Shown piece by piece: positions 1-64,000 of a stretch of 64,000 bases of DNA. Made by a program: the position numbers and the translations under genes. Below the pieces are notes generated by a model. It was not told where the DNA came from. It saw nothing but the letters and a program-made list of their open reading frames with translations, and made no database searches. The stretch's first letter is position 1, and the number at the start of each line of letters is the position of its first letter. The stretch comes from Candidatus Gastranaerophilales bacterium (GTDB taxonomy: Bacteria; Cyanobacteriota; Vampirovibrionia; Gastranaerophilales; Gastranaerophilaceae), in assembly GCA_017461425.1 (NCBI GenBank), contig JAFTXY010000001.1:62001-126000 (forward strand), written 5' to 3'.

Positions 1-388
1 AATTCGTTGCTGGAATTATAATGTATTTGTTGTTATTCATAACATCTTGAACTGTCTTTTGTTTAAATATTTGCTCTAAGCTTCTTTTTAGGTTATTAGC
101 ATTGTGTTTAGCGAATAAAATATTCCATAAAGATGGTTTTTTTGTAAAAATTTTGGGACCAATATCCTGATAAAATTTTTGAATTTCTGAAGCAGTCATA
201 CCAGAAGCTAAACCCAGGGCTATAATTGAACCAGTACTTGTACCAGCAAACATATCAAAAATATCTGTACACTTTACATTAAATTCCTGTTCAAGTTTTG
301 CTAAAAGTGAAATACTGAATAATCCTCTAATCCCACCGCCATCCAAACTTAAAATTTTAAAAGTTTCATTTTCTTTTTTTGCTTCCAT
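1..388 (-). CDS. Patatin-like phospholipase, 5' part only (cut by window edge)
   Basis: An open frame starts with ATG at 388 and stays open for 129 codons to the left edge, so the C-terminal part lies outside the window. The start is preceded by an AGGGGAG ribosome site. Residues 14-25 read LSLDGGGIRGLF, the glycine-rich oxyanion-hole motif of patatins. Residues 49-53 read GTSTG, the GxSxG nucleophile elbow with Ser51 as the predicted nucleophile. The catalytic Asp of the Ser-Asp dyad would lie outside the window. The family hydrolyses acyl chains from phospholipids. Bacterial members include toxins, housekeeping lipases and the CapV effectors of CBASS defence. The neighbours visible here (tRNA, argS) give no support for a defence role, but the other side cannot be seen. 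Confidence 0.85.
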   Translation of the reverse strand, partial: MEAKKENETFKILSLDGGGIRGLFSISLLAKLEQEFNVKCTDIFDMFAGTSTGSIIALGLASGMTASEIQKFYQDIGPKIFTKKPSLWNILFAKHNANNLKRSLEQIFKQKTVQDVMNNNKYIIIPATN

Positions 389-657
389 ATAGCTCCCCTT
401 GTTGGACTTCATGTTTATTTTATATTTATTTTTTAAAAATATTAGCTAAATTAACAAAAAATTAATTATTTTTCTAATAAAGCTCGATTTTTAGATCGTT
501 TTTGTATGCAAAAAACCTACAGAGATAGTGCCCATGGACCTTTTAATTGCATTCGGAGAATTTGGCATATAATCGAGCATATCTGTCGTTAATTCTCCAA
601 ACTAAATTTCTCCCAACCCCTAAACTCCCGCGCTGCGTGGGGAAAAATGGCAAAAAT
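389..657. other. Intergenic region, no gene recognised
   Basis: About 270 bp separate the patatin start from the terminator behind the tRNA. I find no convincing reading frame. The stretch 490-645 is less AT-rich than its surroundings. It contains an inverted repeat (GGAGAATT at 555-562 against AATTCTCC at 591-598) and a tight GC hairpin (CCCGCG at 627-632 against CGTGGG at 636-641). It could hold the patatin promoter, a gene remnant or a structured small RNA. I cannot assign it to a known RNA family. Confidence 0.4.
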
Positions 658-686
658 AAAACCCAGTAGATAAACTACTGGGTTTT
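658..686 (-). terminator. Rho-independent terminator of tRNA-Ile
   Basis: An 11-bp perfect stem (AAACCCAGTAG and its complement) closes a short loop. It is followed on the minus strand by an A/T-rich tail with a short T run. It starts immediately after the tRNA 3' end. Confidence 0.8.
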
Positions 687-687
687 A

Positions 688-764
688 TGGTGGGCCATCC
701 TGGACTCGAACCAGGGACCTCACCCTTATCAGGGGTGCGCTCTAGCCACCTGAGCTAATAGCCC
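688..764 (-). tRNA. tRNA-Ile (anticodon GAT)
   Basis: This is a 77-nt cloverleaf on the minus strand. The acceptor stem pairs GGGCTAT with ATGGCCC. The D-loop reads AGCTCAGGTGGC. The anticodon stem-loop is ACCCCTGATAAGGGG with anticodon GAT (Ile). The T-arm contains GGTTCGAGTCC. The 3' CCA is encoded. It stands alone, not in an rRNA operon, although tRNA-Ile(GAT) often sits in the 16S-23S spacer of bacteria. It lies between argS and a strong terminator. Confidence 0.97.
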
Positions 765-833
765 TTATGCAATTGATTTCATTCCGTAACCTTTTGCATA
801 ATCTAGGTTAACAAGAACAAAATATAAAGTCAA

Positions 834-2525
834 CTACATTTTTTCAACAGCATTAACGCCTATTAAACCAAGCATTGTAGCCATTATAATTCTAAAGCAA
901 TTTACTAATGACAACTTCATTAAACTATCTTTTTTATCATCAGATAAAACTCTTGTAAAATTATAAAAATGATGGAATGAATTTGCTAATTCTGTTAAAT
1001 ATTTACAAATCATATATGGCGCACGATATTTAACTGCATTTGCCAATAATGATTTTCCTTCTTCTAATTTTAAAATTAATGACTTTGTAGCCTCATATGA
1101 TTCATCCGATAAACCATTAAACAGAGTAATAATGTCGGCATTATTATAAAAATCATCAATTTCATTTTGGGTAAAATAAGGCTCTAATTCAGTTTTATTA
1201 TCTATATCAATTCTTTTCTCAACAGCTTTTCTTAAAATTGAACAAGCTCTTGCATGTGCATATTGAACATAGAAAACCGGATTTTTATCTGATTGGGATT
1301 TTGCTAAATCAATGTCAAAATCGATAGTAGTATCAGAACTTCTCATCAACATCCAAAATCTTGTTGCGTCAACTCCAACTTCTTCAATTAAATCATCAAG
1401 AGTAACCATTTTTTTACGTTTACCCATGCGTTGTTGTTCGCCATCTTGAATTAAATTAACTAGTTGTCCTAATAAAACTTCCAATTTAGTTGAATCATAT
1501 CCTAAAGCGTCAATTGCAGCTTTCATTCTAGGAATATAACCATGGTGGTCAGCCCCCCAAATATTAATCAATCTTTCAAAACCTCTATCAAGTTTATTTT
1601 TGTGATATGCAATATCGGCTGTTAGATATGTATTTTTACCATCTGTTTTTATTAAAACTCTATCTTGATCGTCTTCGTAATCAGAACTTCTAAACCAAGT
1701 AGCACCATCTTTTTCATAAATTTTACCTGATTTTTTCAAAGTTTCCATGCAGCTTTCAACTTCTTTATTTTCATATAAAGAAAGTTCTGAGAAAAACAAG
1801 TCAAAATGAGTACCAAATTTTTCTAAAAGTTCTTTTTGTAATCTTAGCATATCCGCTTTTGCAAAATCTGCATAAGACATTGTGCTTTTTTGTTCAATAT
1901 ACCTTTTAGCACAATCAATTAAATATTCGCCAGGATACATATCTTCTTCAAGCTCTATATTTTCTCCTTGAAGCTGGCGTACTCTAACTTCTAAAGATTT
2001 TCCAAGTTTATTAATTTGATTCCCAGCATCATTAATATAAAATTCCTGAAAAACATCGTATCCACAATATTTCATAATATTAGCTAAAGCTGAACCCAAA
2101 GCAGCCCATCTACCATGACCTATATGAAATGGACCTGTTGGATTTGCGCTAACATATTCAATATTAACTTTTTCGCCGTTACCAACATTTGTCTTAAGAT
2201 AATCTTGTTTTTTATTTAAAATATCAACCACAATATTGTTTAAAAATTCTTTTTCTAGTTTGAAATTTATAAATCCTGCAACAATATTAATTGTAAAATT
2301 TTGAGGTTGAATATATTTTACAATAGCTTGCGCTATTAATGGCGGAGCCATTTTAGCGGTTCTAGCCAGTGCTGAAATATTGATTGCAAAATCTCCGAAT
2401 TCTTTGTTTTTTGGAGCATCACAAACCAATTCAATAGTGTTTTCTTTTGTTTCGCCTAATGCATTTTCGTTAATAGCAACATCGATTGCTTTTTTTGTAA
2501 TTTCAATAAAATAATTCTTTAACAT
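834..2525 (-). CDS. argS: Arginine--tRNA ligase
   Basis: This cytoplasmic class I aminoacyl-tRNA synthetase charges tRNA-Arg with arginine using ATP. At 563 residues it has normal length. An Add1/arginyl N-terminal domain precedes the Rossmann catalytic core, which carries HIGHGR at about residues 134-139. The KMSKS equivalent is the relaxed MGKRKKM at about 365-372, as in many ArgRS enzymes. A helical DALR anticodon-binding domain with the HHFYNFTRVL region ends the protein. No Shine-Dalgarno sequence precedes the ATG; a TAAAAT box ends 9 nt before it, so the mRNA may have almost no leader. The stop is followed by the tRNA-Ile gene on the same strand. Confidence 0.97.
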   Translation of the reverse strand: MLKNYFIEITKKAIDVAINENALGETKENTIELVCDAPKNKEFGDFAINISALARTAKMAPPLIAQAIVKYIQPQNFTINIVAGFINFKLEKEFLNNIVVDILNKKQDYLKTNVGNGEKVNIEYVSANPTGPFHIGHGRWAALGSALANIMKYCGYDVFQEFYINDAGNQINKLGKSLEVRVRQLQGENIELEEDMYPGEYLIDCAKRYIEQKSTMSYADFAKADMLRLQKELLEKFGTHFDLFFSELSLYENKEVESCMETLKKSGKIYEKDGATWFRSSDYEDDQDRVLIKTDGKNTYLTADIAYHKNKLDRGFERLINIWGADHHGYIPRMKAAIDALGYDSTKLEVLLGQLVNLIQDGEQQRMGKRKKMVTLDDLIEEVGVDATRFWMLMRSSDTTIDFDIDLAKSQSDKNPVFYVQYAHARACSILRKAVEKRIDIDNKTELEPYFTQNEIDDFYNNADIITLFNGLSDESYEATKSLILKLEEGKSLLANAVKYRAPYMICKYLTELANSFHHFYNFTRVLSDDKKDSLMKLSLVNCFRIIMATMLGLIGVNAVEKM

Positions 2526-2604
2526 AGTAAAAATATTTTAATACAAAAAAGCAAATAATAAAAATGTAAAGTTTTTTTACAAATGTCACAAATAAAAGTC
2601 AATC

Positions 2605-2632
2605 TTGACTTTTCAGGAGTATTTGTTATACT
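2605..2632 (+). promoter_or_regulatory. Sigma-70-type promoter of the small hypothetical gene
   Basis: TTGACT (2605-2610) is followed by a 16-bp spacer and TATACT (2627-2632). Transcription should start near 2639, so a translation start upstream of this is unlikely. Confidence 0.65.
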
Positions 2633-2664
2633 GGATAATGCGCCAAATTCTAGAGAACAATGTT

Positions 2665-2874
2665 ATGACAAAAATTAATGGAATAAATTATAGCATAGCA
2701 AATAACGGCATAAACTTGTATACAAAACGTACTTGTTCAGATAATTCCGAGTTGTTTATTACATCAAAATTAAATATGCTCTATGAACAAGCACTATCAC
2801 GCAAAAATATGTATAACAGTCGAAGAAATTTAAGAAAAATGGTAGAAAAAAACCATCTTGATGAAATAGTCTAG
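2665..2874 (+). CDS. Small hypothetical protein (69 aa)
   Basis: I do not recognise this protein. The frame is open upstream to a TTG at 2605, but that codon is part of the -35 box. The ATG at 2665 with AGAGAAC just upstream is preferred; ATG 2638 is also possible, but its leader would be almost nil. The product begins MTKINGINYSIANNG and ends in a basic helix-like stretch rich in Arg, Lys and Asn. It has no membrane segment or Cys pair. It ends exactly one base before the stop codon of the opposed gene, so the two genes converge with no gap and no visible terminator. Confidence 0.55.
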   Translation: MTKINGINYSIANNGINLYTKRTCSDNSELFITSKLNMLYEQALSRKNMYNSRRNLRKMVEKNHLDEIV

Positions 2875-3423
2875 TTAAATCTTTTTCCTGAGTCTTGTTT
2901 GTATTTCGTTAGCATAATTTAAATATTTAATTAAATCTTCATATCTACCTTCAGACTCCCCGTATGGTATCGTTTTATCCAAAAGAACTTTTGTATCAAT
3001 ATTGAGTTCAGACAATTTTCTCATTGCTTCTTTTGCAATTTTAACTTTATATAAGCGAGGAAAAAATTTGTATAAAATATTTTCAAAACTAAACGCAGAA
3101 GCGTTTTGTGCTTTTTTAGTTTTTAAATCAAAAAAACGTTTTAAAAATTTAAGCGCAGATACGTTTTCATTATTTTTAAGTTCATCATTAGAAAAAGAAC
3201 TATCAAATATATTAATTCTTTTTTTATTTTTTAATTCAATTTCGTTTTTATCTTCTTCAATAGGAATTTCAACAAATGGAGAATTGCTCATATCTTGAGC
3301 AGGCTCAATTCCATAAAAACTTTCAATAAAGTCTTTATTTTTATCTTTATTTTCATTTGGCGATGACAAAATTCCATTTTGAATAAGTTGTTCAGTTAAG
3401 GAATTATATTTATTATTTTCCAT
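2875..3423 (-). CDS. Hypothetical soluble protein (182 aa)
   Basis: No family is recognised. The N-terminal half (about residues 15-85) is rich in Asn, Lys, Glu and Asp and looks disordered. The C-terminal half is basic and helical: it contains KIAKEAMRKLSELNI, then YEDLIKYLNYANEIQTRLRK at the end. The ATG at 3423 is preferred over an in-frame GTG at 3438. No ribosome site is visible, but CATAAT lies 6 nt before the ATG, so the mRNA may be leaderless. It is divergent from nifU, with under 100 bp between the starts. Confidence 0.6.
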   Translation of the reverse strand: MENNKYNSLTEQLIQNGILSSPNENKDKNKDFIESFYGIEPAQDMSNSPFVEIPIEEDKNEIELKNKKRINIFDSSFSNDELKNNENVSALKFLKRFFDLKTKKAQNASAFSFENILYKFFPRLYKVKIAKEAMRKLSELNIDTKVLLDKTIPYGESEGRYEDLIKYLNYANEIQTRLRKKI

Positions 3424-3429
3424 AGTAAC

Positions 3430-3435
3430 ATTATG
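3430..3435 (-). promoter_or_regulatory. -10 box 6 nt before a start codon (leaderless candidate)
   Basis: CATAAT on the minus strand ends 6 nt before the ATG at 3423. No -35 match or ribosome site is apparent. Confidence 0.35.
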
Positions 3436-3518
3436 CACTTAAAATTAATAATTTTTGCCATATACTCGTAGGATTTTTAATGTATAATTTTTTTATAAAT
3501 GAATTATGTAAGGTGATT

Positions 3519-4346
3519 ATGTGGGAATATTCAGAAAAAGTTAAAGAACATTTTAAAAATCCAAAAAATGTAGGCTCCATAGAAAATGCCGATGCAATCG
3601 GGGAAGCAGGGGCTTTATCTTGCGGAGATAAATTAAAATTATATTTAAAAATAGAAAATAATATCATTACAGACGCAAAATTCCAAACATTTGGTTGCGG
3701 TTCAGCAGTAGCCGCAAGTAGCGTCTTAACCGTTATGCTTATAGGAAAAACTCTTGAGGAAGCAAAAAAAATTACAAATAAACAAATCGCTCAAGAGCTT
3801 GATGGGCTTCCACCTGAAAAAATGCATTGTTCTGTTATGGGAAGAGAGGCTCTTGAAGATGCTTTAAGAAATTATTATCAAGAAGATTGGTCTGAAATTG
3901 AAGATAAAGAAAAAGAAGAAGGCACGAATATAATATGCCATTGTTTTTCGGTAACAGAACAAGAAATAATAAATGCAATATTAAATAACAATGCAAAAAC
4001 ATTTGATGATATCTCAAAAATAACATCTGCAGGACTTGCTTGCGGAAGATGCAAAGAAAATATTAAAAACATTCTTAAAAAATACGTCAAACAAGAAGAA
4101 AAAGAACAATTAAATCCTGTACAAAAAATCATCAAAATAAACACGATAATAGAAACAATTATCGCTCCTGAATTAAGAAAAGATTTTGGAGATATAGAAT
4201 TGGTAAATGTTGAAGGAAACAATGTTTTTGTAAAACTCAAAGGACATTGTTCAACTTGCGCTAATGCGAAACTTACTCTTAAAAATTTTGTTGAAACAAA
4301 ATTAAAAGAATTAGTAGATGATGAAATAATAGTTAAAGAAGATTAA
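3519..4346 (+). CDS. nifU: Fe-S cluster assembly scaffold NifU (three-domain)
   Basis: This scaffold receives sulfur from NifS, builds [2Fe-2S]/[4Fe-4S] clusters and hands them to apoproteins. The start ATG 3519 has an AAGGTG site; upstream in-frame codons are ignored. The 275-residue protein has the complete NifU layout. An IscU-like domain has Cys in LSCGD (about 34), FGCGSA (about 60) and MHCSVMG (about 103). A BFD-like [2Fe-2S] domain has CHCF (about 138-141) and CGRC (about 174-177). A C-terminal Nfu domain has CSTC (about 245-248). A TGTATAAT extended -10 lies at 3481-3488. NifS follows after 2 bp, so they form one operon. No nif structural genes are seen, so general Fe-S biogenesis is the likely role. 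Confidence 0.95.
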   Translation: MWEYSEKVKEHFKNPKNVGSIENADAIGEAGALSCGDKLKLYLKIENNIITDAKFQTFGCGSAVAASSVLTVMLIGKTLEEAKKITNKQIAQELDGLPPEKMHCSVMGREALEDALRNYYQEDWSEIEDKEKEEGTNIICHCFSVTEQEIINAILNNNAKTFDDISKITSAGLACGRCKENIKNILKKYVKQEEKEQLNPVQKIIKINTIIETIIAPELRKDFGDIELVNVEGNNVFVKLKGHCSTCANAKLTLKNFVETKLKELVDDEIIVKED

Positions 4347-4348
4347 AA

Positions 4349-5542
4349 ATGGAAAAATACACATACTTAGACAATAATGCAACAACAAAAGTTGATGAAA
4401 AAGTTCTTTTGGATATGCTTCCATATTTAAAAGAAAATTATGCAAACCCATCAAGCATGTACGAGCCTGCTCAAATTAGCGCAAAAGCTATTGAAAAAGC
4501 ACGAAAAGAAGTTGCTAATTTATTAGGAGTTAATGACCCTAAAACAATATTATTCACATCTTGTGCAACAGAAAGCGCAAATACAGCCCTAAAAGGCATC
4601 ATTAATCAATATGGTACAAATGAAAAAAATCATATAATAACAACCCAAGTTGAACATCCTTGCGTTTTATCAGTTTGCGAAAATTTTGAAAAAAAAGGAT
4701 ACAAAGTAAATTATGTTGGTGTTAACGAAAATGGCGAAATAAACACCAATGATATATTATCAAAAATAACACCAAACACATTATTGATTGCTGTAATGCA
4801 TGCCAATAATGAAACAGGCGCCATTTATCCAATCTATGAAATAGCACATGAAGCAAAAAAAATAAACAAAGATATTAAAATTTTTGTTGACGGCGTACAA
4901 GCAGCAGGTAAAATTTCAATAGAATTAGAAAATTCAGATATAGATTTTTATTCAATATCAGGACACAAATTCCATGCACCAAAAGGAGTTGGCGCTTTAT
5001 ATGTTAAAAAAGGAAATCTTTTTGAACCATTATTCCATGGCGGACATCAAGAAAAATCATTAAGAGCTGGAACTCAAAACACTCCATACATTGTCGCTTT
5101 GGGAAGCGCTGCAAAATTAGCACAAGAAAATCTTGAATATGAAAAAACGGAAGTCAAAAGATTAAGAGATAAATTAGAGAATGGCATTTTGTCACAACTA
5201 AAAAATGCCAAACTTAATTCTAAATCTAAAAATAGAGTTCCAAATACAACAAATATTGGTTTTGAATATATTGAGGGCGAATTAATATTATTATATTTAA
5301 ACGATTTAGGAATATATGCATCCTCAGGAAGCGCTTGCACATCAGGAAGTTTAAATCCATCTCACGTTTTAAGAGCACAAAAAGTTCCATTTACATCACT
5401 GCATGGTTCAATTAGATTTTCATTATCAAAATTTACAACAGAAGAAGAAATTGATTATGCTATTGAAAAAGTTCCTGAAGTAATAAAAAAATTAGCAAAA
5501 ATTTCACCATTTCAAAAGGAATTAAATGAATTAGGTTTATAA
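4349..5542 (+). CDS. nifS: Cysteine desulfurase NifS
   Basis: This PLP enzyme converts cysteine to alanine and supplies persulfide sulfur to NifU. At 397 residues it has the normal length for the NifS/IscS class. The PLP lysine lies in SGHKFHAPKG (about residue 207). The catalytic Cys lies in SGSACTSG (about residue 329) on a loop with the short NifS-type sequence. The N-terminal YLDNNATTKVD motif is diagnostic of the family. It starts 2 bp after the nifU stop, so translation is probably coupled. A bidirectional terminator follows. Confidence 0.96.
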   Translation: MEKYTYLDNNATTKVDEKVLLDMLPYLKENYANPSSMYEPAQISAKAIEKARKEVANLLGVNDPKTILFTSCATESANTALKGIINQYGTNEKNHIITTQVEHPCVLSVCENFEKKGYKVNYVGVNENGEINTNDILSKITPNTLLIAVMHANNETGAIYPIYEIAHEAKKINKDIKIFVDGVQAAGKISIELENSDIDFYSISGHKFHAPKGVGALYVKKGNLFEPLFHGGHQEKSLRAGTQNTPYIVALGSAAKLAQENLEYEKTEVKRLRDKLENGILSQLKNAKLNSKSKNRVPNTTNIGFEYIEGELILLYLNDLGIYASSGSACTSGSLNPSHVLRAQKVPFTSLHGSIRFSLSKFTTEEEIDYAIEKVPEVIKKLAKISPFQKELNELGL

Positions 5543-5547
5543 TTTAA

Positions 5548-5566
5548 AAGCTCCCAAAAGGAGCTT
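5548..5566. terminator. Bidirectional terminator between nifS and the AsmA-like gene
   Basis: A 7-bp stem AAGCTCC/GGAGCTT with a 5-nt loop is extended by flanking T/A pairs. A and T runs on both sides suit transcription from either direction, as expected between two convergent genes. Confidence 0.8.
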
Positions 5567-5578
5567 TTAAATTACTTA

Positions 5579-8500
5579 TTATTCAACAACTTCTTGTTCT
5601 ATTTGCGCTTCGCTATTTTTATCAACAGGTTGAACAGATGGAATTTTTGATTTGATTTTGTCTTTCAGTTGTTGTTGCAAATCGTTTAATTTTTGTTGAT
5701 TTTCTTTTTGTTTAGCCTCAATTGCTTCTTGAGCCTTTTTTTGAAGCTCTTGTTTAGCTGCTTCTTGTTTTGCTTGAGCAGCCTCTTTTTGAGTTTGAAT
5801 TGCATCTTTTATATTTTGTTTTGTTTGCTCTTTTGCTTTAAGAACTTCTTCAACCAAAACTTGTTTTACTTCTGGTGCAGTTGTATCCATTTGTAGAATT
5901 TTTTCAACTCCTACCTTTAGTTTATTATCGGCTTCATATTTTGATTGAAGCTCATCAATCAACGCTTGTTTCACATAATTATCGCTAAATTTTTGCGCTT
6001 TATCAATATCTTCTTGCAATGCAAGCCATTTAAAAGATTTAACAAGAGATAATGGTTTTGCAACATCACCATTCAACACAATTTGGAATTTTGTTGCATT
6101 AGCATCTGAATGTTCTTTTGCAAAATCAGGAATTTCTTTGTACTCGCTTTCCTGAACTGTTTGCGTAAACATAGAAAACATTTTTGCTGTGCCAACATTT
6201 AATCCTGGTGTATTTTTAATTAAATTAACAGGATTTAACATTGAAATAGGTCCCAACATATCAGATACAGTTGATGCCAAGCGCACTCTAACATTAGAAT
6301 CCAATTTATTTGTTAATAAGTTCATATTGCCTTTAATCAAAATACACAATATATCGCCTTGCGATGTTATTGGAGACAAATAAACAGTACCATCTTTAAA
6401 ATCAACTTTACCATTTAAATTTTCATAATGAGTACTATCTATTGTTGTAATAGGAGTTAAAATCACACCAATTGTATTTGCAAATAATGGATTTTCTCTA
6501 ATATTTTCTGCTAAGAAAAAGTTTTCAAGCTTAGCAAATGGTCCATATTGCCCATCTTTCATATCAAACCAAACAGAACCTTTTAAAGACTTCATTTGCT
6601 CTTGATATGTTGCACCTTTTAAACTTATATCGGTTTTAAAATCTAAATCGCCGGTTATCATATCTTTCATATTCGCAGCTTTTTCCAAAGCTTCATTAGA
6701 ATCAAGATTTTTTCCTTGTAATTTAATTGTTAATAATGAAGTTAAAAGATTCATTTTAATATCACCATTAACACTACCTTTAAAGGCTTTTGTAGATAAT
6801 TTATTGATTAGTAAATCATTTTTTAATATCGCCAAATTACCTTTTGTATCAAATATTTCTATGGCACCAGTTTTGATTTTTTTAATGGCAAATTTTCCAT
6901 CAGCACTCAAAGGTATATCAGCAGGCGCTGAATTTTTAGCAGGAGCTGATGATACAGATGGCATATATTCCATTAATTTATTTAAAACTACCATTGCTTT
7001 ATCAACATCAATTGAATTAGATGTCACATTAATATCGGATATTTTGAATACTTTTGCAGGCTTTAAATCAGCTTTTAATGATGCATCTATTTTTGATTGA
7101 TTTAAATCAATTTCTTTTAAGCTAACATTTAATCCTTGATTAAAGAAATCTAAATCAACCATTTTTGTTGCAAACAAAATTTCAGGAATATTTAAATCGT
7201 ATAATTTCAAATCTCCACCAAAAAATAACTTGTCAAAATAGCCATTCATGGTTATTTTACCTTTGGTTTTAAAAGAAGATTTTTTAAATTTATCAATAGA
7301 ACCTGATAATTCATTCGGAATTTCAACTCTTAAAAGATTAATATGATTTTTATCGATAATTGTTGTGAAATTAACCAATTCTTGCGCATTAAGCATATTT
7401 AATGCTAAATCATCATTAAAACCAACTGTTTCTTTTTTATATAAACCAGAATTTTTAATTTTAATTTTTCCATTTTGCATTTTTACATCTGTTTGAATTA
7501 AAGCAGGTTTATTTTGAAGAAAATTAAAATTAATTGGAGTTATAAAATTATTTGAATCAGAATAAATTTGAGCTAAAATATCTTGCTTTTTAGAATCTCC
7601 TTTTATTGAAACTTTTAAAGGAATTACGCCTTTAGAAGACAAGAAATGAGAAACTTCTTTTCCAAGAGTTTGTTTAATGTTTTCAGTTTGAATTTTTCCG
7701 TCAGCAAAAATATCAATTAGAGGATCTTTTAAATAATTTTTGATATCACCTTTTATGGTAACTTTTGAAGTGTCATTATATAGAAAATCAAATGGTTTAA
7801 TAACAATATTTTGATTATCCAAACCAATATTTAATTTTTCGATTGTTGCTTTTGTTTTAGCTTGAGGAATTAAAAGCGCAAAACCATTATTTTCAATATC
7901 ACCATGTATTGTTTTTGGATTAGCATCGAAAATAATATTCGCTTGCTTATTTGTTATAAACATTGTTTTCTTTGAATCAGACAAAGATAAATTATCTAAT
8001 TTTGTATCTAAAGTTGCATTTAATTTATCTAACTTTCCTTTAATGTCAACATTTGCGCTTAATTTTGCAGAATTTAAGCTAAATGCTTGTCTTAAATCTT
8101 TGGGTGCAAAGGCATTATATAATTCAGGCAAAGATAAACTATCAATATAAATTTTTATATCTGCAATTGATTTATTATCAATAACACCTTGCGCATTTAA
8201 TTTTGAACCATTAATTATAGCTTGCGTTTCTTTTATATTTAAAACATTATTATCTAAAATCAAATTAACTATAATATCTTTAATACCAATATTAGATTTT
8301 TTATTTATAAATGCACCATCTTTAACAATAATTGAACCTTGAGATTTTAATTTTTTGAAATTTGTTTTAATTATTGTGTCTGCCTTTAAAAATCCTTTTG
8401 CTTGAATTAAAGATAAATCATTTTTAATATTCAAACTATCTAATAAAGCTTTAAATAGATTTAAAAGATTTTCAAAATGAATTTCGTCTGTTAAAATATG

Positions 8501-9526
8501 AAGCTTCATTCTTGGTCTTTTTATATATGTAAAAGAACCGTCGAACGCTATTTTTTCATCTTCTTTTGCATAAATATTACTATTATATTGAATGGTTTTG
8601 CCATTAAATTTTGAATGGAAGTAACTTTCAGGAAGTCTTATATTTGATAATTTTAAGGATAAATTATCAACATTTAAATATCCATAAGCTAAAAATCCTC
8701 TTATTTTAGAATTATGTATTCTTAATTTTGAATCAACATTTGTTTTTAAATCATAATTTTGATAAATAGTAACCGGATTAACAAAAGGTATAGACATTTT
8801 TTCTTCTGGGTCAATATCCGTGTCTTTTGGTTGTGCTTTTGGCAATGCGGAAATTATATTAATATTTGCATTAATGTTTTCATTTTCATCCGAATACAGT
8901 TTTGCATTTGTTTGTAATTTTACAAAATTTCTTGCACTATTGTACCCAACATATAACTTTTCACCTTTTAATGCTAAGTAATGCTTTGTTTTTAAATCAA
9001 CAACATTAGCTTCATAATTGGTTATTTTAATTGATGGAACTACAATTCTAATTCTTTTGATAATTTCTTGAACAATCTTTGGTTGCTCTACATTTTCTTT
9101 AGGTTTTGAATTTGCTTCATTAATAATGTCTTCAACAACTCTTAATAACTTATATTGTTCATTATTTATAATTTCTAAATTAATCTTTGGGCTTTCGATA
9201 TGCGTTTTTGCTGTTTTCACAGTTAAAGTAAATAATGATGGTAATTTAATACCAGCCTTAATTTTTGGAGATTGAACTAAATTAGAATCATCAGGCAGAG
9301 CTATATTTAAATTTTCAATTATAACACCAGCTGACAAGAACGGAGTTGTATATATTTTTAATTTTGAATAATCAAGCTTTAATTTAGCACTATCTGAAAC
9401 AATTTTTTGAATTTCAGGTTTAAATTTATCTAAATTTATAAATGGTGGAACAATTAAAAATAACAGATAAATAAACGCCAAAATGCCAACAACTATATAT
9501 GATGCTATAAGAAAATTTTTCTTCAT
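5579..9526 (-). CDS. AsmA/TamB-like envelope protein
   Basis: This is a very large protein (1315 residues from the preferred ATG at 9526, which has a GGGGAG site; an upstream in-frame start is unlikely). One N-terminal membrane anchor (about residues 4-30) is followed by more than 1000 residues of beta-rich repeats with recurring short patterns such as IKGD and LNGKVDF. This is the AsmA-like, bridge-type fold proposed to move phospholipids between inner and outer membranes. The DFKTDISLKGAT and GSVWFDMKDG regions (roughly residues 960-1010) match the conserved C-terminal AsmA segment. The last 150 residues are Gln/Lys/Glu-rich and probably coiled coil, an unusual tail. It is convergent with nifS. 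Confidence 0.8.
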   Translation of the reverse strand: MKKNFLIASYIVVGILAFIYLLFLIVPPFINLDKFKPEIQKIVSDSAKLKLDYSKLKIYTTPFLSAGVIIENLNIALPDDSNLVQSPKIKAGIKLPSLFTLTVKTAKTHIESPKINLEIINNEQYKLLRVVEDIINEANSKPKENVEQPKIVQEIIKRIRIVVPSIKITNYEANVVDLKTKHYLALKGEKLYVGYNSARNFVKLQTNAKLYSDENENINANINIISALPKAQPKDTDIDPEEKMSIPFVNPVTIYQNYDLKTNVDSKLRIHNSKIRGFLAYGYLNVDNLSLKLSNIRLPESYFHSKFNGKTIQYNSNIYAKEDEKIAFDGSFTYIKRPRMKLHILTDEIHFENLLNLFKALLDSLNIKNDLSLIQAKGFLKADTIIKTNFKKLKSQGSIIVKDGAFINKKSNIGIKDIIVNLILDNNVLNIKETQAIINGSKLNAQGVIDNKSIADIKIYIDSLSLPELYNAFAPKDLRQAFSLNSAKLSANVDIKGKLDKLNATLDTKLDNLSLSDSKKTMFITNKQANIIFDANPKTIHGDIENNGFALLIPQAKTKATIEKLNIGLDNQNIVIKPFDFLYNDTSKVTIKGDIKNYLKDPLIDIFADGKIQTENIKQTLGKEVSHFLSSKGVIPLKVSIKGDSKKQDILAQIYSDSNNFITPINFNFLQNKPALIQTDVKMQNGKIKIKNSGLYKKETVGFNDDLALNMLNAQELVNFTTIIDKNHINLLRVEIPNELSGSIDKFKKSSFKTKGKITMNGYFDKLFFGGDLKLYDLNIPEILFATKMVDLDFFNQGLNVSLKEIDLNQSKIDASLKADLKPAKVFKISDINVTSNSIDVDKAMVVLNKLMEYMPSVSSAPAKNSAPADIPLSADGKFAIKKIKTGAIEIFDTKGNLAILKNDLLINKLSTKAFKGSVNGDIKMNLLTSLLTIKLQGKNLDSNEALEKAANMKDMITGDLDFKTDISLKGATYQEQMKSLKGSVWFDMKDGQYGPFAKLENFFLAENIRENPLFANTIGVILTPITTIDSTHYENLNGKVDFKDGTVYLSPITSQGDILCILIKGNMNLLTNKLDSNVRVRLASTVSDMLGPISMLNPVNLIKNTPGLNVGTAKMFSMFTQTVQESEYKEIPDFAKEHSDANATKFQIVLNGDVAKPLSLVKSFKWLALQEDIDKAQKFSDNYVKQALIDELQSKYEADNKLKVGVEKILQMDTTAPEVKQVLVEEVLKAKEQTKQNIKDAIQTQKEAAQAKQEAAKQELQKKAQEAIEAKQKENQQKLNDLQQQLKDKIKSKIPSVQPVDKNSEAQIEQEVVE

Positions 9527-9598
9527 AATACTCCCCAAAAATCTAATTTTATAAATATTATATGATAAAAAATTCAAATTTCATTTATGTAATATTTT

Positions 9599-11113
9599 TT
9601 AATTTATCCAATCAATTTCGGTTATAAATTTAGTTTTATGGTAATAATTTATATTTTTTTCAGGCAAAACAAATTTATTATTCTTATACTTATTAGATAA
9701 ATAAAGAACAAAATAATCATCTTCCCAAGGTGAAAAATAATTTTTGTTATTTTTAAATTCTTTTGCAATAGGATAAACCTTATCAAGAATTAAAATATCA
9801 TGATGAAATTCGTCCAAGAATTTATTATTTTCCCCTAAATAAAATTTACCCATTTTATTAATCAAATCAACATCATAAACTTCTTCATATCTTCCATCCA
9901 TAAAAACTAAATTGTTTGGAAATAATTTATAAGCAACATAACTTCCAATATGAAAATTAGAAAAAACATTTCCCTTAATATTGTTTTTCTTTATAAATTC
10001 AACACAATAAACCGGATATTCATTTGGTGTAACTATATTTAAAAATTTATATTCATATAAATGAGAAATTAAAGACACAAAAACTAACAAGCATAAAAGA
10101 ATTTCTTTTATTTTATCAAGTAATGGCGAGCATTTTTTATTAAAAATATTATAAAAATCTACATAACATAAGGCTAAAATTGCGTATGTGAAAAATACAT
10201 GAAATCTTAAAGATTTTAGTGATATTAAAATAGTAAATAATATAATTAAATATTTTGTTTTATCAATTTTTTGATAAAAATCAATCAGCCCATTTTTTTT
10301 AATATTTTTTGCAATTGAATATATAAATACAAACAAAGCTGAAATGAAAAACATTTTAAATTTGAGCAAAGTAAAATAAAAAACCTTAGAGAAAAATGCA
10401 CTTTGCCACTCTGTTATATGAATTCGGTTTAAACTTAGTGCATCAAAAATAAAATATATATATTCAATTCCATACGGATTAATTAGTGTTGTCAATAAGC
10501 AAACAAACAAAGTAACTAAATATGGTTTAAATTTATCTTTATTTAAAAACTCGCCAACAGCAAATAAAAATATCAAAATTAAACCAATAGCAAAACCGCC
10601 ATGCAAATTCGCCCATATAATATTTAAAACAGGCAAAGTCCATAAGATTTTATAATTATTATTCTTCTTTGCATATTTTAAAATGTACAAATAAAAGACA
10701 AAAAAGAAAAATGAGAAACTTTGGCATCTTATTGTTGAAAAAATATTATAAGAAATTGATTGAATTGCAAAAAAGAAAAACAAAAAATGTAATTTTGCGT
10801 CACTCTTTTCTAATTTAATTATTTTTATAATAATAAACAAAGTTAAAAATATAATTATTGATTTAGCAAAAAATAATCCAGTATCGCCTAAATAATTCTG
10901 TAAAAGATAAAATACTAAACTACTTCCCCATTCATGATCAATAAATTCATGGGTTGTGCCATATGAATAAAATTCATTATTAAATAAACTATTTGTTTGA
11001 AAAAAACTTTTTCCAACTATCAACCTTGCAAAAAAATCAAAATCGATATTTATATCAAGAGTTCCGTAAAGTAATATAAAAAAGCCTAAAGTTAAATAAA
11101 ATAACAAATCCAT
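9599..11113 (-). CDS. Polytopic membrane protein, GT-C glycosyltransferase-like
   Basis: This 504-residue protein has about ten hydrophobic segments and a C-terminal soluble part. The first extracytoplasmic loop carries acidic residues (DINIDFDFFARL, about 20-31) and a later HEFIDHEWGSSL motif. Similar acidic first loops followed by an HEW motif occur in membrane GT-C enzymes that transfer sugars from polyprenyl-phosphate donors, so a sugar transferase of the envelope is the best guess. The exact substrate cannot be read. A perfect TATAAT lies 7 nt before the ATG, and there is no ribosome site, pointing to a leaderless mRNA. It is divergent from pheS and upstream of the AsmA-like gene. Confidence 0.6.
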   Translation of the reverse strand: MDLLFYLTLGFFILLYGTLDINIDFDFFARLIVGKSFFQTNSLFNNEFYSYGTTHEFIDHEWGSSLVFYLLQNYLGDTGLFFAKSIIIFLTLFIIIKIIKLEKSDAKLHFLFFFFAIQSISYNIFSTIRCQSFSFFFFVFYLYILKYAKKNNNYKILWTLPVLNIIWANLHGGFAIGLILIFLFAVGEFLNKDKFKPYLVTLFVCLLTTLINPYGIEYIYFIFDALSLNRIHITEWQSAFFSKVFYFTLLKFKMFFISALFVFIYSIAKNIKKNGLIDFYQKIDKTKYLIILFTILISLKSLRFHVFFTYAILALCYVDFYNIFNKKCSPLLDKIKEILLCLLVFVSLISHLYEYKFLNIVTPNEYPVYCVEFIKKNNIKGNVFSNFHIGSYVAYKLFPNNLVFMDGRYEEVYDVDLINKMGKFYLGENNKFLDEFHHDILILDKVYPIAKEFKNNKNYFSPWEDDYFVLYLSNKYKNNKFVLPEKNINYYHKTKFITEIDWIN

Positions 11114-11120
11114 GGCAAAT

Positions 11121-11126
11121 ATTATA
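11121..11126 (-). promoter_or_regulatory. -10 box 7 nt before a start codon (leaderless candidate)
   Basis: TATAAT on the minus strand ends 7 nt before the ATG at 11113. No Shine-Dalgarno sequence lies between them. No convincing -35 box is present. Confidence 0.5.
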
Positions 11127-11174
11127 GTATAAAATTTATGTTTGGGCTATTATAAACAACAGGAGAAAGAATTT

Positions 11175-12209
11175 ATGCAAAATAAAATTGAAGAAATAAA
11201 AAGAAATGCATTGTCAGAAATAGAACAAGCAACGGATTTAAAAACTCTTGAAGAAGTTAAAAATATATATCTTTCAAGAAATTCAGAATTTAATAATCTA
11301 AAAAAAGGGATGAAAGATTTATCTCCCGAGGAAAAACCCGTAATAGGTGCATTATTAAACAAGGTTTCTAATGAATTAAATTCATTGTTTGAAGAAAAAA
11401 AAGATGCATTTTATAAAAAAGAATTAAACGAAAAACTTTTAAAGGAAAAAATTGATGTAACTCTTGATGGAGAATATATTCCAGCAGGGCACATTCATCC
11501 TTTAACTCAAACTGTTAATGAAATAGTTGAAATTTTTAATCATCTTGGTTTTTCTTTAGTGGATTCAATTTATTCTCCTGAAGTTGAAGTTGAAAAATAC
11601 AATTTTGATTTATTAAATGTTCCAAAAGAACACCCAGCAAGAGATGTTCAAGACACATTCTATTGTGAAGGTGGAAATAATGTTGTTTTAAGAAGTCAAA
11701 CTTCTAACGCGCAAGTTAGAAAAATGATGAATTCAAAACCACCAATCAAAATTATAGCTCCTGGAAGAGTTTATCGTAATGAATCAGTAAGTGCCAGAAA
11801 AAACAACTTATTTCATCAAATCGAAGGTTTGTATGTTGATAAAAATGTTACTATGGCACAATTAAAAGGCGTTTTAAACGAATTTATTAGATTGTATTTT
11901 GGTTCATCTCGCCCAACAAGATACAGAAGCAGTTTCTTCCCATTTACAGAACCTTCTGTTGAAATCGATGTTCAATGCATTATGTGTCAAGGAAAAGGTT
12001 GCTCAGTTTGTTCTGGAACTGGCTGGTTGGAAATTTTAGGTGCTGGCATGACCGATCCTAATGTTTTAAGAGATTCAGGAATAGATCCAGAAACATATAG
12101 CGCATTTGCATTTGGTATGGGAGTTGAAAGATTAACAATGCTAAAATATGCAATTGATGATATAAGATTATTCTTTAATAATGATGTCAGATTTTTAAAA
12201 CAATTCTAA
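11175..12209 (+). CDS. pheS: Phenylalanine--tRNA ligase alpha subunit
   Basis: This is the catalytic subunit of the class II alpha2beta2 enzyme that charges tRNA-Phe. The start ATG 11175 follows AGGAG with 9-nt spacing; the frame upstream lacks a good start. The 345-residue protein begins with the coiled-coil tRNA-binding arm, then has motif 2 (PGRVYRNES, FHQIEG) and motif 3 (FGMGVERLTML). A CIMCQGKGCSVCSGTGW insertion supplies a four-Cys knuckle found in many bacterial PheS proteins. The beta-subunit gene pheT is not in the window, so the subunits are encoded apart or outside the view. A strong terminator directly after the stop makes it monocistronic. Confidence 0.96.
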   Translation: MQNKIEEIKRNALSEIEQATDLKTLEEVKNIYLSRNSEFNNLKKGMKDLSPEEKPVIGALLNKVSNELNSLFEEKKDAFYKKELNEKLLKEKIDVTLDGEYIPAGHIHPLTQTVNEIVEIFNHLGFSLVDSIYSPEVEVEKYNFDLLNVPKEHPARDVQDTFYCEGGNNVVLRSQTSNAQVRKMMNSKPPIKIIAPGRVYRNESVSARKNNLFHQIEGLYVDKNVTMAQLKGVLNEFIRLYFGSSRPTRYRSSFFPFTEPSVEIDVQCIMCQGKGCSVCSGTGWLEILGAGMTDPNVLRDSGIDPETYSAFAFGMGVERLTMLKYAIDDIRLFFNNDVRFLKQF

Positions 12210-12210
12210 A

Positions 12211-12237
12211 AAACGAGGGTTAAACCCTCGTTTTTTA
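12211..12237. terminator. Terminator between pheS and the ankyrin gene
   Basis: The stem CGAGGGT (12214-12220) and ACCCTCG (12224-12230) has a TAA loop. It is flanked by A and T runs, so it can serve both convergent genes. It overlaps the last codon of the ankyrin gene. Confidence 0.9.
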
Positions 12238-12852
12238 TTGAGAAATTAAATAATTTAATTTTTTCTTTTTGATTAAATCTATTGATTTTTTATCTATATT
12301 TACACCCCTGTTTATCATTTTTTGGGCAACATCAACCATATTGTTTTTTAGAGCGTAATATAAAGCTGTGTCATTCTTTACCAAGGAAATATAATCAACT
12401 TTTGCATTATTATCTACCAAATAATTAGCAATTTGAGAGTTACCATTTTTTGTAGCAACATACAATTCACTAGTAAAACCTTTGTCAAATTTAGCACCTG
12501 ATTGATGTAAAAGTTTAACGATTTCAAAATCATTACTTTTAACGGCAAAAAGTATAGGGTATTCACCATAGACTGATTGATTTAAATTAATTTTAGCTTC
12601 AATTAAAATACGAATATTTTGAATGTTCCTACTTTTTATCTGCTTAATTAAACATCCAGCAGATAAATCCAAACCTTTTTGTTTTAATAAATCAATCATT
12701 TCTTGTGAAGTTTGATTAGTTTTATTAAATAAACTGTTTTCAATAACAGAACGAGAAGAAAAATCTCCAAAATTATAATCTAAAGAAAAAATAGGCGCCT
12801 CAATAAAAAGCGCCATTATCAACATTATAAAAATTTTAAAATATAATTTCAT
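12235..12852 (-). CDS. Secreted ankyrin-repeat protein
   Basis: This 205-residue protein has a hydrophobic signal peptide (about residues 5-23). About four ankyrin-type helix-turn-helix repeats run from residue 75 to the end (EYPILFAVKSNDFEIVKLL, LYVATKNGNSQIANYLV, TALYYALKNNMVDVAQKMI). The family mediates protein-protein contacts, and the signal suggests action in the periplasm or outside. Its ATG overlaps the fabG stop by one base (TAATG), so it is the last gene of the rpmF-plsX-fabD-fabG transcript. A functional link to fatty-acid synthesis is not implied. Confidence 0.7.
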   Translation of the reverse strand: MKLYFKIFIMLIMALFIEAPIFSLDYNFGDFSSRSVIENSLFNKTNQTSQEMIDLLKQKGLDLSAGCLIKQIKSRNIQNIRILIEAKINLNQSVYGEYPILFAVKSNDFEIVKLLHQSGAKFDKGFTSELYVATKNGNSQIANYLVDNNAKVDYISLVKNDTALYYALKNNMVDVAQKMINRGVNIDKKSIDLIKKKKLNYLISQ

Positions 12853-13580
12853 TAAATAATCAATCCGCCATCAACTTCTAAAACTTGTCCTGTAACATAT
12901 GTTGAATCAACAGTCAAAAATTTAACCGCATCAGCAATGTCTTCAGGCGTACCCATGCGTTTTAGAGGGATTAATTTTAGCATTTCATCCGTATTTGCTA
13001 AATCTTTTGTCATATCAGTTGCAATAAAACCAGGAGCAACAGCATTAACACGAATATTTCTTGAACCTAGTTCCTTTGCTAAAGATTTTGTAAAACCAAT
13101 AAGTCCAGCTTTTGCTGCAGAATAATTTGCTTGACCAACGTTACCATATACACCGACAACGCTTGTAGTGTTAACAATAGCGCCATTTCGTTGTTTCATC
13201 ATAACTTTAACAACTGGTTTAGTAACATAGAATGCTGAGTTTAAATTTGTATTAATTACAGCAGACCATTTATCTTCTGTCATTCTAATAAATAAATCAT
13301 CTCTTGTAATTCCTGCATTATTAACCAAAATGTCAATTCTTCCGTATTTAGCTACAATTTTTTCTATATTTTCATCAACTTCAGTTTGGTTTGAAACATC
13401 AAACCTATATGCTTCTGCTTCAACTCCTAAAGCTTTAATATCTTCAACAGTTTTTTGGGCAGCTTCTGCATTACCTGCATAATTAATTACTACATCATAA
13501 CCAGCTTGAGCCAATTTTAATGCACATGCTCTACCGATTCCACGAGATCCACCTGTAACTAATGCTAATTTTTCACTCAT
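12852..13580 (-). CDS. fabG: 3-oxoacyl-[ACP] reductase
   Basis: This enzyme reduces beta-ketoacyl-ACP with NADPH in each fatty-acid elongation cycle. It is a classical short-chain dehydrogenase of 242 residues. It has the cofactor motif TGGSRGIG (9-16), NNAG (87-90), active-site Ser140, Tyr153 and Lys157 (YSAAK), and the C-terminal ITGQ-type VTGQVLEVDGG. AGGAG precedes the ATG. It follows fabD by 4 bp, which supports the fatty-acid role over other SDR functions. The cluster lacks acpP, fabH and fabF within the window. Confidence 0.95.
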   Translation of the reverse strand: MSEKLALVTGGSRGIGRACALKLAQAGYDVVINYAGNAEAAQKTVEDIKALGVEAEAYRFDVSNQTEVDENIEKIVAKYGRIDILVNNAGITRDDLFIRMTEDKWSAVINTNLNSAFYVTKPVVKVMMKQRNGAIVNTTSVVGVYGNVGQANYSAAKAGLIGFTKSLAKELGSRNIRVNAVAPGFIATDMTKDLANTDEMLKLIPLKRMGTPEDIADAVKFLTVDSTYVTGQVLEVDGGLII

Positions 13581-13584
13581 TATA

Positions 13585-14532
13585 TTATACTCCTACCATT
13601 AATTCTTCTATTGTTGCTTTAAGTGTTTGTGAATCAATCACATTATATGTTTTTATTTCAGCAGAAATTTTTCTATTTAAACCTGCTAGAACTTTACCAT
13701 TTCCAAACTCAATAAATGTATCAACTCCGTTATTAATAGCTTCTTGAATTGATTGAACCCACATAACTGATGAATTTATTTGATTTGGCATTTTGGTTTT
13801 AAAATCATCAGCTTTTATTGTTTGCTTGGCATCAACATTTGTAATAACAGGAATAGATGCATTGTTTAACTCTAGAGTTTCAACAAACTGAATAAAACCG
13901 TCTTTGGCGCTATTCATTAATTGAGAATGGAATCCGCCTGATACCGCAAGAGGAACAACTCTTTTTGCGCCTTTTTCTTTAATTAATTCACATGCTTTGT
14001 TAACAGCATCAATTTCACCGGTTATTACAACTTGTGTTGGGTCATTATAATTTGCAACCTGTGCTAAGCCTAGATCAGATGCTTCTTCAATTGATTTATT
14101 TATATCATCAATTGTTGAACCCAAAATTGCTGCCATTGTACCTTTTGTTGTTTTTGTAGCATCATCCATTAATTCTGAACGCTTTTGAATTGCTTTCATT
14201 GTAGTTTCTAAACTCATAACACCAGCACAATACATTGCGCAATATTCACCTAATGAATGTCCTAATGTCATTGATGGTTTAATATCTGGACATGCTGTTT
14301 TAAAAGCTTCAAGTGCCGCAATTGATGTAGCAACAATGGCACTTTGAGCATTTATTGTTAGTTTCAAATCTTCATCAGGACCATTGAAACAAATTTTTGA
14401 AATTTCTTTTCCTAATGTTTTATCTGCAACTTCATAAACATTTTTTGCAGCTTCAAAATTATCATACAAATCAAGCCCCATACCAGCACTTTGAGAGCCT
14501 TGACCTGGAAATATAAAAGCAAATTTTTTCAT
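13585..14532 (-). CDS. fabD: Malonyl-CoA:ACP transacylase
   Basis: This enzyme moves malonyl from CoA to acyl carrier protein, making the elongation unit for fatty acids. At 315 residues it has normal length. The GQGSQ motif lies at 10-14, the nucleophile Ser93 in GHSLGEY and the catalytic His202 in GGFHSQLM. It is placed between plsX and fabG on the same strand with short gaps, the usual fatty-acid cluster order. Confidence 0.96.
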   Translation of the reverse strand: MKKFAFIFPGQGSQSAGMGLDLYDNFEAAKNVYEVADKTLGKEISKICFNGPDEDLKLTINAQSAIVATSIAALEAFKTACPDIKPSMTLGHSLGEYCAMYCAGVMSLETTMKAIQKRSELMDDATKTTKGTMAAILGSTIDDINKSIEEASDLGLAQVANYNDPTQVVITGEIDAVNKACELIKEKGAKRVVPLAVSGGFHSQLMNSAKDGFIQFVETLELNNASIPVITNVDAKQTIKADDFKTKMPNQINSSVMWVQSIQEAINNGVDTFIEFGNGKVLAGLNRKISAEIKTYNVIDSQTLKATIEELMVGV

Positions 14533-14571
14533 AGTCTCCCCTTATTTAAATCAATTAAAAAACAGAAATGA

Positions 14572-15621
14572 TTAATGAATCATTTCTGCAATTTTTTTAT
14601 TTACGTTTGACTCAACAGCTTCTTTTGCAACTCTAACAGCATTTTTAATTGCGTATGATGAGCTTCTTCCGTGTGATATAACCGTTATACCTTTAACGCC
14701 TAAAAGAAGTGCTCCGCCAAACTCTTCATAATTAATTTTTTTATAAATTCTTTTTAAAAATGGCTTAGCCAATAAACCAACCATCATAGATAAAATATCA
14801 CTCTTGAATTGTTCCTTAATTAATTTAAATAACATCATAGAACAACCTTCAACAGTTTTAAGAGCAACATTTCCAACAAAACCATCACATACAACAACAT
14901 CAACATTGCCATATAAAAGTTCTTTACCTTCAATGTTACCGATAAAATTAATACCTAAATTGTTATCTTTTAAAAGTTTATGGGCTTCTTTAACTAATTG
15001 GTTTCCTTTTTCTTCCTCTTCGCCAATATTTAAAATACCAACACGAGGAGATGGTCTATTGTATACTTTTTCCACAAAAGTCGAACCCATAAGAGCAAAT
15101 TGAAGAAGCATTTCTGCAGTACTTTCTGAATTTGCACCTGCATCAATCAATATAACAGGATCTTTTAATGTTGGAAGAGTTGTAGCAATTGCAGGACGCT
15201 CAATCCCTTTAATTCTACCTAATCCAAATAAAGAACTTGCCATCGCAGCACCTGTTGACCCAGCAGCTACAACGGCATCAGAGCTTCCTTTTGCAACTGC
15301 ATCAACAGATAAAACTATTGAAGAATTTCTTTTTTTACGTAGCGCAACACCAGGAGCTTCATTCATTTCGATAATTTCATCTGCTTGAGTTATTTTGATA
15401 TCAAGTTTTGATAAATCAACTTTGATATTTTTTACAAAATAACCGCCACGATTTGACTTGATTCCTTTTTTTGCAATTTCATCAAGTACTTCTTGAATTT
15501 TATCTGTTTGCCCAACCAGTTCGATTGGAACATTGTAATCCTGAGCCGCCCAAACAGCACCTCTAACTATTTCTCCCGGAGCAAAATCTCCGCCCATTGC
15601 GTCTACTGCAATTCGTGTCAT
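14572..15621 (-). CDS. plsX: Phosphate acyltransferase PlsX
   Basis: This peripheral membrane enzyme makes acyl-phosphate from acyl-ACP for the PlsY route of phospholipid synthesis. Its 349 residues begin IAVDAMGGDFAPGEIV, the family hallmark, and include SVDAVAKGSSDAVVAAGSTG and GVLNIGEEEEKGN-like segments. GGGG lies about 8 nt before the ATG. It sits between rpmF and fabD, the gene order seen in many bacteria. Confidence 0.96.
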   Translation of the reverse strand: MTRIAVDAMGGDFAPGEIVRGAVWAAQDYNVPIELVGQTDKIQEVLDEIAKKGIKSNRGGYFVKNIKVDLSKLDIKITQADEIIEMNEAPGVALRKKRNSSIVLSVDAVAKGSSDAVVAAGSTGAAMASSLFGLGRIKGIERPAIATTLPTLKDPVILIDAGANSESTAEMLLQFALMGSTFVEKVYNRPSPRVGILNIGEEEEKGNQLVKEAHKLLKDNNLGINFIGNIEGKELLYGNVDVVVCDGFVGNVALKTVEGCSMMLFKLIKEQFKSDILSMMVGLLAKPFLKRIYKKINYEEFGGALLLGVKGITVISHGRSSSYAIKNAVRVAKEAVESNVNKKIAEMIH

Positions 15622-15645
15622 ACTAATAACCCCAAATGTGTAATA

Positions 15646-15990
15646 TTATTCTTCAGTTTTTTCTTCAGCTTCTTCTTTTACTTCAGTTTCAGCAGCTTTT
15701 TTTGCTCTTGGTTTTCTAGTTTTTTTAACTTCTTTTTCTTCTGCTACTTCAACTTTTTCTTCTTTAACTTCAGCTTCAACTTTTTCGTTTTCAACTTTTA
15801 CAGTAGTTGTAGCTTTAGTTTTATTAGAAGCAAAACCATCTTTATAATATCCGCATTCTGGACAAACTGTATGAGTTAAAATAATAGCTTTGCAATTTGG
15901 ACAATTAGTAGTTGCTGGAACTGTACCTTTCCAGTTTGCTCTTCTTGTTGCTTGGCTTGCTTTGCCTGTTCTTTTCTTTGGTGTAGCCAT
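15646..15990 (-). CDS. rpmF: Ribosomal protein L32 with long acidic/basic tail
   Basis: The first 55 residues are a normal L32: MATPKKRTGKASQATRR, then a zinc ribbon with Cys30, Cys33, Cys43 and Cys46. L32 is normally about 55-60 residues. This one continues for some 60 residues made almost only of Lys, Glu, Val, Thr and Ala, with a KKTRKPRAKKAA patch inside. The tail keeps the reading frame and normal base use, so it is part of the gene and not a frameshift. It leads the plsX-fabD-fabG cluster, as rpmF often does. Confidence 0.93.
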   Translation of the reverse strand: MATPKKRTGKASQATRRANWKGTVPATTNCPNCKAIILTHTVCPECGYYKDGFASNKTKATTTVKVENEKVEAEVKEEKVEVAEEKEVKKTRKPRAKKAAETEVKEEAEEKTEE

Positions 15991-16057
15991 TTTTATTTCC
16001 TTTTCTAAATTATATTTTTCTATTTATTTTTTTCGACTCTATTCTATTCTCCAAAAA

Positions 16058-16094
16058 AAAGAAGTCCTTGTCAATAATTTGCAAGGACTTCTTT
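16058..16094 (-). terminator. Terminator of the winged-helix gene
   Basis: A 13-bp perfect stem (AAAGAAGTCCTTG and its complement) has an 11-nt loop. It is followed on the minus strand by a run of T. Confidence 0.9.
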
Positions 16095-16110
16095 ATATTA
16101 ATTTTTTTAA

Positions 16111-16308
16111 CTATCTTAAGCTAACTTTTGTGTAAGAACCTTTTTTAGCGAAGTTAACTTTGTCTTCACGAGCTAACCAACCTAAACCTAGGCTAGTGAA
16201 GTTTTCGTTAAGACCAAGGTCTTTGTTCATTTTTTTTGTTGTTACTTCACCGTTTTCATTTAAGTATTCCCAAATTTTTCCAGCTGTTTCGATAATTGTT
16301 TCTTGCAT
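16111..16308 (-). CDS. Small winged-helix protein (DUF2582-like)
   Basis: The 65-residue product starts at ATG 16308, preceded by AAAGGAGT; longer in-frame starts are rejected. The pattern ETAGKIWEYLNENGEVTTKK followed by LGWLAREDKV and a basic C-terminal strand matches the small winged helix-turn-helix proteins of the DUF2582 family. Their role is unknown; DNA binding is presumed from the fold. It has its own terminator and is divergent from leuD, so it is probably transcribed alone. Confidence 0.75.
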   Translation of the reverse strand: MQETIIETAGKIWEYLNENGEVTTKKMNKDLGLNENFTSLGLGWLAREDKVNFAKKGSYTKVSLR

Positions 16309-16449
16309 TGTTGTACTCCTTTTTAAATGCTTTGTATACAAGTTACTACTGTCTTTATGAATTTCTTTCTAAATTCATATTTGCATATTTATCTTAATTT
16401 ATAATATAGTGATTGTATATAGTTTAAATGGATGAAAAAAGGATAAATT

Positions 16450-16929
16450 ATGAATTGGATTTACCAAGATAATGTAGACACGGACGTGATTATACCTGCT
16501 CGTTACTTAAATACAAAAGATTCATTTGAACTCGCAAAACATTGTATGGAAGATATAGACAAAAATTTTGCAAATGAAGTTAAAAACGGAGATTTTATTA
16601 TTGCTGGTGAAAATTTTGGATGCGGTTCATCAAGAGAACATGCACCTCTAGCAATAAAAGCAAGTGGAATAAAAGCAGTTATAGCAAAATCATTTGCCAG
16701 AATTTTTTACAGAAATGCAATTAATATTGGTTTATTGATAATTGAAAATAATGAAATTCAAAAAGATATTTCAAGAGAAGATGTTTTAGAAATAGATTTA
16801 AACTTAGGAAAAATCTATAACAAAACAAAAAATAAAGAATATTCTTTTGCGCCATATCCAGAAGAAATACAAAAATTAATACAAGCAGGCGGATTAGTTG
16901 AATACACAAAAAATAAATTTAAAAATTAA
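16450..16929 (+). CDS. leuD: 3-isopropylmalate dehydratase small subunit
   Basis: This is the small (swivel) subunit of isopropylmalate isomerase, which acts with LeuC in leucine synthesis. The 159-residue protein has [14 protein letters not shown] (8-20) and [14 protein letters not shown] (53-66), the defining motifs of the short LeuD type. AAGGAT precedes the ATG. The large subunit leuC is not next to it and not in the window. LeuB follows after 16 bp. The related homoaconitase/citraconate hydratase small subunits look alike, but leuB as neighbour supports leucine synthesis. Confidence 0.92.
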
Positions 16930-16945
16930 TATATAAAGGAATAAA

Positions 16946-18040
16946 ATGAAAAATATTGCAGTTTTATTAGGTGATGGCTGTGGACCAGAAATAATCCAAC
17001 AAGCTATAAGAGTTTTAGATAAAGTATCATCAGTATATAATTTAAATTTCAAATATAACTATGCATCAATCGGTGGTCGTTCATACGATGAAACAGGATT
17101 ACCTTTAACAGAAAAAACTATTCAAACTTGTTTATCATCAGACGCTGTTTTATTAGGTGCTGTTGGCGATTGGAAATATGATTCATTAAGTCCTGAATTA
17201 AGACCAGAAAAAGCATTATTAGGTATTAGAAAAAAATTAAACCTTTTTGCAAACCTAAGACCTGTAAAAATATTTGATGAATTATTAAACACATCTCCAT
17301 TAAAACCAGAAATAGCAAGAGATGTTGATATAATGATTGTCAGAGAACTTACGGGTGATGTTTATTTTGGAGAACCTAAAGGAATAATTAAAAAAACAAC
17401 TTTAGATAACAGGGAAATTAAAGTTGGTTTTAATAATATGATTTACGATGAAGACGAAATCGCAAGAATAGCACATGTTGCATTTAAATCCGCACAAAAA
17501 CGCAAAAAAAGAGTATGTTGTGTAGATAAAGCTAATGTTCTAGATGTTTCAAGATTATTTAGAGAAATCACAACAGAAGTTTCAAAAGAATACAATGATG
17601 TTGAATTATCTTATATGTATGTTGATAATTGCGCAATGCAATTAATACAAAACCCAAGACAATTTGATGTTATTTTAACAGGAAATATTTTTGGAGATAT
17701 TTTATCTGATGAAGCATCAACTATCTGCGGTTCATTAGGAATGCTTCCATCTGCATCATTATCAGATGGTAAAACCCCATTTATGTATGAACCAATCCAT
17801 GGCTCTGCTCCGGATTTAGCCGGAAAAAATGCAGTTAACCCAATTGCAACAATATTGTCTGTCGCTATGATGTTAAACTATTCATTCAATGAAAAATTAG
17901 CTCACGATGCAATTTATAGAGCTGTTAAAGATGTCTTAAAAGAAGGTTATAGAACAAGAGATATCTATCAAAAAGATTTAAAACAAGAATTATGCTCAAC
18001 AAGCAAAATAACAGACCTAATTATAGAAAAAATAGTTTAG
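16946..18040 (+). CDS. leuB: 3-isopropylmalate dehydrogenase
   Basis: This enzyme oxidises and decarboxylates 3-isopropylmalate to 2-oxoisocaproate with NAD+. Its 364 residues carry [11 protein letters not shown], the substrate-site [10 protein letters not shown] and [13 protein letters not shown] stretches, [12 protein letters not shown], and the metal-site segment [13 protein letters not shown]. The latter is followed by [11 protein letters not shown]. It belongs to an operon with leuD. The last 4 bp overlap the stop of the convergent gene; no terminator is visible between them. Confidence 0.95.
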
Positions 18041-19017
18041 AACGTTGCGCTTACTTTTTTTTCATAAGCATCTATTTGTGCTTTACTGATATATCTTTGA
18101 GTTGCATTTGCAATTTTTAAAACATTATCCGAAATTTTGGTTGAAGTTTCAACTGAATTTTTATATGATCTTGTAACAATTTGTTTGATTTGATTTAAAT
18201 TATATGCACCATCTGAGTTTGGCATTAAAATAAGTGCGATTTCACCAATTTCTTTATCATCTAATGCAATATCTGCATATTCAGAATTTTGTTTTGCCAA
18301 AAGTTCAGATATTATATCTATTAAATTTTTGTTATCCACAACAGGAACAGGAACATACATTTCAACTTGCTTTTCGATGTTTGCTGAAATTAATGATATA
18401 TCTTCTGTGGCTAAAGCAAAAATAATATTTTCGCCGCCGTATTTATAAAAATACTGGTTTTCTACCGCAAAAAGCAAATCGTCAACATTATGCCTATTTT
18501 CAAAAGAAGCTGATAAAGCTTTTTCCGGCTTTCTTATAATTAGAATTGTCTTTTTACCAGTAGCATCAAAATCATCGCCAGCCTTAGAAATAACATCTCT
18601 TAAATCTTCGCCAAAAGTATCAGTATCTGCTTCAATCATTGAAACTTTGCAATTAGCTTCTTTTGCCATGCCTTTTAGTAAATCGGTTTTAAGAGAAACA
18701 TCAGGACCATAGAGACAAATAACAGGTGGAACTTTTTTAGTTGTAGCTATCTTAGGTTCCATAAGAGGCTCAACGATGTTTTTTCTTAAATGCTCCTTTT
18801 GTATATGATAGCCTGGAACATATTTATCCATTGCTTTTTTAGAATTAATTTTTTGAATGATATTTGTTGCATAAAGCGCTCTTAATGCTTCAATTTTCGG
18901 AGGCATAAATCTTGGTTCATTTTCATTTGAAACAAAAGAAATACTGCTATTTAATAGTTTTTTAGATTTATAATTATGTTTTGATGACAAATTATTATTT
19001 AATAAAGAAATTTTCAT
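18037..19017 (-). CDS. Degenerate AAA-like protein with N-terminal signature
   Basis: The 326-residue product from ATG 19017 (with GAGG upstream) is laid out like an AAA+ ATPase. A nucleotide-site-like GPDVSLKT lies at 104-111, a hydrophobic strand [10 protein letters not shown] stands where Walker B should be, and a C-terminal helical lid follows. The P-loop has lost the GxGKT glycine and the Walker B acidic pair is absent, so ATP hydrolysis is doubtful. The first 30 residues are Asn/Ser/Lys-rich, beginning MKISLL and containing SISFVS, and resemble the N-termini of five other proteins in this window. The function is unknown. It is convergent with leuB. Confidence 0.55.
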
Positions 19018-19094
19018 ACCAACCTCGCAAATAGCAATAAATACAGAAATAAAATACACTAAAAACACATTTTTTTCTTAAATGTTTATAAAAA

Positions 19095-19122
19095 TTTACA
19101 TGCTAAAAGTTCGTGATAAAAT
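19095..19122 (+). promoter_or_regulatory. Promoter of thrS
   Basis: TTTACA (19095-19100), a 16-bp spacer and TAAAAT (19117-19122) lie 33 bp before the start codon. Confidence 0.5.
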
Positions 19123-19155
19123 TAAATTAATCAATAAAAGAAAAAGAGGGAAGTA

Positions 19156-20925
19156 ATGGACAACGATAAACTACATATTTTAAGACACTCTTGCTCTCAT
19201 ATTATGGCGCAAGCGGTGCAAAAATTATATCCGCAAGCAAAATTGGCAATTGGTCCTGCTATTGAAAATGGTTTTTACTATGATTTTGACATTGAAGGTG
19301 TAACCTTATCCGATGAAAATCTAAAAGAAATTGAAAAAACAATGAAAAAGTTAATTGCTGGAAATTTAACTTTTGAAAAATATGTTATCCCTGATGTTGA
19401 AGCTCAAATAAATGAATTTAAAGCTCAAGGCGAAATTTATAAAGCAGAATTATTAGAAGAACATAAAAACGATAACCCAACTTTATATCTAACAAAAGAT
19501 AAAGATGGAAACGTTTTATTTAATGATTTATGTTCGGGTCCTCATATTGAATCAACAAAAGAAATCAAAGCATTTAAATTAATGAGTGTTGCTGGAGCAT
19601 ATTGGAGAGGAAACGAAAACAATAAAATGCTTCAGCGAATCTATGCGACAGCATTTTTAACTCAAGAGGAATTGGATGCGTACATACATCAATTAGAAGA
19701 AGCAAAAAGACGTGACCACAGGAAACTAGGAACTCAATTAGATTTATTCTCAGTAAGAGATGAAATTGGCGGAGGTCTAGTTTTATGGCATCCAAATTTA
19801 TATACAGTTAGAGAAGAAATTGAAAATTACTGGAGAGAAGAACATAGAAAACGTGGTTATGTTATTGTTCAAACTCCTCAATTGGCAAAATCTAAATTAT
19901 GGGAATTATCAGGACACATTGATCACTATAAAGAAAATATGTTCTTTATCCAAAAAACAGACGAAGCTGATGAACAATACATTGTTAAACCAATGAATTG
20001 CCCATTTCATATTTTAATTTATCAATCACAAAGACATTCATATCGTGACTTACCTTTAAGAATGGGTGAATTAGGAACAGTTTATCGTCGTGAAAAATCT
20101 GGTGCATTATCAGGTTTAACTCGTGTACAAGGTTTTACTCAAGATGATGCTCATATTTTCTGTACCCCAGAACAATTAGTTGACGAAATAAATGAAATCA
20201 TTGATTTTGTTGCTGATACTATGAAAATATTTAATATGGGTTTTGAAGTTGAATTATCAACTCGTCCAGAAAGCTATGTTGGCGACATCAAAAACTGGGA
20301 AATCGCAGAAGCTGGTTTAAAAGAAGCTATGGATAAGCGTGGTATGACATATGAAATCAATGAAGGCGATGGAGCATTTTATGGCCCGAAAATTGATTTC
20401 AAAGTTAAAGACGCGCTAGGTAGAACTTGGCAATGTGCAACAATTCAATTAGACTTCAATCTTCCAGAAAGATTTGAAATTAAATATCAAGATAAAGATG
20501 GTCAATTAAAAACCCCTGTAATGTTGCATAGAGTAATTTTTGGTTCAATGGAAAGATTCCATGGTATTTTAATTGAACATTATGCTGGTGCATTCCCGGC
20601 TTGGCTTGCACCACACCAAGTTGCATTGGTGCCAATTGCAGATAGACATAATGAATATATGGATGAAGTTTATAAAAAACTTAGAGCAAAAGGTATCAGA
20701 GTAATTTTTGAAGAAAAATCAGAATCAATGAATTATAAAATCAGAGATTACTTACAAAACCAAAAAGTTCCTTATGTTTTAATTGCTGGCGATAAAGAAA
20801 TAGCAGACGGCAAAGTCGCAATAAGAAAACGTGGAGTTGGTCAAATTGGCGAAATGACAATTGATGAATTCATTGAAAAGCTAATAAAAGAAATAGAAAC
20901 AAAAGGATTAGAAGAAATCAAATAA
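19156..20925 (+). CDS. thrS: Threonine--tRNA ligase lacking the TGS domain
   Basis: This class II synthetase charges tRNA-Thr. At 589 residues it is about 50-60 shorter than the usual enzyme because the N-terminal TGS domain is missing; the protein begins directly with the editing domain. That domain has His11 and His15 (HSCSH) and a CSGPH segment. The catalytic core has the zinc ligands Cys in MNCPFH (about 282), His in DDAHIFC (about 333) and His in MLHRVIFG (about 458). The HGAP-type anticodon domain ends the protein. The start has GAGGG and a clear promoter upstream. A terminator follows. Confidence 0.96.
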   Translation: MDNDKLHILRHSCSHIMAQAVQKLYPQAKLAIGPAIENGFYYDFDIEGVTLSDENLKEIEKTMKKLIAGNLTFEKYVIPDVEAQINEFKAQGEIYKAELLEEHKNDNPTLYLTKDKDGNVLFNDLCSGPHIESTKEIKAFKLMSVAGAYWRGNENNKMLQRIYATAFLTQEELDAYIHQLEEAKRRDHRKLGTQLDLFSVRDEIGGGLVLWHPNLYTVREEIENYWREEHRKRGYVIVQTPQLAKSKLWELSGHIDHYKENMFFIQKTDEADEQYIVKPMNCPFHILIYQSQRHSYRDLPLRMGELGTVYRREKSGALSGLTRVQGFTQDDAHIFCTPEQLVDEINEIIDFVADTMKIFNMGFEVELSTRPESYVGDIKNWEIAEAGLKEAMDKRGMTYEINEGDGAFYGPKIDFKVKDALGRTWQCATIQLDFNLPERFEIKYQDKDGQLKTPVMLHRVIFGSMERFHGILIEHYAGAFPAWLAPHQVALVPIADRHNEYMDEVYKKLRAKGIRVIFEEKSESMNYKIRDYLQNQKVPYVLIAGDKEIADGKVAIRKRGVGQIGEMTIDEFIEKLIKEIETKGLEEIK

Positions 20926-20950
20926 AAAAGAGGGCCCAAGCCCTCTTTTT
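20926..20950. terminator. Terminator after thrS (bidirectional)
   Basis: The stem AGAGGGC/GCCCTCT with a CCAA loop is flanked by A and T runs. It is shared with the convergent repeat-protein gene. Confidence 0.9.
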
Positions 20951-20957
20951 CAAATAT

Positions 20958-21407
20958 TTAGTATGCACCCCATTCAGGTGAATTAATTTTTCTTCTGTAA
21001 TATTCTTCAGGTGTCTCATCACAACCTTCTAAAGGATGTCTGTTAATTTTATTATATTCACATATATTATCAATATGTGGTTTTTCATGTTCTTCTATAA
21101 TATTTTTAACAGGTTGTTGATACTCAGTTTGTTCGGTAGTTACAGGGTAAGCATAATTACCACCCCAAGTAGAATAGGTAACTTCTTGATTTATATTTTT
21201 ATCAATACTTGGTTTGTCCACTTCTTGTGCACGTTTTAATTGACCTGCAGTTATAGGAAAAGCATAATTACCACCCCAAGTAGAATACATTACAACTTCA
21301 TCATCTCTTTTTCCCTCAATATCTACAATTGGTTGTGGTTGTTGTGATTGTTGTGGTTGTCTTGCTTGAAATGATTGAACACGAAATGAAATTGGTGATA
21401 TTTGCAT
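20958..21407 (-). CDS. WGGNYA-repeat protein with N-terminal signature
   Basis: This 149-residue protein is not recognised. The N-terminus MQISPISFRVQSFQARQ is followed by a Gln/Pro-rich stretch (18-27). Two near-identical units, YSTWGGNYAFPIT (41-53) and YSTWGGNYAYPVT (78-90), are separated by a Lys/Asp-rich linker. The extreme C-terminus, SPEWGAY, looks like a third, cut-down unit. No signal peptide or membrane segment is present. The aromatic Gly-rich units suggest a short binding or structural motif. A ribosome site AAGGAG precedes the ATG. Confidence 0.7.
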   Translation of the reverse strand: MQISPISFRVQSFQARQPQQSQQPQPIVDIEGKRDDEVVMYSTWGGNYAFPITAGQLKRAQEVDKPSIDKNINQEVTYSTWGGNYAYPVTTEQTEYQQPVKNIIEEHEKPHIDNICEYNKINRHPLEGCDETPEEYYRRKINSPEWGAY

Positions 21408-21475
21408 AATATTCTCCTTGTTAGTAATAATTCGTAACCATATAAAACAACTGAAGAAAAAAAATTGCCTAAAAA

Positions 21476-21497
21476 ATAAGCGGGAATTTTCCCGCTT
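21476..21497 (-). terminator. Terminator of the aldolase operon
   Basis: An 8-bp stem AAGCGGGA/TCCCGCTT has a 4-nt loop and a T-rich tail on the minus strand. Confidence 0.85.
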
Positions 21498-21511
21498 TGA
21501 CCTAAAATAAA

Positions 21512-22105
21512 CTATCTAACCATTTCCATAGTAGTTTTTATAGTTTGAACTATATCTTTATAGTTATCTTTTCCGTAAAATTCTCTTCCGACGCCAACAG
21601 CCAATGCACCAGCTTTTAGATACCCTTGAATTTCATCAATTTTTACAAAACCACAAGGCAATAAATTCAAAAATGGCATTGGTTTGACCATTTCACGGAT
21701 ATATTCAACTCCGCCCATTTCTGCAACTGGATATATTTTTATTAATGGCATACGAGAGCGCCAAGCATTATATGCTTCGTTTGGAGTTGTAACAGATGGA
21801 ATTAAAAAAGCTTTGTAGCAAGAAGCAAATCTAACAAGATTTGTTTGAAAAATAGGGCTTGAAATTATTTTTGCACCAGCTTCTAATGCTTTATGAGCTT
21901 GTGCGGTTGTTATTATTCCCCCTTGAGAAATAATAACGTTATCGAATTTAGAAATTTTTTGTGTGACTTCTAATGGCGAATTTAATTCAATAAATTTAAT
22001 CCCGCCCTCAATATATGCTCTTGCAATTTCATATGCTTTTTGGGCATCATCTTCTCTTATGATACCGTATATTTTTTGATTTTTGATTTCGTCTATAAGT
22101 TTCAT
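21512..22105 (-). CDS. eda: KDPG/KHG-type aldolase
   Basis: This class I aldolase is of the type that cleaves 2-keto-3-deoxy-6-phosphogluconate or 4-hydroxy-2-oxoglutarate. The 197-residue TIM barrel has Glu40 (KFIELN), the phosphate-site SQGGII loop, PSVTTPNEA (103-111) and the Schiff-base Lys123 in LIKIYPV. A canonical KFFPA is replaced by KIYPV, a modest change. No Entner-Doudoroff dehydratase (edd) is adjacent, so the physiological substrate is uncertain. The gene starts directly after the stop of the small upstream gene, indicating coupled translation. Confidence 0.82.
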   Translation of the reverse strand: MKLIDEIKNQKIYGIIREDDAQKAYEIARAYIEGGIKFIELNSPLEVTQKISKFDNVIISQGGIITTAQAHKALEAGAKIISSPIFQTNLVRFASCYKAFLIPSVTTPNEAYNAWRSRMPLIKIYPVAEMGGVEYIREMVKPMPFLNLLPCGFVKIDEIQGYLKAGALAVGVGREFYGKDNYKDIVQTIKTTMEMVR

Positions 22106-22417
22106 CTATGCAAATACGGCTTTCTTTTCAACATATTGCTCTTTAACAAATTGTTGAGTATTTTTTAGTCTTAAAATTGAAATAGCTCTTTTAGTTTCTT
22201 CATCTTTGACAATCCAACATATCTTTTTTTTGAAATCTTTTATAAAACAATATGTTGAACATAAGATTGCTAATTTTGTCGCTTTAATAAGGTTGAATTC
22301 ACTAATGTCGACAATATATTTATCATCTTGCATCGTGTATTCAAGTTTTAATGAGGAATTATTACTCTCAACGATAAAATCGTTTTTCGATAATTTAATC
22401 TGACTAATGGTATTCAT
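22106..22417 (-). CDS. Small hypothetical protein, possibly STAS-like
   Basis: This 103-residue protein has no recognised signature. The order strand (KYIVDISEFNLI), helix (KATKLAILCSTYCFI), strand (KKICWIVKDE), helix (ETKRAISILRLKN) resembles the alpha/beta layout of STAS anti-sigma antagonist domains, but no phosphorylatable Ser is obvious. That comparison is weak. The gene directly precedes the aldolase and shares its transcript. Confidence 0.5.
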   Translation of the reverse strand: MNTISQIKLSKNDFIVESNNSSLKLEYTMQDDKYIVDISEFNLIKATKLAILCSTYCFIKDFKKKICWIVKDEETKRAISILRLKNTQQFVKEQYVEKKAVFA

Positions 22418-22531
22418 TTTATTTCTTTGCTATCTACAAATTAATAATCGACACCAAAAACGCTTTTTTAATTATTTCTTTTAAAAAGTAATACATTTGT
22501 TGTATGCTAATATATATCCAAAGGAGAAATT

Positions 22532-23071
22532 ATGAATAAAAATAATTTAGAATTAATTTCCATAGCATCAAAAATCAAATTAATTGCTTTTGATGTTGAT
22601 GGAGTTATGACAGATGGCTCTTTAAGCTTTCTTGAAGATGGAAGAGAAATAAAAACATTCAACGCAAAAGATGGGCTCGGCGTTGTAATGCTCGGCAAAG
22701 CAGGAATTATTACATCAATAATAACAGCAAGAAACAATGGAACAGTTTCTCATCGAGCAAAAATATTAAATATAAAAGAATTGTTTATGGGTTCTAAAAA
22801 TAAAATTGAATCTTTGAATGAATTAATTAAAAAATATAACCTAAAAAAGGATGAAATTGCATACATGGGTGATGATTTGCCTGATATCTGTGTATTAAAA
22901 GAAGTTGGATTAAAATGTTGTCCTAATGATGCAGTTTGTGAAGTTAGAGGAATTTGCAATTTTATATCCGAATATAATGGCGGAAAAGGCGCAGTTCGAG
23001 AAGTTTGTGATTTTATTTTAAAATCAAAAAATCTAACATATGACGATATAAACAAACCGACTCAACAATAA
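22532..23071 (+). CDS. kdsC: 3-deoxy-D-manno-octulosonate 8-phosphate phosphatase
   Basis: This HAD-superfamily phosphatase makes KDO from KDO-8-phosphate for the lipopolysaccharide inner core. Its 179 residues match the KdsC class without a cap domain. The nucleophile motif FDVDGVMTDG contains Asp21 and Asp23. KDGLGVVML, SIITARNNG (motif II) and MGDDLPDICVL (motif IV, about 112-122) follow. AAAGGAG precedes the ATG. kdsA, kdsB and kdsD are not in the window. The lipid A genes at 48.7-51.9 kb fit this role. Confidence 0.9.
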   Translation: MNKNNLELISIASKIKLIAFDVDGVMTDGSLSFLEDGREIKTFNAKDGLGVVMLGKAGIITSIITARNNGTVSHRAKILNIKELFMGSKNKIESLNELIKKYNLKKDEIAYMGDDLPDICVLKEVGLKCCPNDAVCEVRGICNFISEYNGGKGAVREVCDFILKSKNLTYDDINKPTQQ

Positions 23072-23090
23072 TTTTTTATTTTCATAACAA

Positions 23091-23117
23091 AAAAGAGGGA
23101 TTTATTATCCCTCTTTT
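23091..23117. terminator. Terminator between kdsC and the phosphorylase
   Basis: The stem AGAGGGA/TCCCTCT has a 7-nt loop. A run lies upstream and T run downstream, so it serves both convergent genes. Confidence 0.88.
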
Positions 23118-23138
23118 TTTATTGCTTTTTTTCAAAAC

Positions 23139-24833
23139 CTATTTAATATTTGAATATGTCCAAGCGTCTTGATTTGGAGTTTCAATAGATTTTGCACTTG
23201 CATTATTGTTGCCATCAGCTTGAGCACCACCATGAGCAATTGGTTTATAAATTCTGTTGAAGTATTCAATAACCATTCTGTCAGAATTGAAATATCCTTC
23301 AGCGGTTCTCATAGCTTGACGCATTAAACGAGCCCATTCTTGTTTGTTTTCATAGTATGTTGGAATGATTTCGTTTTCTAATGTGTTCATAATAAATCTA
23401 TGATCTTTCCAGTGTCTTTCTTCCCATGGAATATCATCATCTAGTCCTGGGTATTCAACAGTATAACCATTGATTCCTGGGAATGTACCTTCTACTGTCC
23501 AACCATCATAAATAGAGAAGTGTAAAGCACCATTCATATTAGCAGACATACCAGAAGTACCAGAAGCTTCTAATGGACGAGTTGGTGTATTTAACCAGAT
23601 ATCAGAACCTTTTTTAAGTTTTGCAGATAATGCAAGTTCATATCCAGGTAACACAACAACATTTTTCATATTATATGATTTTTTCAAAATATTGTTAAAT
23701 GTTTCTTTACCCATAACATCATCTGGATGGAATTTACCAGCAAAAATCAATTGAACTTTATTTTCATTTAATAATTTACCGATTCTATCTTCATCCATTA
23801 AAATTAACCAAGCACGTTTATAATCAGCAAATCTTCTTGCCCAAGTGATTGTTAATACGTTTGGATCAAAACGTTTTCCTTGAGTATCAGAAATGTATTG
23901 GAATAAATCTTTTTTCATTTCATATTTAGCATCAAGTAATTCTTGAGCTGATTTAGCTTTAGCAATTCTATCATCTTGCCAATAATGTAGGTTAACAGCA
24001 TTTGTAATAGCTTTAATTGGGCATCTATCTTCTACCCATTCCCACATTTTATTTGCAACTAAGCCGTGTAATTGTGATACAGCATTAGCAATTCTAGACA
24101 TTCTAAGAGCAGCAACTGTTAATGAGAAGTTTTCACCACCCAATTCAACAGCAGTTTCACGAGAGCATCCTGAGAAGAAACCAGCATCAACTAAAGTATC
24201 AACCCAGTGAACTTCATTACCAGCAGGAACTGGAGTATGAGTTGTGAATACAGTTTTTTGTCTAACAGCTTTTAAATCACCATTGTATTGTCTTAATAAT
24301 TCAAACGCAGCAGGAAGAGCGTGCCCTTCATTCATATGGATAACATCAAAATTATATCCAACAGTTTGTAATACTCTAACACCACCAATACCAAGGATTG
24401 TTTCTTGAGCTACACGGATTTTTTCATCACCGTCATATAATTTATGAGTGATTTTTCTTGCCCATTCAGAGTTGCCTTCAACATCTGTTGTTAATAAATA
24501 AATTGGACAAGTTCCGAATAATTCTGCTTCAACTTTATATGCTTTAACGATTACATCTTCGCCAAAAACTTTAACAGTAGTTGATACATTTAAATCAGTT
24601 AAGAAGTCATAGTGTTTTCTAATGTAAGCTACTTCTACATTACCTTTTTCATCGATTCTTTGGTCGTAATAACCATAAGACCATAGCATCGTAACACCAA
24701 CCATAGGCATTTGAAGGTACCCAGCTGATTGCATGTGAGAACCAGCTAAAAATCCTAAACCTCCAGAATATGTTGCTAAGGATTGGTCGATTGCAATTTC
24801 CATTGAAAAATAAGCTACGTTTGGTAAAGCCAT
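23139..24833 (-). CDS. glgP: GT35 alpha-glucan phosphorylase family protein, PLP lysine replaced
   Basis: The 564-residue protein belongs to the short alpha-glucan phosphorylases (GT35), which release glucose-1-phosphate from glycogen or starch. It starts VAYFSMEIAID and has YSGGLGFLAG (24-33), HMNEGHA, TTHTPVPAGNEVHW and RRFADYKRAWLI. The PLP site region RPLEASGTSGMSANMNGA is intact except that the residue after Met is Ser430; family enzymes have the PLP-binding Lys there. Without the lysine the cofactor cannot form its Schiff base. The protein may be inactive, a sugar sensor or a retaining glycosyltransferase. The gene is monocistronic. Confidence 0.8.
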   Translation of the reverse strand: MALPNVAYFSMEIAIDQSLATYSGGLGFLAGSHMQSAGYLQMPMVGVTMLWSYGYYDQRIDEKGNVEVAYIRKHYDFLTDLNVSTTVKVFGEDVIVKAYKVEAELFGTCPIYLLTTDVEGNSEWARKITHKLYDGDEKIRVAQETILGIGGVRVLQTVGYNFDVIHMNEGHALPAAFELLRQYNGDLKAVRQKTVFTTHTPVPAGNEVHWVDTLVDAGFFSGCSRETAVELGGENFSLTVAALRMSRIANAVSQLHGLVANKMWEWVEDRCPIKAITNAVNLHYWQDDRIAKAKSAQELLDAKYEMKKDLFQYISDTQGKRFDPNVLTITWARRFADYKRAWLILMDEDRIGKLLNENKVQLIFAGKFHPDDVMGKETFNNILKKSYNMKNVVVLPGYELALSAKLKKGSDIWLNTPTRPLEASGTSGMSANMNGALHFSIYDGWTVEGTFPGINGYTVEYPGLDDDIPWEERHWKDHRFIMNTLENEIIPTYYENKQEWARLMRQAMRTAEGYFNSDRMVIEYFNRIYKPIAHGGAQADGNNNASAKSIETPNQDAWTYSNIK

Positions 24834-25086
24834 AATTTAATAATCCTTTTAATACTAACTACATTTTTGATTAATACAATTTTAACACAAATATAATTAT
24901 CACCAAATAAAATAATTCTAAAGTAGTAATTAATTTGCTCTATTAATTATATAAAAAAATAAGTTTTTTTAAAGAAATTCAGCCAGTGTGTTACAAAACT
25001 TAATATTTTTGAAAAATTTAAGCAATTTTTTTAAATATATACACTTTATATACTCATAAGGTATAGAATATATAAGGATAGATAAA

Positions 25087-25926
25087 ATGAGTTGGAATTA
25101 CAAAATCGTTAATCAAGAAGTTGCAGGAAATGTAAGCTCAATCAACATTAAAGATTATGGAAGACATAAAAACGACACCACAATTACAAGCGAAACAATC
25201 GATGATTCAGGAAGTAAATTTTCAATTTTCAACAACTACACACAAGGCACAAGCACTTACTTAAAAGGAGAAGACTTACAACGTTATGTAAACGATTTTA
25301 ATAATGCGGATACAGATGGAGATGGTGAATTATCCATAACAGAATTCAACACCTGGTTAGATGAAAGCTTATGCCCAAATAATACAGCGGAAACACCAGA
25401 AGAATTGGCAGAATGGTATGCTTTAGCAGTTAGGGTTCATGCAGATGCAACTGACACATCAATTCCAAAAAATTTAGAACAAATTGTTACATCAGAAGAG
25501 AATATAAATTCAGTAATTGATGAACTCCAAACTCAATTAAACGGCGCAGAGGAAACAATTAACAATTTAACAAACGACGTGAATGAGCTTGAAGCGCAAA
25601 TAGCGCAATTAGAAGCGGAAAAAGCAGAATTAGAAGCAGAAAAAGCAAGAGCAGAAGAAGAAGCTGCGCAATCAGAACGCGATTTTGAACAAACTAGAGA
25701 TGAATTAACCGCATCACAAGAAGAAGTCGCAGCAAAAGACGCAGAAATTGCAGCAAAAGACGCAGAAATTGCAGCAAAAGACGCAGAAATTGCATCAAAA
25801 GACGCAGAAATTGAAAGATTAAAAGAAGACCAATCTCAACTAACAGATGAACTAGCTGACGCACGAAGAGAAAAAGAAGACTTAGAAAACGCAATGTATG
25901 CATTACAGCAAATCTTAACACCATAA
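25087..25926 (+). CDS. EF-hand protein with long coiled coil
   Basis: This 279-residue acidic protein is not assignable to a named family. A perfect EF-hand calcium loop lies at 75-86 (DTDGDGELSITE, ligands D75, D77, D79, E81 main-chain position, S83, E86). Residues 139-276 form a Glu/Ala/Lys-rich coiled coil that includes four copies of a seven-residue unit (AAKDAEI type). There is no signal peptide. The gene has its own upstream region of about 250 bp with several TATA-like boxes and its own terminator. A calcium-responsive scaffold is a guess. Confidence 0.65.
   Translation: MSWNYKIVNQEVAGNVSSINIKDYGRHKNDTTITSETIDDSGSKFSIFNNYTQGTSTYLKGEDLQRYVNDFNNADTDGDGELSITEFNTWLDESLCPNNTAETPEELAEWYALAVRVHADATDTSIPKNLEQIVTSEENINSVIDELQTQLNGAEETINNLTNDVNELEAQIAQLEAEKAELEAEKARAEEEAAQSERDFEQTRDELTASQEEVAAKDAEIAAKDAEIAAKDAEIASKDAEIERLKEDQSQLTDELADARREKEDLENAMYALQQILTP
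25729..25812 (+). repeat. Four 21-bp tandem repeats in the coiled-coil gene
   Basis: Three identical and one near-identical 21-bp units (25729-25749, 25750-25770, 25771-25791, 25792-25812) encode the heptad A-A/S-K-D-A-E-I. Because 21 bp is seven codons, copy-number changes would keep both the frame and the coiled-coil register. Confidence 0.95.
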
Positions 25927-25936
25927 CTATAATATC

Positions 25937-25960
25937 AAAAAGCCCCATACGGGGCTTTTT
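25937..25960. terminator. Terminator between EF-hand gene and DHH gene
   Basis: A 10-bp stem AAAAAGCCCC/GGGGCTTTTT has an ATAC loop. It is symmetrical and serves both convergent genes; it overlaps the last base of the DHH stop codon. Confidence 0.92.
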
Positions 25961-27174
25961 TATTGCCAAAAATTATCGCAAGAAATTATTTTTTCAACCC
26001 AATTATGACAGTCATCTTTATCAATAGATAACAATCTTGCACCACCTCTTGCAGGATGACCACCTGCATTTTGAGTAAAATCATCAATTTTATAATCTTC
26101 AATATAATCATAAAATTTCAATAAATCTGGTTTTTTAGTATGTGCGCTTAATCTATAAACTTGATTAGCTTCATAAAAAACAAATGCGGCTTCAACACCA
26201 TTCAATTTATCATTATCAAATTTATTATTTAAAATATCTTGTCTAAAACGATTTAAAATTGTGCTTGTTCTAGCATTTTCTCCACCCAAACTTTGCCAAA
26301 TTTTATCGTCTGGCGGAATTTCCACGTAAGCAATTTTTTTATTAGGACTTAGTTTCAAATTTTTGTACAAAGATTGTTGAAATTTTTCTTCTTCCGGAGT
26401 TAAAGATGACATAATATCTATTGCTTTTGCAATTCTATCTGTTTGAAAACTATTTAACTTAGAAATTAGGCTAATATATATTTCATAAGCATTTTTATCA
26501 TTCATTAACTCTGCTTTTGGTGAAATTATTCCTCTTTTACCATCGCAAATTATTAATCCACGTTTAACACCATCATCAACTAAACCAAAAAATAAATCGT
26601 AAGCGGTATCTTTATCAATTTCTTTTCCAATACTTTCAAAAAACCTATAGACAATGCTTGTAGTGCTTGGCGCAGATGCATCCGTATAATATGCTACACG
26701 AGATTTTGGAACATCATGTTTATCAAACGATTTTGTTAGTAAAATAGAATTTTCATCAACCATATCATTTCCGATATGATGATCAAAACCCATAATTTTT
26801 CCTGATTGCTGTGCATGAGCTACAAGATTTTTATTAATTCTTTCTTTTTCTCCAAAATCAACACAAAAAGTAATATCTGGAGTTATTGAATTAATTTTTT
26901 CTGTTTCATTTGCTTGAATTATATTACAATCAGTTCTTCTTGGATATAAAGAGTTAAGATTTTTTTGATCGATGATAATCCTTGCATTTATACCCAATTC
27001 ACTTAAATATTCCCACATTGCAATTGCAGAATTTAAACCATCTCTATCAGTGGAGCTATGAGAAATAATATCAATATTTTTTGCGTTTCTTAATTGTGAA
27101 TCAACATACTTTGCCTGTGATGATGGCATTTTGTTTGCTCTAAAACTGGTTTGGCATACTTTTTGAAGTTTCAT
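25960..27174 (-). CDS. DHH/DHHA1 phosphoesterase with N-terminal signature
   Basis: This 404-residue protein resembles NrnA-type enzymes that degrade short oligoribonucleotides or remove phosphate from pAp. Motifs are SHSSTDRDGLNSA (39-50, motif I with Asp pair), FCVDFGEKE (motif II), GFDHHIGN (about 129-136, the DHH box) and a DHHA1 glycine motif NAGGHPARGG (about 372-381), which differs from the usual GGGH. Metal ligands appear complete, so it is probably active. The first 15 residues (MKLQKVCQTSFRANK) are an extra head resembling five other proteins here. It follows udg by 1 bp. Confidence 0.78.
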   Translation of the reverse strand: MKLQKVCQTSFRANKMPSSQAKYVDSQLRNAKNIDIISHSSTDRDGLNSAIAMWEYLSELGINARIIIDQKNLNSLYPRRTDCNIIQANETEKINSITPDITFCVDFGEKERINKNLVAHAQQSGKIMGFDHHIGNDMVDENSILLTKSFDKHDVPKSRVAYYTDASAPSTTSIVYRFFESIGKEIDKDTAYDLFFGLVDDGVKRGLIICDGKRGIISPKAELMNDKNAYEIYISLISKLNSFQTDRIAKAIDIMSSLTPEEEKFQQSLYKNLKLSPNKKIAYVEIPPDDKIWQSLGGENARTSTILNRFRQDILNNKFDNDKLNGVEAAFVFYEANQVYRLSAHTKKPDLLKFYDYIEDYKIDDFTQNAGGHPARGGARLLSIDKDDCHNWVEKIISCDNFWQ

Positions 27175-27175
27175 A

Positions 27176-27757
27176 CTAACCTTCTTTTATTAATTCTTGT
27201 ATCATTTCTAAATCTTTTTTAAATAAATATCTTGGGGTGCCTTCATCCATTGAATGATATCTTAAAAGATATGACGGATGAAAAATTGGAATATATTTTC
27301 TATTATCAATTTCAAAAATTTGTCCTCTTGCTTTTGAAATTGTAAGTTTTTTATCTTGAATAAAGCTTTCTAGCGCAGTTGAACCAACTAGTACAATGAT
27401 TTTTGGGTTAACTAGCTCTATTTGTTTTTCAAGATATCTTTTACAAGCTTCTTTTTCTTCTGTTTTTGGCTTTCTATTTTGAGGTGGACGACATTTAATT
27501 GTATTTGCAATATAAAAATCATCTTTTGAAAAACCAACATCAAACATAAACTTACGCAACAATTGACCAGCTCTTCCAATAAAAGGAATACCCGTTATGT
27601 CTTCATTATGTCCAGGAGCCTCACCTATAAACATAATGGGTGCATTATTGCACCCATCTGAAAAAACTATTTTATTGCGTGATTCACACAAAGAACATTT
27701 TGTACATTTTTGTACTTCAAGTCTTAGATTATTCAATTGTTCTTGTGTTGTTAGCAT
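27176..27757 (-). CDS. Uracil-DNA glycosylase, family 4 (Fe-S)
   Basis: This enzyme removes uracil from DNA in base-excision repair. The 193-residue protein has the family 4 cluster cysteines in the correct spacing: Cys18, Cys21, Cys89 and Cys105. Motif A is GEAPGHNED (45-53) and motif B is HPSYLLR. The DNA-binding PFIGRAGQLL segment lies at 58-67. It is the first gene of a pair with the DHH protein. The ribosome site before the ATG is weak, and the upstream spacer from prs has unusual sequence. Confidence 0.9.
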   Translation of the reverse strand: MLTTQEQLNNLRLEVQKCTKCSLCESRNKIVFSDGCNNAPIMFIGEAPGHNEDITGIPFIGRAGQLLRKFMFDVGFSKDDFYIANTIKCRPPQNRKPKTEEKEACKRYLEKQIELVNPKIIVLVGSTALESFIQDKKLTISKARGQIFEIDNRKYIPIFHPSYLLRYHSMDEGTPRYLFKKDLEMIQELIKEG

Positions 27758-27774
27758 ACGATTATCTCTTTATA

Positions 27775-27942
27775 GCTACACTCTGTTATTGCTTTGCTCC
27801 TGTGGGCATCTCGTCAAATTCGCTATCACTTTGTTGCCGCTCATTGACTCAATTGTCCTACGTCGCCTTTCAATAGTTTCGCCTAAAAACGTCAAAATTC
27901 ACATTTTGCCGTTTTCTATACGGCTACACTCTGTTATTGCTT
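27775..27942. repeat. Spacer bounded by 20-bp direct repeats
   Basis: An identical 20-bp sequence occurs at 27775-27794 and 27923-27942, starting GCTACACTC and ending ATTGCTT. The 128 bp between them are less AT-rich than the surroundings. They contain two small hairpins (CAAAAT/ATTTTG at 27893-27908; GCCGT/ACGGC at 27908-27924). The right-hand copy overlaps the last codons of prs. It looks like a miniature or dispersed repeat element inserted between prs and udg, but no transposase is present. Confidence 0.6.
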
Positions 27943-28947
27943 ATACTCAATTTCGAAACCAAACAAGCTTGAAACTGATTTATCATCATGAATTCTAGAA
28001 ATTGCTTCACCCAACAAAGGAGCAACGCTAACTTGTTTAATTTTTTCCGGAATAACTGTGTCTTTTAAAGGAATTGTATTTGTAACTACAACTTCTTTAA
28101 TAGGAGATGCTTCAAGTCTTTCTAAAGCAGGTCCTGAGAATACTGGGTGCACCGCACAAACGTAAACATCTTTTGCGCCTTGTTCTTTAAGCATTCTTGC
28201 GGCTTCGCAAATAGTTCCTGCTGTATCAATGATGTCATCAAACATTACGCAAACTTTATCTTTAACATCACCGATAATATTGCAAGCAATTGCACTGTTA
28301 TGTTTGTCACGACGTTTATCAATGATTGCGATTGGAGCACCAACTTGTTTTGCCAATGCTCTGGTTCTTTTAACGCCACCCATATCAGGAGAAACACAAA
28401 CAAGTTCAGAGCCAACTGTATCAATATTTTTAACATAATTAACAATAACCGGAGTTGCATATATATGATCAACTAAAATATTAAAGAAGCCTTGAATTTG
28501 ACCTGTATGCAAATCCATTGCAAGAACTCTTGTAGCACCAGCCTGAGTTAATAAATCGGCAACCAATTTTGCAGTAATCGCTTCACGACCTGAAGCTTTT
28601 CTATCTTGACGAGCATAACCATAATATGGAATTACTGCTGTTATTGATTTTGCGCTTGCACGTTTAAATGCATCTAATAATATTAATAATTCAACCAAAT
28701 TTTCATTAACAGGATTACAAATTGGTTGAACTATGAAAACATCATCACCACGAACAGAATCTTGAATTTGTACATAAATTTCACCATCTGAAAAATCTTT
28801 TATAGTAATGGGTTCAAGAGTTGTTCCTAAATATTGAGCAATTTCTTGCGCTAAAGGATTATTAGAACGTCCGGAAAATAATTTAATATCGTGAGTTGGT
28901 AATATTTTTTTAATTTGTTCTAATTCTGTTTCAAGTTCCAGGTTCAT
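27934..28947 (-). CDS. prs: Ribose-phosphate pyrophosphokinase
   Basis: This enzyme makes PRPP from ribose-5-phosphate and ATP for nucleotide, His, Trp and NAD synthesis. The 337-residue protein has IKLFSGRSNNPLA, the catalytic flexible-loop segment YGYARQDRK, the divalent-metal site MDLHTGQIQGFF, CVSPDMGGVKR and the PRPP loop VMFDDIIDTAGT. ATG follows the glmU stop with no gap, and GGAG lies inside the glmU end. The glmU-prs order is seen in many bacteria. The last codons lie inside a 20-bp repeat copy. Confidence 0.96.
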   Translation of the reverse strand: MNLELETELEQIKKILPTHDIKLFSGRSNNPLAQEIAQYLGTTLEPITIKDFSDGEIYVQIQDSVRGDDVFIVQPICNPVNENLVELLILLDAFKRASAKSITAVIPYYGYARQDRKASGREAITAKLVADLLTQAGATRVLAMDLHTGQIQGFFNILVDHIYATPVIVNYVKNIDTVGSELVCVSPDMGGVKRTRALAKQVGAPIAIIDKRRDKHNSAIACNIIGDVKDKVCVMFDDIIDTAGTICEAARMLKEQGAKDVYVCAVHPVFSGPALERLEASPIKEVVVTNTIPLKDTVIPEKIKQVSVAPLLGEAISRIHDDKSVSSLFGFEIEYKQ

Positions 28948-30240
28948 TTAGTTCTCCTTTTTATTTTTTACCCAGTTTTTAATTTCTTTTTGCGGAGCAC
29001 GAGACATTGCTAATGAATTTGCTTCCACGTCTTTTGTTATACAGCTTTGAGCAGCTATAAATGCATCATGTCTAATATCGAGTGGTGCTACTAACACGCT
29101 ATTTGAACCAACTGACACGTTATCTTGCAAAACTGTTGTGTGTTTTTCTTTGGTTATTGAATTGTAGTTTGCAAATATTGTTCCAGCACCGATATTTACA
29201 TTGGAGCCAACGATAGCATCTCCTACATAACTTAAATGACAAACATTGGTTTTTTTTGCTATTTTTGCATTTTTTAATTCAACAAAATTACCAATTTTTG
29301 ACTCTTCGCCAACCTCACAATTGCCTCTAATGTGGGTCATTGGACCAATTTTACATTTCTTAGCAATTTTGTTTTTTCCTTCAATATATGTATTAGGAAA
29401 AATAGTTGTATCTTCACCAATTGTTGTTTCAGGAGAGATATATGTAGAATCAGGATCAACAATAGTTACACCATTTTCCATTAATTCTTTTATATATCTT
29501 TCCTTCATATATTTTGTTGCAACTGCTAAATTTTCTCTTGAATTGATTCCATAAATTTCTTTATTATCTTTTGCGGTATATCCAAGAACAACATGCTGAT
29601 TATCTCTTGCCCATTTAACAATATCAGTTAAATAATATTCACCTTGGACGTTATTGTTTCTCATTTCATTAAATGAATTTTTCATTTTTGCCCAATTTAA
29701 GCAATAAACGCCAGTATTGACTTCTTTAATTTCTTTAACCGATTCAGATGCATCCTTTTCTTCAACAATTTTTATAACTTCATCTTTTGCGTTGCGAAGT
29801 ATTCTTCCATATCCATAAGGATTTTCAAATTCTGTTGTCATAACAGTTAAATCGGCATTATTATCCTCATGAAAAGTTACCAAGCCTTTTAAAGTTTTTG
29901 TTGTTAATAAAGGCGTATCACCACAGGCAATAATGACATTTCCTCTAAACTCATGCAAAAGAGGAACTGCTTGTGCAACTGCATGCCCTGTTCCAAGTTG
30001 TTCTTTTTGAAGAGTAGTTTTTACATATTTATAGTTGCGATTTAAATAATCTTCAACATCATGAGCTCCATGACCAATAATAACTATGCTTTGCATTTTA
30101 TGATGCAATCTATTTATTGCATCTAAAACCCAACCTAATAATGGTTTAGAAAAAATTTCATGAAGGACCTTTGGTTTGGCTGATTTCATTCTTGTACCTT
30201 TTCCAGCCCCTAAAATAATCGCTCTAAGCTCTTTTTCCAT
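28948..30240 (-). CDS. glmU: Bifunctional UDP-GlcNAc pyrophosphorylase/GlcN-1-P acetyltransferase
   Basis: This enzyme acetylates glucosamine-1-phosphate and couples it to UTP, making the precursor of peptidoglycan and lipid A. The N-terminal nucleotidyltransferase has LGAGKGTRMKS (10-20), QLGTGHAV and CGDTPLL. The C-terminal left-handed beta-helix starts near residue 245 and has VCHLSYVGDAIVG, the acetyl-CoA site region. At 430 residues it is a little short at the C-terminus compared with E. coli (456). AAGGA lies before the ATG. It feeds the lpx genes in this window. Confidence 0.96.
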   Translation of the reverse strand: MEKELRAIILGAGKGTRMKSAKPKVLHEIFSKPLLGWVLDAINRLHHKMQSIVIIGHGAHDVEDYLNRNYKYVKTTLQKEQLGTGHAVAQAVPLLHEFRGNVIIACGDTPLLTTKTLKGLVTFHEDNNADLTVMTTEFENPYGYGRILRNAKDEVIKIVEEKDASESVKEIKEVNTGVYCLNWAKMKNSFNEMRNNNVQGEYYLTDIVKWARDNQHVVLGYTAKDNKEIYGINSRENLAVATKYMKERYIKELMENGVTIVDPDSTYISPETTIGEDTTIFPNTYIEGKNKIAKKCKIGPMTHIRGNCEVGEESKIGNFVELKNAKIAKKTNVCHLSYVGDAIVGSNVNIGAGTIFANYNSITKEKHTTVLQDNVSVGSNSVLVAPLDIRHDAFIAAQSCITKDVEANSLAMSRAPQKEIKNWVKNKKEN

Positions 30241-30348
30241 AAAATTTTATCCTTCAAAGTTATATTGTTTTTTTAATGGAATTTTCTCATAAAAAGTAAA
30301 ATTATAGAATAATTTTTTTCAATATACGACACAATTGTTAACAAAAAT

Positions 30349-30372
30349 AAAACCCTGCAGAAGCAGGGTTTT
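30349..30372 (-). terminator. Terminator of the small membrane-protein gene
   Basis: The stem AAAACCCTGC/GCAGGGTTTT has an AGAA loop. On the minus strand it is followed by a T-rich tail before glmU. Confidence 0.88.
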
Positions 30373-30375
30373 AAA

Positions 30376-30558
30376 TTATCTATTATTTACATCATTAATA
30401 TCATTTTGCGTATTTTGTCGACTTGTGTTAACAGTTTGAACAGTTTTTTCTTGACTCATAACATTTAGCGCATTTTGTTTCCAACTAGAAAAATCGTAAT
30501 TGTTTTGAGCATACCAAATTCCACCGCAAATTGCTAAAAAAATAATCCATTTGCCCAT
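30376..30558 (-). CDS. Small single-span membrane protein (60 aa)
   Basis: No family is recognised. Residues 3-18 form one hydrophobic segment (MGKWIIFLAICGGIWYAQ). A polar Asn/Gln/Thr tail follows. AAAGGAG before the ATG and a dedicated terminator support a real gene. It is divergent from nanE. Confidence 0.7.
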   Translation of the reverse strand: MGKWIIFLAICGGIWYAQNNYDFSSWKQNALNVMSQEKTVQTVNTSRQNTQNDINDVNNR

Positions 30559-30609
30559 TTTTTTTCTCCTTTTTAATAATTTTATTATATATGATTTTTA
30601 AAATGGTTG

Positions 30610-30615
30610 TATAAT
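30610..30615 (+). promoter_or_regulatory. -10 box 7 nt before nanE (leaderless candidate)
   Basis: TATAAT ends 7 nt before the ATG of nanE, so transcription should start at or next to the A of the start codon. No Shine-Dalgarno sequence is present. The upstream TTG gives an extended -10 context. Confidence 0.5.
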
Positions 30616-30622
30616 ATATTGT

Positions 30623-31324
30623 ATGGATATTTTACAAAAAATCAAAAATCAAATAATCGTCTCAATCCAAGCAATGCCCGAAGAGCCTTTGTATGACAAA
30701 AACTGCATAATTGCTATGGCAAAAAGCATTATAAATCTAGGAGGAATTAACGCTGTTAGATTGGCTGGACAAAGAGATATTAAAAACATAAAAAAACTTT
30801 TTCCCAATATAGTTGTCATAGGAATTACAAAACCAAATAAAATTCCTGAAAATTACAAAGAATTAGTTTATATAACTCCAACAATTAATGATTGCAAAAA
30901 AATCATTGAAGCAGGAGCAGATATCATAGCCCTTGATGGCACAATGAGAAAAAGACCAAATGATGAAAAACTTGAAGATTTACTACATTACATAAAATCG
31001 CAAAACAAACTAGCAATGGCAGATATCGCTACTTTTGAAGAAGCAAAAAATGCGGCAAAATTAGGCTTTGATATCATTTCAACAACCCTTAGTGGTTACA
31101 CAAAAGAAACCGAAAATAACCCTGATACTCCAGATTTTGAACTTGTTAAACATATAAAAAAAGAGTTGGATATTTTTACAATTTTAGAAGGTAAAATTTG
31201 GGAAAAAAACGAAGCAAAAGAAGCTTTTTTATGCAAAGCTGATGCAATCGTAATAGGCTCAGCAATTACAAGACCGCAACTTATAGCAAAAAGATTTATA
31301 AAAGCAATTGAGGAAATAAAATGA
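30623..31324 (+). CDS. nanE: N-acetylmannosamine-6-phosphate 2-epimerase
   Basis: This TIM-barrel enzyme converts ManNAc-6-P to GlcNAc-6-P in sialic acid and amino-sugar use. The 233-residue protein has IIVSIQAMPEEPLYD at the start, GAVRLAG-like NAVRLAG, GIDIIALDGTMRKRP-type ADIIALDGTMRKRP and the DIISTTLSGYT stretch, all family features. The frame overlaps nanK by 4 bp (ATGA). The lyase nanA and a sialic acid transporter are not in the window. The pair may serve cell-envelope amino-sugar recycling instead. Confidence 0.9.
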   Translation: MDILQKIKNQIIVSIQAMPEEPLYDKNCIIAMAKSIINLGGINAVRLAGQRDIKNIKKLFPNIVVIGITKPNKIPENYKELVYITPTINDCKKIIEAGADIIALDGTMRKRPNDEKLEDLLHYIKSQNKLAMADIATFEEAKNAAKLGFDIISTTLSGYTKETENNPDTPDFELVKHIKKELDIFTILEGKIWEKNEAKEAFLCKADAIVIGSAITRPQLIAKRFIKAIEEIK

Positions 31325-32196
31325 ATTTAGCTCTTGGAATTGATATAGGCGGAACAAAAATATCATATGCGCTTATAAACCAAAATGGTGAAATAACTAC
31401 AGAAATAGAAAAACTATCCACACCAAAAACAAAAGAAGAAATAGAAAACCTATTAAAAAATATAATTTCAAAATACGAAGCTCAAATTTTATTTACAGCA
31501 ATTGCCACAGCAGGAGCTGTTAATAATGAAAACACAAAAGTCATCGGCTCAACCGCAAATCTTGCAAAAGGATATAAAGACATAGATTTTCAAAAATTAA
31601 GCAGTAAAAAAGTTTTTATTGAGAATGATGCAAACTGTGCCGCTTGGGCAGAATATAAAATTGGCGCTTCAAAAGATACAAATAATTCTATAATGCTAAC
31701 TTTAGGAACAGGGGTTGGTGGCGGAATTATCATCAATAATAAACTTTTAAAAGGAAAATCTGGGGCAGCTGGCGAAATGCATTTTGCGCTTTCAAGACAT
31801 TCAAAAAGAGCTTGCACTTGTGGCGCATATGATTGTTTTGAAGCATATGCAAGCGGAAACGGATTAAGGCAAACAGGCATTGAAATATTTAACGATGAAG
31901 ATATAACAACATACGATATAGTAGAAAAAGCAAGAAACAACAACCCAAAAGCAATACAAACTCTCGAAATTTGGCAAAACGATATAGCTCTAGGGGTTTT
32001 GGGATTATTAAATATATTTGACTGCGATTGTGTTGTATTATCTGGCTCTATGGAAAAATTTGTAGATACAAAAAAAATAGAAGAATTTGTTAACAAAAAA
32101 ACAGTAACAACCCCAACAAAAATATACCATGCAAAAGCATCAAATAATTCTGGTATGATTGGTGCGGTTTTATTGGGATTTGATTTAATTAATTAA
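31321..32196 (+). CDS. nanK: ROK-family kinase, probable N-acetylmannosamine kinase
   Basis: This kinase phosphorylates an amino sugar at C6 using ATP. The 291-residue ROK protein begins with GIDIGGTKISYAL (phosphate-1 motif). It has ENDANCAAWAE (catalytic Asp), the LGTGVGGGII loop and the zinc motif CTCGAYDCFE. No DNA-binding domain is present, so it is a kinase and not a repressor. It overlaps nanE by 4 bp, which suggests ManNAc as substrate; GlcNAc or glucose remains possible. A second ROK kinase lies at 57.1-58.1 kb. Confidence 0.85.
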   Translation: MNLALGIDIGGTKISYALINQNGEITTEIEKLSTPKTKEEIENLLKNIISKYEAQILFTAIATAGAVNNENTKVIGSTANLAKGYKDIDFQKLSSKKVFIENDANCAAWAEYKIGASKDTNNSIMLTLGTGVGGGIIINNKLLKGKSGAAGEMHFALSRHSKRACTCGAYDCFEAYASGNGLRQTGIEIFNDEDITTYDIVEKARNNNPKAIQTLEIWQNDIALGVLGLLNIFDCDCVVLSGSMEKFVDTKKIEEFVNKKTVTTPTKIYHAKASNNSGMIGAVLLGFDLIN

Positions 32197-32285
32197 ATAA
32201 ATCTGCAACATATTTTACAAAACAACCACAAAAGATTTTTTGGTGTAAAATTGAGCATGAACAAAATTATCAGAGGAGAGCATAA

Positions 32286-33521
32286 ATGGAACTAGATAAA
32301 ATTAAAAATACAGACCCAGAAGTTGCCAAATATATTGATTTAGAATTAAAAAGACAAAGAGAAACAATAGAATTAATTGCCTCTGAAAATTTTACATCCG
32401 AAGCCGTTATGGCTGCTTGTGGAAGTGTTTTAACAAATAAATATGCAGAAGGAAAACCATACAAAAGATTTTATAACGGCTGCGAAAATGTCGATAAAAT
32501 AGAAGAATTAGCAGTTAAAAGATGTTGTGAATTATTTGGATGTGATCATGCTAACGTGCAACCACACTCAGGCGCACAAGCAAATATGGCAGTATTTTTG
32601 TATGCATTAAAAATCGGCGACACTGTTATGGGTATGGATTTATCTAATGGTGGACATTTAACCCATGGCTCTCCTGTTAATTTTTCAGGTTTAAACTATA
32701 ACATAATTTCATATGGAGTAGATGAAAACGGTGTTATAGATTATGAAGATGTTGAAGCAAAAGCTCGCCAACATAAACCAAAATTAATCATCGCAGGAGC
32801 AAGTAATTATTCAAGAATTATCGATTTTGAAAGATTTTCTAAAATTGCAAAAGAAGTTGGTGCATATTTAATGGTTGATATTGCCCATATTGCAGCTTTG
32901 GTTGCAACCAAAGTTCACCCAAGCCCAGTTCCATATGCAGATTTTGTTACAACAACAACTCATAAAACTCTAAGAGGTCCTCGTGGTGGAATTATTATGT
33001 GCAAAGAAGAACATGCGCAAGGCATAGATAAAGCAGTATTCCCAGGATTACAAGGTGGACCATTAGAACATATTATCGCAGGTAAAGCGGTAGCACTATT
33101 AGAAGCGCAACAAGATACTTTTAAAGAATATGCAAAACAAGTTGTTGAAAATTCAAAATGTTTAGCAAGTGAATTAATCTCGCAAGGTATTGATATTGTT
33201 GGCGGAAAATCTGAAAACCATGTTATGACAATAGATTTAAGAAGATTAAATAAAACCGGAAAAGATGTTGCTAATTTATTAGAAGAAGTTGGCATAACAG
33301 CAAACAAAAACACTGTTCCGAACGATCCTCAAAGTCCATTTGTTACTTCAGGGGTAAGAATTGGAACGGCAGCAACAACTACTCGAGGAATGAAAACATC
33401 CGAAATGAAAGAAATTGCTAAAATTATTGCAGATGCAATTTTAAATAGAGATAGCATAGAAAACCTAAGAGCAAAAAGCTTGGAACTATGCAAAAAATTC
33501 CCATTATATAAAGACATGTAA
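32286..33521 (+). CDS. glyA: Serine hydroxymethyltransferase
   Basis: This PLP enzyme interconverts serine and glycine with tetrahydrofolate and supplies one-carbon units. The 411-residue protein has [45 protein letters not shown] and the PLP lysine in [14 protein letters not shown] (about residue 226). AGAGGAG precedes the ATG. It is followed after 9 bp by the WecA-type gene with its own ribosome site. Confidence 0.97.
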
Positions 33522-33530
33522 GGATAAATT

Positions 33531-34577
33531 ATGATAAAACTATCACAAGCTCATATTTTAGGTACAATAATAGCTTATTTATTAGGAATTTTTATTGTTC
33601 CCTTGGTGATATATTTTTCAAAAAAGAACAATCTTGTAGATGTTCCAAATGAAAGAAAAATCCACCATGGTCAAATTTCTCGCCTTGGCGGAGTTGCCAT
33701 ATGGGTTTCAGTTATGCTTACATTTTTATTTCTTGTTCTATTAAGCTATTATCCAAAAGGGCAAGGGTTATCCGCCATTGTTGTTGGCGGCTCTTTAATG
33801 TTTTTAATGGGCTTAATTGATGATGTTTATGGACTAAATGCAAAATTCAAATTATTTATACAAATTGCAATAGCAACAATTGTAATGCTTTTAGGAATTA
33901 GGATTGAAACTTTCTATAATCCCTTCGGGACAGACATTAGCCTAGGCTTTATGTCATATCCAATAACTTTATTGTGGATTGTAGGTATTACTAATGCAAT
34001 CAACTTTATAGACGGAATTGATGGATTAGCGGGTTCAATTGTTAGTATTTCCGCTCTTGCAATTGGGATTGTTTCATTAATTTTAGCTCCAGCAGCACCA
34101 ATAACAGCTTTGATTGCTTTTATTTTAATGGGTGCAATGTGCTCATTTTTAACATTCAACTACAACCCTGCTAAAATTTTTATGGGAGATTCAGGAGCAC
34201 TATATGCAGGATTTCTGTTAGCAACTTTATCTATAACAGGCATTGTTAAACCAAGTACAGGAATAAGCATGTATTTACCAATATTAATCCTTGCAGTTCC
34301 TTTGATGGATGTTGCTTTTTCTTCAACAAGGAGAATTCTAAAAGGCTCAAGTCCTTTTGTTGCAGATGCTGAACATATACACCATAAATTATTACATGCT
34401 GGCTATTCGCAAGACAAATTGGTTTTATTATTAGCTAGTTTTTCAATGGTTTGTGCTTTATTATCAATTTTTGTTGTTACAACTAAGAGCAAATTTATAA
34501 TCACAGCCCTAAGTTTAATTGGCGTTTTAATTGTGTTAAATGTTATTTCTAAAATGATTAAAAAGAAAAACGATTAA
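33531..34577 (+). CDS. Undecaprenyl-phosphate sugar-1-phosphate transferase (WecA/TagO type)
   Basis: This polytopic enzyme (348 residues, about ten membrane spans) moves a sugar-1-phosphate, usually GlcNAc-1-P, from a UDP-sugar to undecaprenyl phosphate. That step begins O-antigen or wall-polymer synthesis. It has DVPNERKIHHG, GLIDDVYGL, the catalytic NFIDGIDGLAG loop, MGDSGALYAGF and the HIHH motif (about 281-284), which marks the WecA group and not MraY. AAGGAT lies before the ATG. Sugar specificity cannot be read. Confidence 0.9.
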   Translation: MIKLSQAHILGTIIAYLLGIFIVPLVIYFSKKNNLVDVPNERKIHHGQISRLGGVAIWVSVMLTFLFLVLLSYYPKGQGLSAIVVGGSLMFLMGLIDDVYGLNAKFKLFIQIAIATIVMLLGIRIETFYNPFGTDISLGFMSYPITLLWIVGITNAINFIDGIDGLAGSIVSISALAIGIVSLILAPAAPITALIAFILMGAMCSFLTFNYNPAKIFMGDSGALYAGFLLATLSITGIVKPSTGISMYLPILILAVPLMDVAFSSTRRILKGSSPFVADAEHIHHKLLHAGYSQDKLVLLLASFSMVCALLSIFVVTTKSKFIITALSLIGVLIVLNVISKMIKKKND

Positions 34578-34633
34578 CAAAAATATTCCTTTATGTGCTT
34601 TATATTACTATCTAAATAAATTAAGGAAGTATT

Positions 34634-35575
34634 ATGCGCATACAAGCAATAACAAATAACATTTCACCATATAAAATTAACAAAAATAATACCCAAAAAC
34701 CAAATCTATCTTTAACAAAAGATGTCTTTTTTGCTTCAACACGCATAGAAGATAGAGAAATGGTTTCCCAGCAAATCACGCAATTTGTTGAAGATATTAG
34801 CACTTGTATTTTTGGAAAAAATATAGTTTCTTTTGAAGAAATTAGAAAATCTATAAATAAAATTGCGCCAGACATTAATGTAATTGAAAAAAATCCAGAA
34901 GATTATACTTTAAAAGTTATTAGCAAAACAAGAAGTATCATAACAGAAGACAGAGAAACACAAAAAGCTGATGTTCATAATTATCCGCCTGTTTTATATA
35001 TTGACCCGACAACAGAAGATGATGGAGATAAAATAATCTTATTAAAAAACATTATTATGGAAACCCTAAAACATAAACTTAATTGCTTAGGTTCTGATTA
35101 TGATGAAAATGCAATTATTGGAAACATATTAAGAAGATACAATCCATCACAAGCGCAATATATTTCAGATGAACTTGATAGATGCTATGATATGATTGAA
35201 ACAAGCATAGATGGTACCATGAGCCAATTACAATATGAATCATTCCCAGAAGATGAATCTAAATATAAAAAAATAAGAAATAAGTGTGTAAAAAATGCTA
35301 TTTCAAACGGATTTAAAACAAGTCCAATTCTTCTTTTAACTCCAGGCGGAAAAGAAACAAAAAAACTATTTTCAACAAAAATTAAAAAAGAACTTATTGC
35401 AAGAACAGCGATAATAAATGCATTCACATATACTTATTTAAATTTTATCAATCCAAACCTTCCTGATGATGTAGATTTAGAAGAAAATCCAGGATTAGCA
35501 GGATTAATGCTTAGTTTTGAAATACAAAAATATTCAAAAGATTTTTATCAAGAGCTTCTAAGACAAATAAACTAA
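34634..35575 (+). CDS. Hypothetical protein, paralogue of the next gene without HExxH
   Basis: This 313-residue protein is not recognised. It starts MRIQAITNNISPYK, similar to the next gene. Residues 139-150 (NIIMETLKHKLN) align by position and spacing with NLLHEGIHFLQD of the neighbour, keeping the Glu but replacing the two His by Met and Lys. Downstream helices are rich in Arg, Lys and Glu and share little sequence. If the homology is real, this is an inactive partner. It ends TAATG, overlapping the neighbour's start by one base, so the two are translated together. AAGGAAG precedes its ATG. Confidence 0.55.
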   Translation: MRIQAITNNISPYKINKNNTQKPNLSLTKDVFFASTRIEDREMVSQQITQFVEDISTCIFGKNIVSFEEIRKSINKIAPDINVIEKNPEDYTLKVISKTRSIITEDRETQKADVHNYPPVLYIDPTTEDDGDKIILLKNIIMETLKHKLNCLGSDYDENAIIGNILRRYNPSQAQYISDELDRCYDMIETSIDGTMSQLQYESFPEDESKYKKIRNKCVKNAISNGFKTSPILLLTPGGKETKKLFSTKIKKELIARTAIINAFTYTYLNFINPNLPDDVDLEENPGLAGLMLSFEIQKYSKDFYQELLRQIN

Positions 35576-36534
35576 TGAAAATCCAATCAATAAAAACTAA
35601 TTCAAACCAAAATATTTACTTTAAACAGCGAAAATATCGTCAAGCTACACCCACAAAAACATATGGCGATGTTTTTGTACGCAATTTAGTTCCCAAAATG
35701 GAATTTGAGGAAGCTTATAAAGATTTTCAAAATAGAATTATTAACTATATCTTTAAAACAAGAAACTTCAAAAACGATGTAATAGAAGAAGTTCTAAAAA
35801 AATATAGTTCAAGTATTTCCGTAAAAGACCTTAGAAAAAAGACTTTCTCAAGCAGAGTGCCAACCAAAGCAACTGGCATCTTTGGACAAAGTTATTCAAT
35901 AGAAGAAACAAAAAATGGTTTAAGAGCAAAAGTAAAAAATAACGAACTATGCGTAATATATCCAAAAATCCCAAATAAAAAATCTCGTTTGAAATTTTTA
36001 GAAAATCTATTGCATGAAGGTATACATTTCTTACAAGATTCAACAAAAGACAGAAAAAGCAGAGTAGCAATTATAAACGAGCTTATTGAAAATATTAAAA
36101 GCAAAGAATTAGCAACTGAAAAATTAAATTTATTATTTTCAAATTATACAGAAACAGAAAATATGGCAAGTTCGTTTTTACTTAATGCATTTTTATCTAA
36201 ACATCCTCGCCAAGAAGAAATTACAAGAGAAAAGCTTAATAGTCTTTGCATAGAACAAATAAAAGAAGATTTGGAAACTTGCGCAAGAGCCATAGTTGCA
36301 AATTACCTAGATTCTAATTCAAGTTGTCTTGATGTATTTACTAAAAATGATTTATTAAATTATTTAATACATGGTTTTAATCAAGAAATAGAAGCATATA
36401 CTTTATCTTTAAATACTCTAGAAAAATATTGTGATTTAAATAAAACATTTTCTAATGGCACTGCAACTATTGCAAGAGGAAGAGTTATTTTATATAAAGA
36501 ATGTGCTAAAGTCGCACAAGAATTAAAAGATTAG
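35575..36534 (+). CDS. Putative HExxH zinc peptidase with N-terminal signature
   Basis: The 319-residue protein carries HEGIH (147-151) inside a helix (LENLLHEGIHFLQD). A later helix holds NQEIEAYTL (269-277), which could give the third, glutamate zinc ligand, as in HExxH...E metallopeptidases. There is no signal peptide; the N-terminus MKIQSIKTNSNQNIYFKQ resembles other proteins in the window. The middle is helical and Lys-rich. Peptidase function is inferred from the motif only. It is coupled to the upstream paralogue and overlaps the end of the opposed small ORF. Confidence 0.55.
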   Translation: MKIQSIKTNSNQNIYFKQRKYRQATPTKTYGDVFVRNLVPKMEFEEAYKDFQNRIINYIFKTRNFKNDVIEEVLKKYSSSISVKDLRKKTFSSRVPTKATGIFGQSYSIEETKNGLRAKVKNNELCVIYPKIPNKKSRLKFLENLLHEGIHFLQDSTKDRKSRVAIINELIENIKSKELATEKLNLLFSNYTETENMASSFLLNAFLSKHPRQEEITREKLNSLCIEQIKEDLETCARAIVANYLDSNSSCLDVFTKNDLLNYLIHGFNQEIEAYTLSLNTLEKYCDLNKTFSNGTATIARGRVILYKECAKVAQELKD

Positions 36535-36701
36535 TCTTCCAGATACGAACAGGATATGCTCAATTCTAAATCATTTACCTCAACAATTGCCCATCTTATT
36601 ACATCTAGATTTAATTTTTTAAATTCATTTTCAACAAATTCAACACTTGGAGGCAACTTTTCAGCTTTTATTTTAATTGTTTTAGAAACAACTTCTTTCA
36701 T
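36531..36701 (-). CDS. Small ORF (56 aa) coupled to nupC
   Basis: This frame lies below a 60-residue ORF threshold. ATG 36701 follows the nupC stop codon without a gap, and the frame runs 56 codons to a stop that overlaps the last bases of the metallopeptidase gene by 4 bp. The product begins MKEVVSKTIKIKAEKLP and contains NLDVIRWAIVEVND; it is acidic and probably alpha/beta. No family is recognised. Placement directly after nupC and a clean frame support expression. Confidence 0.55.
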   Translation of the reverse strand: MKEVVSKTIKIKAEKLPPSVEFVENEFKKLNLDVIRWAIVEVNDLELSISCSYLED

Positions 36702-37994
36702 TTATAAAATAATTCCCGCAATCGCTGCTGAAATATAGCTAACTAATGTACCACAAATTAACGCTTTTACTCCTAATCTTGCAAGATTTTTTCTTTGATT
36801 AGGTGCAAGCTCACCAATACCACCAATTTGTATTGCAATTGTAGAAAGATTTGCAAATCCGCAACATGCAAAAGTTGCTATAACGATACTTTTTTGAGAT
36901 AAGGCATTTATATCAATATATTTAATTAAATCAACATATGCGATTGTTTCATTTAAAATAAATTTTTCACCAATTAATGTACCAACCATTTCAATATTGC
37001 CCCAAGTGGCACCAATTAAAGCAGCAAAAATACCAAATATTTTACCAACAATCATTTGAATTGATAGATTTTGCATATCAATACCAATACAAGATAAATC
37101 TATATGGCATTTTTGGAATAAAAATAAACCAATATTGCTCAATATCTCATTACAAAATGTAATTAATGCAACCAATGCCAATAATACAGCAACAATATTT
37201 AAAGATACTCTCATACCTTCTGATGCACCTTTTGAGATGGCTGCTAATAAATTAACATCTGTTCTTCTTCTGCTAATTTTAAAATCTTTTTTTGTCTGCG
37301 GTTCCATAACTTCTGGATAAACAATTTTTGAAACCACAAAAGAGCCAGGTATTGCCATAACGGAAGCTGCTAGAAGATATTCCGTGTTAATTCCAAACCC
37401 TGTATACATTGCAATACAGCTTGCAGAAATACAAGCAGTTGAACCTGTCATTGATGCCAGTAATTCAGAACGAGTTAAGTTTGGAAGATAATGTTTAATC
37501 ATAGATTGAGCAGCAACATTACCAACGAAAGGGCTTGCGCAATTTGATAAAGCTTCTGCACCGCTAACGCCCATTATTTTATTCATTATTTTTCCTAAAA
37601 CCAAAATAACTCTTTGCATTATTCCGTAATAGTATAAAATATTAACCAAAACCATAATCAATATCATTGTTGACATTAATATCAATGCAAAAATAAAATC
37701 TTTTCCTGGAAATAACTGAGTAATTTTTTCAGGAGAATTTGTTAACCACCCAAATACAAAATTTGAACCCGAAATTGAAGCGTCTAAAATTTCATTTATA
37801 ATTTTTGCTAAAAAGCTAAATATTTTAACACCAACAGGGGTTTTCATAATAAATAATGCTAAGAAAAATTGCAAAAATAGACCAACGCCAATAGTTTTAT
37901 AATTAATCTTTTTTCTATTATTAGACATCAAATAACAAATGCCTAAAATAACTATAATACCAACCAACCCGCTTAATCTTGATAAAATTTCCAA
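36702..37994 (-). CDS. Concentrative nucleoside transporter (NupC/CNT family)
   Basis: This inner-membrane permease takes up nucleosides with a cation. The 430-residue protein has the CNT N-terminal helices, GVSGAEALSNCASPFVGN, SELLASMTGSTACISAS (gate region), and CCGFANLSTIAIQIGG near the C-terminus, the strongest family signature. It starts with TTG 37994 preceded by AAAGGA. Its promoter region is shared with the divergent HlyD-like gene. A 56-codon ORF is coupled to its stop. Confidence 0.9.
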   Translation of the reverse strand: MEILSRLSGLVGIIVILGICYLMSNNRKKINYKTIGVGLFLQFFLALFIMKTPVGVKIFSFLAKIINEILDASISGSNFVFGWLTNSPEKITQLFPGKDFIFALILMSTMILIMVLVNILYYYGIMQRVILVLGKIMNKIMGVSGAEALSNCASPFVGNVAAQSMIKHYLPNLTRSELLASMTGSTACISASCIAMYTGFGINTEYLLAASVMAIPGSFVVSKIVYPEVMEPQTKKDFKISRRRTDVNLLAAISKGASEGMRVSLNIVAVLLALVALITFCNEILSNIGLFLFQKCHIDLSCIGIDMQNLSIQMIVGKIFGIFAALIGATWGNIEMVGTLIGEKFILNETIAYVDLIKYIDINALSQKSIVIATFACCGFANLSTIAIQIGGIGELAPNQRKNLARLGVKALICGTLVSYISAAIAGIIL

Positions 37995-38107
37995 AACAAT
38001 TTTCCTTTTAATTACTTTTCTTTATTATAATTTAAATAATGCATTTTGAACATACTTACCTTATAATAAATATATAGATGATTTAATAGTTTTTCAGGAG
38101 TTTGGTT

Positions 38108-39031
38108 GTGAGTAAGAAAAATATTTTAATATCAAGCGCAGTGGCGATTTTATTAATCGTGTTTTTTTATTTTTTAAATAATTTTCTATATTATTCAACA
38201 ACAAAAGCTCGTATTAAATACAATATTGAAAATATTACAGCAAAAATTGATGGAAATGTTTCTTTAATAAAAATTGAAAATAATACCGAAGTTAAAAAAG
38301 GAGAAATTCTTGTCCAATTAGAGCAAGAAGATATAAAAAAAGAACTTGAAAACGCGAAAAAAGAATTACAAGAAGCGCAAAACAAACTAAATGAAAATTC
38401 AAACAAAATAAAATTCATAGCTTCTCAAGCAAAAAACAATATAGAAGATGCAAAATTAAAACTAGAAAATGCAAATAATGATTACACAATCTACAAAAAT
38501 TCATACAAAGATGGAACTGTTACAAAAAATGATTTGGATAATGCAACAAAAAATTTAGCTCTTGCAAAAGAAAACTATGAAAATGTACAAAAAAATATAG
38601 AACTTGCAAAAGAAAGTCTTGAAGTAAACCAAAATATCAATGAAACACAAAACGAGGAAATTCAAAATTTAACAAAAAAAATTGAAGAACTAGAGCTTAA
38701 ACTTTCTTATTCAACTTTTATTGCTCCGTTTGATGGCAAAATAAAAAAAATAAATGTTAAATTAAATCAAGAAGTAAAAACTGATGATAAAATCCTGACA
38801 ATAATTTCTAATGATTATTATATAAAAGCAAAATTTAAAAAAGCAAAACTATCAAAAATAAAAGAAAACCAAGAAGTTTTAATATCTATAACACCTTATA
38901 AACAAATAAAAGGCTTTGTAAAAAATATAGATACAAATAAAAACATAGTAATAATTCAGCCTAAAGAATTTGATTCAGAAAAAAAACTTAAACATAATAA
39001 AAAAGTTTTCATAAAAATAAAAGTTAATTAA
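38108..39031 (+). CDS. HlyD-type membrane fusion protein
   Basis: This periplasmic adaptor (307 residues) starts at GTG 38108, which has AGGAG with 7-nt spacing; the TTG at 38102 is too close to that site. An N-terminal membrane anchor (about 5-24) is followed by the two halves of a lipoyl domain (GNVSLIKIENNTEVKKGE and IAPFDGKIKKINVKLNQEV), separated by a long coiled-coil hairpin (about 75-200). A beta-barrel domain ends it. Such proteins link an inner-membrane pump to an outer-membrane channel, but neither partner gene is adjacent. Its last 4 bp overlap the opposed gene. Confidence 0.8.
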   Translation: MSKKNILISSAVAILLIVFFYFLNNFLYYSTTKARIKYNIENITAKIDGNVSLIKIENNTEVKKGEILVQLEQEDIKKELENAKKELQEAQNKLNENSNKIKFIASQAKNNIEDAKLKLENANNDYTIYKNSYKDGTVTKNDLDNATKNLALAKENYENVQKNIELAKESLEVNQNINETQNEEIQNLTKKIEELELKLSYSTFIAPFDGKIKKINVKLNQEVKTDDKILTIISNDYYIKAKFKKAKLSKIKENQEVLISITPYKQIKGFVKNIDTNKNIVIIQPKEFDSEKKLKHNKKVFIKIKVN

Positions 39032-40323
39032 TTTCTAGGAAAAACACTAATTCCTTTGATATTATTTTTTGCACAATATCTTATAATGCAATCAATATCT
39101 TCTTTGGTATGATAGTTTTTTAATAAAATTGTTTTTGAAATATTTCCATCTAAATATTTCTGAGCGCAAATCATTGTGTCTAATTCTTGATAATATGTTA
39201 TTTTTTCATTATTAATTGGTTCAAGCGCAGGAGAAACCATTAAAAATCTAGAAATTGTTCCTGTAGGAGAAATTGCCATTTTTAAATTATTCGCTTTTAC
39301 TTTTGCCTTTATAATAGAAAGCACTTTATCTAAAAGTTTTATAGCTTCTTTACTGCCATATTGAATATCCATTTTATCTAATAATGTTGCATAGCCCAAT
39401 ATCCCAATTCTAGAATTTTCATCAATGTTACTCATTGCTTTTGACAAAATATCAGCGCATTTTTGCAATTTTGCATAATCAATTTTTTCTGTTTTTGTAT
39501 CATAAAATTTCGCTAAGTTAATATGACCCAAAACAAGTTTTTCATTTTCATTTAATTCAGAGGCGGCACAACAATCGCAATTATAATCTTTTTTATTTGA
39601 AAAAATCACTCCAGGTTCGCCTTTTTTTTGCATTGAAGTAATTAATTTTAAATAAATTTCACGAGCTTTTATTTTTTGACCATTATCTAGAATTACATCT
39701 TCGTTATTATCAACTTTTTCTAAAAAATCATCAGGGATTATAACCGATATATCAAAACACCAATTTTTATAATCCTCATCATCTTTTAAACCAATAAAAT
39801 CTAAAATCATAGGATGGGTAATATTTAATAAGCCAATTGCTGCTGGCGGTCTATTTGTCGTTTCTTGGCGATACTTTAAATATGCATTTATTTTTTTAAT
39901 TTGTTCTATCGGATTTTCAAAATCCTGAAAATTTATACCAATGCCATTTTCAGAATTTATGAAACCTTCTAAATATGCAAGATTTTTTGTTATGGAATTA
40001 TTTGGATTTAATTTCACAGCAGTCGCACTTGATGGATGCTCCAAATTTAGATAACATGCGCTTGATAAACTAATAAATCCCTCTTTCAACATTGTTGAAA
40101 AATATTTTTTATCCTCATTATTGTGAAATACTTTTTCTGAAATTTCATCAAAAAAAGCATTTATATTTTTATCAGGATTAATTATTCTTCTATCAATAAA
40201 AACTTTTTTATTAACATTTGAATTTTCAAATTCACAACAATCATTTTTGCTTGACAAACTAGCAACAGAAGTTTGTTGCTTAAAATTTATTCTATTGACA
40301 GGAATTAATTTTTTAATTTGCAT
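39028..40323 (-). CDS. Shortened class II ribonucleotide reductase-like protein, probably inactive
   Basis: The 431-residue protein aligns by motif with NrdJ-type reductases: SLSSACYLNLEHP (86-97, first redox Cys90), NGIGINFQD (126-134), THPMILDFIGLKDD, GEPGVIFSN, LGHINLAKF (265-273), PTGTIS (353-358), VSPALEPI, and the C-terminal KGISVFPR. The radical-site NPCGE motif is replaced by the region NCDCCAASEL (248-257), the usual CNLG second redox Cys is VLGH, and the ATP-cone and long N-terminal part are missing. It has the head MQIKKLIPVNRINFKQ. Its ATG overlaps the scpB stop (TAATG). Normal nucleotide reduction is unlikely. Confidence 0.7.
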   Translation of the reverse strand: MQIKKLIPVNRINFKQQTSVASLSSKNDCCEFENSNVNKKVFIDRRIINPDKNINAFFDEISEKVFHNNEDKKYFSTMLKEGFISLSSACYLNLEHPSSATAVKLNPNNSITKNLAYLEGFINSENGIGINFQDFENPIEQIKKINAYLKYRQETTNRPPAAIGLLNITHPMILDFIGLKDDEDYKNWCFDISVIIPDDFLEKVDNNEDVILDNGQKIKAREIYLKLITSMQKKGEPGVIFSNKKDYNCDCCAASELNENEKLVLGHINLAKFYDTKTEKIDYAKLQKCADILSKAMSNIDENSRIGILGYATLLDKMDIQYGSKEAIKLLDKVLSIIKAKVKANNLKMAISPTGTISRFLMVSPALEPINNEKITYYQELDTMICAQKYLDGNISKTILLKNYHTKEDIDCIIRYCAKNNIKGISVFPRN

Positions 40324-40835
40324 TAAAGGTTTTTTAAATCTTGCGTTGCATCTAATCTTTTTACAAGCGCTTTGATATCTCCTTTAAGTTTAAAATACTC
40401 CTGAAACTTTTTTGTTGTCCTGATATTAAAACTTCTACCATTTTTATCTTTAGAGCGAGAAATTAAACCTTGTTCTAATAATTCTGCAATGTGTTCATAT
40501 GCGCTTGGCCTAATTTCTTTAAGATAAGATTGTCTAATTGGTTCTTTTAAGGCAATTACAGTTAGTGTTTTTAAAATAGCCGGAGATAATTCAACAGGGC
40601 ATAATTTTTCAACTATATCCATATGCTCTGCTCTAACTTGAATTATATAACCATCTTCATCATCAATTTCTAATGCACCATTTCTTGATGAATAATCAAA
40701 CATTAAGTCTAATAATGCACTCTCAACTTCTTCTTCAGTTACGCCAAGAATTTCTGCAATATCGATTGGTTGCATAGCTTTTGAAGTAATAAACAAAACC
40801 GCTTCAATCTTTGATTTTAAATTATCAGTTTCCAT
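40323..40835 (-). CDS. scpB: Segregation and condensation protein B
   Basis: This is the dimeric winged-helix subunit of the Smc-ScpA-ScpB condensin. Its 170 residues have KIEAVLFITSKAMQPIDIAEILG at the start, a second winged-helix segment with IALKEPIRQSYLKEIRPS, and the HIAELLEQGLISRSKDKNGR stretch. The gene overlaps scpA by 11 bp and the RNR-like gene by 1 bp, so the whole set appears to be one coupled operon. Confidence 0.93.
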   Translation of the reverse strand: METDNLKSKIEAVLFITSKAMQPIDIAEILGVTEEEVESALLDLMFDYSSRNGALEIDDEDGYIIQVRAEHMDIVEKLCPVELSPAILKTLTVIALKEPIRQSYLKEIRPSAYEHIAELLEQGLISRSKDKNGRSFNIRTTKKFQEYFKLKGDIKALVKRLDATQDLKNL

Positions 40836-41712
40836 TAACTACCTCATCTTCTTTGCTAATTTCTTCTTTTGCTTTTTCTACAAACAATTTTCCGTAAAAC
40901 TCTTCTTGAAAAATACTGTATTCGCCTTCTCTTGTTAAAAATAACAACGCAATATAAGCAGAACTCTTATCAAAACCCAAAAGACAAAGTTCTCTTAATT
41001 CAATATTTTCTTCTCTTAATAAAATTTGGACAAGATTTTGACGCATTTTTTCAACAACTTCTTCAACGTATTCTTCATGCGCTAATTCTTTAATTTGTGC
41101 AGCTTTAAGAGTTGCATAGTTTCTAACTCTTCTTTCTTTTCTATCAAGAGCAGATTTTATTGCATATTTTTTTTCTAAATCTTCATAAAATTGGATATGA
41201 CGAATCAAATCTTTTAATGTAACTGTTCTTTTTCTATTTAAACGAACAGATGTACGACGTTGCAAAACCTCGTCAAAAGAAACAATGTTATTCGTAGGTA
41301 TTTGCATTTGTTCAAAATCATCATCCGAATAATCATCTTCAAAATAATCAACTGGTTCTAGTTCAAAGTCATTTATTGAAATACCTTGCAAGATATCAGA
41401 TTTAATTTTTAATAAATGTGATGAAAATAAAATTGCTTTTCCAACAGAGCGCAAGTTATCTTGTTTAAGCTCTGAAATTCTAGCCATATATTTATCATAC
41501 AAATCAACAATATCAATATTCCAAGGGTCAACCTTGCCCATTCTCACTAAATCAAGAATGATTTCAATCGCATCTGTTTGAACATCTTTTCTTATACCTG
41601 AGCGAGAAATAAATTCAGTATTTTGACCAAAATCAACTGTTCCGTCTAGAACTGTTATTTCGTCATACATCTTTCTATTGTTTGTATAAAATTCATTGAT
41701 GGCTTCTGTCAC
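40825..41712 (-). CDS. scpA: Segregation and condensation protein A
   Basis: This kleisin subunit bridges the Smc heads. The 295-residue protein starts at GTG 41712 inside TAGTG, one base shared with the smc stop. The kleisin signature FDLILDLIRMGKVDPWNIDIVDL-type region is present as LDLVRMGKVDPWNID, followed by FSSHLLKIKSDIL and a C-terminal winged helix. A 30-residue acidic linker (about 120-145) separates the domains. ScpB follows with an 11-bp overlap. Confidence 0.93.
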   Translation of the reverse strand: MTEAINEFYTNNRKMYDEITVLDGTVDFGQNTEFISRSGIRKDVQTDAIEIILDLVRMGKVDPWNIDIVDLYDKYMARISELKQDNLRSVGKAILFSSHLLKIKSDILQGISINDFELEPVDYFEDDYSDDDFEQMQIPTNNIVSFDEVLQRRTSVRLNRKRTVTLKDLIRHIQFYEDLEKKYAIKSALDRKERRVRNYATLKAAQIKELAHEEYVEEVVEKMRQNLVQILLREENIELRELCLLGFDKSSAYIALLFLTREGEYSIFQEEFYGKLFVEKAKEEISKEDEVVNGN

Positions 41713-44700
41713 TATTCATCCCTTAATTTAACTCCGGAGATTTTTGTAACTCCTTTATCTTTTTGAGTTACACCAATCATTCGATCCGCATTATCTAACA
41801 TTGGTTTTCTTAATGATACCACAACAAACTGTGCGGTTTTAGATTGATTTGTAATAATTGTTGATAATCTTTCAACATTTGGACCATCCAAGTGCATATC
41901 GACCTCATCAAATGCATAAAATGGCGAAGGTAAATATTTTTGAATTGCAAAAACAAAAGCAAGAGCAGTTAATGATTTTTCACCACCCGACATACCAGCA
42001 AGTTTTTGATTCTTTTTGTCTCTAATATTTGCTTCAAAAGTTAAGCCACCAGAAAATGGATCGGATTGATTTTCTAAAACCAATGTTCCGCTTCCTTCAG
42101 ATAATTGTGCAAATACTTCTTGGAAATTTTTATTTATAGCATGGTATGCTTCCAGGAATGTTTCTTTTTTCAAACCCTGATAACCGTTCATTCTTGTTTG
42201 AATTTCATTTTTTTCATTTTCAAGAGTTTGAACTTTTTCTCTATAACTATTTTGTCTATCTAAAACTTCATCATACTCTGTTAATGCTCTCATATTAACA
42301 GGTTCTAATTCGTCCATTTTCTTTTGAAGTTTAGAAATTTTTGCATTAATTTCATCAAGAGAAATTTCAGATTTTTCTAATTCATCTACTTTTATTCCAA
42401 GTTCATTAAATTCTTTTAAAATCGCATCAAGCAATGGTTCCAATTCTCTTCTTCGAGCTTTATAGCTTTCTTCTTGCTCTGCCAATCTTTCTAAATCATC
42501 TTGGATTTTATTTTTAGATGTTTTTGCATTTAATAATTCTTCTTGAAGAGTATCTCTTTTTTGTTGCAATTCAACAAGATTTTTTCCTAATTCTTCAATT
42601 TCTTTTTCAAGTTCTTGCAATTGAAGTTTAACGGCTTCAATTTCTTTTTGGAATTGTTCTTTTTCTAGTTTTAGATTTTCATTATCTTTGGTTAATTTTT
42701 TAATATCGTTTTCACGAGTTGTTATTTGGCTTTGTTGGAATTTAATTTGGTTTTTATCTTTTTCTATATCATTTTCAAGCATCATAATAGATTTTTCTAT
42801 ATCTTTGATTGCTTGTTCAACATCCGCTGTTTTTTCTCTTAATTTCTTTAACTCACCCTCATCGATTAATTTTTCAACTTCATCTAGATTGTCTTGAGTT
42901 TCTTGAATTTTATCGTTTAGTTTGATATGACGATTTTCAATTAAATCTAATTCTTTAGATAATTTAGAGTTAGCTTCTTTTAATTCTTTTATTTTAGTTT
43001 CACCTTCAGATATAAAAGATGAAGATTGTTCATTATTAGAAATTAAATTTTTAAGTTCAATTTTAGCTGAATTTAGCGTATTTAAAGATGTTGAATACTT
43101 TTGTCTTGTATCTTCCAATCTTCTTTCTAAATCTTTTTGTTTTTGAGTTAAATCCTGTGCTTGTTTTTCAAAATCTTTTAGAGCTTTTTTGTATTTTTCA
43201 AGCTCTCTTTCTTGGGATTTATCAAAAAGATTAGTATTTCTTTTTTTAGCACCACCAGTTATCAGACCGCTTTTTTCTGTTATATCGCCATCAAGAGTTA
43301 CAACACGATATTTTCCTGCTAATTTTTTTGCACAATTTTCATCTTCGACAACAATTGTTTCGCCTAATGCAAAATAAAAAGCATCTATATATTTATCATC
43401 AAAATCAATTAAGTTTATTGCAAAATCAATAACACCTTTTTGTTTTGGCAAAGCCATTCTATCTGGTGCTTTTTTAATTATGCTTAAAGGAATAAAAGAT
43501 GCTCTATCTCTTCCTTGCGAACGAAGAACCTGAATTGCCCTGTATGCAACATCTTGATTATCTACAACAATAGAATATGCCCTTGCACCCATCGCAACAT
43601 TAATTGCATCTACATATTCTGAATCAACATCTGCTAGTTGCGCCAATGGCTCATGTACACCTTCTATATGCGCATTTAAAACAGTTTCAATACCAGAGCC
43701 CATGCCAGCATTTTTATATGCATTTTTATTAGCATCTAAAATAGCAATTCTTTGTTGAGCTTGACGAATTTTATGAAGAGTATCTTCTCTTTCATTTTTA
43801 GTTTTATCTAATTCTTCAAATGTTTTTGTTTGAATTATTTTACAGTCTGAAACTTCTTGTTCTAATGTTTCAATTTGAAGAGTTAACTTATCTTTTTCAT
43901 CTTCAAATATTTTGGCTGATTTTAAGAATTTTTCAACTTGTTCCTTAATAGATTTGATTTTTTCTTCATTGTTTTTATATGTATTATCTAAAGGAAGCTG
44001 TTCTTTAATAAGTTGAGTTTCTTTGTCTTTTAAATCATCTAATTCTTTTCTTAATTTATTTCTATTTTGAATATGTTCATCAGCTGATTTATTCAAACCA
44101 GTCATCTCATTAATAATTTTAGATAACTCATCTTTTTTATTTTTTAATTGTTCATTTAAAGATTCTAGTTCTTTATTTTTTTCTTCTATTGCGGCGGTGT
44201 ATTCAACTATTTTTTTCTCTTGAACTTCAATTCCGTTTTTATAACCTTCAATTGATTTTAAATTATCAAGAGTAGTTTTTTCACATTGTGCAATAGCACT
44301 TTGTTTTCTATCTATTTCACCTTTTTTTTCTTCTGCTAGTTTTTTAACTTCAAGTTGTTTTTCTTCACCTTGAGCTTTAACTAGAGCATTTGCTTCATCA
44401 TATTTAATTTTTGTATCATTAATTTTTGATTCAGCTTCTTTTAATTTTTGAGTTAATTCTTTTTTAGTTTTTGTTGCATCAAGAATATTTTGATGAACTA
44501 ATTCCAAAGCCCTTTTGGTATCAAAATATTTTGCACTTTGGATTTTTGTTTCAAGCTCTGTTTTTTCGTCCTTATATTTTTTATATTTAAGGGCAACTTC
44601 TCTTTCTTGTTTTAATTGTTCAATACGATTGTCGATTTCACCCATTAAGATATTAGTATTTGCGACCCTATCTTCAACACTTTGAATTTGTTCAGAAGCT

Positions 44701-45209
44701 AAGGAAATCTTTCTATCAAAATCAGCCGTTCCTGCAATTTCATCAATAATTTTACGTCTTTCAATGGGGGAACATTTTGTAATTTCTGTTACGTCCCCTT
44801 GCATCATAACATTATAACTATTTGGGGAAATATTATATTTTTCTAGCTCTAAATGAATTTGAGTTAATGTACAAGCTTTATCATTGTAATAATAATTCGA
44901 CTGAACTCCATTCTTTCCTTTTTTAATATGTCTTTTAATAGAAAATTCATTTTCATTATCCATCGCGAAAGTAACTTTTACGCTGGCTTCACCACGTTTA
45001 TTGTGATTTGTTATCAAATCAGCAACACCTTGTTCAGAACGCAAAGTACGAGCGCTTGTTAAACCTAGTGCAAATAAAACACTATCTATAATATTACTTT
45101 TTCCAGAACCATTAGGGCCAGAAATTGCAGTAAAGCCCTGCATTAAAGGTACCGTAATTTTATTTGCAAAAGATTTAAAATTGTCTATTTCTATTTCTTT
45201 TATATACAT
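41712..45209 (-). CDS. smc: Chromosome partition protein SMC
   Basis: This ATPase of the bacterial condensin organises and segregates chromosomes. It has 1165 residues from ATG 45209; an upstream TTG at 45233 would add eight residues but no family-like sequence. The Walker A motif GPNGSGKSNIIDS lies near residues 32-44. Coiled-coil arms flank a hinge near residues 510-670 (GVHEPLAQL to TEKSGLITGGAKK). The signature LAGMSGGEKSLTAL and Walker B FYAFDEVDMHLD are C-terminal. No ribosome site is visible. A TTGACA promoter lies 66 bp upstream. It heads smc-scpA-scpB-RNR-like. Confidence 0.96.
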   Translation of the reverse strand: MYIKEIEIDNFKSFANKITVPLMQGFTAISGPNGSGKSNIIDSVLFALGLTSARTLRSEQGVADLITNHNKRGEASVKVTFAMDNENEFSIKRHIKKGKNGVQSNYYYNDKACTLTQIHLELEKYNISPNSYNVMMQGDVTEITKCSPIERRKIIDEIAGTADFDRKISLASEQIQSVEDRVANTNILMGEIDNRIEQLKQEREVALKYKKYKDEKTELETKIQSAKYFDTKRALELVHQNILDATKTKKELTQKLKEAESKINDTKIKYDEANALVKAQGEEKQLEVKKLAEEKKGEIDRKQSAIAQCEKTTLDNLKSIEGYKNGIEVQEKKIVEYTAAIEEKNKELESLNEQLKNKKDELSKIINEMTGLNKSADEHIQNRNKLRKELDDLKDKETQLIKEQLPLDNTYKNNEEKIKSIKEQVEKFLKSAKIFEDEKDKLTLQIETLEQEVSDCKIIQTKTFEELDKTKNEREDTLHKIRQAQQRIAILDANKNAYKNAGMGSGIETVLNAHIEGVHEPLAQLADVDSEYVDAINVAMGARAYSIVVDNQDVAYRAIQVLRSQGRDRASFIPLSIIKKAPDRMALPKQKGVIDFAINLIDFDDKYIDAFYFALGETIVVEDENCAKKLAGKYRVVTLDGDITEKSGLITGGAKKRNTNLFDKSQERELEKYKKALKDFEKQAQDLTQKQKDLERRLEDTRQKYSTSLNTLNSAKIELKNLISNNEQSSSFISEGETKIKELKEANSKLSKELDLIENRHIKLNDKIQETQDNLDEVEKLIDEGELKKLREKTADVEQAIKDIEKSIMMLENDIEKDKNQIKFQQSQITTRENDIKKLTKDNENLKLEKEQFQKEIEAVKLQLQELEKEIEELGKNLVELQQKRDTLQEELLNAKTSKNKIQDDLERLAEQEESYKARRRELEPLLDAILKEFNELGIKVDELEKSEISLDEINAKISKLQKKMDELEPVNMRALTEYDEVLDRQNSYREKVQTLENEKNEIQTRMNGYQGLKKETFLEAYHAINKNFQEVFAQLSEGSGTLVLENQSDPFSGGLTFEANIRDKKNQKLAGMSGGEKSLTALAFVFAIQKYLPSPFYAFDEVDMHLDGPNVERLSTIITNQSKTAQFVVVSLRKPMLDNADRMIGVTQKDKGVTKISGVKLRDE

Positions 45210-45250
45210 CGTTGTTTGCTTGTGTAAACTCAAATTAGTCTAGTATATTA

Positions 45251-45280
45251 ATTACACTATAAATTAATACATGCTGTCAA
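45251..45280 (-). promoter_or_regulatory. Promoter of the smc operon
   Basis: On the minus strand TTGACA (45280-45275) is followed by an 18-bp spacer and TGTAAT (45256-45251). The expected leader before the smc ATG is about 35 nt. Confidence 0.6.
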
Positions 45281-45294
45281 ATACTATATAAAAA

Positions 45295-46662
45295 TTAATA
45301 TCTATTGACTATATATAAATTTTTTATGTAATGCCCTTTGATTTTTTGTTCGTTTAATTCCAGATATTTATCTGTTAATACATTTATTCTTTTAAATGGG
45401 AAAAACATAAAATTCGCTCTTCCAATTATTCTGTCTTTATCTAGAAAACCCCAAAAACGGCTATCTTGAGAGTTTCCTCTATTATCACCCATCATAAAAT
45501 ATTTATCTTCAGGTATTACAAATGGACCACAATATTTTACATCAGGATTTTCACATGGTGTCCAGACAACTTTTGATAATATATATGGTTCATCTAATGG
45601 TTTATTATTAATAACGACACGATATTCATCAATTCTTAAATCATATTTTATTTCAAATTTATCACCCGGCATTCCAATAACACGTTTTATATATGCCATA
45701 TCTTTGCAAAATATTCCGCTTAATCGAGATAATACCGCTAGTGGCGAATTTGATAATTCAACTTCAGGCGGATAAAAAACTAAAATATCCCCTCTTTTAA
45801 TTTCTTTTTTTGGAAATTCTAATTTCTCAACATATACTCTATCTTTTTCTAAAATTGTTGGATTCATAGAACCTGTTGGAATCCATCTTAATTCGCCAAT
45901 GAAATATCTTATTGCCATAACACACAACAATACAAAAACTATTGTTGAAATTATTTCTTTTGTAATATCTGTTTCTTTTTCATTATTATCAGACTCATCT
46001 AAAAATATTTTTCTTAAAAAATACCCAACTCCATTTTCTTTTGTTTTTCTAATAAAAGAAAGAAGGGATGATTTCTTATTATTATAAAAAGCTATAACTT
46101 TTTCTTTAAAAACTTTATTACCATATATAAAATATGAAGAAATTATCCAAATTAAAAAACTTACAAATAAAACTGTTAAAAATTTCATAAATGATGCATA
46201 TGGTTTTGCATAATTTTCATTCATCAATTTAACATCAACTAAGGTTGCACCTTTATAGTTATCAAAAATAAAATCCGATACTTCATTAAAAGCTTCTTTT
46301 TTATCTTCCTTAGGAAGATATGGAAGAGCTATATGAATAACTTTTTCTACTAAGTTTGAATTTGCACCATAATAATCTTCCAAACTTTCATCAAAATACG
46401 AATATTTAAATTTCATATCAAGAAGTTTTTTCTGAAGTGCCTTTTTATCAAGAGTTTGACTTTTGTTAATAGAATATTCTAAAACAACGCCTCTTTTTAA
46501 AATATAGTTTAATGTTTGATTATTTAAATTATAAATATTACAAATAATGCAAAAAATTAAAACATAAAACAAAAAGTCTTTCATTTTAATTAATTCTTGT
46601 GGAATTTTTTTAAAAAACAATTCTTTTAAATTCAAAGACCATTCTTTTATAATATTTTTCAA
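45295..46662 (-). CDS. lepB: Signal peptidase I with long N-terminal membrane extension
   Basis: This membrane serine protease removes signal peptides from exported proteins. The best start is TTG 46662, 6 nt after AAGGAG and just behind the stop of the prenyl synthase gene. The catalytic half has IPTGSMNPT (Ser near 264), YIKRVIGMPGD (Lys near 324) and MGDNRGNSQDSR. Before it lies a 240-residue extension with two further membrane segments (about 30-50 and 165-185) and a soluble part not found in ordinary LepB. A TM segment directly precedes the catalytic domain. It ends the lpxD-to-lepB run. Confidence 0.9.
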   Translation of the reverse strand: MKNIIKEWSLNLKELFFKKIPQELIKMKDFLFYVLIFCIICNIYNLNNQTLNYILKRGVVLEYSINKSQTLDKKALQKKLLDMKFKYSYFDESLEDYYGANSNLVEKVIHIALPYLPKEDKKEAFNEVSDFIFDNYKGATLVDVKLMNENYAKPYASFMKFLTVLFVSFLIWIISSYFIYGNKVFKEKVIAFYNNKKSSLLSFIRKTKENGVGYFLRKIFLDESDNNEKETDITKEIISTIVFVLLCVMAIRYFIGELRWIPTGSMNPTILEKDRVYVEKLEFPKKEIKRGDILVFYPPEVELSNSPLAVLSRLSGIFCKDMAYIKRVIGMPGDKFEIKYDLRIDEYRVVINNKPLDEPYILSKVVWTPCENPDVKYCGPFVIPEDKYFMMGDNRGNSQDSRFWGFLDKDRIIGRANFMFFPFKRINVLTDKYLELNEQKIKGHYIKNLYIVNRY

Positions 46663-46664
46663 AT

Positions 46665-47552
46665 TCAGCTCCTTAAAGTTAATTCGCAAAGCTCTATTAT
46701 TGTTTTTTTATATATAGATTCTTCAATTGAATCTATATAATTTAAAGCCTTGTTTCTAATCTCCCCAATTTTTTCTTGTGAAAGTTTTAAAAATTCGTCT
46801 ATTTTTATATTTGACAAATCGTCAATATTAATGTTTGCATTTGCCTTACACAAATATAGCACAGGCAAAGTATAATTACCATTTTTAATATCTGATTTAT
46901 TATTTAAAAAATTATCTATATCATTCTTGATTTGAAAAGCTAGCGCATATTGTTTTATAAAATTAATTAAAGATTCTTTTATTTTATTATCTATTTCCTT
47001 TAGTGCAAACAAAGCTTCAAGTCCTGCAAGAAATAAACTTCCGGTTTTATTAAAAGTTTTTCTATAATATATTTCTTCATCAATTATTTTATTTGTATTG
47101 ATATTTTGTTCAATTTCACCAAGAATTGTATCTTTTATTCTTTTGGCAAATATCAAAGTTATTTGATTATTTGTTTTAGATAAAATTTCTAAAGCCAAGG
47201 AAAGAAGAAAATCTCCTTCTAAAATAGCAATTTTAGAGCCGAACTTTTTATAAAATGTTTCAGTATTGCGTCTATATTCTTCTTCATCAATAACATCATC
47301 GTGAAGCAAAGATGCATTATGAATAATTTCTGTCGCTAATGCAATTTTTAAAACATTTTCACTATCAATTTCTAAAATTTTTGAAAACAAAAACACAAAA
47401 ATTGGACGCAATCGTTTAGGATTTTTAAACAAAAAGTTTTCTAAATCCTGCATTAAAAAATTTTGTGAATTATTGATAATTTTTTTTAATTCAATTTCAA
47501 AATTATCTAAATCACATTTAATAGGCAAAATTATTTCATTTATTTGTTTCAT
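46665..47552 (-). CDS. Trans-polyprenyl diphosphate synthase
   Basis: This enzyme condenses IPP units into a long-chain prenyl diphosphate for quinone side chains or carriers. The 295-residue protein has KRLRP (46-50), the first Asp-rich motif LLHDDVIDEEEYRRN (Asp85, Asp86, Asp89), and the second motif FQIKNDIDN (206-214), in which the usual DDxxD is NDxDN. GNYTLP stands where the GKxTLP lysine normally is. The changes may weaken Mg binding at one site. It follows the M29 peptidase by 1 bp and shares the transcript. Confidence 0.82.
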   Translation of the reverse strand: MKQINEIILPIKCDLDNFEIELKKIINNSQNFLMQDLENFLFKNPKRLRPIFVFLFSKILEIDSENVLKIALATEIIHNASLLHDDVIDEEEYRRNTETFYKKFGSKIAILEGDFLLSLALEILSKTNNQITLIFAKRIKDTILGEIEQNINTNKIIDEEIYYRKTFNKTGSLFLAGLEALFALKEIDNKIKESLINFIKQYALAFQIKNDIDNFLNNKSDIKNGNYTLPVLYLCKANANINIDDLSNIKIDEFLKLSQEKIGEIRNKALNYIDSIEESIYKKTIIELCELTLRS

Positions 47553-47553
47553 T

Positions 47554-48660
47554 TTATATTATAAACTTGCCATTTTCATATATTAATTTATCATCGGCAT
47601 AAATTTGTCCGCCGTTTTTCATATTTTTTATCATATCCCAATGAAGTCCAGAATTGTTTTTTCCACCAGCTTCAGGATAACTTGCGCCAAGCGCAATATG
47701 AATAGAGCCGCCAATTTTTTCATCAAACAAAATATTGCCAGTAACATTTTGTATTCTATTATTTGTACCAATTGCTATTTCGCCGACAAATTTTGAACCA
47801 TCGTCCATATTTAACATGCTTTGCAAAAATTCATTTCCAATTTGCGCATTTGATTCAACAACTTTTCCATTCTCAAAAGTTAAATAAACTTCTTTCGAAG
47901 TTGAACCATGATAATTCTGCGGAAAATCAAAATAAATTTTTCCATTAGCACTATCTTCAACAGGAGAAGTAAATATTTCACCGTCAGGAAAATTCATATT
48001 ACCAGAACATGGTATCCAGATTCTATTTTCTGTTGAAAAAGTTATATCGGTTTTATCTCCAACAAATCTAATTTTTGAAGCTTTATTTAAAATATCAGCT
48101 ATTCTTTTTTGCTCATTATCAATTTCAATCCATTTTTGAACAGGATTTTCTAAATCAAGATAACAAGAATTAATTAAAAATTCACTGTATTCTTCCAAAC
48201 TCATATTTGCTTCTTGTGCAAGAGCATTTGTTGGATAATCTGCAATAACCCAACGCATTTCACCTTTTGCAGAACGTTCTAATCTTTTTGCTAAAATAGG
48301 GTTCATTATTTTTGAACGTTTTGCCATTTTAGAAGTATCTGCATTTGCCATATTTTTAATATTACTTGGAGCGCCAATAAATATCATAACATCGGCAATT
48401 TCTGTTTCCATTTTTGCAGTTTCATCAACAAATTCTAATTGTTCATCTGTTGCATACTTTATAAATGTTTCAGCCAATTCATCCATTGTTGTTCTAACAA
48501 TAGGATTTGCACCATTTAATAAACATAATTTATAAATTTCTTTAACTAAAGGTTGAGATTCGTAACCTCTTGCATAAATTATTACGAAATCACCTTTTTT
48601 AACAGTCGTTGAATAATTAACTAAAACATTTGCATATTTATTTAATAATGGGTTATACAT
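47554..48660 (-). CDS. Aminopeptidase, M29 family
   Basis: This cytoplasmic metallo-aminopeptidase of the AmpS/thermophilic type removes N-terminal amino acids. The 368-residue protein has the RPLVKE-like N-terminal domain and the C-terminal dimetal region with FPDGEIFTSPVEDSANG, IGNEF, and IHIALGASYPEAGGKN followed by SGLHWDMI. Together these supply the Glu, His, Tyr, His and Asp ligands. ATG overlaps the lpxA stop (TAATG). Placement in the lipid A run may be an accident of operon structure. Confidence 0.9.
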   Translation of the reverse strand: MYNPLLNKYANVLVNYSTTVKKGDFVIIYARGYESQPLVKEIYKLCLLNGANPIVRTTMDELAETFIKYATDEQLEFVDETAKMETEIADVMIFIGAPSNIKNMANADTSKMAKRSKIMNPILAKRLERSAKGEMRWVIADYPTNALAQEANMSLEEYSEFLINSCYLDLENPVQKWIEIDNEQKRIADILNKASKIRFVGDKTDITFSTENRIWIPCSGNMNFPDGEIFTSPVEDSANGKIYFDFPQNYHGSTSKEVYLTFENGKVVESNAQIGNEFLQSMLNMDDGSKFVGEIAIGTNNRIQNVTGNILFDEKIGGSIHIALGASYPEAGGKNNSGLHWDMIKNMKNGGQIYADDKLIYENGKFII

Positions 48661-49481
48661 TATTCCTCACCATCGTTCATATCACCATGAAATCCGATTT
48701 TTTCCCTGAATGAACATCCCCTTTTAGAAGATCTAACAAATTCAACAAGCTTATCAACATACATATCACCCTTGAACTCAGCTTCAATTGCTTCTAGCGC
48801 TTGAGTGGTATTGTATTTTTCACTTGTTAAAAGTCTTATTGCTTTATGAATAGCATCACGAGAGGTTTTTTCGACTCCTTTTCTTCTTAATCCAATTGCA
48901 TTTAATCCTTTTGGAACAGCAGGAATGCCTTCTGCTTTACAGTATGGAATAATATCTAAACGAGCAGCGCTTGCGCCAGAGACAATTGCCATATCGCCAA
49001 TTCTAAGATTTTGATGAAATACACTTTGTCCGCCCAAAAATACCCCAAAACCAACATGGCAATGTCCGCCCAACGTAGCTGCGTTTGCCATAATAACATT
49101 ATCGCCAAGAACGCAGTTGTGCGCTACATGAGTATATGCCATTAAAAGACAGTTGTTTCCAATTATTGTATTTAAACCTTCGCCAGATGCTCTGTTAATA
49201 GTAGAAAATTCTCTTATCCAGCAATTTTCACCAATAATTACACCAGTTTTTTCATTTTTATAGCCTAAATCTTGAGGTTCGCCACCAATTGATGCGAAAG
49301 GTGACACTCTAGTATTTTTACCAATGTGTGCAAATTGAATGTTTGCACTTTCGCCAATTTTGCATCCAGATTCAATAACTACATCCTCGCCAATAACAGC
49401 ATATGCCCCAATATGTACATCAGGAGCAATTTTTGCACTTTCATGAATAACTGCTGTTTTATGTATGTTTGTTGTTAACAT
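48660..49481 (-). CDS. lpxA: UDP-GlcNAc acyltransferase
   Basis: This enzyme catalyses the first step of lipid A synthesis, adding a 3-hydroxyacyl chain to UDP-GlcNAc. The 273-residue trimeric beta-helix shows hexapeptide repeats from the start (HESAKIAPDVHIGAYAVIG). It has the catalytic-His segment YTHVAHNCVLGDNVIMAN and a C-terminal helical domain with GLNAIGLRRKG. AAGGAA precedes the ATG. It stands after fabZ, the order lpxD-lpxC-fabZ-lpxA, and feeds lpxC and lpxD of the same run. Confidence 0.96.
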   Translation of the reverse strand: MLTTNIHKTAVIHESAKIAPDVHIGAYAVIGEDVVIESGCKIGESANIQFAHIGKNTRVSPFASIGGEPQDLGYKNEKTGVIIGENCWIREFSTINRASGEGLNTIIGNNCLLMAYTHVAHNCVLGDNVIMANAATLGGHCHVGFGVFLGGQSVFHQNLRIGDMAIVSGASAARLDIIPYCKAEGIPAVPKGLNAIGLRRKGVEKTSRDAIHKAIRLLTSEKYNTTQALEAIEAEFKGDMYVDKLVEFVRSSKRGCSFREKIGFHGDMNDGEE

Positions 49482-49494
49482 TATATTTTCCTTA

Positions 49495-49941
49495 CTATTT
49501 TAAAGCTACAGTCAATGTTGCTTCGCAACATAATTTACCATCTACAAAAGATCTACCTAAGCATTTTGCAATAGGACCTTTTATTTTAATGCATTCTGTT
49601 TCCATTTCAAGTTTATCGCCAGGGCGAACAATATTTTTAAATTTTGCACCGTCAACCCCAGCAAATAATGTTAATTTACCTTTATATTCATCCATGGTCA
49701 TTAAAATTGGAGCAGCAGTTTGTGCTAATGCTTCAATTTGCAACACGCCAGGCATAATTGGATTTTCTGGAAAATGACCTTGAAAAAATGGCTCATTAAA
49801 AGTTACATTTTTATAACCTTTAGAATATTTTGCAGGAATGCATTCTGTAATTCTATCAACTAATAAAAAAGGATATCTATGAGGAAGCATTTGCAATATT
49901 TGCTCATAATCCATAGTGATGGGTGTGATAACTGTATCCAT
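49495..49941 (-). CDS. fabZ: 3-hydroxyacyl-[ACP] dehydratase FabZ
   Basis: This hot-dog-fold enzyme dehydrates 3-hydroxyacyl-ACP and competes with LpxA/LpxD for that substrate. The 148-residue protein has ILQMLPHRYPFLLVDRI with the catalytic His, and FFQGHFPENPIMPGVLQIEALAQ-type sequence with the catalytic Glu. AAAGGAG precedes the ATG. Its place between lpxC and lpxA links fatty-acid and lipid A synthesis. It is separate here, not fused with lpxC. Confidence 0.96.
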   Translation of the reverse strand: MDTVITPITMDYEQILQMLPHRYPFLLVDRITECIPAKYSKGYKNVTFNEPFFQGHFPENPIMPGVLQIEALAQTAAPILMTMDEYKGKLTLFAGVDGAKFKNIVRPGDKLEMETECIKIKGPIAKCLGRSFVDGKLCCEATLTVALK

Positions 49942-49956
49942 TTTTATCTCCTTTTA

Positions 49957-50781
49957 TTAATTCATCAAAACTTTTTTTAATTCTTTTGCAACTTGGACAT
50001 GAATTGCATGTCCTGCTTCTTTAACTAATATATTTGCGTTTATTTTTAAAGGATTAAATCCAGTTAAATATAAATCACCAATAATATCTAGAACTTTATG
50101 TTTAACAGGCTCATAGATGCTTCTTAATTCTGTTGTATAACCATCATCGGTTAATCCAACAGTATTTTCTATAGTTACACCTTTTGAATATCCTGCCGCT
50201 TGGAATCTTTCTAAATCTTTTAAATAGCCAAAGGTTCTAGCTTCTATAATTTCATTTATATTTTTTTCTTGCTCTAAAGTAATCCATCTATTGTTTAAAT
50301 CCGGATGATTAAAATTAACTGCGTATGTAATTTTTGTATCATTTTGAGATGGTATTAAAGATAATGCAATATTATCTTTTTCAAATGTTATAGGCTTATT
50401 TAATTTAGCAACTTCATCAGATTCACCAATAAAACCGACTTCATTAAATTTTTCAACCCAAACAAGAGCGGAACCATCAAAAATAGGCATTTCAAAACCC
50501 TGAGAAGAAAAATAAACATCTAATGCATCAATTTCACATATTGCACAAGCTGCCATAAAATGTTCAACAAGGGCAATTTTATACTTTGCACCATTTTGCA
50601 CATCTGCTAATACAACGCAATGTTCTGTTGAAACAACATTTTCTACACATGCTTCAACTATTCCATCTTGGATATGAAATCTTATTCCTTTTTTGTCTGA
50701 TGGTTTTATTTCTAATTCAACGGGGGCAGCAAACATAAGCCCTGCCCCTTGTAATTTTAAGTTAGATTTTAGCGTCTTCAT
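49957..50781 (-). CDS. lpxC: UDP-3-O-acyl-GlcNAc deacetylase
   Basis: This zinc enzyme performs the committed step of lipid A synthesis. The 274-residue protein has the zinc His in LVEHFMAA, the [12 protein letters not shown] segment with the second His and Asp, and the catalytic His in [12 protein letters not shown]. It overlaps lpxD by 20 bp, so translation is coupled. The family is about 270-310 residues; this is at the short end but has all motifs. Confidence 0.95.
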
Positions 50782-51871
50782 TTAAAAATTTCTCATAATC
50801 TTCTAATAAGTGTTGATATTGTTTGTATTTTTTAACCATAATTTCTGCTTCATCCAGATATTTTAATCTCTTGATAAAGTCTTTTCTTAATACGGCTGGA
50901 GCACCCATTACAACTGATTTCTTAGGGAATGATTTTGTAATACCAGCTTTTGCAAGAATAATAGAATCATCACCAATTTCAACGTGGTCTTTTAAACCAG
51001 CTTGACCAGCGATAACAACTCTATCGCCAATCACACAAGAACCAGCGATACCAACTTGAGATACAATTGTACAAGCTTTACCTATGCGACAATTGTGTCC
51101 AATCATAACAAGGTCATCAATTTTTGTTTGAGCTCCGATTATTGTATTTTCAACGGTACCTCTATCAATACAAGTATTAGCACCAATTTCAACATCGTCT
51201 TCAATTACAACAGCGCCCAGAGAAGGAATTTTAAATACTTTAACTTGAGTATTAACTTCTTTGATTGCACCTTCTGAACGAGCTTGTTCGATATTATTTG
51301 GAGTTTCTGTAACAAAAGAGAAACCATCTGCACCAAGACTAACACCATGATGGAATATACATCTTGAACCAATTTGAATATCATCTCCAACATGAACTCC
51401 TGGGTGGAATAAACAATCAGCACCAACTTTTACATTTCTGCCGATATAAACATTTGGCATCAAGGCTGTATTATCACCAATAACGGCATTTCTTCCAACA
51501 AAAACATTTGCGCCAATTGAAACATTTTGACCAATTTTTGCTGTTTCATCAATTACTGCTGTGGGGTGAATATTTCTTGGAGTATCAGGTCCAACATAAA
51601 ACATATTTAATAATTTCATAAAAGCCAATCTTGGACGTTCAACTTCAATTGTAGAAATTCCATCCAAATTAACTCCTAGCGGAACTAATACTGCACGAGC
51701 TTTAGTTTGAGAAATATTTTCGATTTCTTCTTCATTCATAGCTAAAGCTAATGTATTTTCATCCGCTAATTTTGGCGGTGCAACGCTTGTTACAATGACA
51801 TCCTGAGCCTTTGTTAAAATACCTCCAACTGCTTGAGCTAATTCTTCAAGGCTAAATTTTCTTTCACCCAT
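50762..51871 (-). CDS. lpxD: UDP-3-O-acylglucosamine N-acyltransferase
   Basis: This enzyme adds the N-linked hydroxyacyl chain in lipid A synthesis. The 369-residue protein has an N-terminal uridine-binding domain (about 1-95), a hexapeptide beta-helix beginning near [16 protein letters not shown], and the catalytic His region [15 protein letters not shown]. It ends in a coiled helix. GGGAG precedes the ATG. It starts the run of seven genes to lepB. Confidence 0.95.
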
Positions 51872-51953
51872 TCCGGCACTCCCTCGTATACTAGTTTTGT
51901 ATATTTTATTTTATAACAATTTAAAAAAAATTACTAATTTCTTAACAAATGTT

Positions 51954-52424
51954 TTACTTGTTTTCAATTTTTTTAATAACATTTGTTGTAGATTTACCTT
52001 CGACTAAGTTTATAAACTCAACTTTTCCGCCATTTTTTAAAACAGTTTTAGCTTCAGGCAATGTTTCTAATGTGTAATCAGCGCCTTTTGTATATATATC
52101 GGGTTTTAATTCATCAAGTAATTTTTCAGGAGTATTCTCATCAAAAATAACAACATAATCAACAAAACTAAGCTCTGATAATAATTCTGCTCTGTCTAAT
52201 TCATTATTAATTGGGCGAGTTGGACCTTTTAATCTTCTAACAGAATTATCTGAATTTAAGCCAATAATTAAAATATCACCACACTTAGCTGATTCTTTTA
52301 AATATCTGACATGCCCGATATGCAAAATATCAAAACATCCATTTGTAAAAACAGTTTTTTTATTTTGATTTTTAAAATCAACTATTAATTTAATTAAATC
52401 TTCTTTTTGAATAACTTGTCCCAT
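51954..52424 (-). CDS. RfaE/HldE-type nucleotidyltransferase
   Basis: This single-domain cytidylyl/adenylyltransferase-fold enzyme corresponds to the C-terminal half of HldE, which adenylylates heptose-1-phosphate for the LPS core. The 156-residue product from ATG 52424 (AAGGAA upstream) has TNGCFDILHIGHVRYL with the HIGH motif, GLNSDNSVRRLKGPTRP, and a GADYTLETLP segment. The kinase half (hldE N-terminus) is not present in the window. Substrates other than heptose are possible. A hairpin separates it from the PPIase gene upstream. Confidence 0.85.
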   Translation of the reverse strand: MGQVIQKEDLIKLIVDFKNQNKKTVFTNGCFDILHIGHVRYLKESAKCGDILIIGLNSDNSVRRLKGPTRPINNELDRAELLSELSFVDYVVIFDENTPEKLLDELKPDIYTKGADYTLETLPEAKTVLKNGGKVEFINLVEGKSTTNVIKKIENK

Positions 52425-52437
52425 ATTTATTTCCTTA

Positions 52438-52460
52438 AAAGCCACCTTAAAGGTGGCTTT
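52438..52460 (-). terminator. Hairpin between PPIase and the nucleotidyltransferase
   Basis: The stem GCCACCT/AGGTGGC has a TAA loop and flanking A/T pairs. The T run on the minus strand is only four bases and runs into the ribosome site of the next gene, so termination may be partial. Confidence 0.6.
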
Positions 52461-52475
52461 ATTTAATTATATTCT

Positions 52476-53636
52476 CTATTTTTGTTCTTGCATTTTTTCC
52501 AAAGTTTTCTTTTTAGAGGCTGGAATATTCTCATATTTTTCTTTACTCATTTTTTTTGATAAAGACTCTTCAATTTGTTTTCTTAAAACATCAGGTTTTA
52601 AAGATTCGTCGTAAAATTCAATTGTTGCATTATCTTTTAATCCTTTTGCAAATTTTTGGAACGCCATAAATTTCTTTTGTTCACCAAGATAAACTTTGAT
52701 ATCTTCTTTTACAGAATTAAATGGTTGCAATCCGCCAGCAGCTTTATCTGTAACTAAAATAATATGTTTTCCAAATTGAGTTTTTACAACTGGACCAACT
52801 ACCCCAACTTTTTGGGTAAATGCAGCATTTGCAAATTCTGGAACCATTTGTTCTTTTACAAAAAATCCTAAATCTCCACCTTTTTGTGCGCTACCAGGAT
52901 CTTGAGAATATTCTTTTGCTAATTGAGCAAAGTTTTTTGGATTATTAGCTGCTTTTTGTCTGATTTCATTAACTAATTTTTCTCTTCTTTGAGCTTCTTC
53001 TTTTGCTTTTTTATCAATTTCTGCTGTTGATAATTTTCCTTCTTTATCACTTTCGGTTAATTCTCTCTTTAGAGCATTTTCATCAGTGTTAATTAAAATA
53101 TGAGAAGCTCTAACTCTTTTTGGTAAAGTAAATGCAGTTTTGTTTTTATTATAATATTTTAAAGCTTCAGAATCAGATACATTACCTTTTTCTAATGTTT
53201 TAACTAATTTATCTAATTTTGCTTCGCTTTCTAAATCTTCAAGCATTTTTGCTTCGGTTATACCGCTTGATTTTAAAATATTATTAAATTGCTCCTCAGA
53301 ACCAACTTGAGCAATTAATTTTGCTTTTCTTTCATTAACTTCTTTTGGAGTAACTGTTATGTTTCTTTTTGCAAATTCTTCTGAAACTAAAGCTCTTAAA
53401 ATTGTATCGTTTACAAATTTTTCTTTCATTGAAAGAACGGTAAAACTATTATCTTGTTGGAATTCTTTTGGTAAATTTTTTACTTGTACACTTTTAATTT
53501 TTTCAAAATCACCATAGAATTCACCTCTTGTGATTTCTGTATTATTTACCTTAATAACTACATCAGAATTTTTTGCACATCCACAAAAAACAACAAGAGC
53601 ACATAACATAGTTATTGCTAATTTAGTAAACTTCAT
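52476..53636 (-). CDS. PpiC/SurA-type peptidyl-prolyl isomerase, likely lipoprotein
   Basis: This exported chaperone (386 residues) resembles PrsA/SurA. The signal peptide ends with VVFCGCAKN, a plausible though non-ideal lipobox with Cys21 as lipid site. A SurA-like helical N-domain (about 25-170) precedes a parvulin domain (about 172-310) with RVRASHILI, AKEYSQDPGSAQKGGDLGFF and VGVVGPVVKTQFGKHII. A Lys/Glu tail follows. GGAGGAA precedes the ATG. It follows mfd by about 20 bp. Confidence 0.88.
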   Translation of the reverse strand: MKFTKLAITMLCALVVFCGCAKNSDVVIKVNNTEITRGEFYGDFEKIKSVQVKNLPKEFQQDNSFTVLSMKEKFVNDTILRALVSEEFAKRNITVTPKEVNERKAKLIAQVGSEEQFNNILKSSGITEAKMLEDLESEAKLDKLVKTLEKGNVSDSEALKYYNKNKTAFTLPKRVRASHILINTDENALKRELTESDKEGKLSTAEIDKKAKEEAQRREKLVNEIRQKAANNPKNFAQLAKEYSQDPGSAQKGGDLGFFVKEQMVPEFANAAFTQKVGVVGPVVKTQFGKHIILVTDKAAGGLQPFNSVKEDIKVYLGEQKKFMAFQKFAKGLKDNATIEFYDESLKPDVLRKQIEESLSKKMSKEKYENIPASKKKTLEKMQEQK

Positions 53637-53656
53637 ATTTCCTCCTTATAAGAATT

Positions 53657-56600
53657 TTAATTATTTATTTTAAAATTTAAAATTACTTCAGAAATATAAT
53701 AAAACAAATCAGACAATTTGTTAAATATTTCATCAAAATCATCGTAATCAATATTTAATAAAAGTATGCCTTTTACCTTGCCAAGGGTTTTAGGCGGGGT
53801 AGAATATGTATAATATTTTGTAACTTTAGAATCAATTTTAGATTTTAGTATTAGCCATTCTTGCATTGTAAATGGTGTATTAATTCTAATAACATTGCCT
53901 GCTTGTCTAACAGCAGAAATATTTGCATTTGTTGCTAGAATTCTTAATTTAATTAATTTTATAAGATTTTGAACACAATCAGGTATTTTTGAAAATCTAT
54001 CTTTTAGATTCACTTCCATATTCTCAAGTTCAGAAACAGTTGCAACATCAGACAATCTTTTATATTCAAGTATTTTTTGTTCATAGCTTGATGCCCAATC
54101 ATCTGGAATATATGCATCCGCATTTATATCAACAATTGCAGGCTCTTTTTTAATTGAAACTGTTGCATCATATGGATTTTTATTTTGTTTTTGCTTGATA
54201 TCTTCTATGCATTCAGATAATAAATTACAATATGTATCAAACCCTACGCTAACCATTTGTCCATGCTGATGAGTTCCTAAAATATTTCCAACCCCTCTAA
54301 TTTCTATATCCCGAAGAGCAATTTGATACCCGCTTCCAAGATTTGTAAAATCTTTGATTGATTCAAGCCTTTTATAGGCTTGTTCATTAAGTGTTTGCGA
54401 TTTTTTATAAAAACAAAAACAATACGCTTGTCTATCAGACCTTCCAACTCTTCCTCTTAATTGATAAAGCTGAGCTAAGCCAAAATTTTGAGCATCATGG
54501 ATAATTATTGTATTTGCGTTTGGAATATCTAAGCCAGATTCAATAATTGTAGTAGATAATAAAATATCATATTTTTTATCTGCAAAATCACAAATAACTT
54601 CTTCAAGCATTTTTTCATTCATTTGCCCATGTGCGACGGCAATTCTAGCATTTGGTACAATTTGAGATAATTTTTCTTTAAATTTCAATATTGTTTCTAC
54701 ACGATTATAAAGATAATATACTTGTCCATCTCTTTGTATTTCTTGATTTATAGCATTTTTAACATAAGTGTCTGAAAATTCACCAACATATGTTTTAATT
54801 GGAAGTCTATTTTTAGGAGGAGTATTAATGACAGATAAATCCTTTAATCCAGATAACGCCATATTAAGAGTTCTTGGAATAGGAGTAGCACTTAAGGATA
54901 AAACATCAATATTTTCTTTAAATTTTTTCAATTTTTCTTTATGTCTAACACCAAATTTATGCTCTTCATCAACAACTAATAAACCTAATTTTTTAAATTC
55001 AATATCATCAGATAATAATCTATGAGTTGCGATTACTACATCGATTTCGCCACTATTTAATTTTTCCACAATTAATTTTTGTTCTTTTTTAGAGCAAAAT
55101 CTATTTAAAACTTCAACCCTAACATCATATGGTTCAAACCTTTGCTTAATATTAAGATAATGTTGCATTGTAAGAATTGTTGTTGGAGCAATCAAGGCTG
55201 TTTGATAGCCAGACATAACCGCCTTAAACATTGCGCGCATTGCTATTTCTGTTTTTCCAAAACCGACATCGGCACATATCAATCTATCCATCGGTTTAGA
55301 TGATTCCATATCTTTTTTGGTATCAATTATAGCTTTCATTTGATCTGGGGTTTCTGTAAATTCAAAATTATCTTCCATTTCAAATTGCCAAGAAGTGTCC
55401 ATATCAAAAGAAATTCCTTGTGTCATTTTTCTTTTTGCATACAAATCTAATAAATCGTATGCAATTAATTCTACTTCTTTTTTTGCTTTAGATTTTGTAT
55501 TTTCCCAAGCACTGCCGCCCATTTTTGATAATTTGGGCTTTATTCCTCCAGAGCCCCTATAACGAGCCAAAAGATTTATTTGTTCAGCTGGCATAAATAA
55601 TTTATCTGTGCCTTGGAATTGAATTTCAAGATAATCTTTTTGATTATTGTCTATAATTTGTTTTGAAATTCCATTATAAATACCTATTCCATGAACATAA
55701 TGAACAACATATTCGCCTTCTTTTATATCATTAATCGAATCAATAAATTCTTGAGTTTGCTTATTTGAATAATGTTTTTTTGTTGTGATATCACGATTAT
55801 GCTTATTAAATAATTCTTTATCAGTTAATATAAGAATTTTTTCATCACTAATTTTATCATCATTTATTATCACGCCACCGCAAGAGATATCTGGAAAATA
55901 ATAAATATCCTCAGAAAATATTTCTAATTCCTCAAAAACTTCTTTTAATCTATTCAAAAAATTGGAACAAATTATAATTTTATATCCATCATTTAAATAT
56001 TTTTTTATAAATTTTGACGCATCAGCAATGTTTGATGAAAAAATTGGCGGTATAGACAAATCAAATTCAATCAATTTATCATAATCATCTGTTAAAAAAT
56101 TATCCATACTTAAAATTTTGAATTTTTTAATTTCGGATAAAAATTCTTCATAAGTCAAATGATTTAATTTATCTAAAGGCAACTTTAAATTTGAATTTAG
56201 CGCATCATTATAGTTTTCAATGTATAAGTCATTAATATTTTGATATTTTGAAAAAATCTGAGAAGATTCCTTAAAAACCAAAACGTAATCTTTGAAAAAA
56301 TCAAAAATGCTACATGTTTTATCAACAAAATAGTTTAAATAGTATTCAATACCTTCAAAATATCCTATTTCATCAATTTTTTCTAGTAATTCATTTTTAA
56401 TTGTTGATAATAATTCATTATCTTTTACATCTTTTTTTGATATAGCTCTTTTAAATTTTTCTTTATTTTCATCATTTAAAATAAACTTATACAATGGTAA
56501 AACTTGTGTACTATCAATACTTTTAAAGCTTTTTTGCGAATTTGGATTAAAATAGCGAATATCTTCAATAGTATCTGCAAAAAATTCTATCCTAACAGGA

Positions 56601-57133
56601 TTTAAATCAAGAGAAAAAATATCTAAAATATCACCTCTAAGAGCAAATTCTCCAATATCAACAACATTTACAACTCTTTTATATCCCAAATCTACAAGCT
56701 TTTGAGCAATTTTAGAATAATCAAGCGAATCATTTTTTTTAAATTCTATGATATTTTCTTTATAAAATTCCATTGAAGCAAATTTTTCAAAAAGAGCTTT
56801 TACACTAGCAAAAACAACACTGGGTTGATTTAAAAAGGCATTTACTTGTTCTTCGTATATGTAATAATTTTTTTCTAATTCACTGTAAAAACCTATTTCT
56901 TGCATAGGATAAACGCAACTGTCAATTTTTAAAAAATTGTCCAAATCTTTTTGTGCTTTAAAAGCACTTTGCTCATCATTGGTTATATATAAAACTTTTT
57001 TGTTATTTTTTAAAATTGATTTTATTAAAAATAAATCCAAAGGTGCCAAAAAACCGTTTAATACAAGTTTTGCTTTTGTATTATTTTTAATAAAATTATC
57101 AAGACAATTAAGTTTTATGTTTTCTATTGACAT
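53657..57133 (-). CDS. mfd: Transcription-repair coupling factor
   Basis: This DNA translocase pushes stalled RNA polymerase off lesions and recruits UvrA. At 1158 residues it has typical length. The UvrB-like N-terminal region is followed by the RNAP-interaction domain (about 470-530: EYVVHYVHGIGIYNGI). The helicase has Walker A ICADVGFGKTEIAM (about 614-627), DEEH (near 721) and motif VI QLRGRVGRSDRQ (near 893). A TRCF C-terminal domain follows. It overlaps the ROK gene by 10 bp. Confidence 0.96.
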   Translation of the reverse strand: MSIENIKLNCLDNFIKNNTKAKLVLNGFLAPLDLFLIKSILKNNKKVLYITNDEQSAFKAQKDLDNFLKIDSCVYPMQEIGFYSELEKNYYIYEEQVNAFLNQPSVVFASVKALFEKFASMEFYKENIIEFKKNDSLDYSKIAQKLVDLGYKRVVNVVDIGEFALRGDILDIFSLDLNPVRIEFFADTIEDIRYFNPNSQKSFKSIDSTQVLPLYKFILNDENKEKFKRAISKKDVKDNELLSTIKNELLEKIDEIGYFEGIEYYLNYFVDKTCSIFDFFKDYVLVFKESSQIFSKYQNINDLYIENYNDALNSNLKLPLDKLNHLTYEEFLSEIKKFKILSMDNFLTDDYDKLIEFDLSIPPIFSSNIADASKFIKKYLNDGYKIIICSNFLNRLKEVFEELEIFSEDIYYFPDISCGGVIINDDKISDEKILILTDKELFNKHNRDITTKKHYSNKQTQEFIDSINDIKEGEYVVHYVHGIGIYNGISKQIIDNNQKDYLEIQFQGTDKLFMPAEQINLLARYRGSGGIKPKLSKMGGSAWENTKSKAKKEVELIAYDLLDLYAKRKMTQGISFDMDTSWQFEMEDNFEFTETPDQMKAIIDTKKDMESSKPMDRLICADVGFGKTEIAMRAMFKAVMSGYQTALIAPTTILTMQHYLNIKQRFEPYDVRVEVLNRFCSKKEQKLIVEKLNSGEIDVVIATHRLLSDDIEFKKLGLLVVDEEHKFGVRHKEKLKKFKENIDVLSLSATPIPRTLNMALSGLKDLSVINTPPKNRLPIKTYVGEFSDTYVKNAINQEIQRDGQVYYLYNRVETILKFKEKLSQIVPNARIAVAHGQMNEKMLEEVICDFADKKYDILLSTTIIESGLDIPNANTIIIHDAQNFGLAQLYQLRGRVGRSDRQAYCFCFYKKSQTLNEQAYKRLESIKDFTNLGSGYQIALRDIEIRGVGNILGTHQHGQMVSVGFDTYCNLLSECIEDIKQKQNKNPYDATVSIKKEPAIVDINADAYIPDDWASSYEQKILEYKRLSDVATVSELENMEVNLKDRFSKIPDCVQNLIKLIKLRILATNANISAVRQAGNVIRINTPFTMQEWLILKSKIDSKVTKYYTYSTPPKTLGKVKGILLLNIDYDDFDEIFNKLSDLFYYISEVILNFKINN

Positions 57134-58089
57134 TTTTTCTCAAAATTTTTAATTAAACTAGCTCCCAAAACTCCGGAGTAATCTCCAAATTGAGCTTTTT
57201 TAAATTCAATTTTACTTGATGGCAATTTTAGAGCTTTCATTTTAGATAATTTAACTATTTTTGAATAAATTTCATCAATACCCTGTATTAATCCACCACC
57301 AAGAACAATTAATTCTGGATTTAAAAAATTTATTACACTTGCAAGACCATTTGATAAATATTCAATTGCCTCATCGACGCATCTTTTTGTTAATTCATCA
57401 TTAGCATCTAAAGATTGTTTGATATGTTTAGTTGAAATATTATTAGTATCCGCAATATCAGAAATTACTGATTTTTTACCAGATTTTAAAGATGATTTAA
57501 TTCTATTTTCAATAGCACTTCTTGATGCGTAAGCTTCCAAACATCCAACAGCTCCACAAGCACAACTTCTGCCATTAGAATCTATTATAATATGCCCAAA
57601 TTCGCCTGCGCTTTGTGTTGCACCTTTATAAATTTGACCATTTATAACTATGCAAGAACCAATACCGGTGCCTATAAAAACACATAAAACATCTTTGTAA
57701 TCTTTAGCTGCGCCATACAAAAGCTCGCTTATTGTAGCTGCTTCAACGTCATTTGCAAGATAAGTTTCAATATTGTATTTTTCTTCAACTGTTTTTTTAA
57801 GTTCAAGATTGGAACACTCTAAATTACAAGCATTAACTAAAATTCCATTTTTTTTATCTACTTGCCCCGCTACCGCAATTCCAATAGAATCAATATCTGT
57901 TTTTTTAACATCTATCTTAGAAAACAATTCATCTAAAGCTTCAAGTAATTTAGCTTCGATTTTTTTATTTCCCTTTTCTTTCTTTGTTTTCTTTTTAACT
58001 TCAAATAAGATTTTTTGAGTTTTTTCTTCTATTAGCGCACATAATATCTTTGTGCCACCTAAGTCCACCCCAATATTATATTTTTTCAT
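57124..58089 (-). CDS. ROK-family sugar kinase (glucokinase-like)
   Basis: This kinase phosphorylates glucose or an amino sugar. The 321-residue protein has GVDLGGTKILCAL, LANDVEAATISE with catalytic Asp, FIGTGIGSCIVI, and the zinc motif CACGAVGCLEAYAS. No DNA-binding domain is present. A Lys-rich loop near 35-50 (KKKTKKEKGNKKIEAK) is unusual. ATG overlaps the acyltransferase gene's stop by one base, and its end overlaps mfd. It is the second ROK kinase in the window. Confidence 0.88.
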   Translation of the reverse strand: MKKYNIGVDLGGTKILCALIEEKTQKILFEVKKKTKKEKGNKKIEAKLLEALDELFSKIDVKKTDIDSIGIAVAGQVDKKNGILVNACNLECSNLELKKTVEEKYNIETYLANDVEAATISELLYGAAKDYKDVLCVFIGTGIGSCIVINGQIYKGATQSAGEFGHIIIDSNGRSCACGAVGCLEAYASRSAIENRIKSSLKSGKKSVISDIADTNNISTKHIKQSLDANDELTKRCVDEAIEYLSNGLASVINFLNPELIVLGGGLIQGIDEIYSKIVKLSKMKALKLPSSKIEFKKAQFGDYSGVLGASLIKNFEKKCQ

Positions 58090-58919
58090 TATTGTTTATT
58101 ATCGTCTTTCATTCCAATATTTTTAAGACGTCTTTCAATATCTCTCCACCAGCTAAGTTTTTGTTTAAGAAGATACCTATATCCATCAAAATTGCCTTTT
58201 GAAATTACTGCTCTTTGATTGTCGCAAAATTCTTCAAAATGTTTTTCCAATTTATGACAAAATTCTTTTCTATCTTCATTAAACTCATAGAACGTTTGTA
58301 CTTCGCCAAATTCCATAACAACTTCTGGTTTATCTTGTCTTAAAAATGTATATGTTGTACTAACAGGACAAATATTTATTCCGCCAAAATTTTTAACAGC
58401 ACTTTCTATCAAATAAGCAATTCCTGATTGAAAAACTTCTGGACGATATTGTGGAGGCCTAATTATCCCTTGCGGAAATAACCAAAAATTAATATCTGGT
58501 TTATCAAGAGTAGTTGCCGCATATTTAAGAGATTTAATTGCATCTTGAGCTGATTTTTTATTTATGGGAAAACAACCGATATATTGAAACAAAGGAAACC
58601 TATTCATTTCCTCAATCATTAAGCGCAATCTTCCATGCATTAATTTTCTGGCAATTGTATAGCCGATAATACCATCCCACCAATTATTGTGGTTTGTATA
58701 GAATAAAATAGCTTTTGTCTTATCTCTTTTTTCAAGATTTTCATAACCTTTATACATAACAGAATGAAATCTTGCGCGTACCATTTTTGTAAACACAAAA
58801 TCTGCAATCATAAGCCAAAATGGCACATCTTTTGCAGTTCTAAATTTTTCTTTTCTATTTCTTAAAATTGTCGGAGGTGTGTCACAATATAAATGTTTTG
58901 GAGTTTCGATTATTGACAT
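58089..58919 (-). CDS. PlsC-like acyltransferase
   Basis: The 276-residue protein has the acyltransferase box YTNHNNWWDG (His77 and Asp82, HX4D) and a second block WLFPQGIIRPPQYRPE corresponding to the FPEG motif. One hydrophobic stretch near 33-45 could anchor it. Similar enzymes acylate lysophospholipids or glycolipids. Substrate cannot be predicted. It lies between the zinc-ribbon ATPase gene (gap 2 bp) and the ROK kinase (1-bp overlap). Confidence 0.82.
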   Translation of the reverse strand: MSIIETPKHLYCDTPPTILRNRKEKFRTAKDVPFWLMIADFVFTKMVRARFHSVMYKGYENLEKRDKTKAILFYTNHNNWWDGIIGYTIARKLMHGRLRLMIEEMNRFPLFQYIGCFPINKKSAQDAIKSLKYAATTLDKPDINFWLFPQGIIRPPQYRPEVFQSGIAYLIESAVKNFGGINICPVSTTYTFLRQDKPEVVMEFGEVQTFYEFNEDRKEFCHKLEKHFEEFCDNQRAVISKGNFDGYRYLLKQKLSWWRDIERRLKNIGMKDDNKQ

Positions 58920-58921
58920 AA

Positions 58922-61900
58922 CTACTTATCCTCTATTATACGATTCAATTGACAGTGCGCTCTAAATGATGTTAATTCTTTTTCAATCTTTTTGACAAAT
59001 ATTTTTAGTCCAAGTTTTTTTGCCAAGTCTATAGTTTTATTATACATCTTAATTATTTGTTGTGCATAATTATATTTTTCTTTGTCTGGTTGTTGTGCTA
59101 AACATTCTCTTGCAATTGCTGCTTTTAATTTATTTAATCGTACTTGTAGATATAATAATTGATTACTTATTGCACTTTGCAATGCTAATTCGCAATACAT
59201 TTTTGCATTTTCTTTATCATTTAATTTTAAATATGTATTAGCCAAAAGCTCTTGGAATAAAATTTTGAAATAATGGTTATTATTTTGAGCATTTTCGCAT
59301 ATTTTTACAGCTTTTTCACATATCTCTATGCAATATGAATCTGTTTTATTACCTGCTGTTGCTGCAGCACTAATGTACCAAGCCAAAAGTGCGCCAAATG
59401 CTATTTTTTTAGAAGAGAAAAATTGCATTTGAGCTGTAGCAATTTCAATTGCTTTTAAATAAGATTTTTCTTCCAATAAAACATAAGCTAGTAATGTTTT
59501 TAAAATATTTTTTGAAACTTCATCGGAACAATTGTTTGCATAAGCTGTTGCTTCAAATAAATCGTCTTTTATTTTTTCAGTATCTAATCTTAAAATCTTA
59601 TTAATAATATTTACAACATTCCATTCGCAAACAAGATTTGGACTATCAATTACATATGAATAATCTTTTAAAATTTCTTGTAAAACTGAATCTGATTCAT
59701 CAAAATATCCTCTAGAAGTATTTGCCATGGCTCCTGCATAAGCAAGTCTTACTTTAAGAGCTTCAATTCTTGGTCCTTTTTCTTTAGATATAACTTTATC
59801 TATCTCAGAAATCAATTCAAACGCCAAAGGAGAACCTTGTTGAGCATAGCTTTGAGCAAGAATTATATTAGCTTCAATCCAAGAATAGAAAATTTCATTT
59901 TGAGCAAGCCATTTATGCTTAATAAATGGATTTAAATTCTTTTGTAAAACAGGATTTATCTCTGTATTAACAAGGCTTGATATTTCTTCCCAAGAACCAA
60001 GCTTTAATAATGCTTCTAATTTTCTTGTTTTAATTAATGCAACTTGAAGCTGGTGAACAACTTGTTTTTCACCTTTGTCTTTTACTTCAAAGAATTTTAA
60101 TACATTATCAACAACTTCAACAACGCCTGTGTAATCTTGAGTTAAATATGCACTTTTTGCAAGATATCCGGATAAATCAATAACCTTGTTTACATCATTA
60201 TTGCCTTGCGCTGCACTAACCGCATTTGATAAGTATTCTTTTGCTTCTTGAGGATTTTTATCATAAATTAATTTACCCAATCTTTCGCAAATGTTATTTT
60301 TTGTATAAACAAAATTATCTAATTTAACATTTTCCATTAAAATTAAGCTTTGCTTTTGAGCCATAGCATAGATATTTATATCGCCGATATAATTTGCGTA
60401 TTGAAGATTTTTGGTCCAAAGAGCATAAGCAAATTCTTTATTATCAACAATTTGAGCTAAAATTGGACAAATTAATGGTGTTGATATTGTTTTATTACTT
60501 AATTCTAATAATAATTTTTTAGCATCAGTTTTAATTAATTCTTCTTCTTTTGCTTTGATATAACAATAAGACCAAGTTAATGAATTTTTAAAACCGTATA
60601 TATCATCTGCTTTTAATTTTAAATAGCCTTTCTTTTCAAGCTTAGCAACAATTTCAAAAAATCTTTCTTCACTAAGTTCAAATAAACCAGCTAATAGTTT
60701 ATAATCTAATCTATCACCCAATAAAGAAGCAACATTTAAGAAAATATATTCTTTTTCATTATGCTCTTTTAAGAAATCCAATCTATCATAGAAACATTTT
60801 TCTATAGTTGCAGGAACTTCAAGATCAGTTATTTCTGTTTTAAATTTAACAGCTTTATCTTGTACAAATAATATTTTTCGCTCGAACAAATATTGCAAAA
60901 CTTGTTCAATGTATGCAATATTACCCTGCGCATTATATGCTATTTGAGATAATATTTCGTTTGGAATTTCGCAATTTTGCCCTAAAACTTTTTTAATGAA
61001 TATTTTTGATTCGGACATATTCAAACGTCTTAGAGAAATATTCAAACAATTAGAATTATTTAATTTGTTTGATTGAAAATACATTGCAACAGAATGCTGA
61101 TTTTTGTATGCAATAATCATTTTTGCATTTCGTTCAAAATAATCCGAATTAACAAGATGTTTCAAAAATCCATATGAAGATTCATCAATTAAATCAAAAT
61201 CATCAATTAGGAAAATAACATCTTTTCTTTTTTTAATATAATCAAAAACATCTTTTAAATATTTATATGTGATTTCTTTATTAATTAAAATATTTTCAAA
61301 GTAATCTTTTTTAATTGGATAAATAAGATTTGCTAATGTTTCTAAATTTTCTTCATCTATTTTTTCAAGATTTAATTTGTCTAAAACTTTTCGCTCAAAT
61401 GCTTTAATGTTAAACTCATCCTTTAAAATAGCAGGACAACCAAAGAAACTTGCAAAAAAGCTTTGTATTAAACCATAAGGGCTGATTTGCGTTAAAGCAG
61501 AACACTGTGCATAAAAAATAACTGTATCATTCAAATGAGCTTTGTTTAACTTATAATGCAAATCATTTAAAAGATGGGTTTTGCCAACCCCTCTTGGAGC
61601 ATTAACAGAAATTGCTCTAACTTTTGAATCGTTATCGGATAAGTTATCTAATATTATTTCTAGTGCTTTATCATATTTTTCATCTTCAGTTTGTTCAAAA
61701 ACAGGTTTTTGATCTAAAAATATCAATTTATAAGAATCTGAAGAAATTTTAATTAATGATAATTCTGATGATAATTTTGTATAAGCGCTATTTGAAACAA
61801 TAACATCTTTTTCAGAACCCAATTTTAATTGCGTAACTTCTTTTGAATTTTTAACTTCATCTACTGTAGAAATTGCAAATTTATAAGACAATCCTGTATC

Positions 61901-62512
61901 TAGGGTTTTTTCTAAAATTTGGTTAAATTTAACAAATTCTTGTTCAAAATGGTTTATATTATCAAGAATTTTTGTATTTTGCGTATAGTTAAATCTAAAT
62001 ACTACACAATGAGAATTAACAAAATCACAACTTGTGCCAAAAGCAATTTTGACTGTTGTTTTGATATTTTGAATTACTTTTTGCTTAAATTCTTCTTTGT
62101 CATATTTTTCAAAAGTTCTATCTAGATTAATAAAATCAACATAAATTAAAAGAAGATTTTCAATTGCATTCTCTTCAGCAATATCGGCATTTTTGGCTTT
62201 TAGGGGTTGTTTTTTGTCAATATTTTCTACTTCTATTTTGCGAGTTTCAGTTTTTTCGATTGAAACATCATTATTTTTATCAGTTTTTGGAAAATAATAA
62301 TTACATTTTCTGCAAGACTCACTTGTCGCGTAATTTGCACTATTGCATTCAGGGCAAAATTTAACAAATGTATATCCGCATTTTTTGCACTCAACAGAAC
62401 CAAGTCGCGTTGGGGAATCACATCTTGGACAAGTAAAGATTAATTTTAAATTACAGTTTGGACAAACCGTATCATTTTTTGATACTTTGGTTTTACACTT
62501 TGGACAAATCAA
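58922..62512 (-). CDS. Zinc-ribbon / P-loop ATPase / TPR protein
   Basis: This 1196-residue multidomain protein starts at TTG 62512 with AGGAT upstream. Six CxxC pairs in residues 1-70 form about three zinc ribbons. Residues about 120-260 resemble a nucleotide-cyclase fold without catalytic metal Asp motifs. A STAND-like ATPase follows: Walker A NAPRGVGKTHLL (about 304-315), Walker B VIFLIDDFDLIDE (near 435), then winged helices (about 560-680) and a C-terminal region of TPR-like helical repeats. This layout is like large signal-transducing ATPases and resembles the degenerate cyclase/AAA proteins. Its signal and target are unknown. It heads the operon with the acyltransferase. Confidence 0.65.
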   Translation of the reverse strand: MICPKCKTKVSKNDTVCPNCNLKLIFTCPRCDSPTRLGSVECKKCGYTFVKFCPECNSANYATSESCRKCNYYFPKTDKNNDVSIEKTETRKIEVENIDKKQPLKAKNADIAEENAIENLLLIYVDFINLDRTFEKYDKEEFKQKVIQNIKTTVKIAFGTSCDFVNSHCVVFRFNYTQNTKILDNINHFEQEFVKFNQILEKTLDTGLSYKFAISTVDEVKNSKEVTQLKLGSEKDVIVSNSAYTKLSSELSLIKISSDSYKLIFLDQKPVFEQTEDEKYDKALEIILDNLSDNDSKVRAISVNAPRGVGKTHLLNDLHYKLNKAHLNDTVIFYAQCSALTQISPYGLIQSFFASFFGCPAILKDEFNIKAFERKVLDKLNLEKIDEENLETLANLIYPIKKDYFENILINKEITYKYLKDVFDYIKKRKDVIFLIDDFDLIDESSYGFLKHLVNSDYFERNAKMIIAYKNQHSVAMYFQSNKLNNSNCLNISLRRLNMSESKIFIKKVLGQNCEIPNEILSQIAYNAQGNIAYIEQVLQYLFERKILFVQDKAVKFKTEITDLEVPATIEKCFYDRLDFLKEHNEKEYIFLNVASLLGDRLDYKLLAGLFELSEERFFEIVAKLEKKGYLKLKADDIYGFKNSLTWSYCYIKAKEEELIKTDAKKLLLELSNKTISTPLICPILAQIVDNKEFAYALWTKNLQYANYIGDINIYAMAQKQSLILMENVKLDNFVYTKNNICERLGKLIYDKNPQEAKEYLSNAVSAAQGNNDVNKVIDLSGYLAKSAYLTQDYTGVVEVVDNVLKFFEVKDKGEKQVVHQLQVALIKTRKLEALLKLGSWEEISSLVNTEINPVLQKNLNPFIKHKWLAQNEIFYSWIEANIILAQSYAQQGSPLAFELISEIDKVISKEKGPRIEALKVRLAYAGAMANTSRGYFDESDSVLQEILKDYSYVIDSPNLVCEWNVVNIINKILRLDTEKIKDDLFEATAYANNCSDEVSKNILKTLLAYVLLEEKSYLKAIEIATAQMQFFSSKKIAFGALLAWYISAAATAGNKTDSYCIEICEKAVKICENAQNNNHYFKILFQELLANTYLKLNDKENAKMYCELALQSAISNQLLYLQVRLNKLKAAIARECLAQQPDKEKYNYAQQIIKMYNKTIDLAKKLGLKIFVKKIEKELTSFRAHCQLNRIIEDK

Positions 62513-62592
62513 AACTAATTATCCTAATAGGTATAACACTTCTATAAAATTATAATACAAATATAACATTTTTATTTAATTTTGTAAATTTT

Positions 62593-62621
62593 TTCAAAAC
62601 TTCATTATTTCGTAGTATATT
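62593..62621 (+). promoter_or_regulatory. Promoter of pdxJ, 7 nt before the start codon (leaderless candidate)
   Basis: TTCAAA (62593-62598), a 17-bp spacer and TATATT (62616-62621) end 7 nt before the ATG. There is no Shine-Dalgarno sequence. Confidence 0.5.
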
Positions 62622-62628
62622 AATAACT

Positions 62629-63336
62629 ATGAAATTAGGAGTAAATATAGACCATATAGCAACTCTAAGAAACGCAAGAGGCGGAGTTGAGCCAAATTTA
62701 ATCGAAGCTGCACGCATTGCATTAAAAGAAGATATTCTCGCGCTAACAATGCATCTTAGAGAAGATAGACGGCATATAAAAGATGAAGATTTGTATGAAG
62801 TTAAAAAACTTGGTGCAAAAATAAATCTTGAAATGGCAGCAACACAGGAAATACAAAAAATCGCACTAGATTTAATACCATACAGCGTTTGTCTTGTGCC
62901 CGAAAAAAGACAAGAAATCACGACCGAGGGCGGTTTAGATGTATTAAGCCAAAAAGATTATTTAAAAGAATTTATTAAACCTTTAAAAGAAAAAGGTATT
63001 TTGGTTAGTCTTTTTATTGATGCTGATATAGAACAAATTGAAGCTGCAAAATATGTTGGAACAGATTATATAGAATTGCATACCGGATGTTTTGCAAACG
63101 CTTTTGAGAAAAATGATTTCAAAAACGAATTAGACAAACTTAAAAAAGCTGCAAAACATGCGCAAAATTTAGACATAAAAGTAAACGCAGGACATGGTTT
63201 AAATTATGACAACGTTTATCTAATGAAAGAAATTGACGGATTATGCGAATTAAATATAGGTCATAGCATAATTTCAAAATCAATATTCATTGGTCTAAAA
63301 GATGCAATTTCGCAAATGCTTGACTTGATTAAATAA
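62629..63336 (+). CDS. pdxJ: Pyridoxine 5'-phosphate synthase
   Basis: This enzyme makes pyridoxine-5'-phosphate from 3-amino-2-oxopropyl phosphate and deoxyxylulose phosphate. The 235-residue TIM barrel has KLGVNIDHIATLRNARGG, HLREDRRHIKD, CLVPEKRQEITTEGGLD, ELHTGCFA, NAGHGLNYDNV and NIGHSIIS. The family is about 235-250 residues, so it is complete. PLP made here serves NifS, GlyA and other PLP enzymes. No ribosome site is found; the -10 box lies immediately upstream. Confidence 0.96.
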   Translation: MKLGVNIDHIATLRNARGGVEPNLIEAARIALKEDILALTMHLREDRRHIKDEDLYEVKKLGAKINLEMAATQEIQKIALDLIPYSVCLVPEKRQEITTEGGLDVLSQKDYLKEFIKPLKEKGILVSLFIDADIEQIEAAKYVGTDYIELHTGCFANAFEKNDFKNELDKLKKAAKHAQNLDIKVNAGHGLNYDNVYLMKEIDGLCELNIGHSIISKSIFIGLKDAISQMLDLIK

Positions 63337-63353
63337 GTTTTGTAAACATCTTC

Positions 63354-63382
63354 TTGACATAAATTTTTGTCTTAGATATATT
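63354..63382 (+). promoter_or_regulatory. Promoter of rplU-rpmA
   Basis: TTGACA (63354-63359), a 17-bp spacer and TATATT (63377-63382) form the best match to the sigma-70 consensus in the window. The start point should be near 63389. Confidence 0.8.
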
Positions 63383-63388
63383 ATTAAA

Positions 63389-63458
63389 TGCAGATAGGTT
63401 GGTCGCTTCAAAATGTTCATCGGAACTGCGATCCCTTAAAAGAAAGGACACATTGAAA
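63389..63458 (+). promoter_or_regulatory. Structured leader of rplU
   Basis: The 70-nt leader holds a stem made from GGTCGC (near 63404-63409) and GCGATC (near 63428-63433), with one G-U pair and an inner loop region. AAAGGA follows before the ATG. Ribosomal-protein L21 mRNAs often carry autoregulatory leaders; whether this one belongs to a known class cannot be judged by eye. Confidence 0.4.
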
Positions 63459-63812
63459 ATGTACGCAATAGTCGAAACAGGCGGAAAGCAATATATTCTC
63501 GAAGAAGGCAAATATGTTGATATCGAGTTATTAGATGCTCAAGCAAACGATAAAGTAACTTTTGATAAAATCGTTATGTTAGTTAACGGTAAAAAATCAA
63601 AAGTTGGAAGACCCTATGTAGCTTCTGCTACTGTTGATGGTACCGTTGTTAAAAATGACAAAGCTAAAAAAGTAATTGTTTACAAACAACGTCCTAAAAA
63701 GGGCACAAGAGTTAAACAAGGTCACAGACAACAATTCACCCGCGTAATGATTAATAAAATCAATACAAAAGCTAAAGCAGCTAAGGGCGAAGAAACAACA
63801 GGAGAAGAATAA
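63459..63812 (+). CDS. rplU: Ribosomal protein L21
   Basis: This is a 50S subunit protein that contacts 23S rRNA and L20. The product from ATG 63459 (AAAGGA upstream) begins [17 protein letters not shown] and has the conserved [17 protein letters not shown]-type loop as [17 protein letters not shown]. It has 117 residues; the Lys/Ala/Glu C-terminal stretch is a bit longer than in E. coli (103). rpmA follows after 2 bp. Confidence 0.97.
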
Positions 63813-63814
63813 AA

Positions 63815-64000
63815 ATGGCACATAAGAAGGGTGTAGGTTCGTCAAAGAACGGTCGCGATAGCGAAAGTAAGAGATTAGGCGTCAAAAAATACGCAAATGA
63901 ACAAGTTGTTGCTGGTAACATTATTGTTAGACAAAAAGGAACAAAAATTCACCCAGGTAACAACGTAGGTATGGGTAAAGATTACACATTATTTGCTTTA
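63815..64000 (+). CDS. rpmA: Ribosomal protein L27 (5' part, cut by window edge)
   Basis: The first 62 codons are visible. The sequence [20 protein letters not shown] is the conserved L27 head, followed by VIVRQKGTK-type [13 protein letters not shown] and [10 protein letters not shown]. The N-terminus reaches the peptidyl-transferase centre in the ribosome. No N-terminal processed leader (as in Firmicutes) is present. GGAG lies inside the rplU end. Confidence 0.97.

Follow-up and report, generated by a model that had tools for sequence, protein, structure and literature searches.

Six unrelated proteins encoded in 64,000 nucleotides of a Candidatus Gastranaerophilales genome (the window) begin with the same kind of short N-terminal head, a conclusion that is well supported by comparisons within the sequence data. 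The typical form is M-[KR]-I, then 5-7 mostly polar residues, and then [NS]-F-[KRG]. The order also possesses throughout a further type III export gate, distinct from the flagellar one (T3SS-B), which is new here. Our tentative proposal is that the head might be an uncleaved N-terminal export signal for T3SS-B; the link between the two is circumstantial.

Six N-termini and their cargo

Heads were scored with a matrix trained on 37 heads of DHH and GH77 proteins from other genomes only, with the own copies left out; this includes the DHH protein of the window, whose family is in the training set. The features are listed below with their matrix scores and ranks among the 52 ORFs of the window.

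18928-19017, minus strand: head MKISLL...SSISFVS of the AAA-like protein 18037-19017 (10.3, rank 4; second half weaker)
18037-18927, minus strand: AAA-like body, a weak AAA match below the Pfam cut-off
21363-21407, minus strand: head MQISPISFRVQSFQA (13.7, rank 1-2)
20958-21362, minus strand: body with YSTWGGNYA[FY]P twice, without Pfam match or family
27136-27174, minus strand: head MKLQKVCQTSFRA of the DHH protein (10.7, rank 3)
25960-27135, minus strand: DHH phosphoesterase domain body (PF01368, E 7e-13, from residue 34)
34634-34738, plus strand: weak candidate head MRIQAI...DVFFAS (7.3, rank 8)
34739-35575, plus strand: body with weak Pfam matches only, all below cut-off
35575-35628, plus strand: head MKIQSIKTNSNQNIYFKQ (9.9, rank 6)
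35629-36534, plus strand: body that looks metallopeptidase-like by eye (a single HExxH), with weak Pfam matches only, below cut-off
40276-40323, minus strand: head MQIKKLIPVNRINFKQ of the RNR-like protein (13.7, rank 1-2)
39028-40275, minus strand: ribonucleotide-reductase barrel body with altered active site (PF02867, E 3e-23, from residue 136)

The six N-termini all lie where the first-pass annotation had placed them, and they take ranks 1, 2, 3, 4, 6 and 8. The other two ORFs among the top eight are one with a Sec-type N-terminus (12235) and LeuB (16946). The proteins at 34634 and 18037 had been described as fitting less well, which agrees with the low score of the first and the poor second half of the head of the second; the latter protein starts at the ATG at 19017, enclosed by a longer GTG frame ending at 19068. 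Core proteins had been expected to lack the head, and SMC indeed scores 5.0, while GlmU falls outside the top 12 of the window. As for the proposed identities of the bodies, DHH and RNR-like hold with Pfam matches over the cut-off, while AAA-like and the peptidase-like pair stay below it.

The head is largely kept in orthologues. All 21 same-genus sister copies of the DHH protein retain [FY]-x-A with residues upstream of the motif, and in the L036 copy no ATG precedes these residues. For the DHH paralogues L049-L051 the alignments did not extend to the N-terminus. For GH77 both halves are retained in 23 of 27 copies, down to 24% identity, and the head persists at this level of body divergence while its linker varies. 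Across the 58 genomes searched, the RNR-like form was confined to the genus. Its 26 copies show an M[KRQN][IVL] start in 9, a Phe/Tyr core in 16 and both in 7, to be compared with both in 31 of all 620 own ORFs, and the copy in L137 is without head. A body kept after loss of its head, the observation named beforehand as speaking against a tag, is thus not the pattern of DHH and GH77 but is partly that of the RNR-like protein.

Further proteins of the genome carry the head. A hand list of tagged own proteins has 31 entries, with heads picked partly for polarity, so the following contrasts should be read with that selection in mind: none of the 31 has a signal-peptide-like (hydrophobic) N-terminus, against 100 of 589 other proteins, and 3 have a membrane-like segment, against 138 of 589. 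Residues 2-25 are rich in Asn/Ser/Gln and poor in Asp/Glu. As in type III substrates, the listed proteins thus combine an N-terminal candidate signal with the absence of a Sec signal peptide. Among the cargo are a LysM + lysozyme + amidase protein with the head MNVSFNKLSFKG, two alpha-amylases, a 5'-nucleotidase and GH77, and the wall hydrolase, the nucleotidase and the starch enzymes would suit export. Weak SpoU-like, CheR-like and homing endonuclease proteins look cytosolic.

The bodies are unrelated, the head is kept in orthologues, and SMC and GlmU score low; the idea of a detachable head on diverse cargo is therefore borne out, and it is reasonable to see in it a tag for sorting or export. 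The encapsulation that had also been suggested is unsupported. Encapsulin and microcompartment targeting peptides are likewise short terminal tags on diverse cargo, but encapsulin (PF04454) was found in 0 of 58 genomes (control rings 3/14) and the microcompartment shell protein (PF00936) also in 0 of 58 (control rings 2/14), and we reject cargo of either shell.

Instead of serving export, the head could act as a short linear motif that tethers diverse enzymes inside the cell to one partner such as a scaffold, a membrane protein or a storage granule. We regard this as doubtful. The two-part heads of DHH and GH77 with their nearly fixed spacing are compatible with docking, as are the cytosolic-looking cargo and the recurrence of starch enzymes, which would fit a granule; but neither shell was found in the 58 genomes, and LysM-lysozyme-amidase and 5'-nucleotidase make little sense inside the cell.

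The head against chance expectation

To judge the head against composition, we scored 449 own ORFs without hydrophobic N-terminus and shuffles that preserve composition. This sample is about half of a genome that is 78% complete, called naively from the first ATG. At a score of at least 12 there are 12 ORFs against 2.5 in the shuffles (Poisson P 1e-5), and at a score of at least 13 there are 9 against 1.8. Among the 12, two are probably false, a FlgL-like protein and a glycosyltransferase-like MKILFVSDLYP. Thresholds of 10-13 were used; at 7 the score is governed by the start alone, and the count of 80 does not rise above the expected 79.6.

In relatives, with genes of the training families removed, scores of at least 12 are found in 2 of 268 ORFs of the genus against 1.2 in shuffles, which is little excess, in 0 of 339 from other genera of the family against 0.6, and in 3 of 313 from other families against 0.4, one of these three having a hydrophobic N-terminus.

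A k-mer test was applied to the own genome and 12 relatives pooled. Of 1268 heads, 23 contain the core [NST]F[KR][GA], compared with 28 of 6719 internal segments (P 1.5e-8); for the wider class [NST]F[KRGNSQT][GA] the counts are 48 and 98 (P 9e-9). The excess is gone if F is swapped for Y, L, I or V, and with W it is borderline (P 0.05). Within the own genome, an M?[KRQ][ILV] start goes together with the Phe core (Fisher P 1.8e-5; Tyr version P 0.01), and no such association was found in the 12 other genomes (P 0.51). Generic motif discovery, proposed earlier as a check, returned only Lys/Ile/Asn composition (ZOOPS EM on 884 sampled heads); the k-mer tests and the orthologue-trained matrix were used in its place.

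One sister order served as a control, and the difference is not significant: none of its 112 ORFs passes the polar-head filter, compared with 54 of 1906 (Fisher P 0.07), and the strict [NST]F[KR][GA] core is found in 1 of 112 against 28 of 1906 (P 1.0). The sister order is GC-richer than the compared genomes.

That the head has no function, and reflects AT-rich composition (disordered N-termini rich in Lys, Ile, Asn and Phe) together with leaders inherited by duplication, is unlikely in our view. Shuffling alone still produces 2.5 of the 12 high scores, relatives hardly exceed their shuffles by the two-part score, and one RNR-like copy has lost the head while others are degenerate, all of which would follow from composition and descent. 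Against this, the excess is limited to Phe, the GH77 head outlasts the divergence of its body, and heads are found on unrelated folds.

A second type III export gate

Profile searches detect FHIPEP/FlhA, FliP and FlhB in every one of the 57 Gastranaerophilales. By score, FlhA and FliP separate into two classes, A and B, which for FlhB the score does not distinguish; for the ATPase (FliI/SctN) a second score class is also over the cut-off. Among the matches listed, the class B FlhA' is present in 53 of 57 genomes, the exceptions being G031, G038, G048 and G052 (75-88% complete), and the class B FliP' in 56, the exception being G054 (83% complete), so that every one of the 57 has at least one of them. 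Flagellin is absent from seven members of the order (G009, G028, G029, G030, G033, G034 and G047); all seven have class B, and their listed matches include neither FlhA nor FliP of class A.

The own T3SS-B genes are an SLT transglycosylase, FliE, FliF, an unknown, FliH and FlhA'; FliN-like, FliO', FliP', FliQ' and FliR'; and FlhB', which has an NPTH site. The export gate of a type III system (FlhA/SctV, FlhB/SctU with NPTH, FliPQR/SctRST) is thus represented, as are its MS ring (FliF/SctJ), stator (FliH/SctL), ATPase (FliI/SctN) and a C-ring protein. A free, soluble FlhA-C paralogue is found in most of these genomes.

Class B is distinct from the flagellar class. Six FlhA' copies are 76-95% identical to each other (15 pairs), while ten class A copies show 37-39% identity to the own FlhA'; ranges among class A copies and between the classes are not used, as the copy labelled class A for L181 is a truncated class B one. 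The latter is below both equivalog cut-offs, with 686.8 against 772.1 for FlhA (TIGR01398) and 602.2 against 692.25 for SctV (TIGR01399), whereas one class A copy clears the FlhA model with 828.5. The own FliP' is slightly below FliP (TIGR01103; 215.5 against 217.45) and the SctR equivalog (TIGR01102; 200.7 against 208.6), and clears the SctR-type subfamily NF009438 (214.5 against 179). The own FliE clears the flagellar FliE model (48.5 against 30). In the sister order the gate was over the cut-off in 0 of 40, with one weak match of 22.9 bits.

An order-wide head would coincide with any order-wide trait, which limits what its co-occurrence with T3SS-B can say. GH77 lies near type III genes in five genomes (G033, G028, G037, G046 and G055). 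By a rough estimate chance gives about as many, so we retain only the side-by-side pairs as weak support: in G033 a GH77 starting MRVLGIDNRIAFQR lies 41 bp after the gene of the free FlhA-C, and in G028 the two genes adjoin. Likely substrates of T3SS-B itself, the SLT protein and the FliE of G033 and G034, are without head.

An N-terminal signal for some other route, be it a different exporter, surface anchoring or controlled proteolysis, is quite improbable: gut relatives are reported, in the relevant part of PMC3787301, to have no type I system, but the type III, encapsulin and BMC families searched yielded no candidate machine for such a route. Reading by the flagellar gate (T3SS-A) rather than T3SS-B is more improbable still, as headed proteins, the GH77 of G009 (L199) and G029 (L200) and an alpha-amylase of G028, occur in genomes without flagellin or a listed class A FlhA, even though a gene between FlhB and FlhA in the flagellar gate operon of G003 has a head-like second ATG (MRLNTNNTSFSG) and the FlgL-like protein L146:5652 begins MRIS and has a high matrix score.

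Export through T3SS-B as a reading of the head

Gastranaerophilales retain this second apparatus alongside the flagellum or in its place. If the head is a signal for T3SS-B, enzymes would have gained it as a mark for that apparatus. The head would be recognised while still in the cytosol; possible readers are the FlhA' C-terminal domain and the free FlhA-C paralogue. The tagged enzymes would be threaded out unfolded, independently of Sec. T3SS-B would read the head and leave it uncut, and the cargo would reach the gut lumen, the cell surface or another cell.

The head resembles N-terminal type III secretion signals in its polar character, its occurrence on unrelated proteins, the absence of a Sec signal and the presence of a type III system, but differs in that a two-part consensus recurs across families; to our knowledge, known type III signals have no sequence consensus and have resisted one. 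Early flagellar subunits have a dual signal, described in the relevant sections of PMC8983047, that likewise joins a short hydrophobic N-terminal part to a downstream Phe element. There the element is of the FLTLL type instead of [NS]F[KRG], and at least 19 residues are needed between the N-terminal part and the gate motif. F stands at residue 6-22 in the training heads and at 10-12 in 26 of 37, so the spacing is too short for that signal. A parallel in cargo is Chlamydia, whose glycogen enzymes, including MalQ (GH77), carry type III signals according to the part of PMC4829429 consulted; those signals were found by assay and no consensus head was seen in that part, while the putative signal here is known from sequence alone.

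Incomplete flagellar gene sets of Gastranaerophilales were noted in 2013-2014 and, in the passages concerned, treated as loss (PMC3787301, PMC4040986); here we find a distinct paralogous gate conserved across the order. The open-access full texts searched yielded no description, for Gastranaerophilales, of either a type III system or a head motif. A fuller version of the proposal, which we consider somewhat doubtful, is that the order has a type III branch of its own. Its FlhA' would fall outside the curated flagellar and injectisome cut-offs, M[KR]I-x5-7-[NS]F[KRG] would be its consensus signal, and the free FlhA-C might serve it as a receptor. The branch would re-route out of the cell not only starch enzymes but also wall hydrolases, nucleotidases and the RNR-like protein in its redesigned form.

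Even without a link to type III secretion, a head common to unrelated enzymes would offer a handle on sorting in Gastranaerophilales cells. If the proposal is true, sequence would be enough to recognise the exported proteins of a gut lineage that is common but largely uncultured, the 'flagellar remnants' would become a working exporter, and the evolution of type III secretion systems would gain a branch close to cyanobacteria.

The N-terminal head in the window and its genome

The window has a GC of 29% and comes from a genome of 1.45 Mb that is 78% complete. Six of its proteins had been proposed in the first-pass annotation to share a short N-terminal stretch, here called the head, on unrelated bodies, and all six N-termini were found. 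To test them with little circularity, we trained a matrix on 37 heads of DHH phosphoesterase and GH77 copies from other genomes, leaving out the own copies. It scores residues 2-3 and the best four-residue core within residues 5 to 41; for the genome counts, training-family genes were removed from the test sets, and ORFs with a hydrophobic N-terminus were excluded. The Phe of the core stands at residue 10-12 in 26 of the 37 training heads. Among 52 window ORFs the six named proteins rank 1, 2, 3, 4, 6 and 8.

At a score of 12 or more, 12 of 449 ORFs sampled from the source genome are found, against 2.5 in composition-preserving shuffles (P 1e-5), although two of these hits appear to be false. 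The corresponding counts are 2/268 against 1.2 in three genus relatives, 0/339 against 0.6 in five other genera of the family, and 3/313 (one of the three being hydrophobic) against 0.4 in four genomes of other families, while one sister-order genome has none in 35 ORFs. The genome-wide excess by matrix score is thus clear in the source genome only. The proposed enrichment above chance holds there, but by matrix little of it is seen in genus relatives or other genera of the family.

The core was also counted in proteins pooled from the source genome and 12 relatives. The motif [NST]F[KR][GA] occurs in 23 of 1268 heads versus 28 of 6719 internal segments, and a wider Phe-core class in 48 versus 98 of the same sets. 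With Tyr, Leu, Ile or Val as the centre of this wider class there is no excess in heads, and Trp is borderline. Beyond the genus the core is seen, for instance, as NPSFKG, QPSFKG and QVSFKG, each behind an Asn/Gln-rich leader. The strict two-part test applied below to the RNR-like copies is passed by 31 of all 620 ORFs of the source genome, tagged ones included. Against the sister order, a polar-head filter gives 0/112 sampled ORFs versus 54/1906 in the order (Fisher P 0.07) and the strict core 1/112 versus 28/1906 (Fisher P 1.0); this comparison, with a small sample from a GC-richer order, settles nothing.

The cargo is diverse. Tagged proteins of the source genome include a 5'-nucleotidase, GH77, homing-endonuclease-like, CheR-like and weakly SpoU-like proteins; a metallophosphoesterase-like protein matches below the cut-off, and many others have no family above it. 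Relatives add a LysM, phage lysozyme and amidase protein, a nucleotidyltransferase and two alpha-amylases. In a partly subjective hand list of 31 own tagged proteins, none has a signal-peptide-like start, three have membrane-like segments, and six pairs of tagged genes adjoin where 1.4 are expected (P 0.001).

Conservation of the head in three families

The expectation that orthologues keep the head was borne out for the DHH phosphoesterase, found in 22 of 28 genus genomes: upstream residues ending [FY]-x-A are kept in 21/21 sister loci, one of which (L036) has no ATG before them. Order-level copies, L048 among them, still start MKIQNNISFCA, and a strict regular expression finds both halves in 16/27.

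GH77 agrees. Thirty loci were retrieved, and 27 of them could be aligned from the N-terminus onward; both halves are present in 23 of the 27 (for example MKISALNSNLNFKRALT and MRINSINSKASFGKALT), at body identities as low as 24%. The four failures are two near misses, MKINSCRVDFGKALT and MEISRIGATASFGRAFT, and two that are headless where the first ATG is used as start. Two GH77 versions from the same order (L225, L226) are apparently untagged. GH77 is multiplied and strongly diverged in the order; a genome can have as many as five matches, of which some are fragments of one gene. L016:4887-6713 is one 4-alpha-glucanotransferase-like copy.

For the RNR-like protein (window 39028-40323) conservation is partial. 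Among 26 genus copies, 9 begin with M[KRQN][IVL] and 17 fit a wider start class; 16 have a Phe/Tyr core and 7 have both strict halves. One copy (L137) has no head.

The RNR-like protein is unusual in itself. In the canonical NrdJ copies shown from the order, NPCGE stands where this protein reads D[CPS]C[AG][AT], and the Cys of CNLGS[IV]NL is missing from it; in 26/26 genus copies the catalytic Glu is gone and the central Cys kept. Since the query has exactly one match in 26 of 28 genus genomes and none in two, the canonical enzyme may be missing from the genus. Two other window genes were named by eye: an HlyD-like adaptor adjoining the RNR-like gene (38102-39031) and, at the window edge (1-445), the start of a patatin-like phospholipase with GGGIRG.

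A second type III export apparatus

The export-gate family PF00771 (FlhA/SctV) is present in 57/57 members of the order. It was not found in the class-level genome, and in 0/40 sister-order genomes does the gate exceed the cut-off, with one weak match. FlhA scores fall into a flagellar class A (about 860-890 bits) and a class B (about 670-730 bits) present in 53/57 members; the four genomes with no class B match are 75-88% complete. Class C, in at least 50/57, is a C-terminal half whose open frame is mostly 470-540 residues long, and the own class C protein matches FlhA cytosolic-domain structures. Two such free C-domain proteins (L195:4222-5673 and L196:4724-6202) have an N-terminal stretch of about 125 residues unlike that of FlhA.

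FliP shows the same two score classes, with class B in 56/57. FlhB is found in 57/57, its score not separating the classes, and the ATPase has two classes, both over the cut-off. Two genomes (G029, G030) have a single PF00771 match each, of class B. The seven members that lack flagellin keep class B, and among the matches listed for them neither FlhA nor FliP is of class A. In the source genome flagellin has three matches and class A FlhA none, possibly a result of the genome's incompleteness. Its genes of the second apparatus, here called T3SS-B, lie at three loci.

T3SS-B genes of the source genome
L021: gene run SLT-FliE-FliF-unknown-FliH-FlhA'
L144: gene run FliN-like-FliO'-FliP'-FliQ'-FliR'
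L228: FlhB'

The order FliE-FliF-unknown-FliH-FlhA' recurs in G003, G033 and G034 (partly by eye; FliE and FliF of G033 by Pfam), and six class B FlhA' copies share 76-95% pairwise identity. The own FlhA' falls under the curated cut-offs for both FlhA and SctV, while a class A copy passes FlhA; the own FliP' is slightly under both equivalog cut-offs and passes an SctR-type subfamily model, and the own FliE passes the flagellar FliE model. The apparatus is therefore of mixed affinity.

Some neighbouring genes deserve mention. The lytic transglycosylase directly before FliE (L021:3404-4066) has no Sec-like start, and a gene with a near-identical start holds this position in G003. The protein between FliF and FliH (L021:6180-7133), conserved at 317-338 residues in four T3SS-B operons, has no Pfam family above cut-off; its position suggests a FliG/SctK equivalent. 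G003 has a gene whose second ATG gives a head-like start (MRLNTNNTSFSG; L193:7810-8751); it lies on the other strand between FlhB and FlhA, within the operon of the flagellar export gate.

The head as a candidate export signal

In the parts of the literature consulted, Di Rienzi et al. describe MEL.A1 as lacking filament, cap, junction and L/P rings, seen as possible ongoing reduction (PMC3787301), flagellar and pilus genes are reported from a termite-gut genome (PMC5877343), and a flagellin survey mentions merely that Melainabacteria possess flagella (PMC7018530). Neither a second export gate nor the head is described in the portions consulted of PMC3787301, Soo et al. and PMC5877343.

The head is a candidate for a signal read by T3SS-B. 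We hold this reading tentatively, at well under even chances, since the presumed own substrates of T3SS-B carry no head. The known flagellar two-part signal, in the part of PMC8983047 consulted, requires a longer spacing than that in the head, so that reading by T3SS-B would imply a different mode of recognition. Most likely FlhA' or the free FlhA C-domain would bind the head, which would then lead the unfolded protein through FliPQR'-FlhB'. For starch enzymes such export would have a precedent in Chlamydia, where, in the part of PMC4829429 consulted, GlgA, GlgB, GlgX, GlgP and MalQ fusions are secreted by a type III system.
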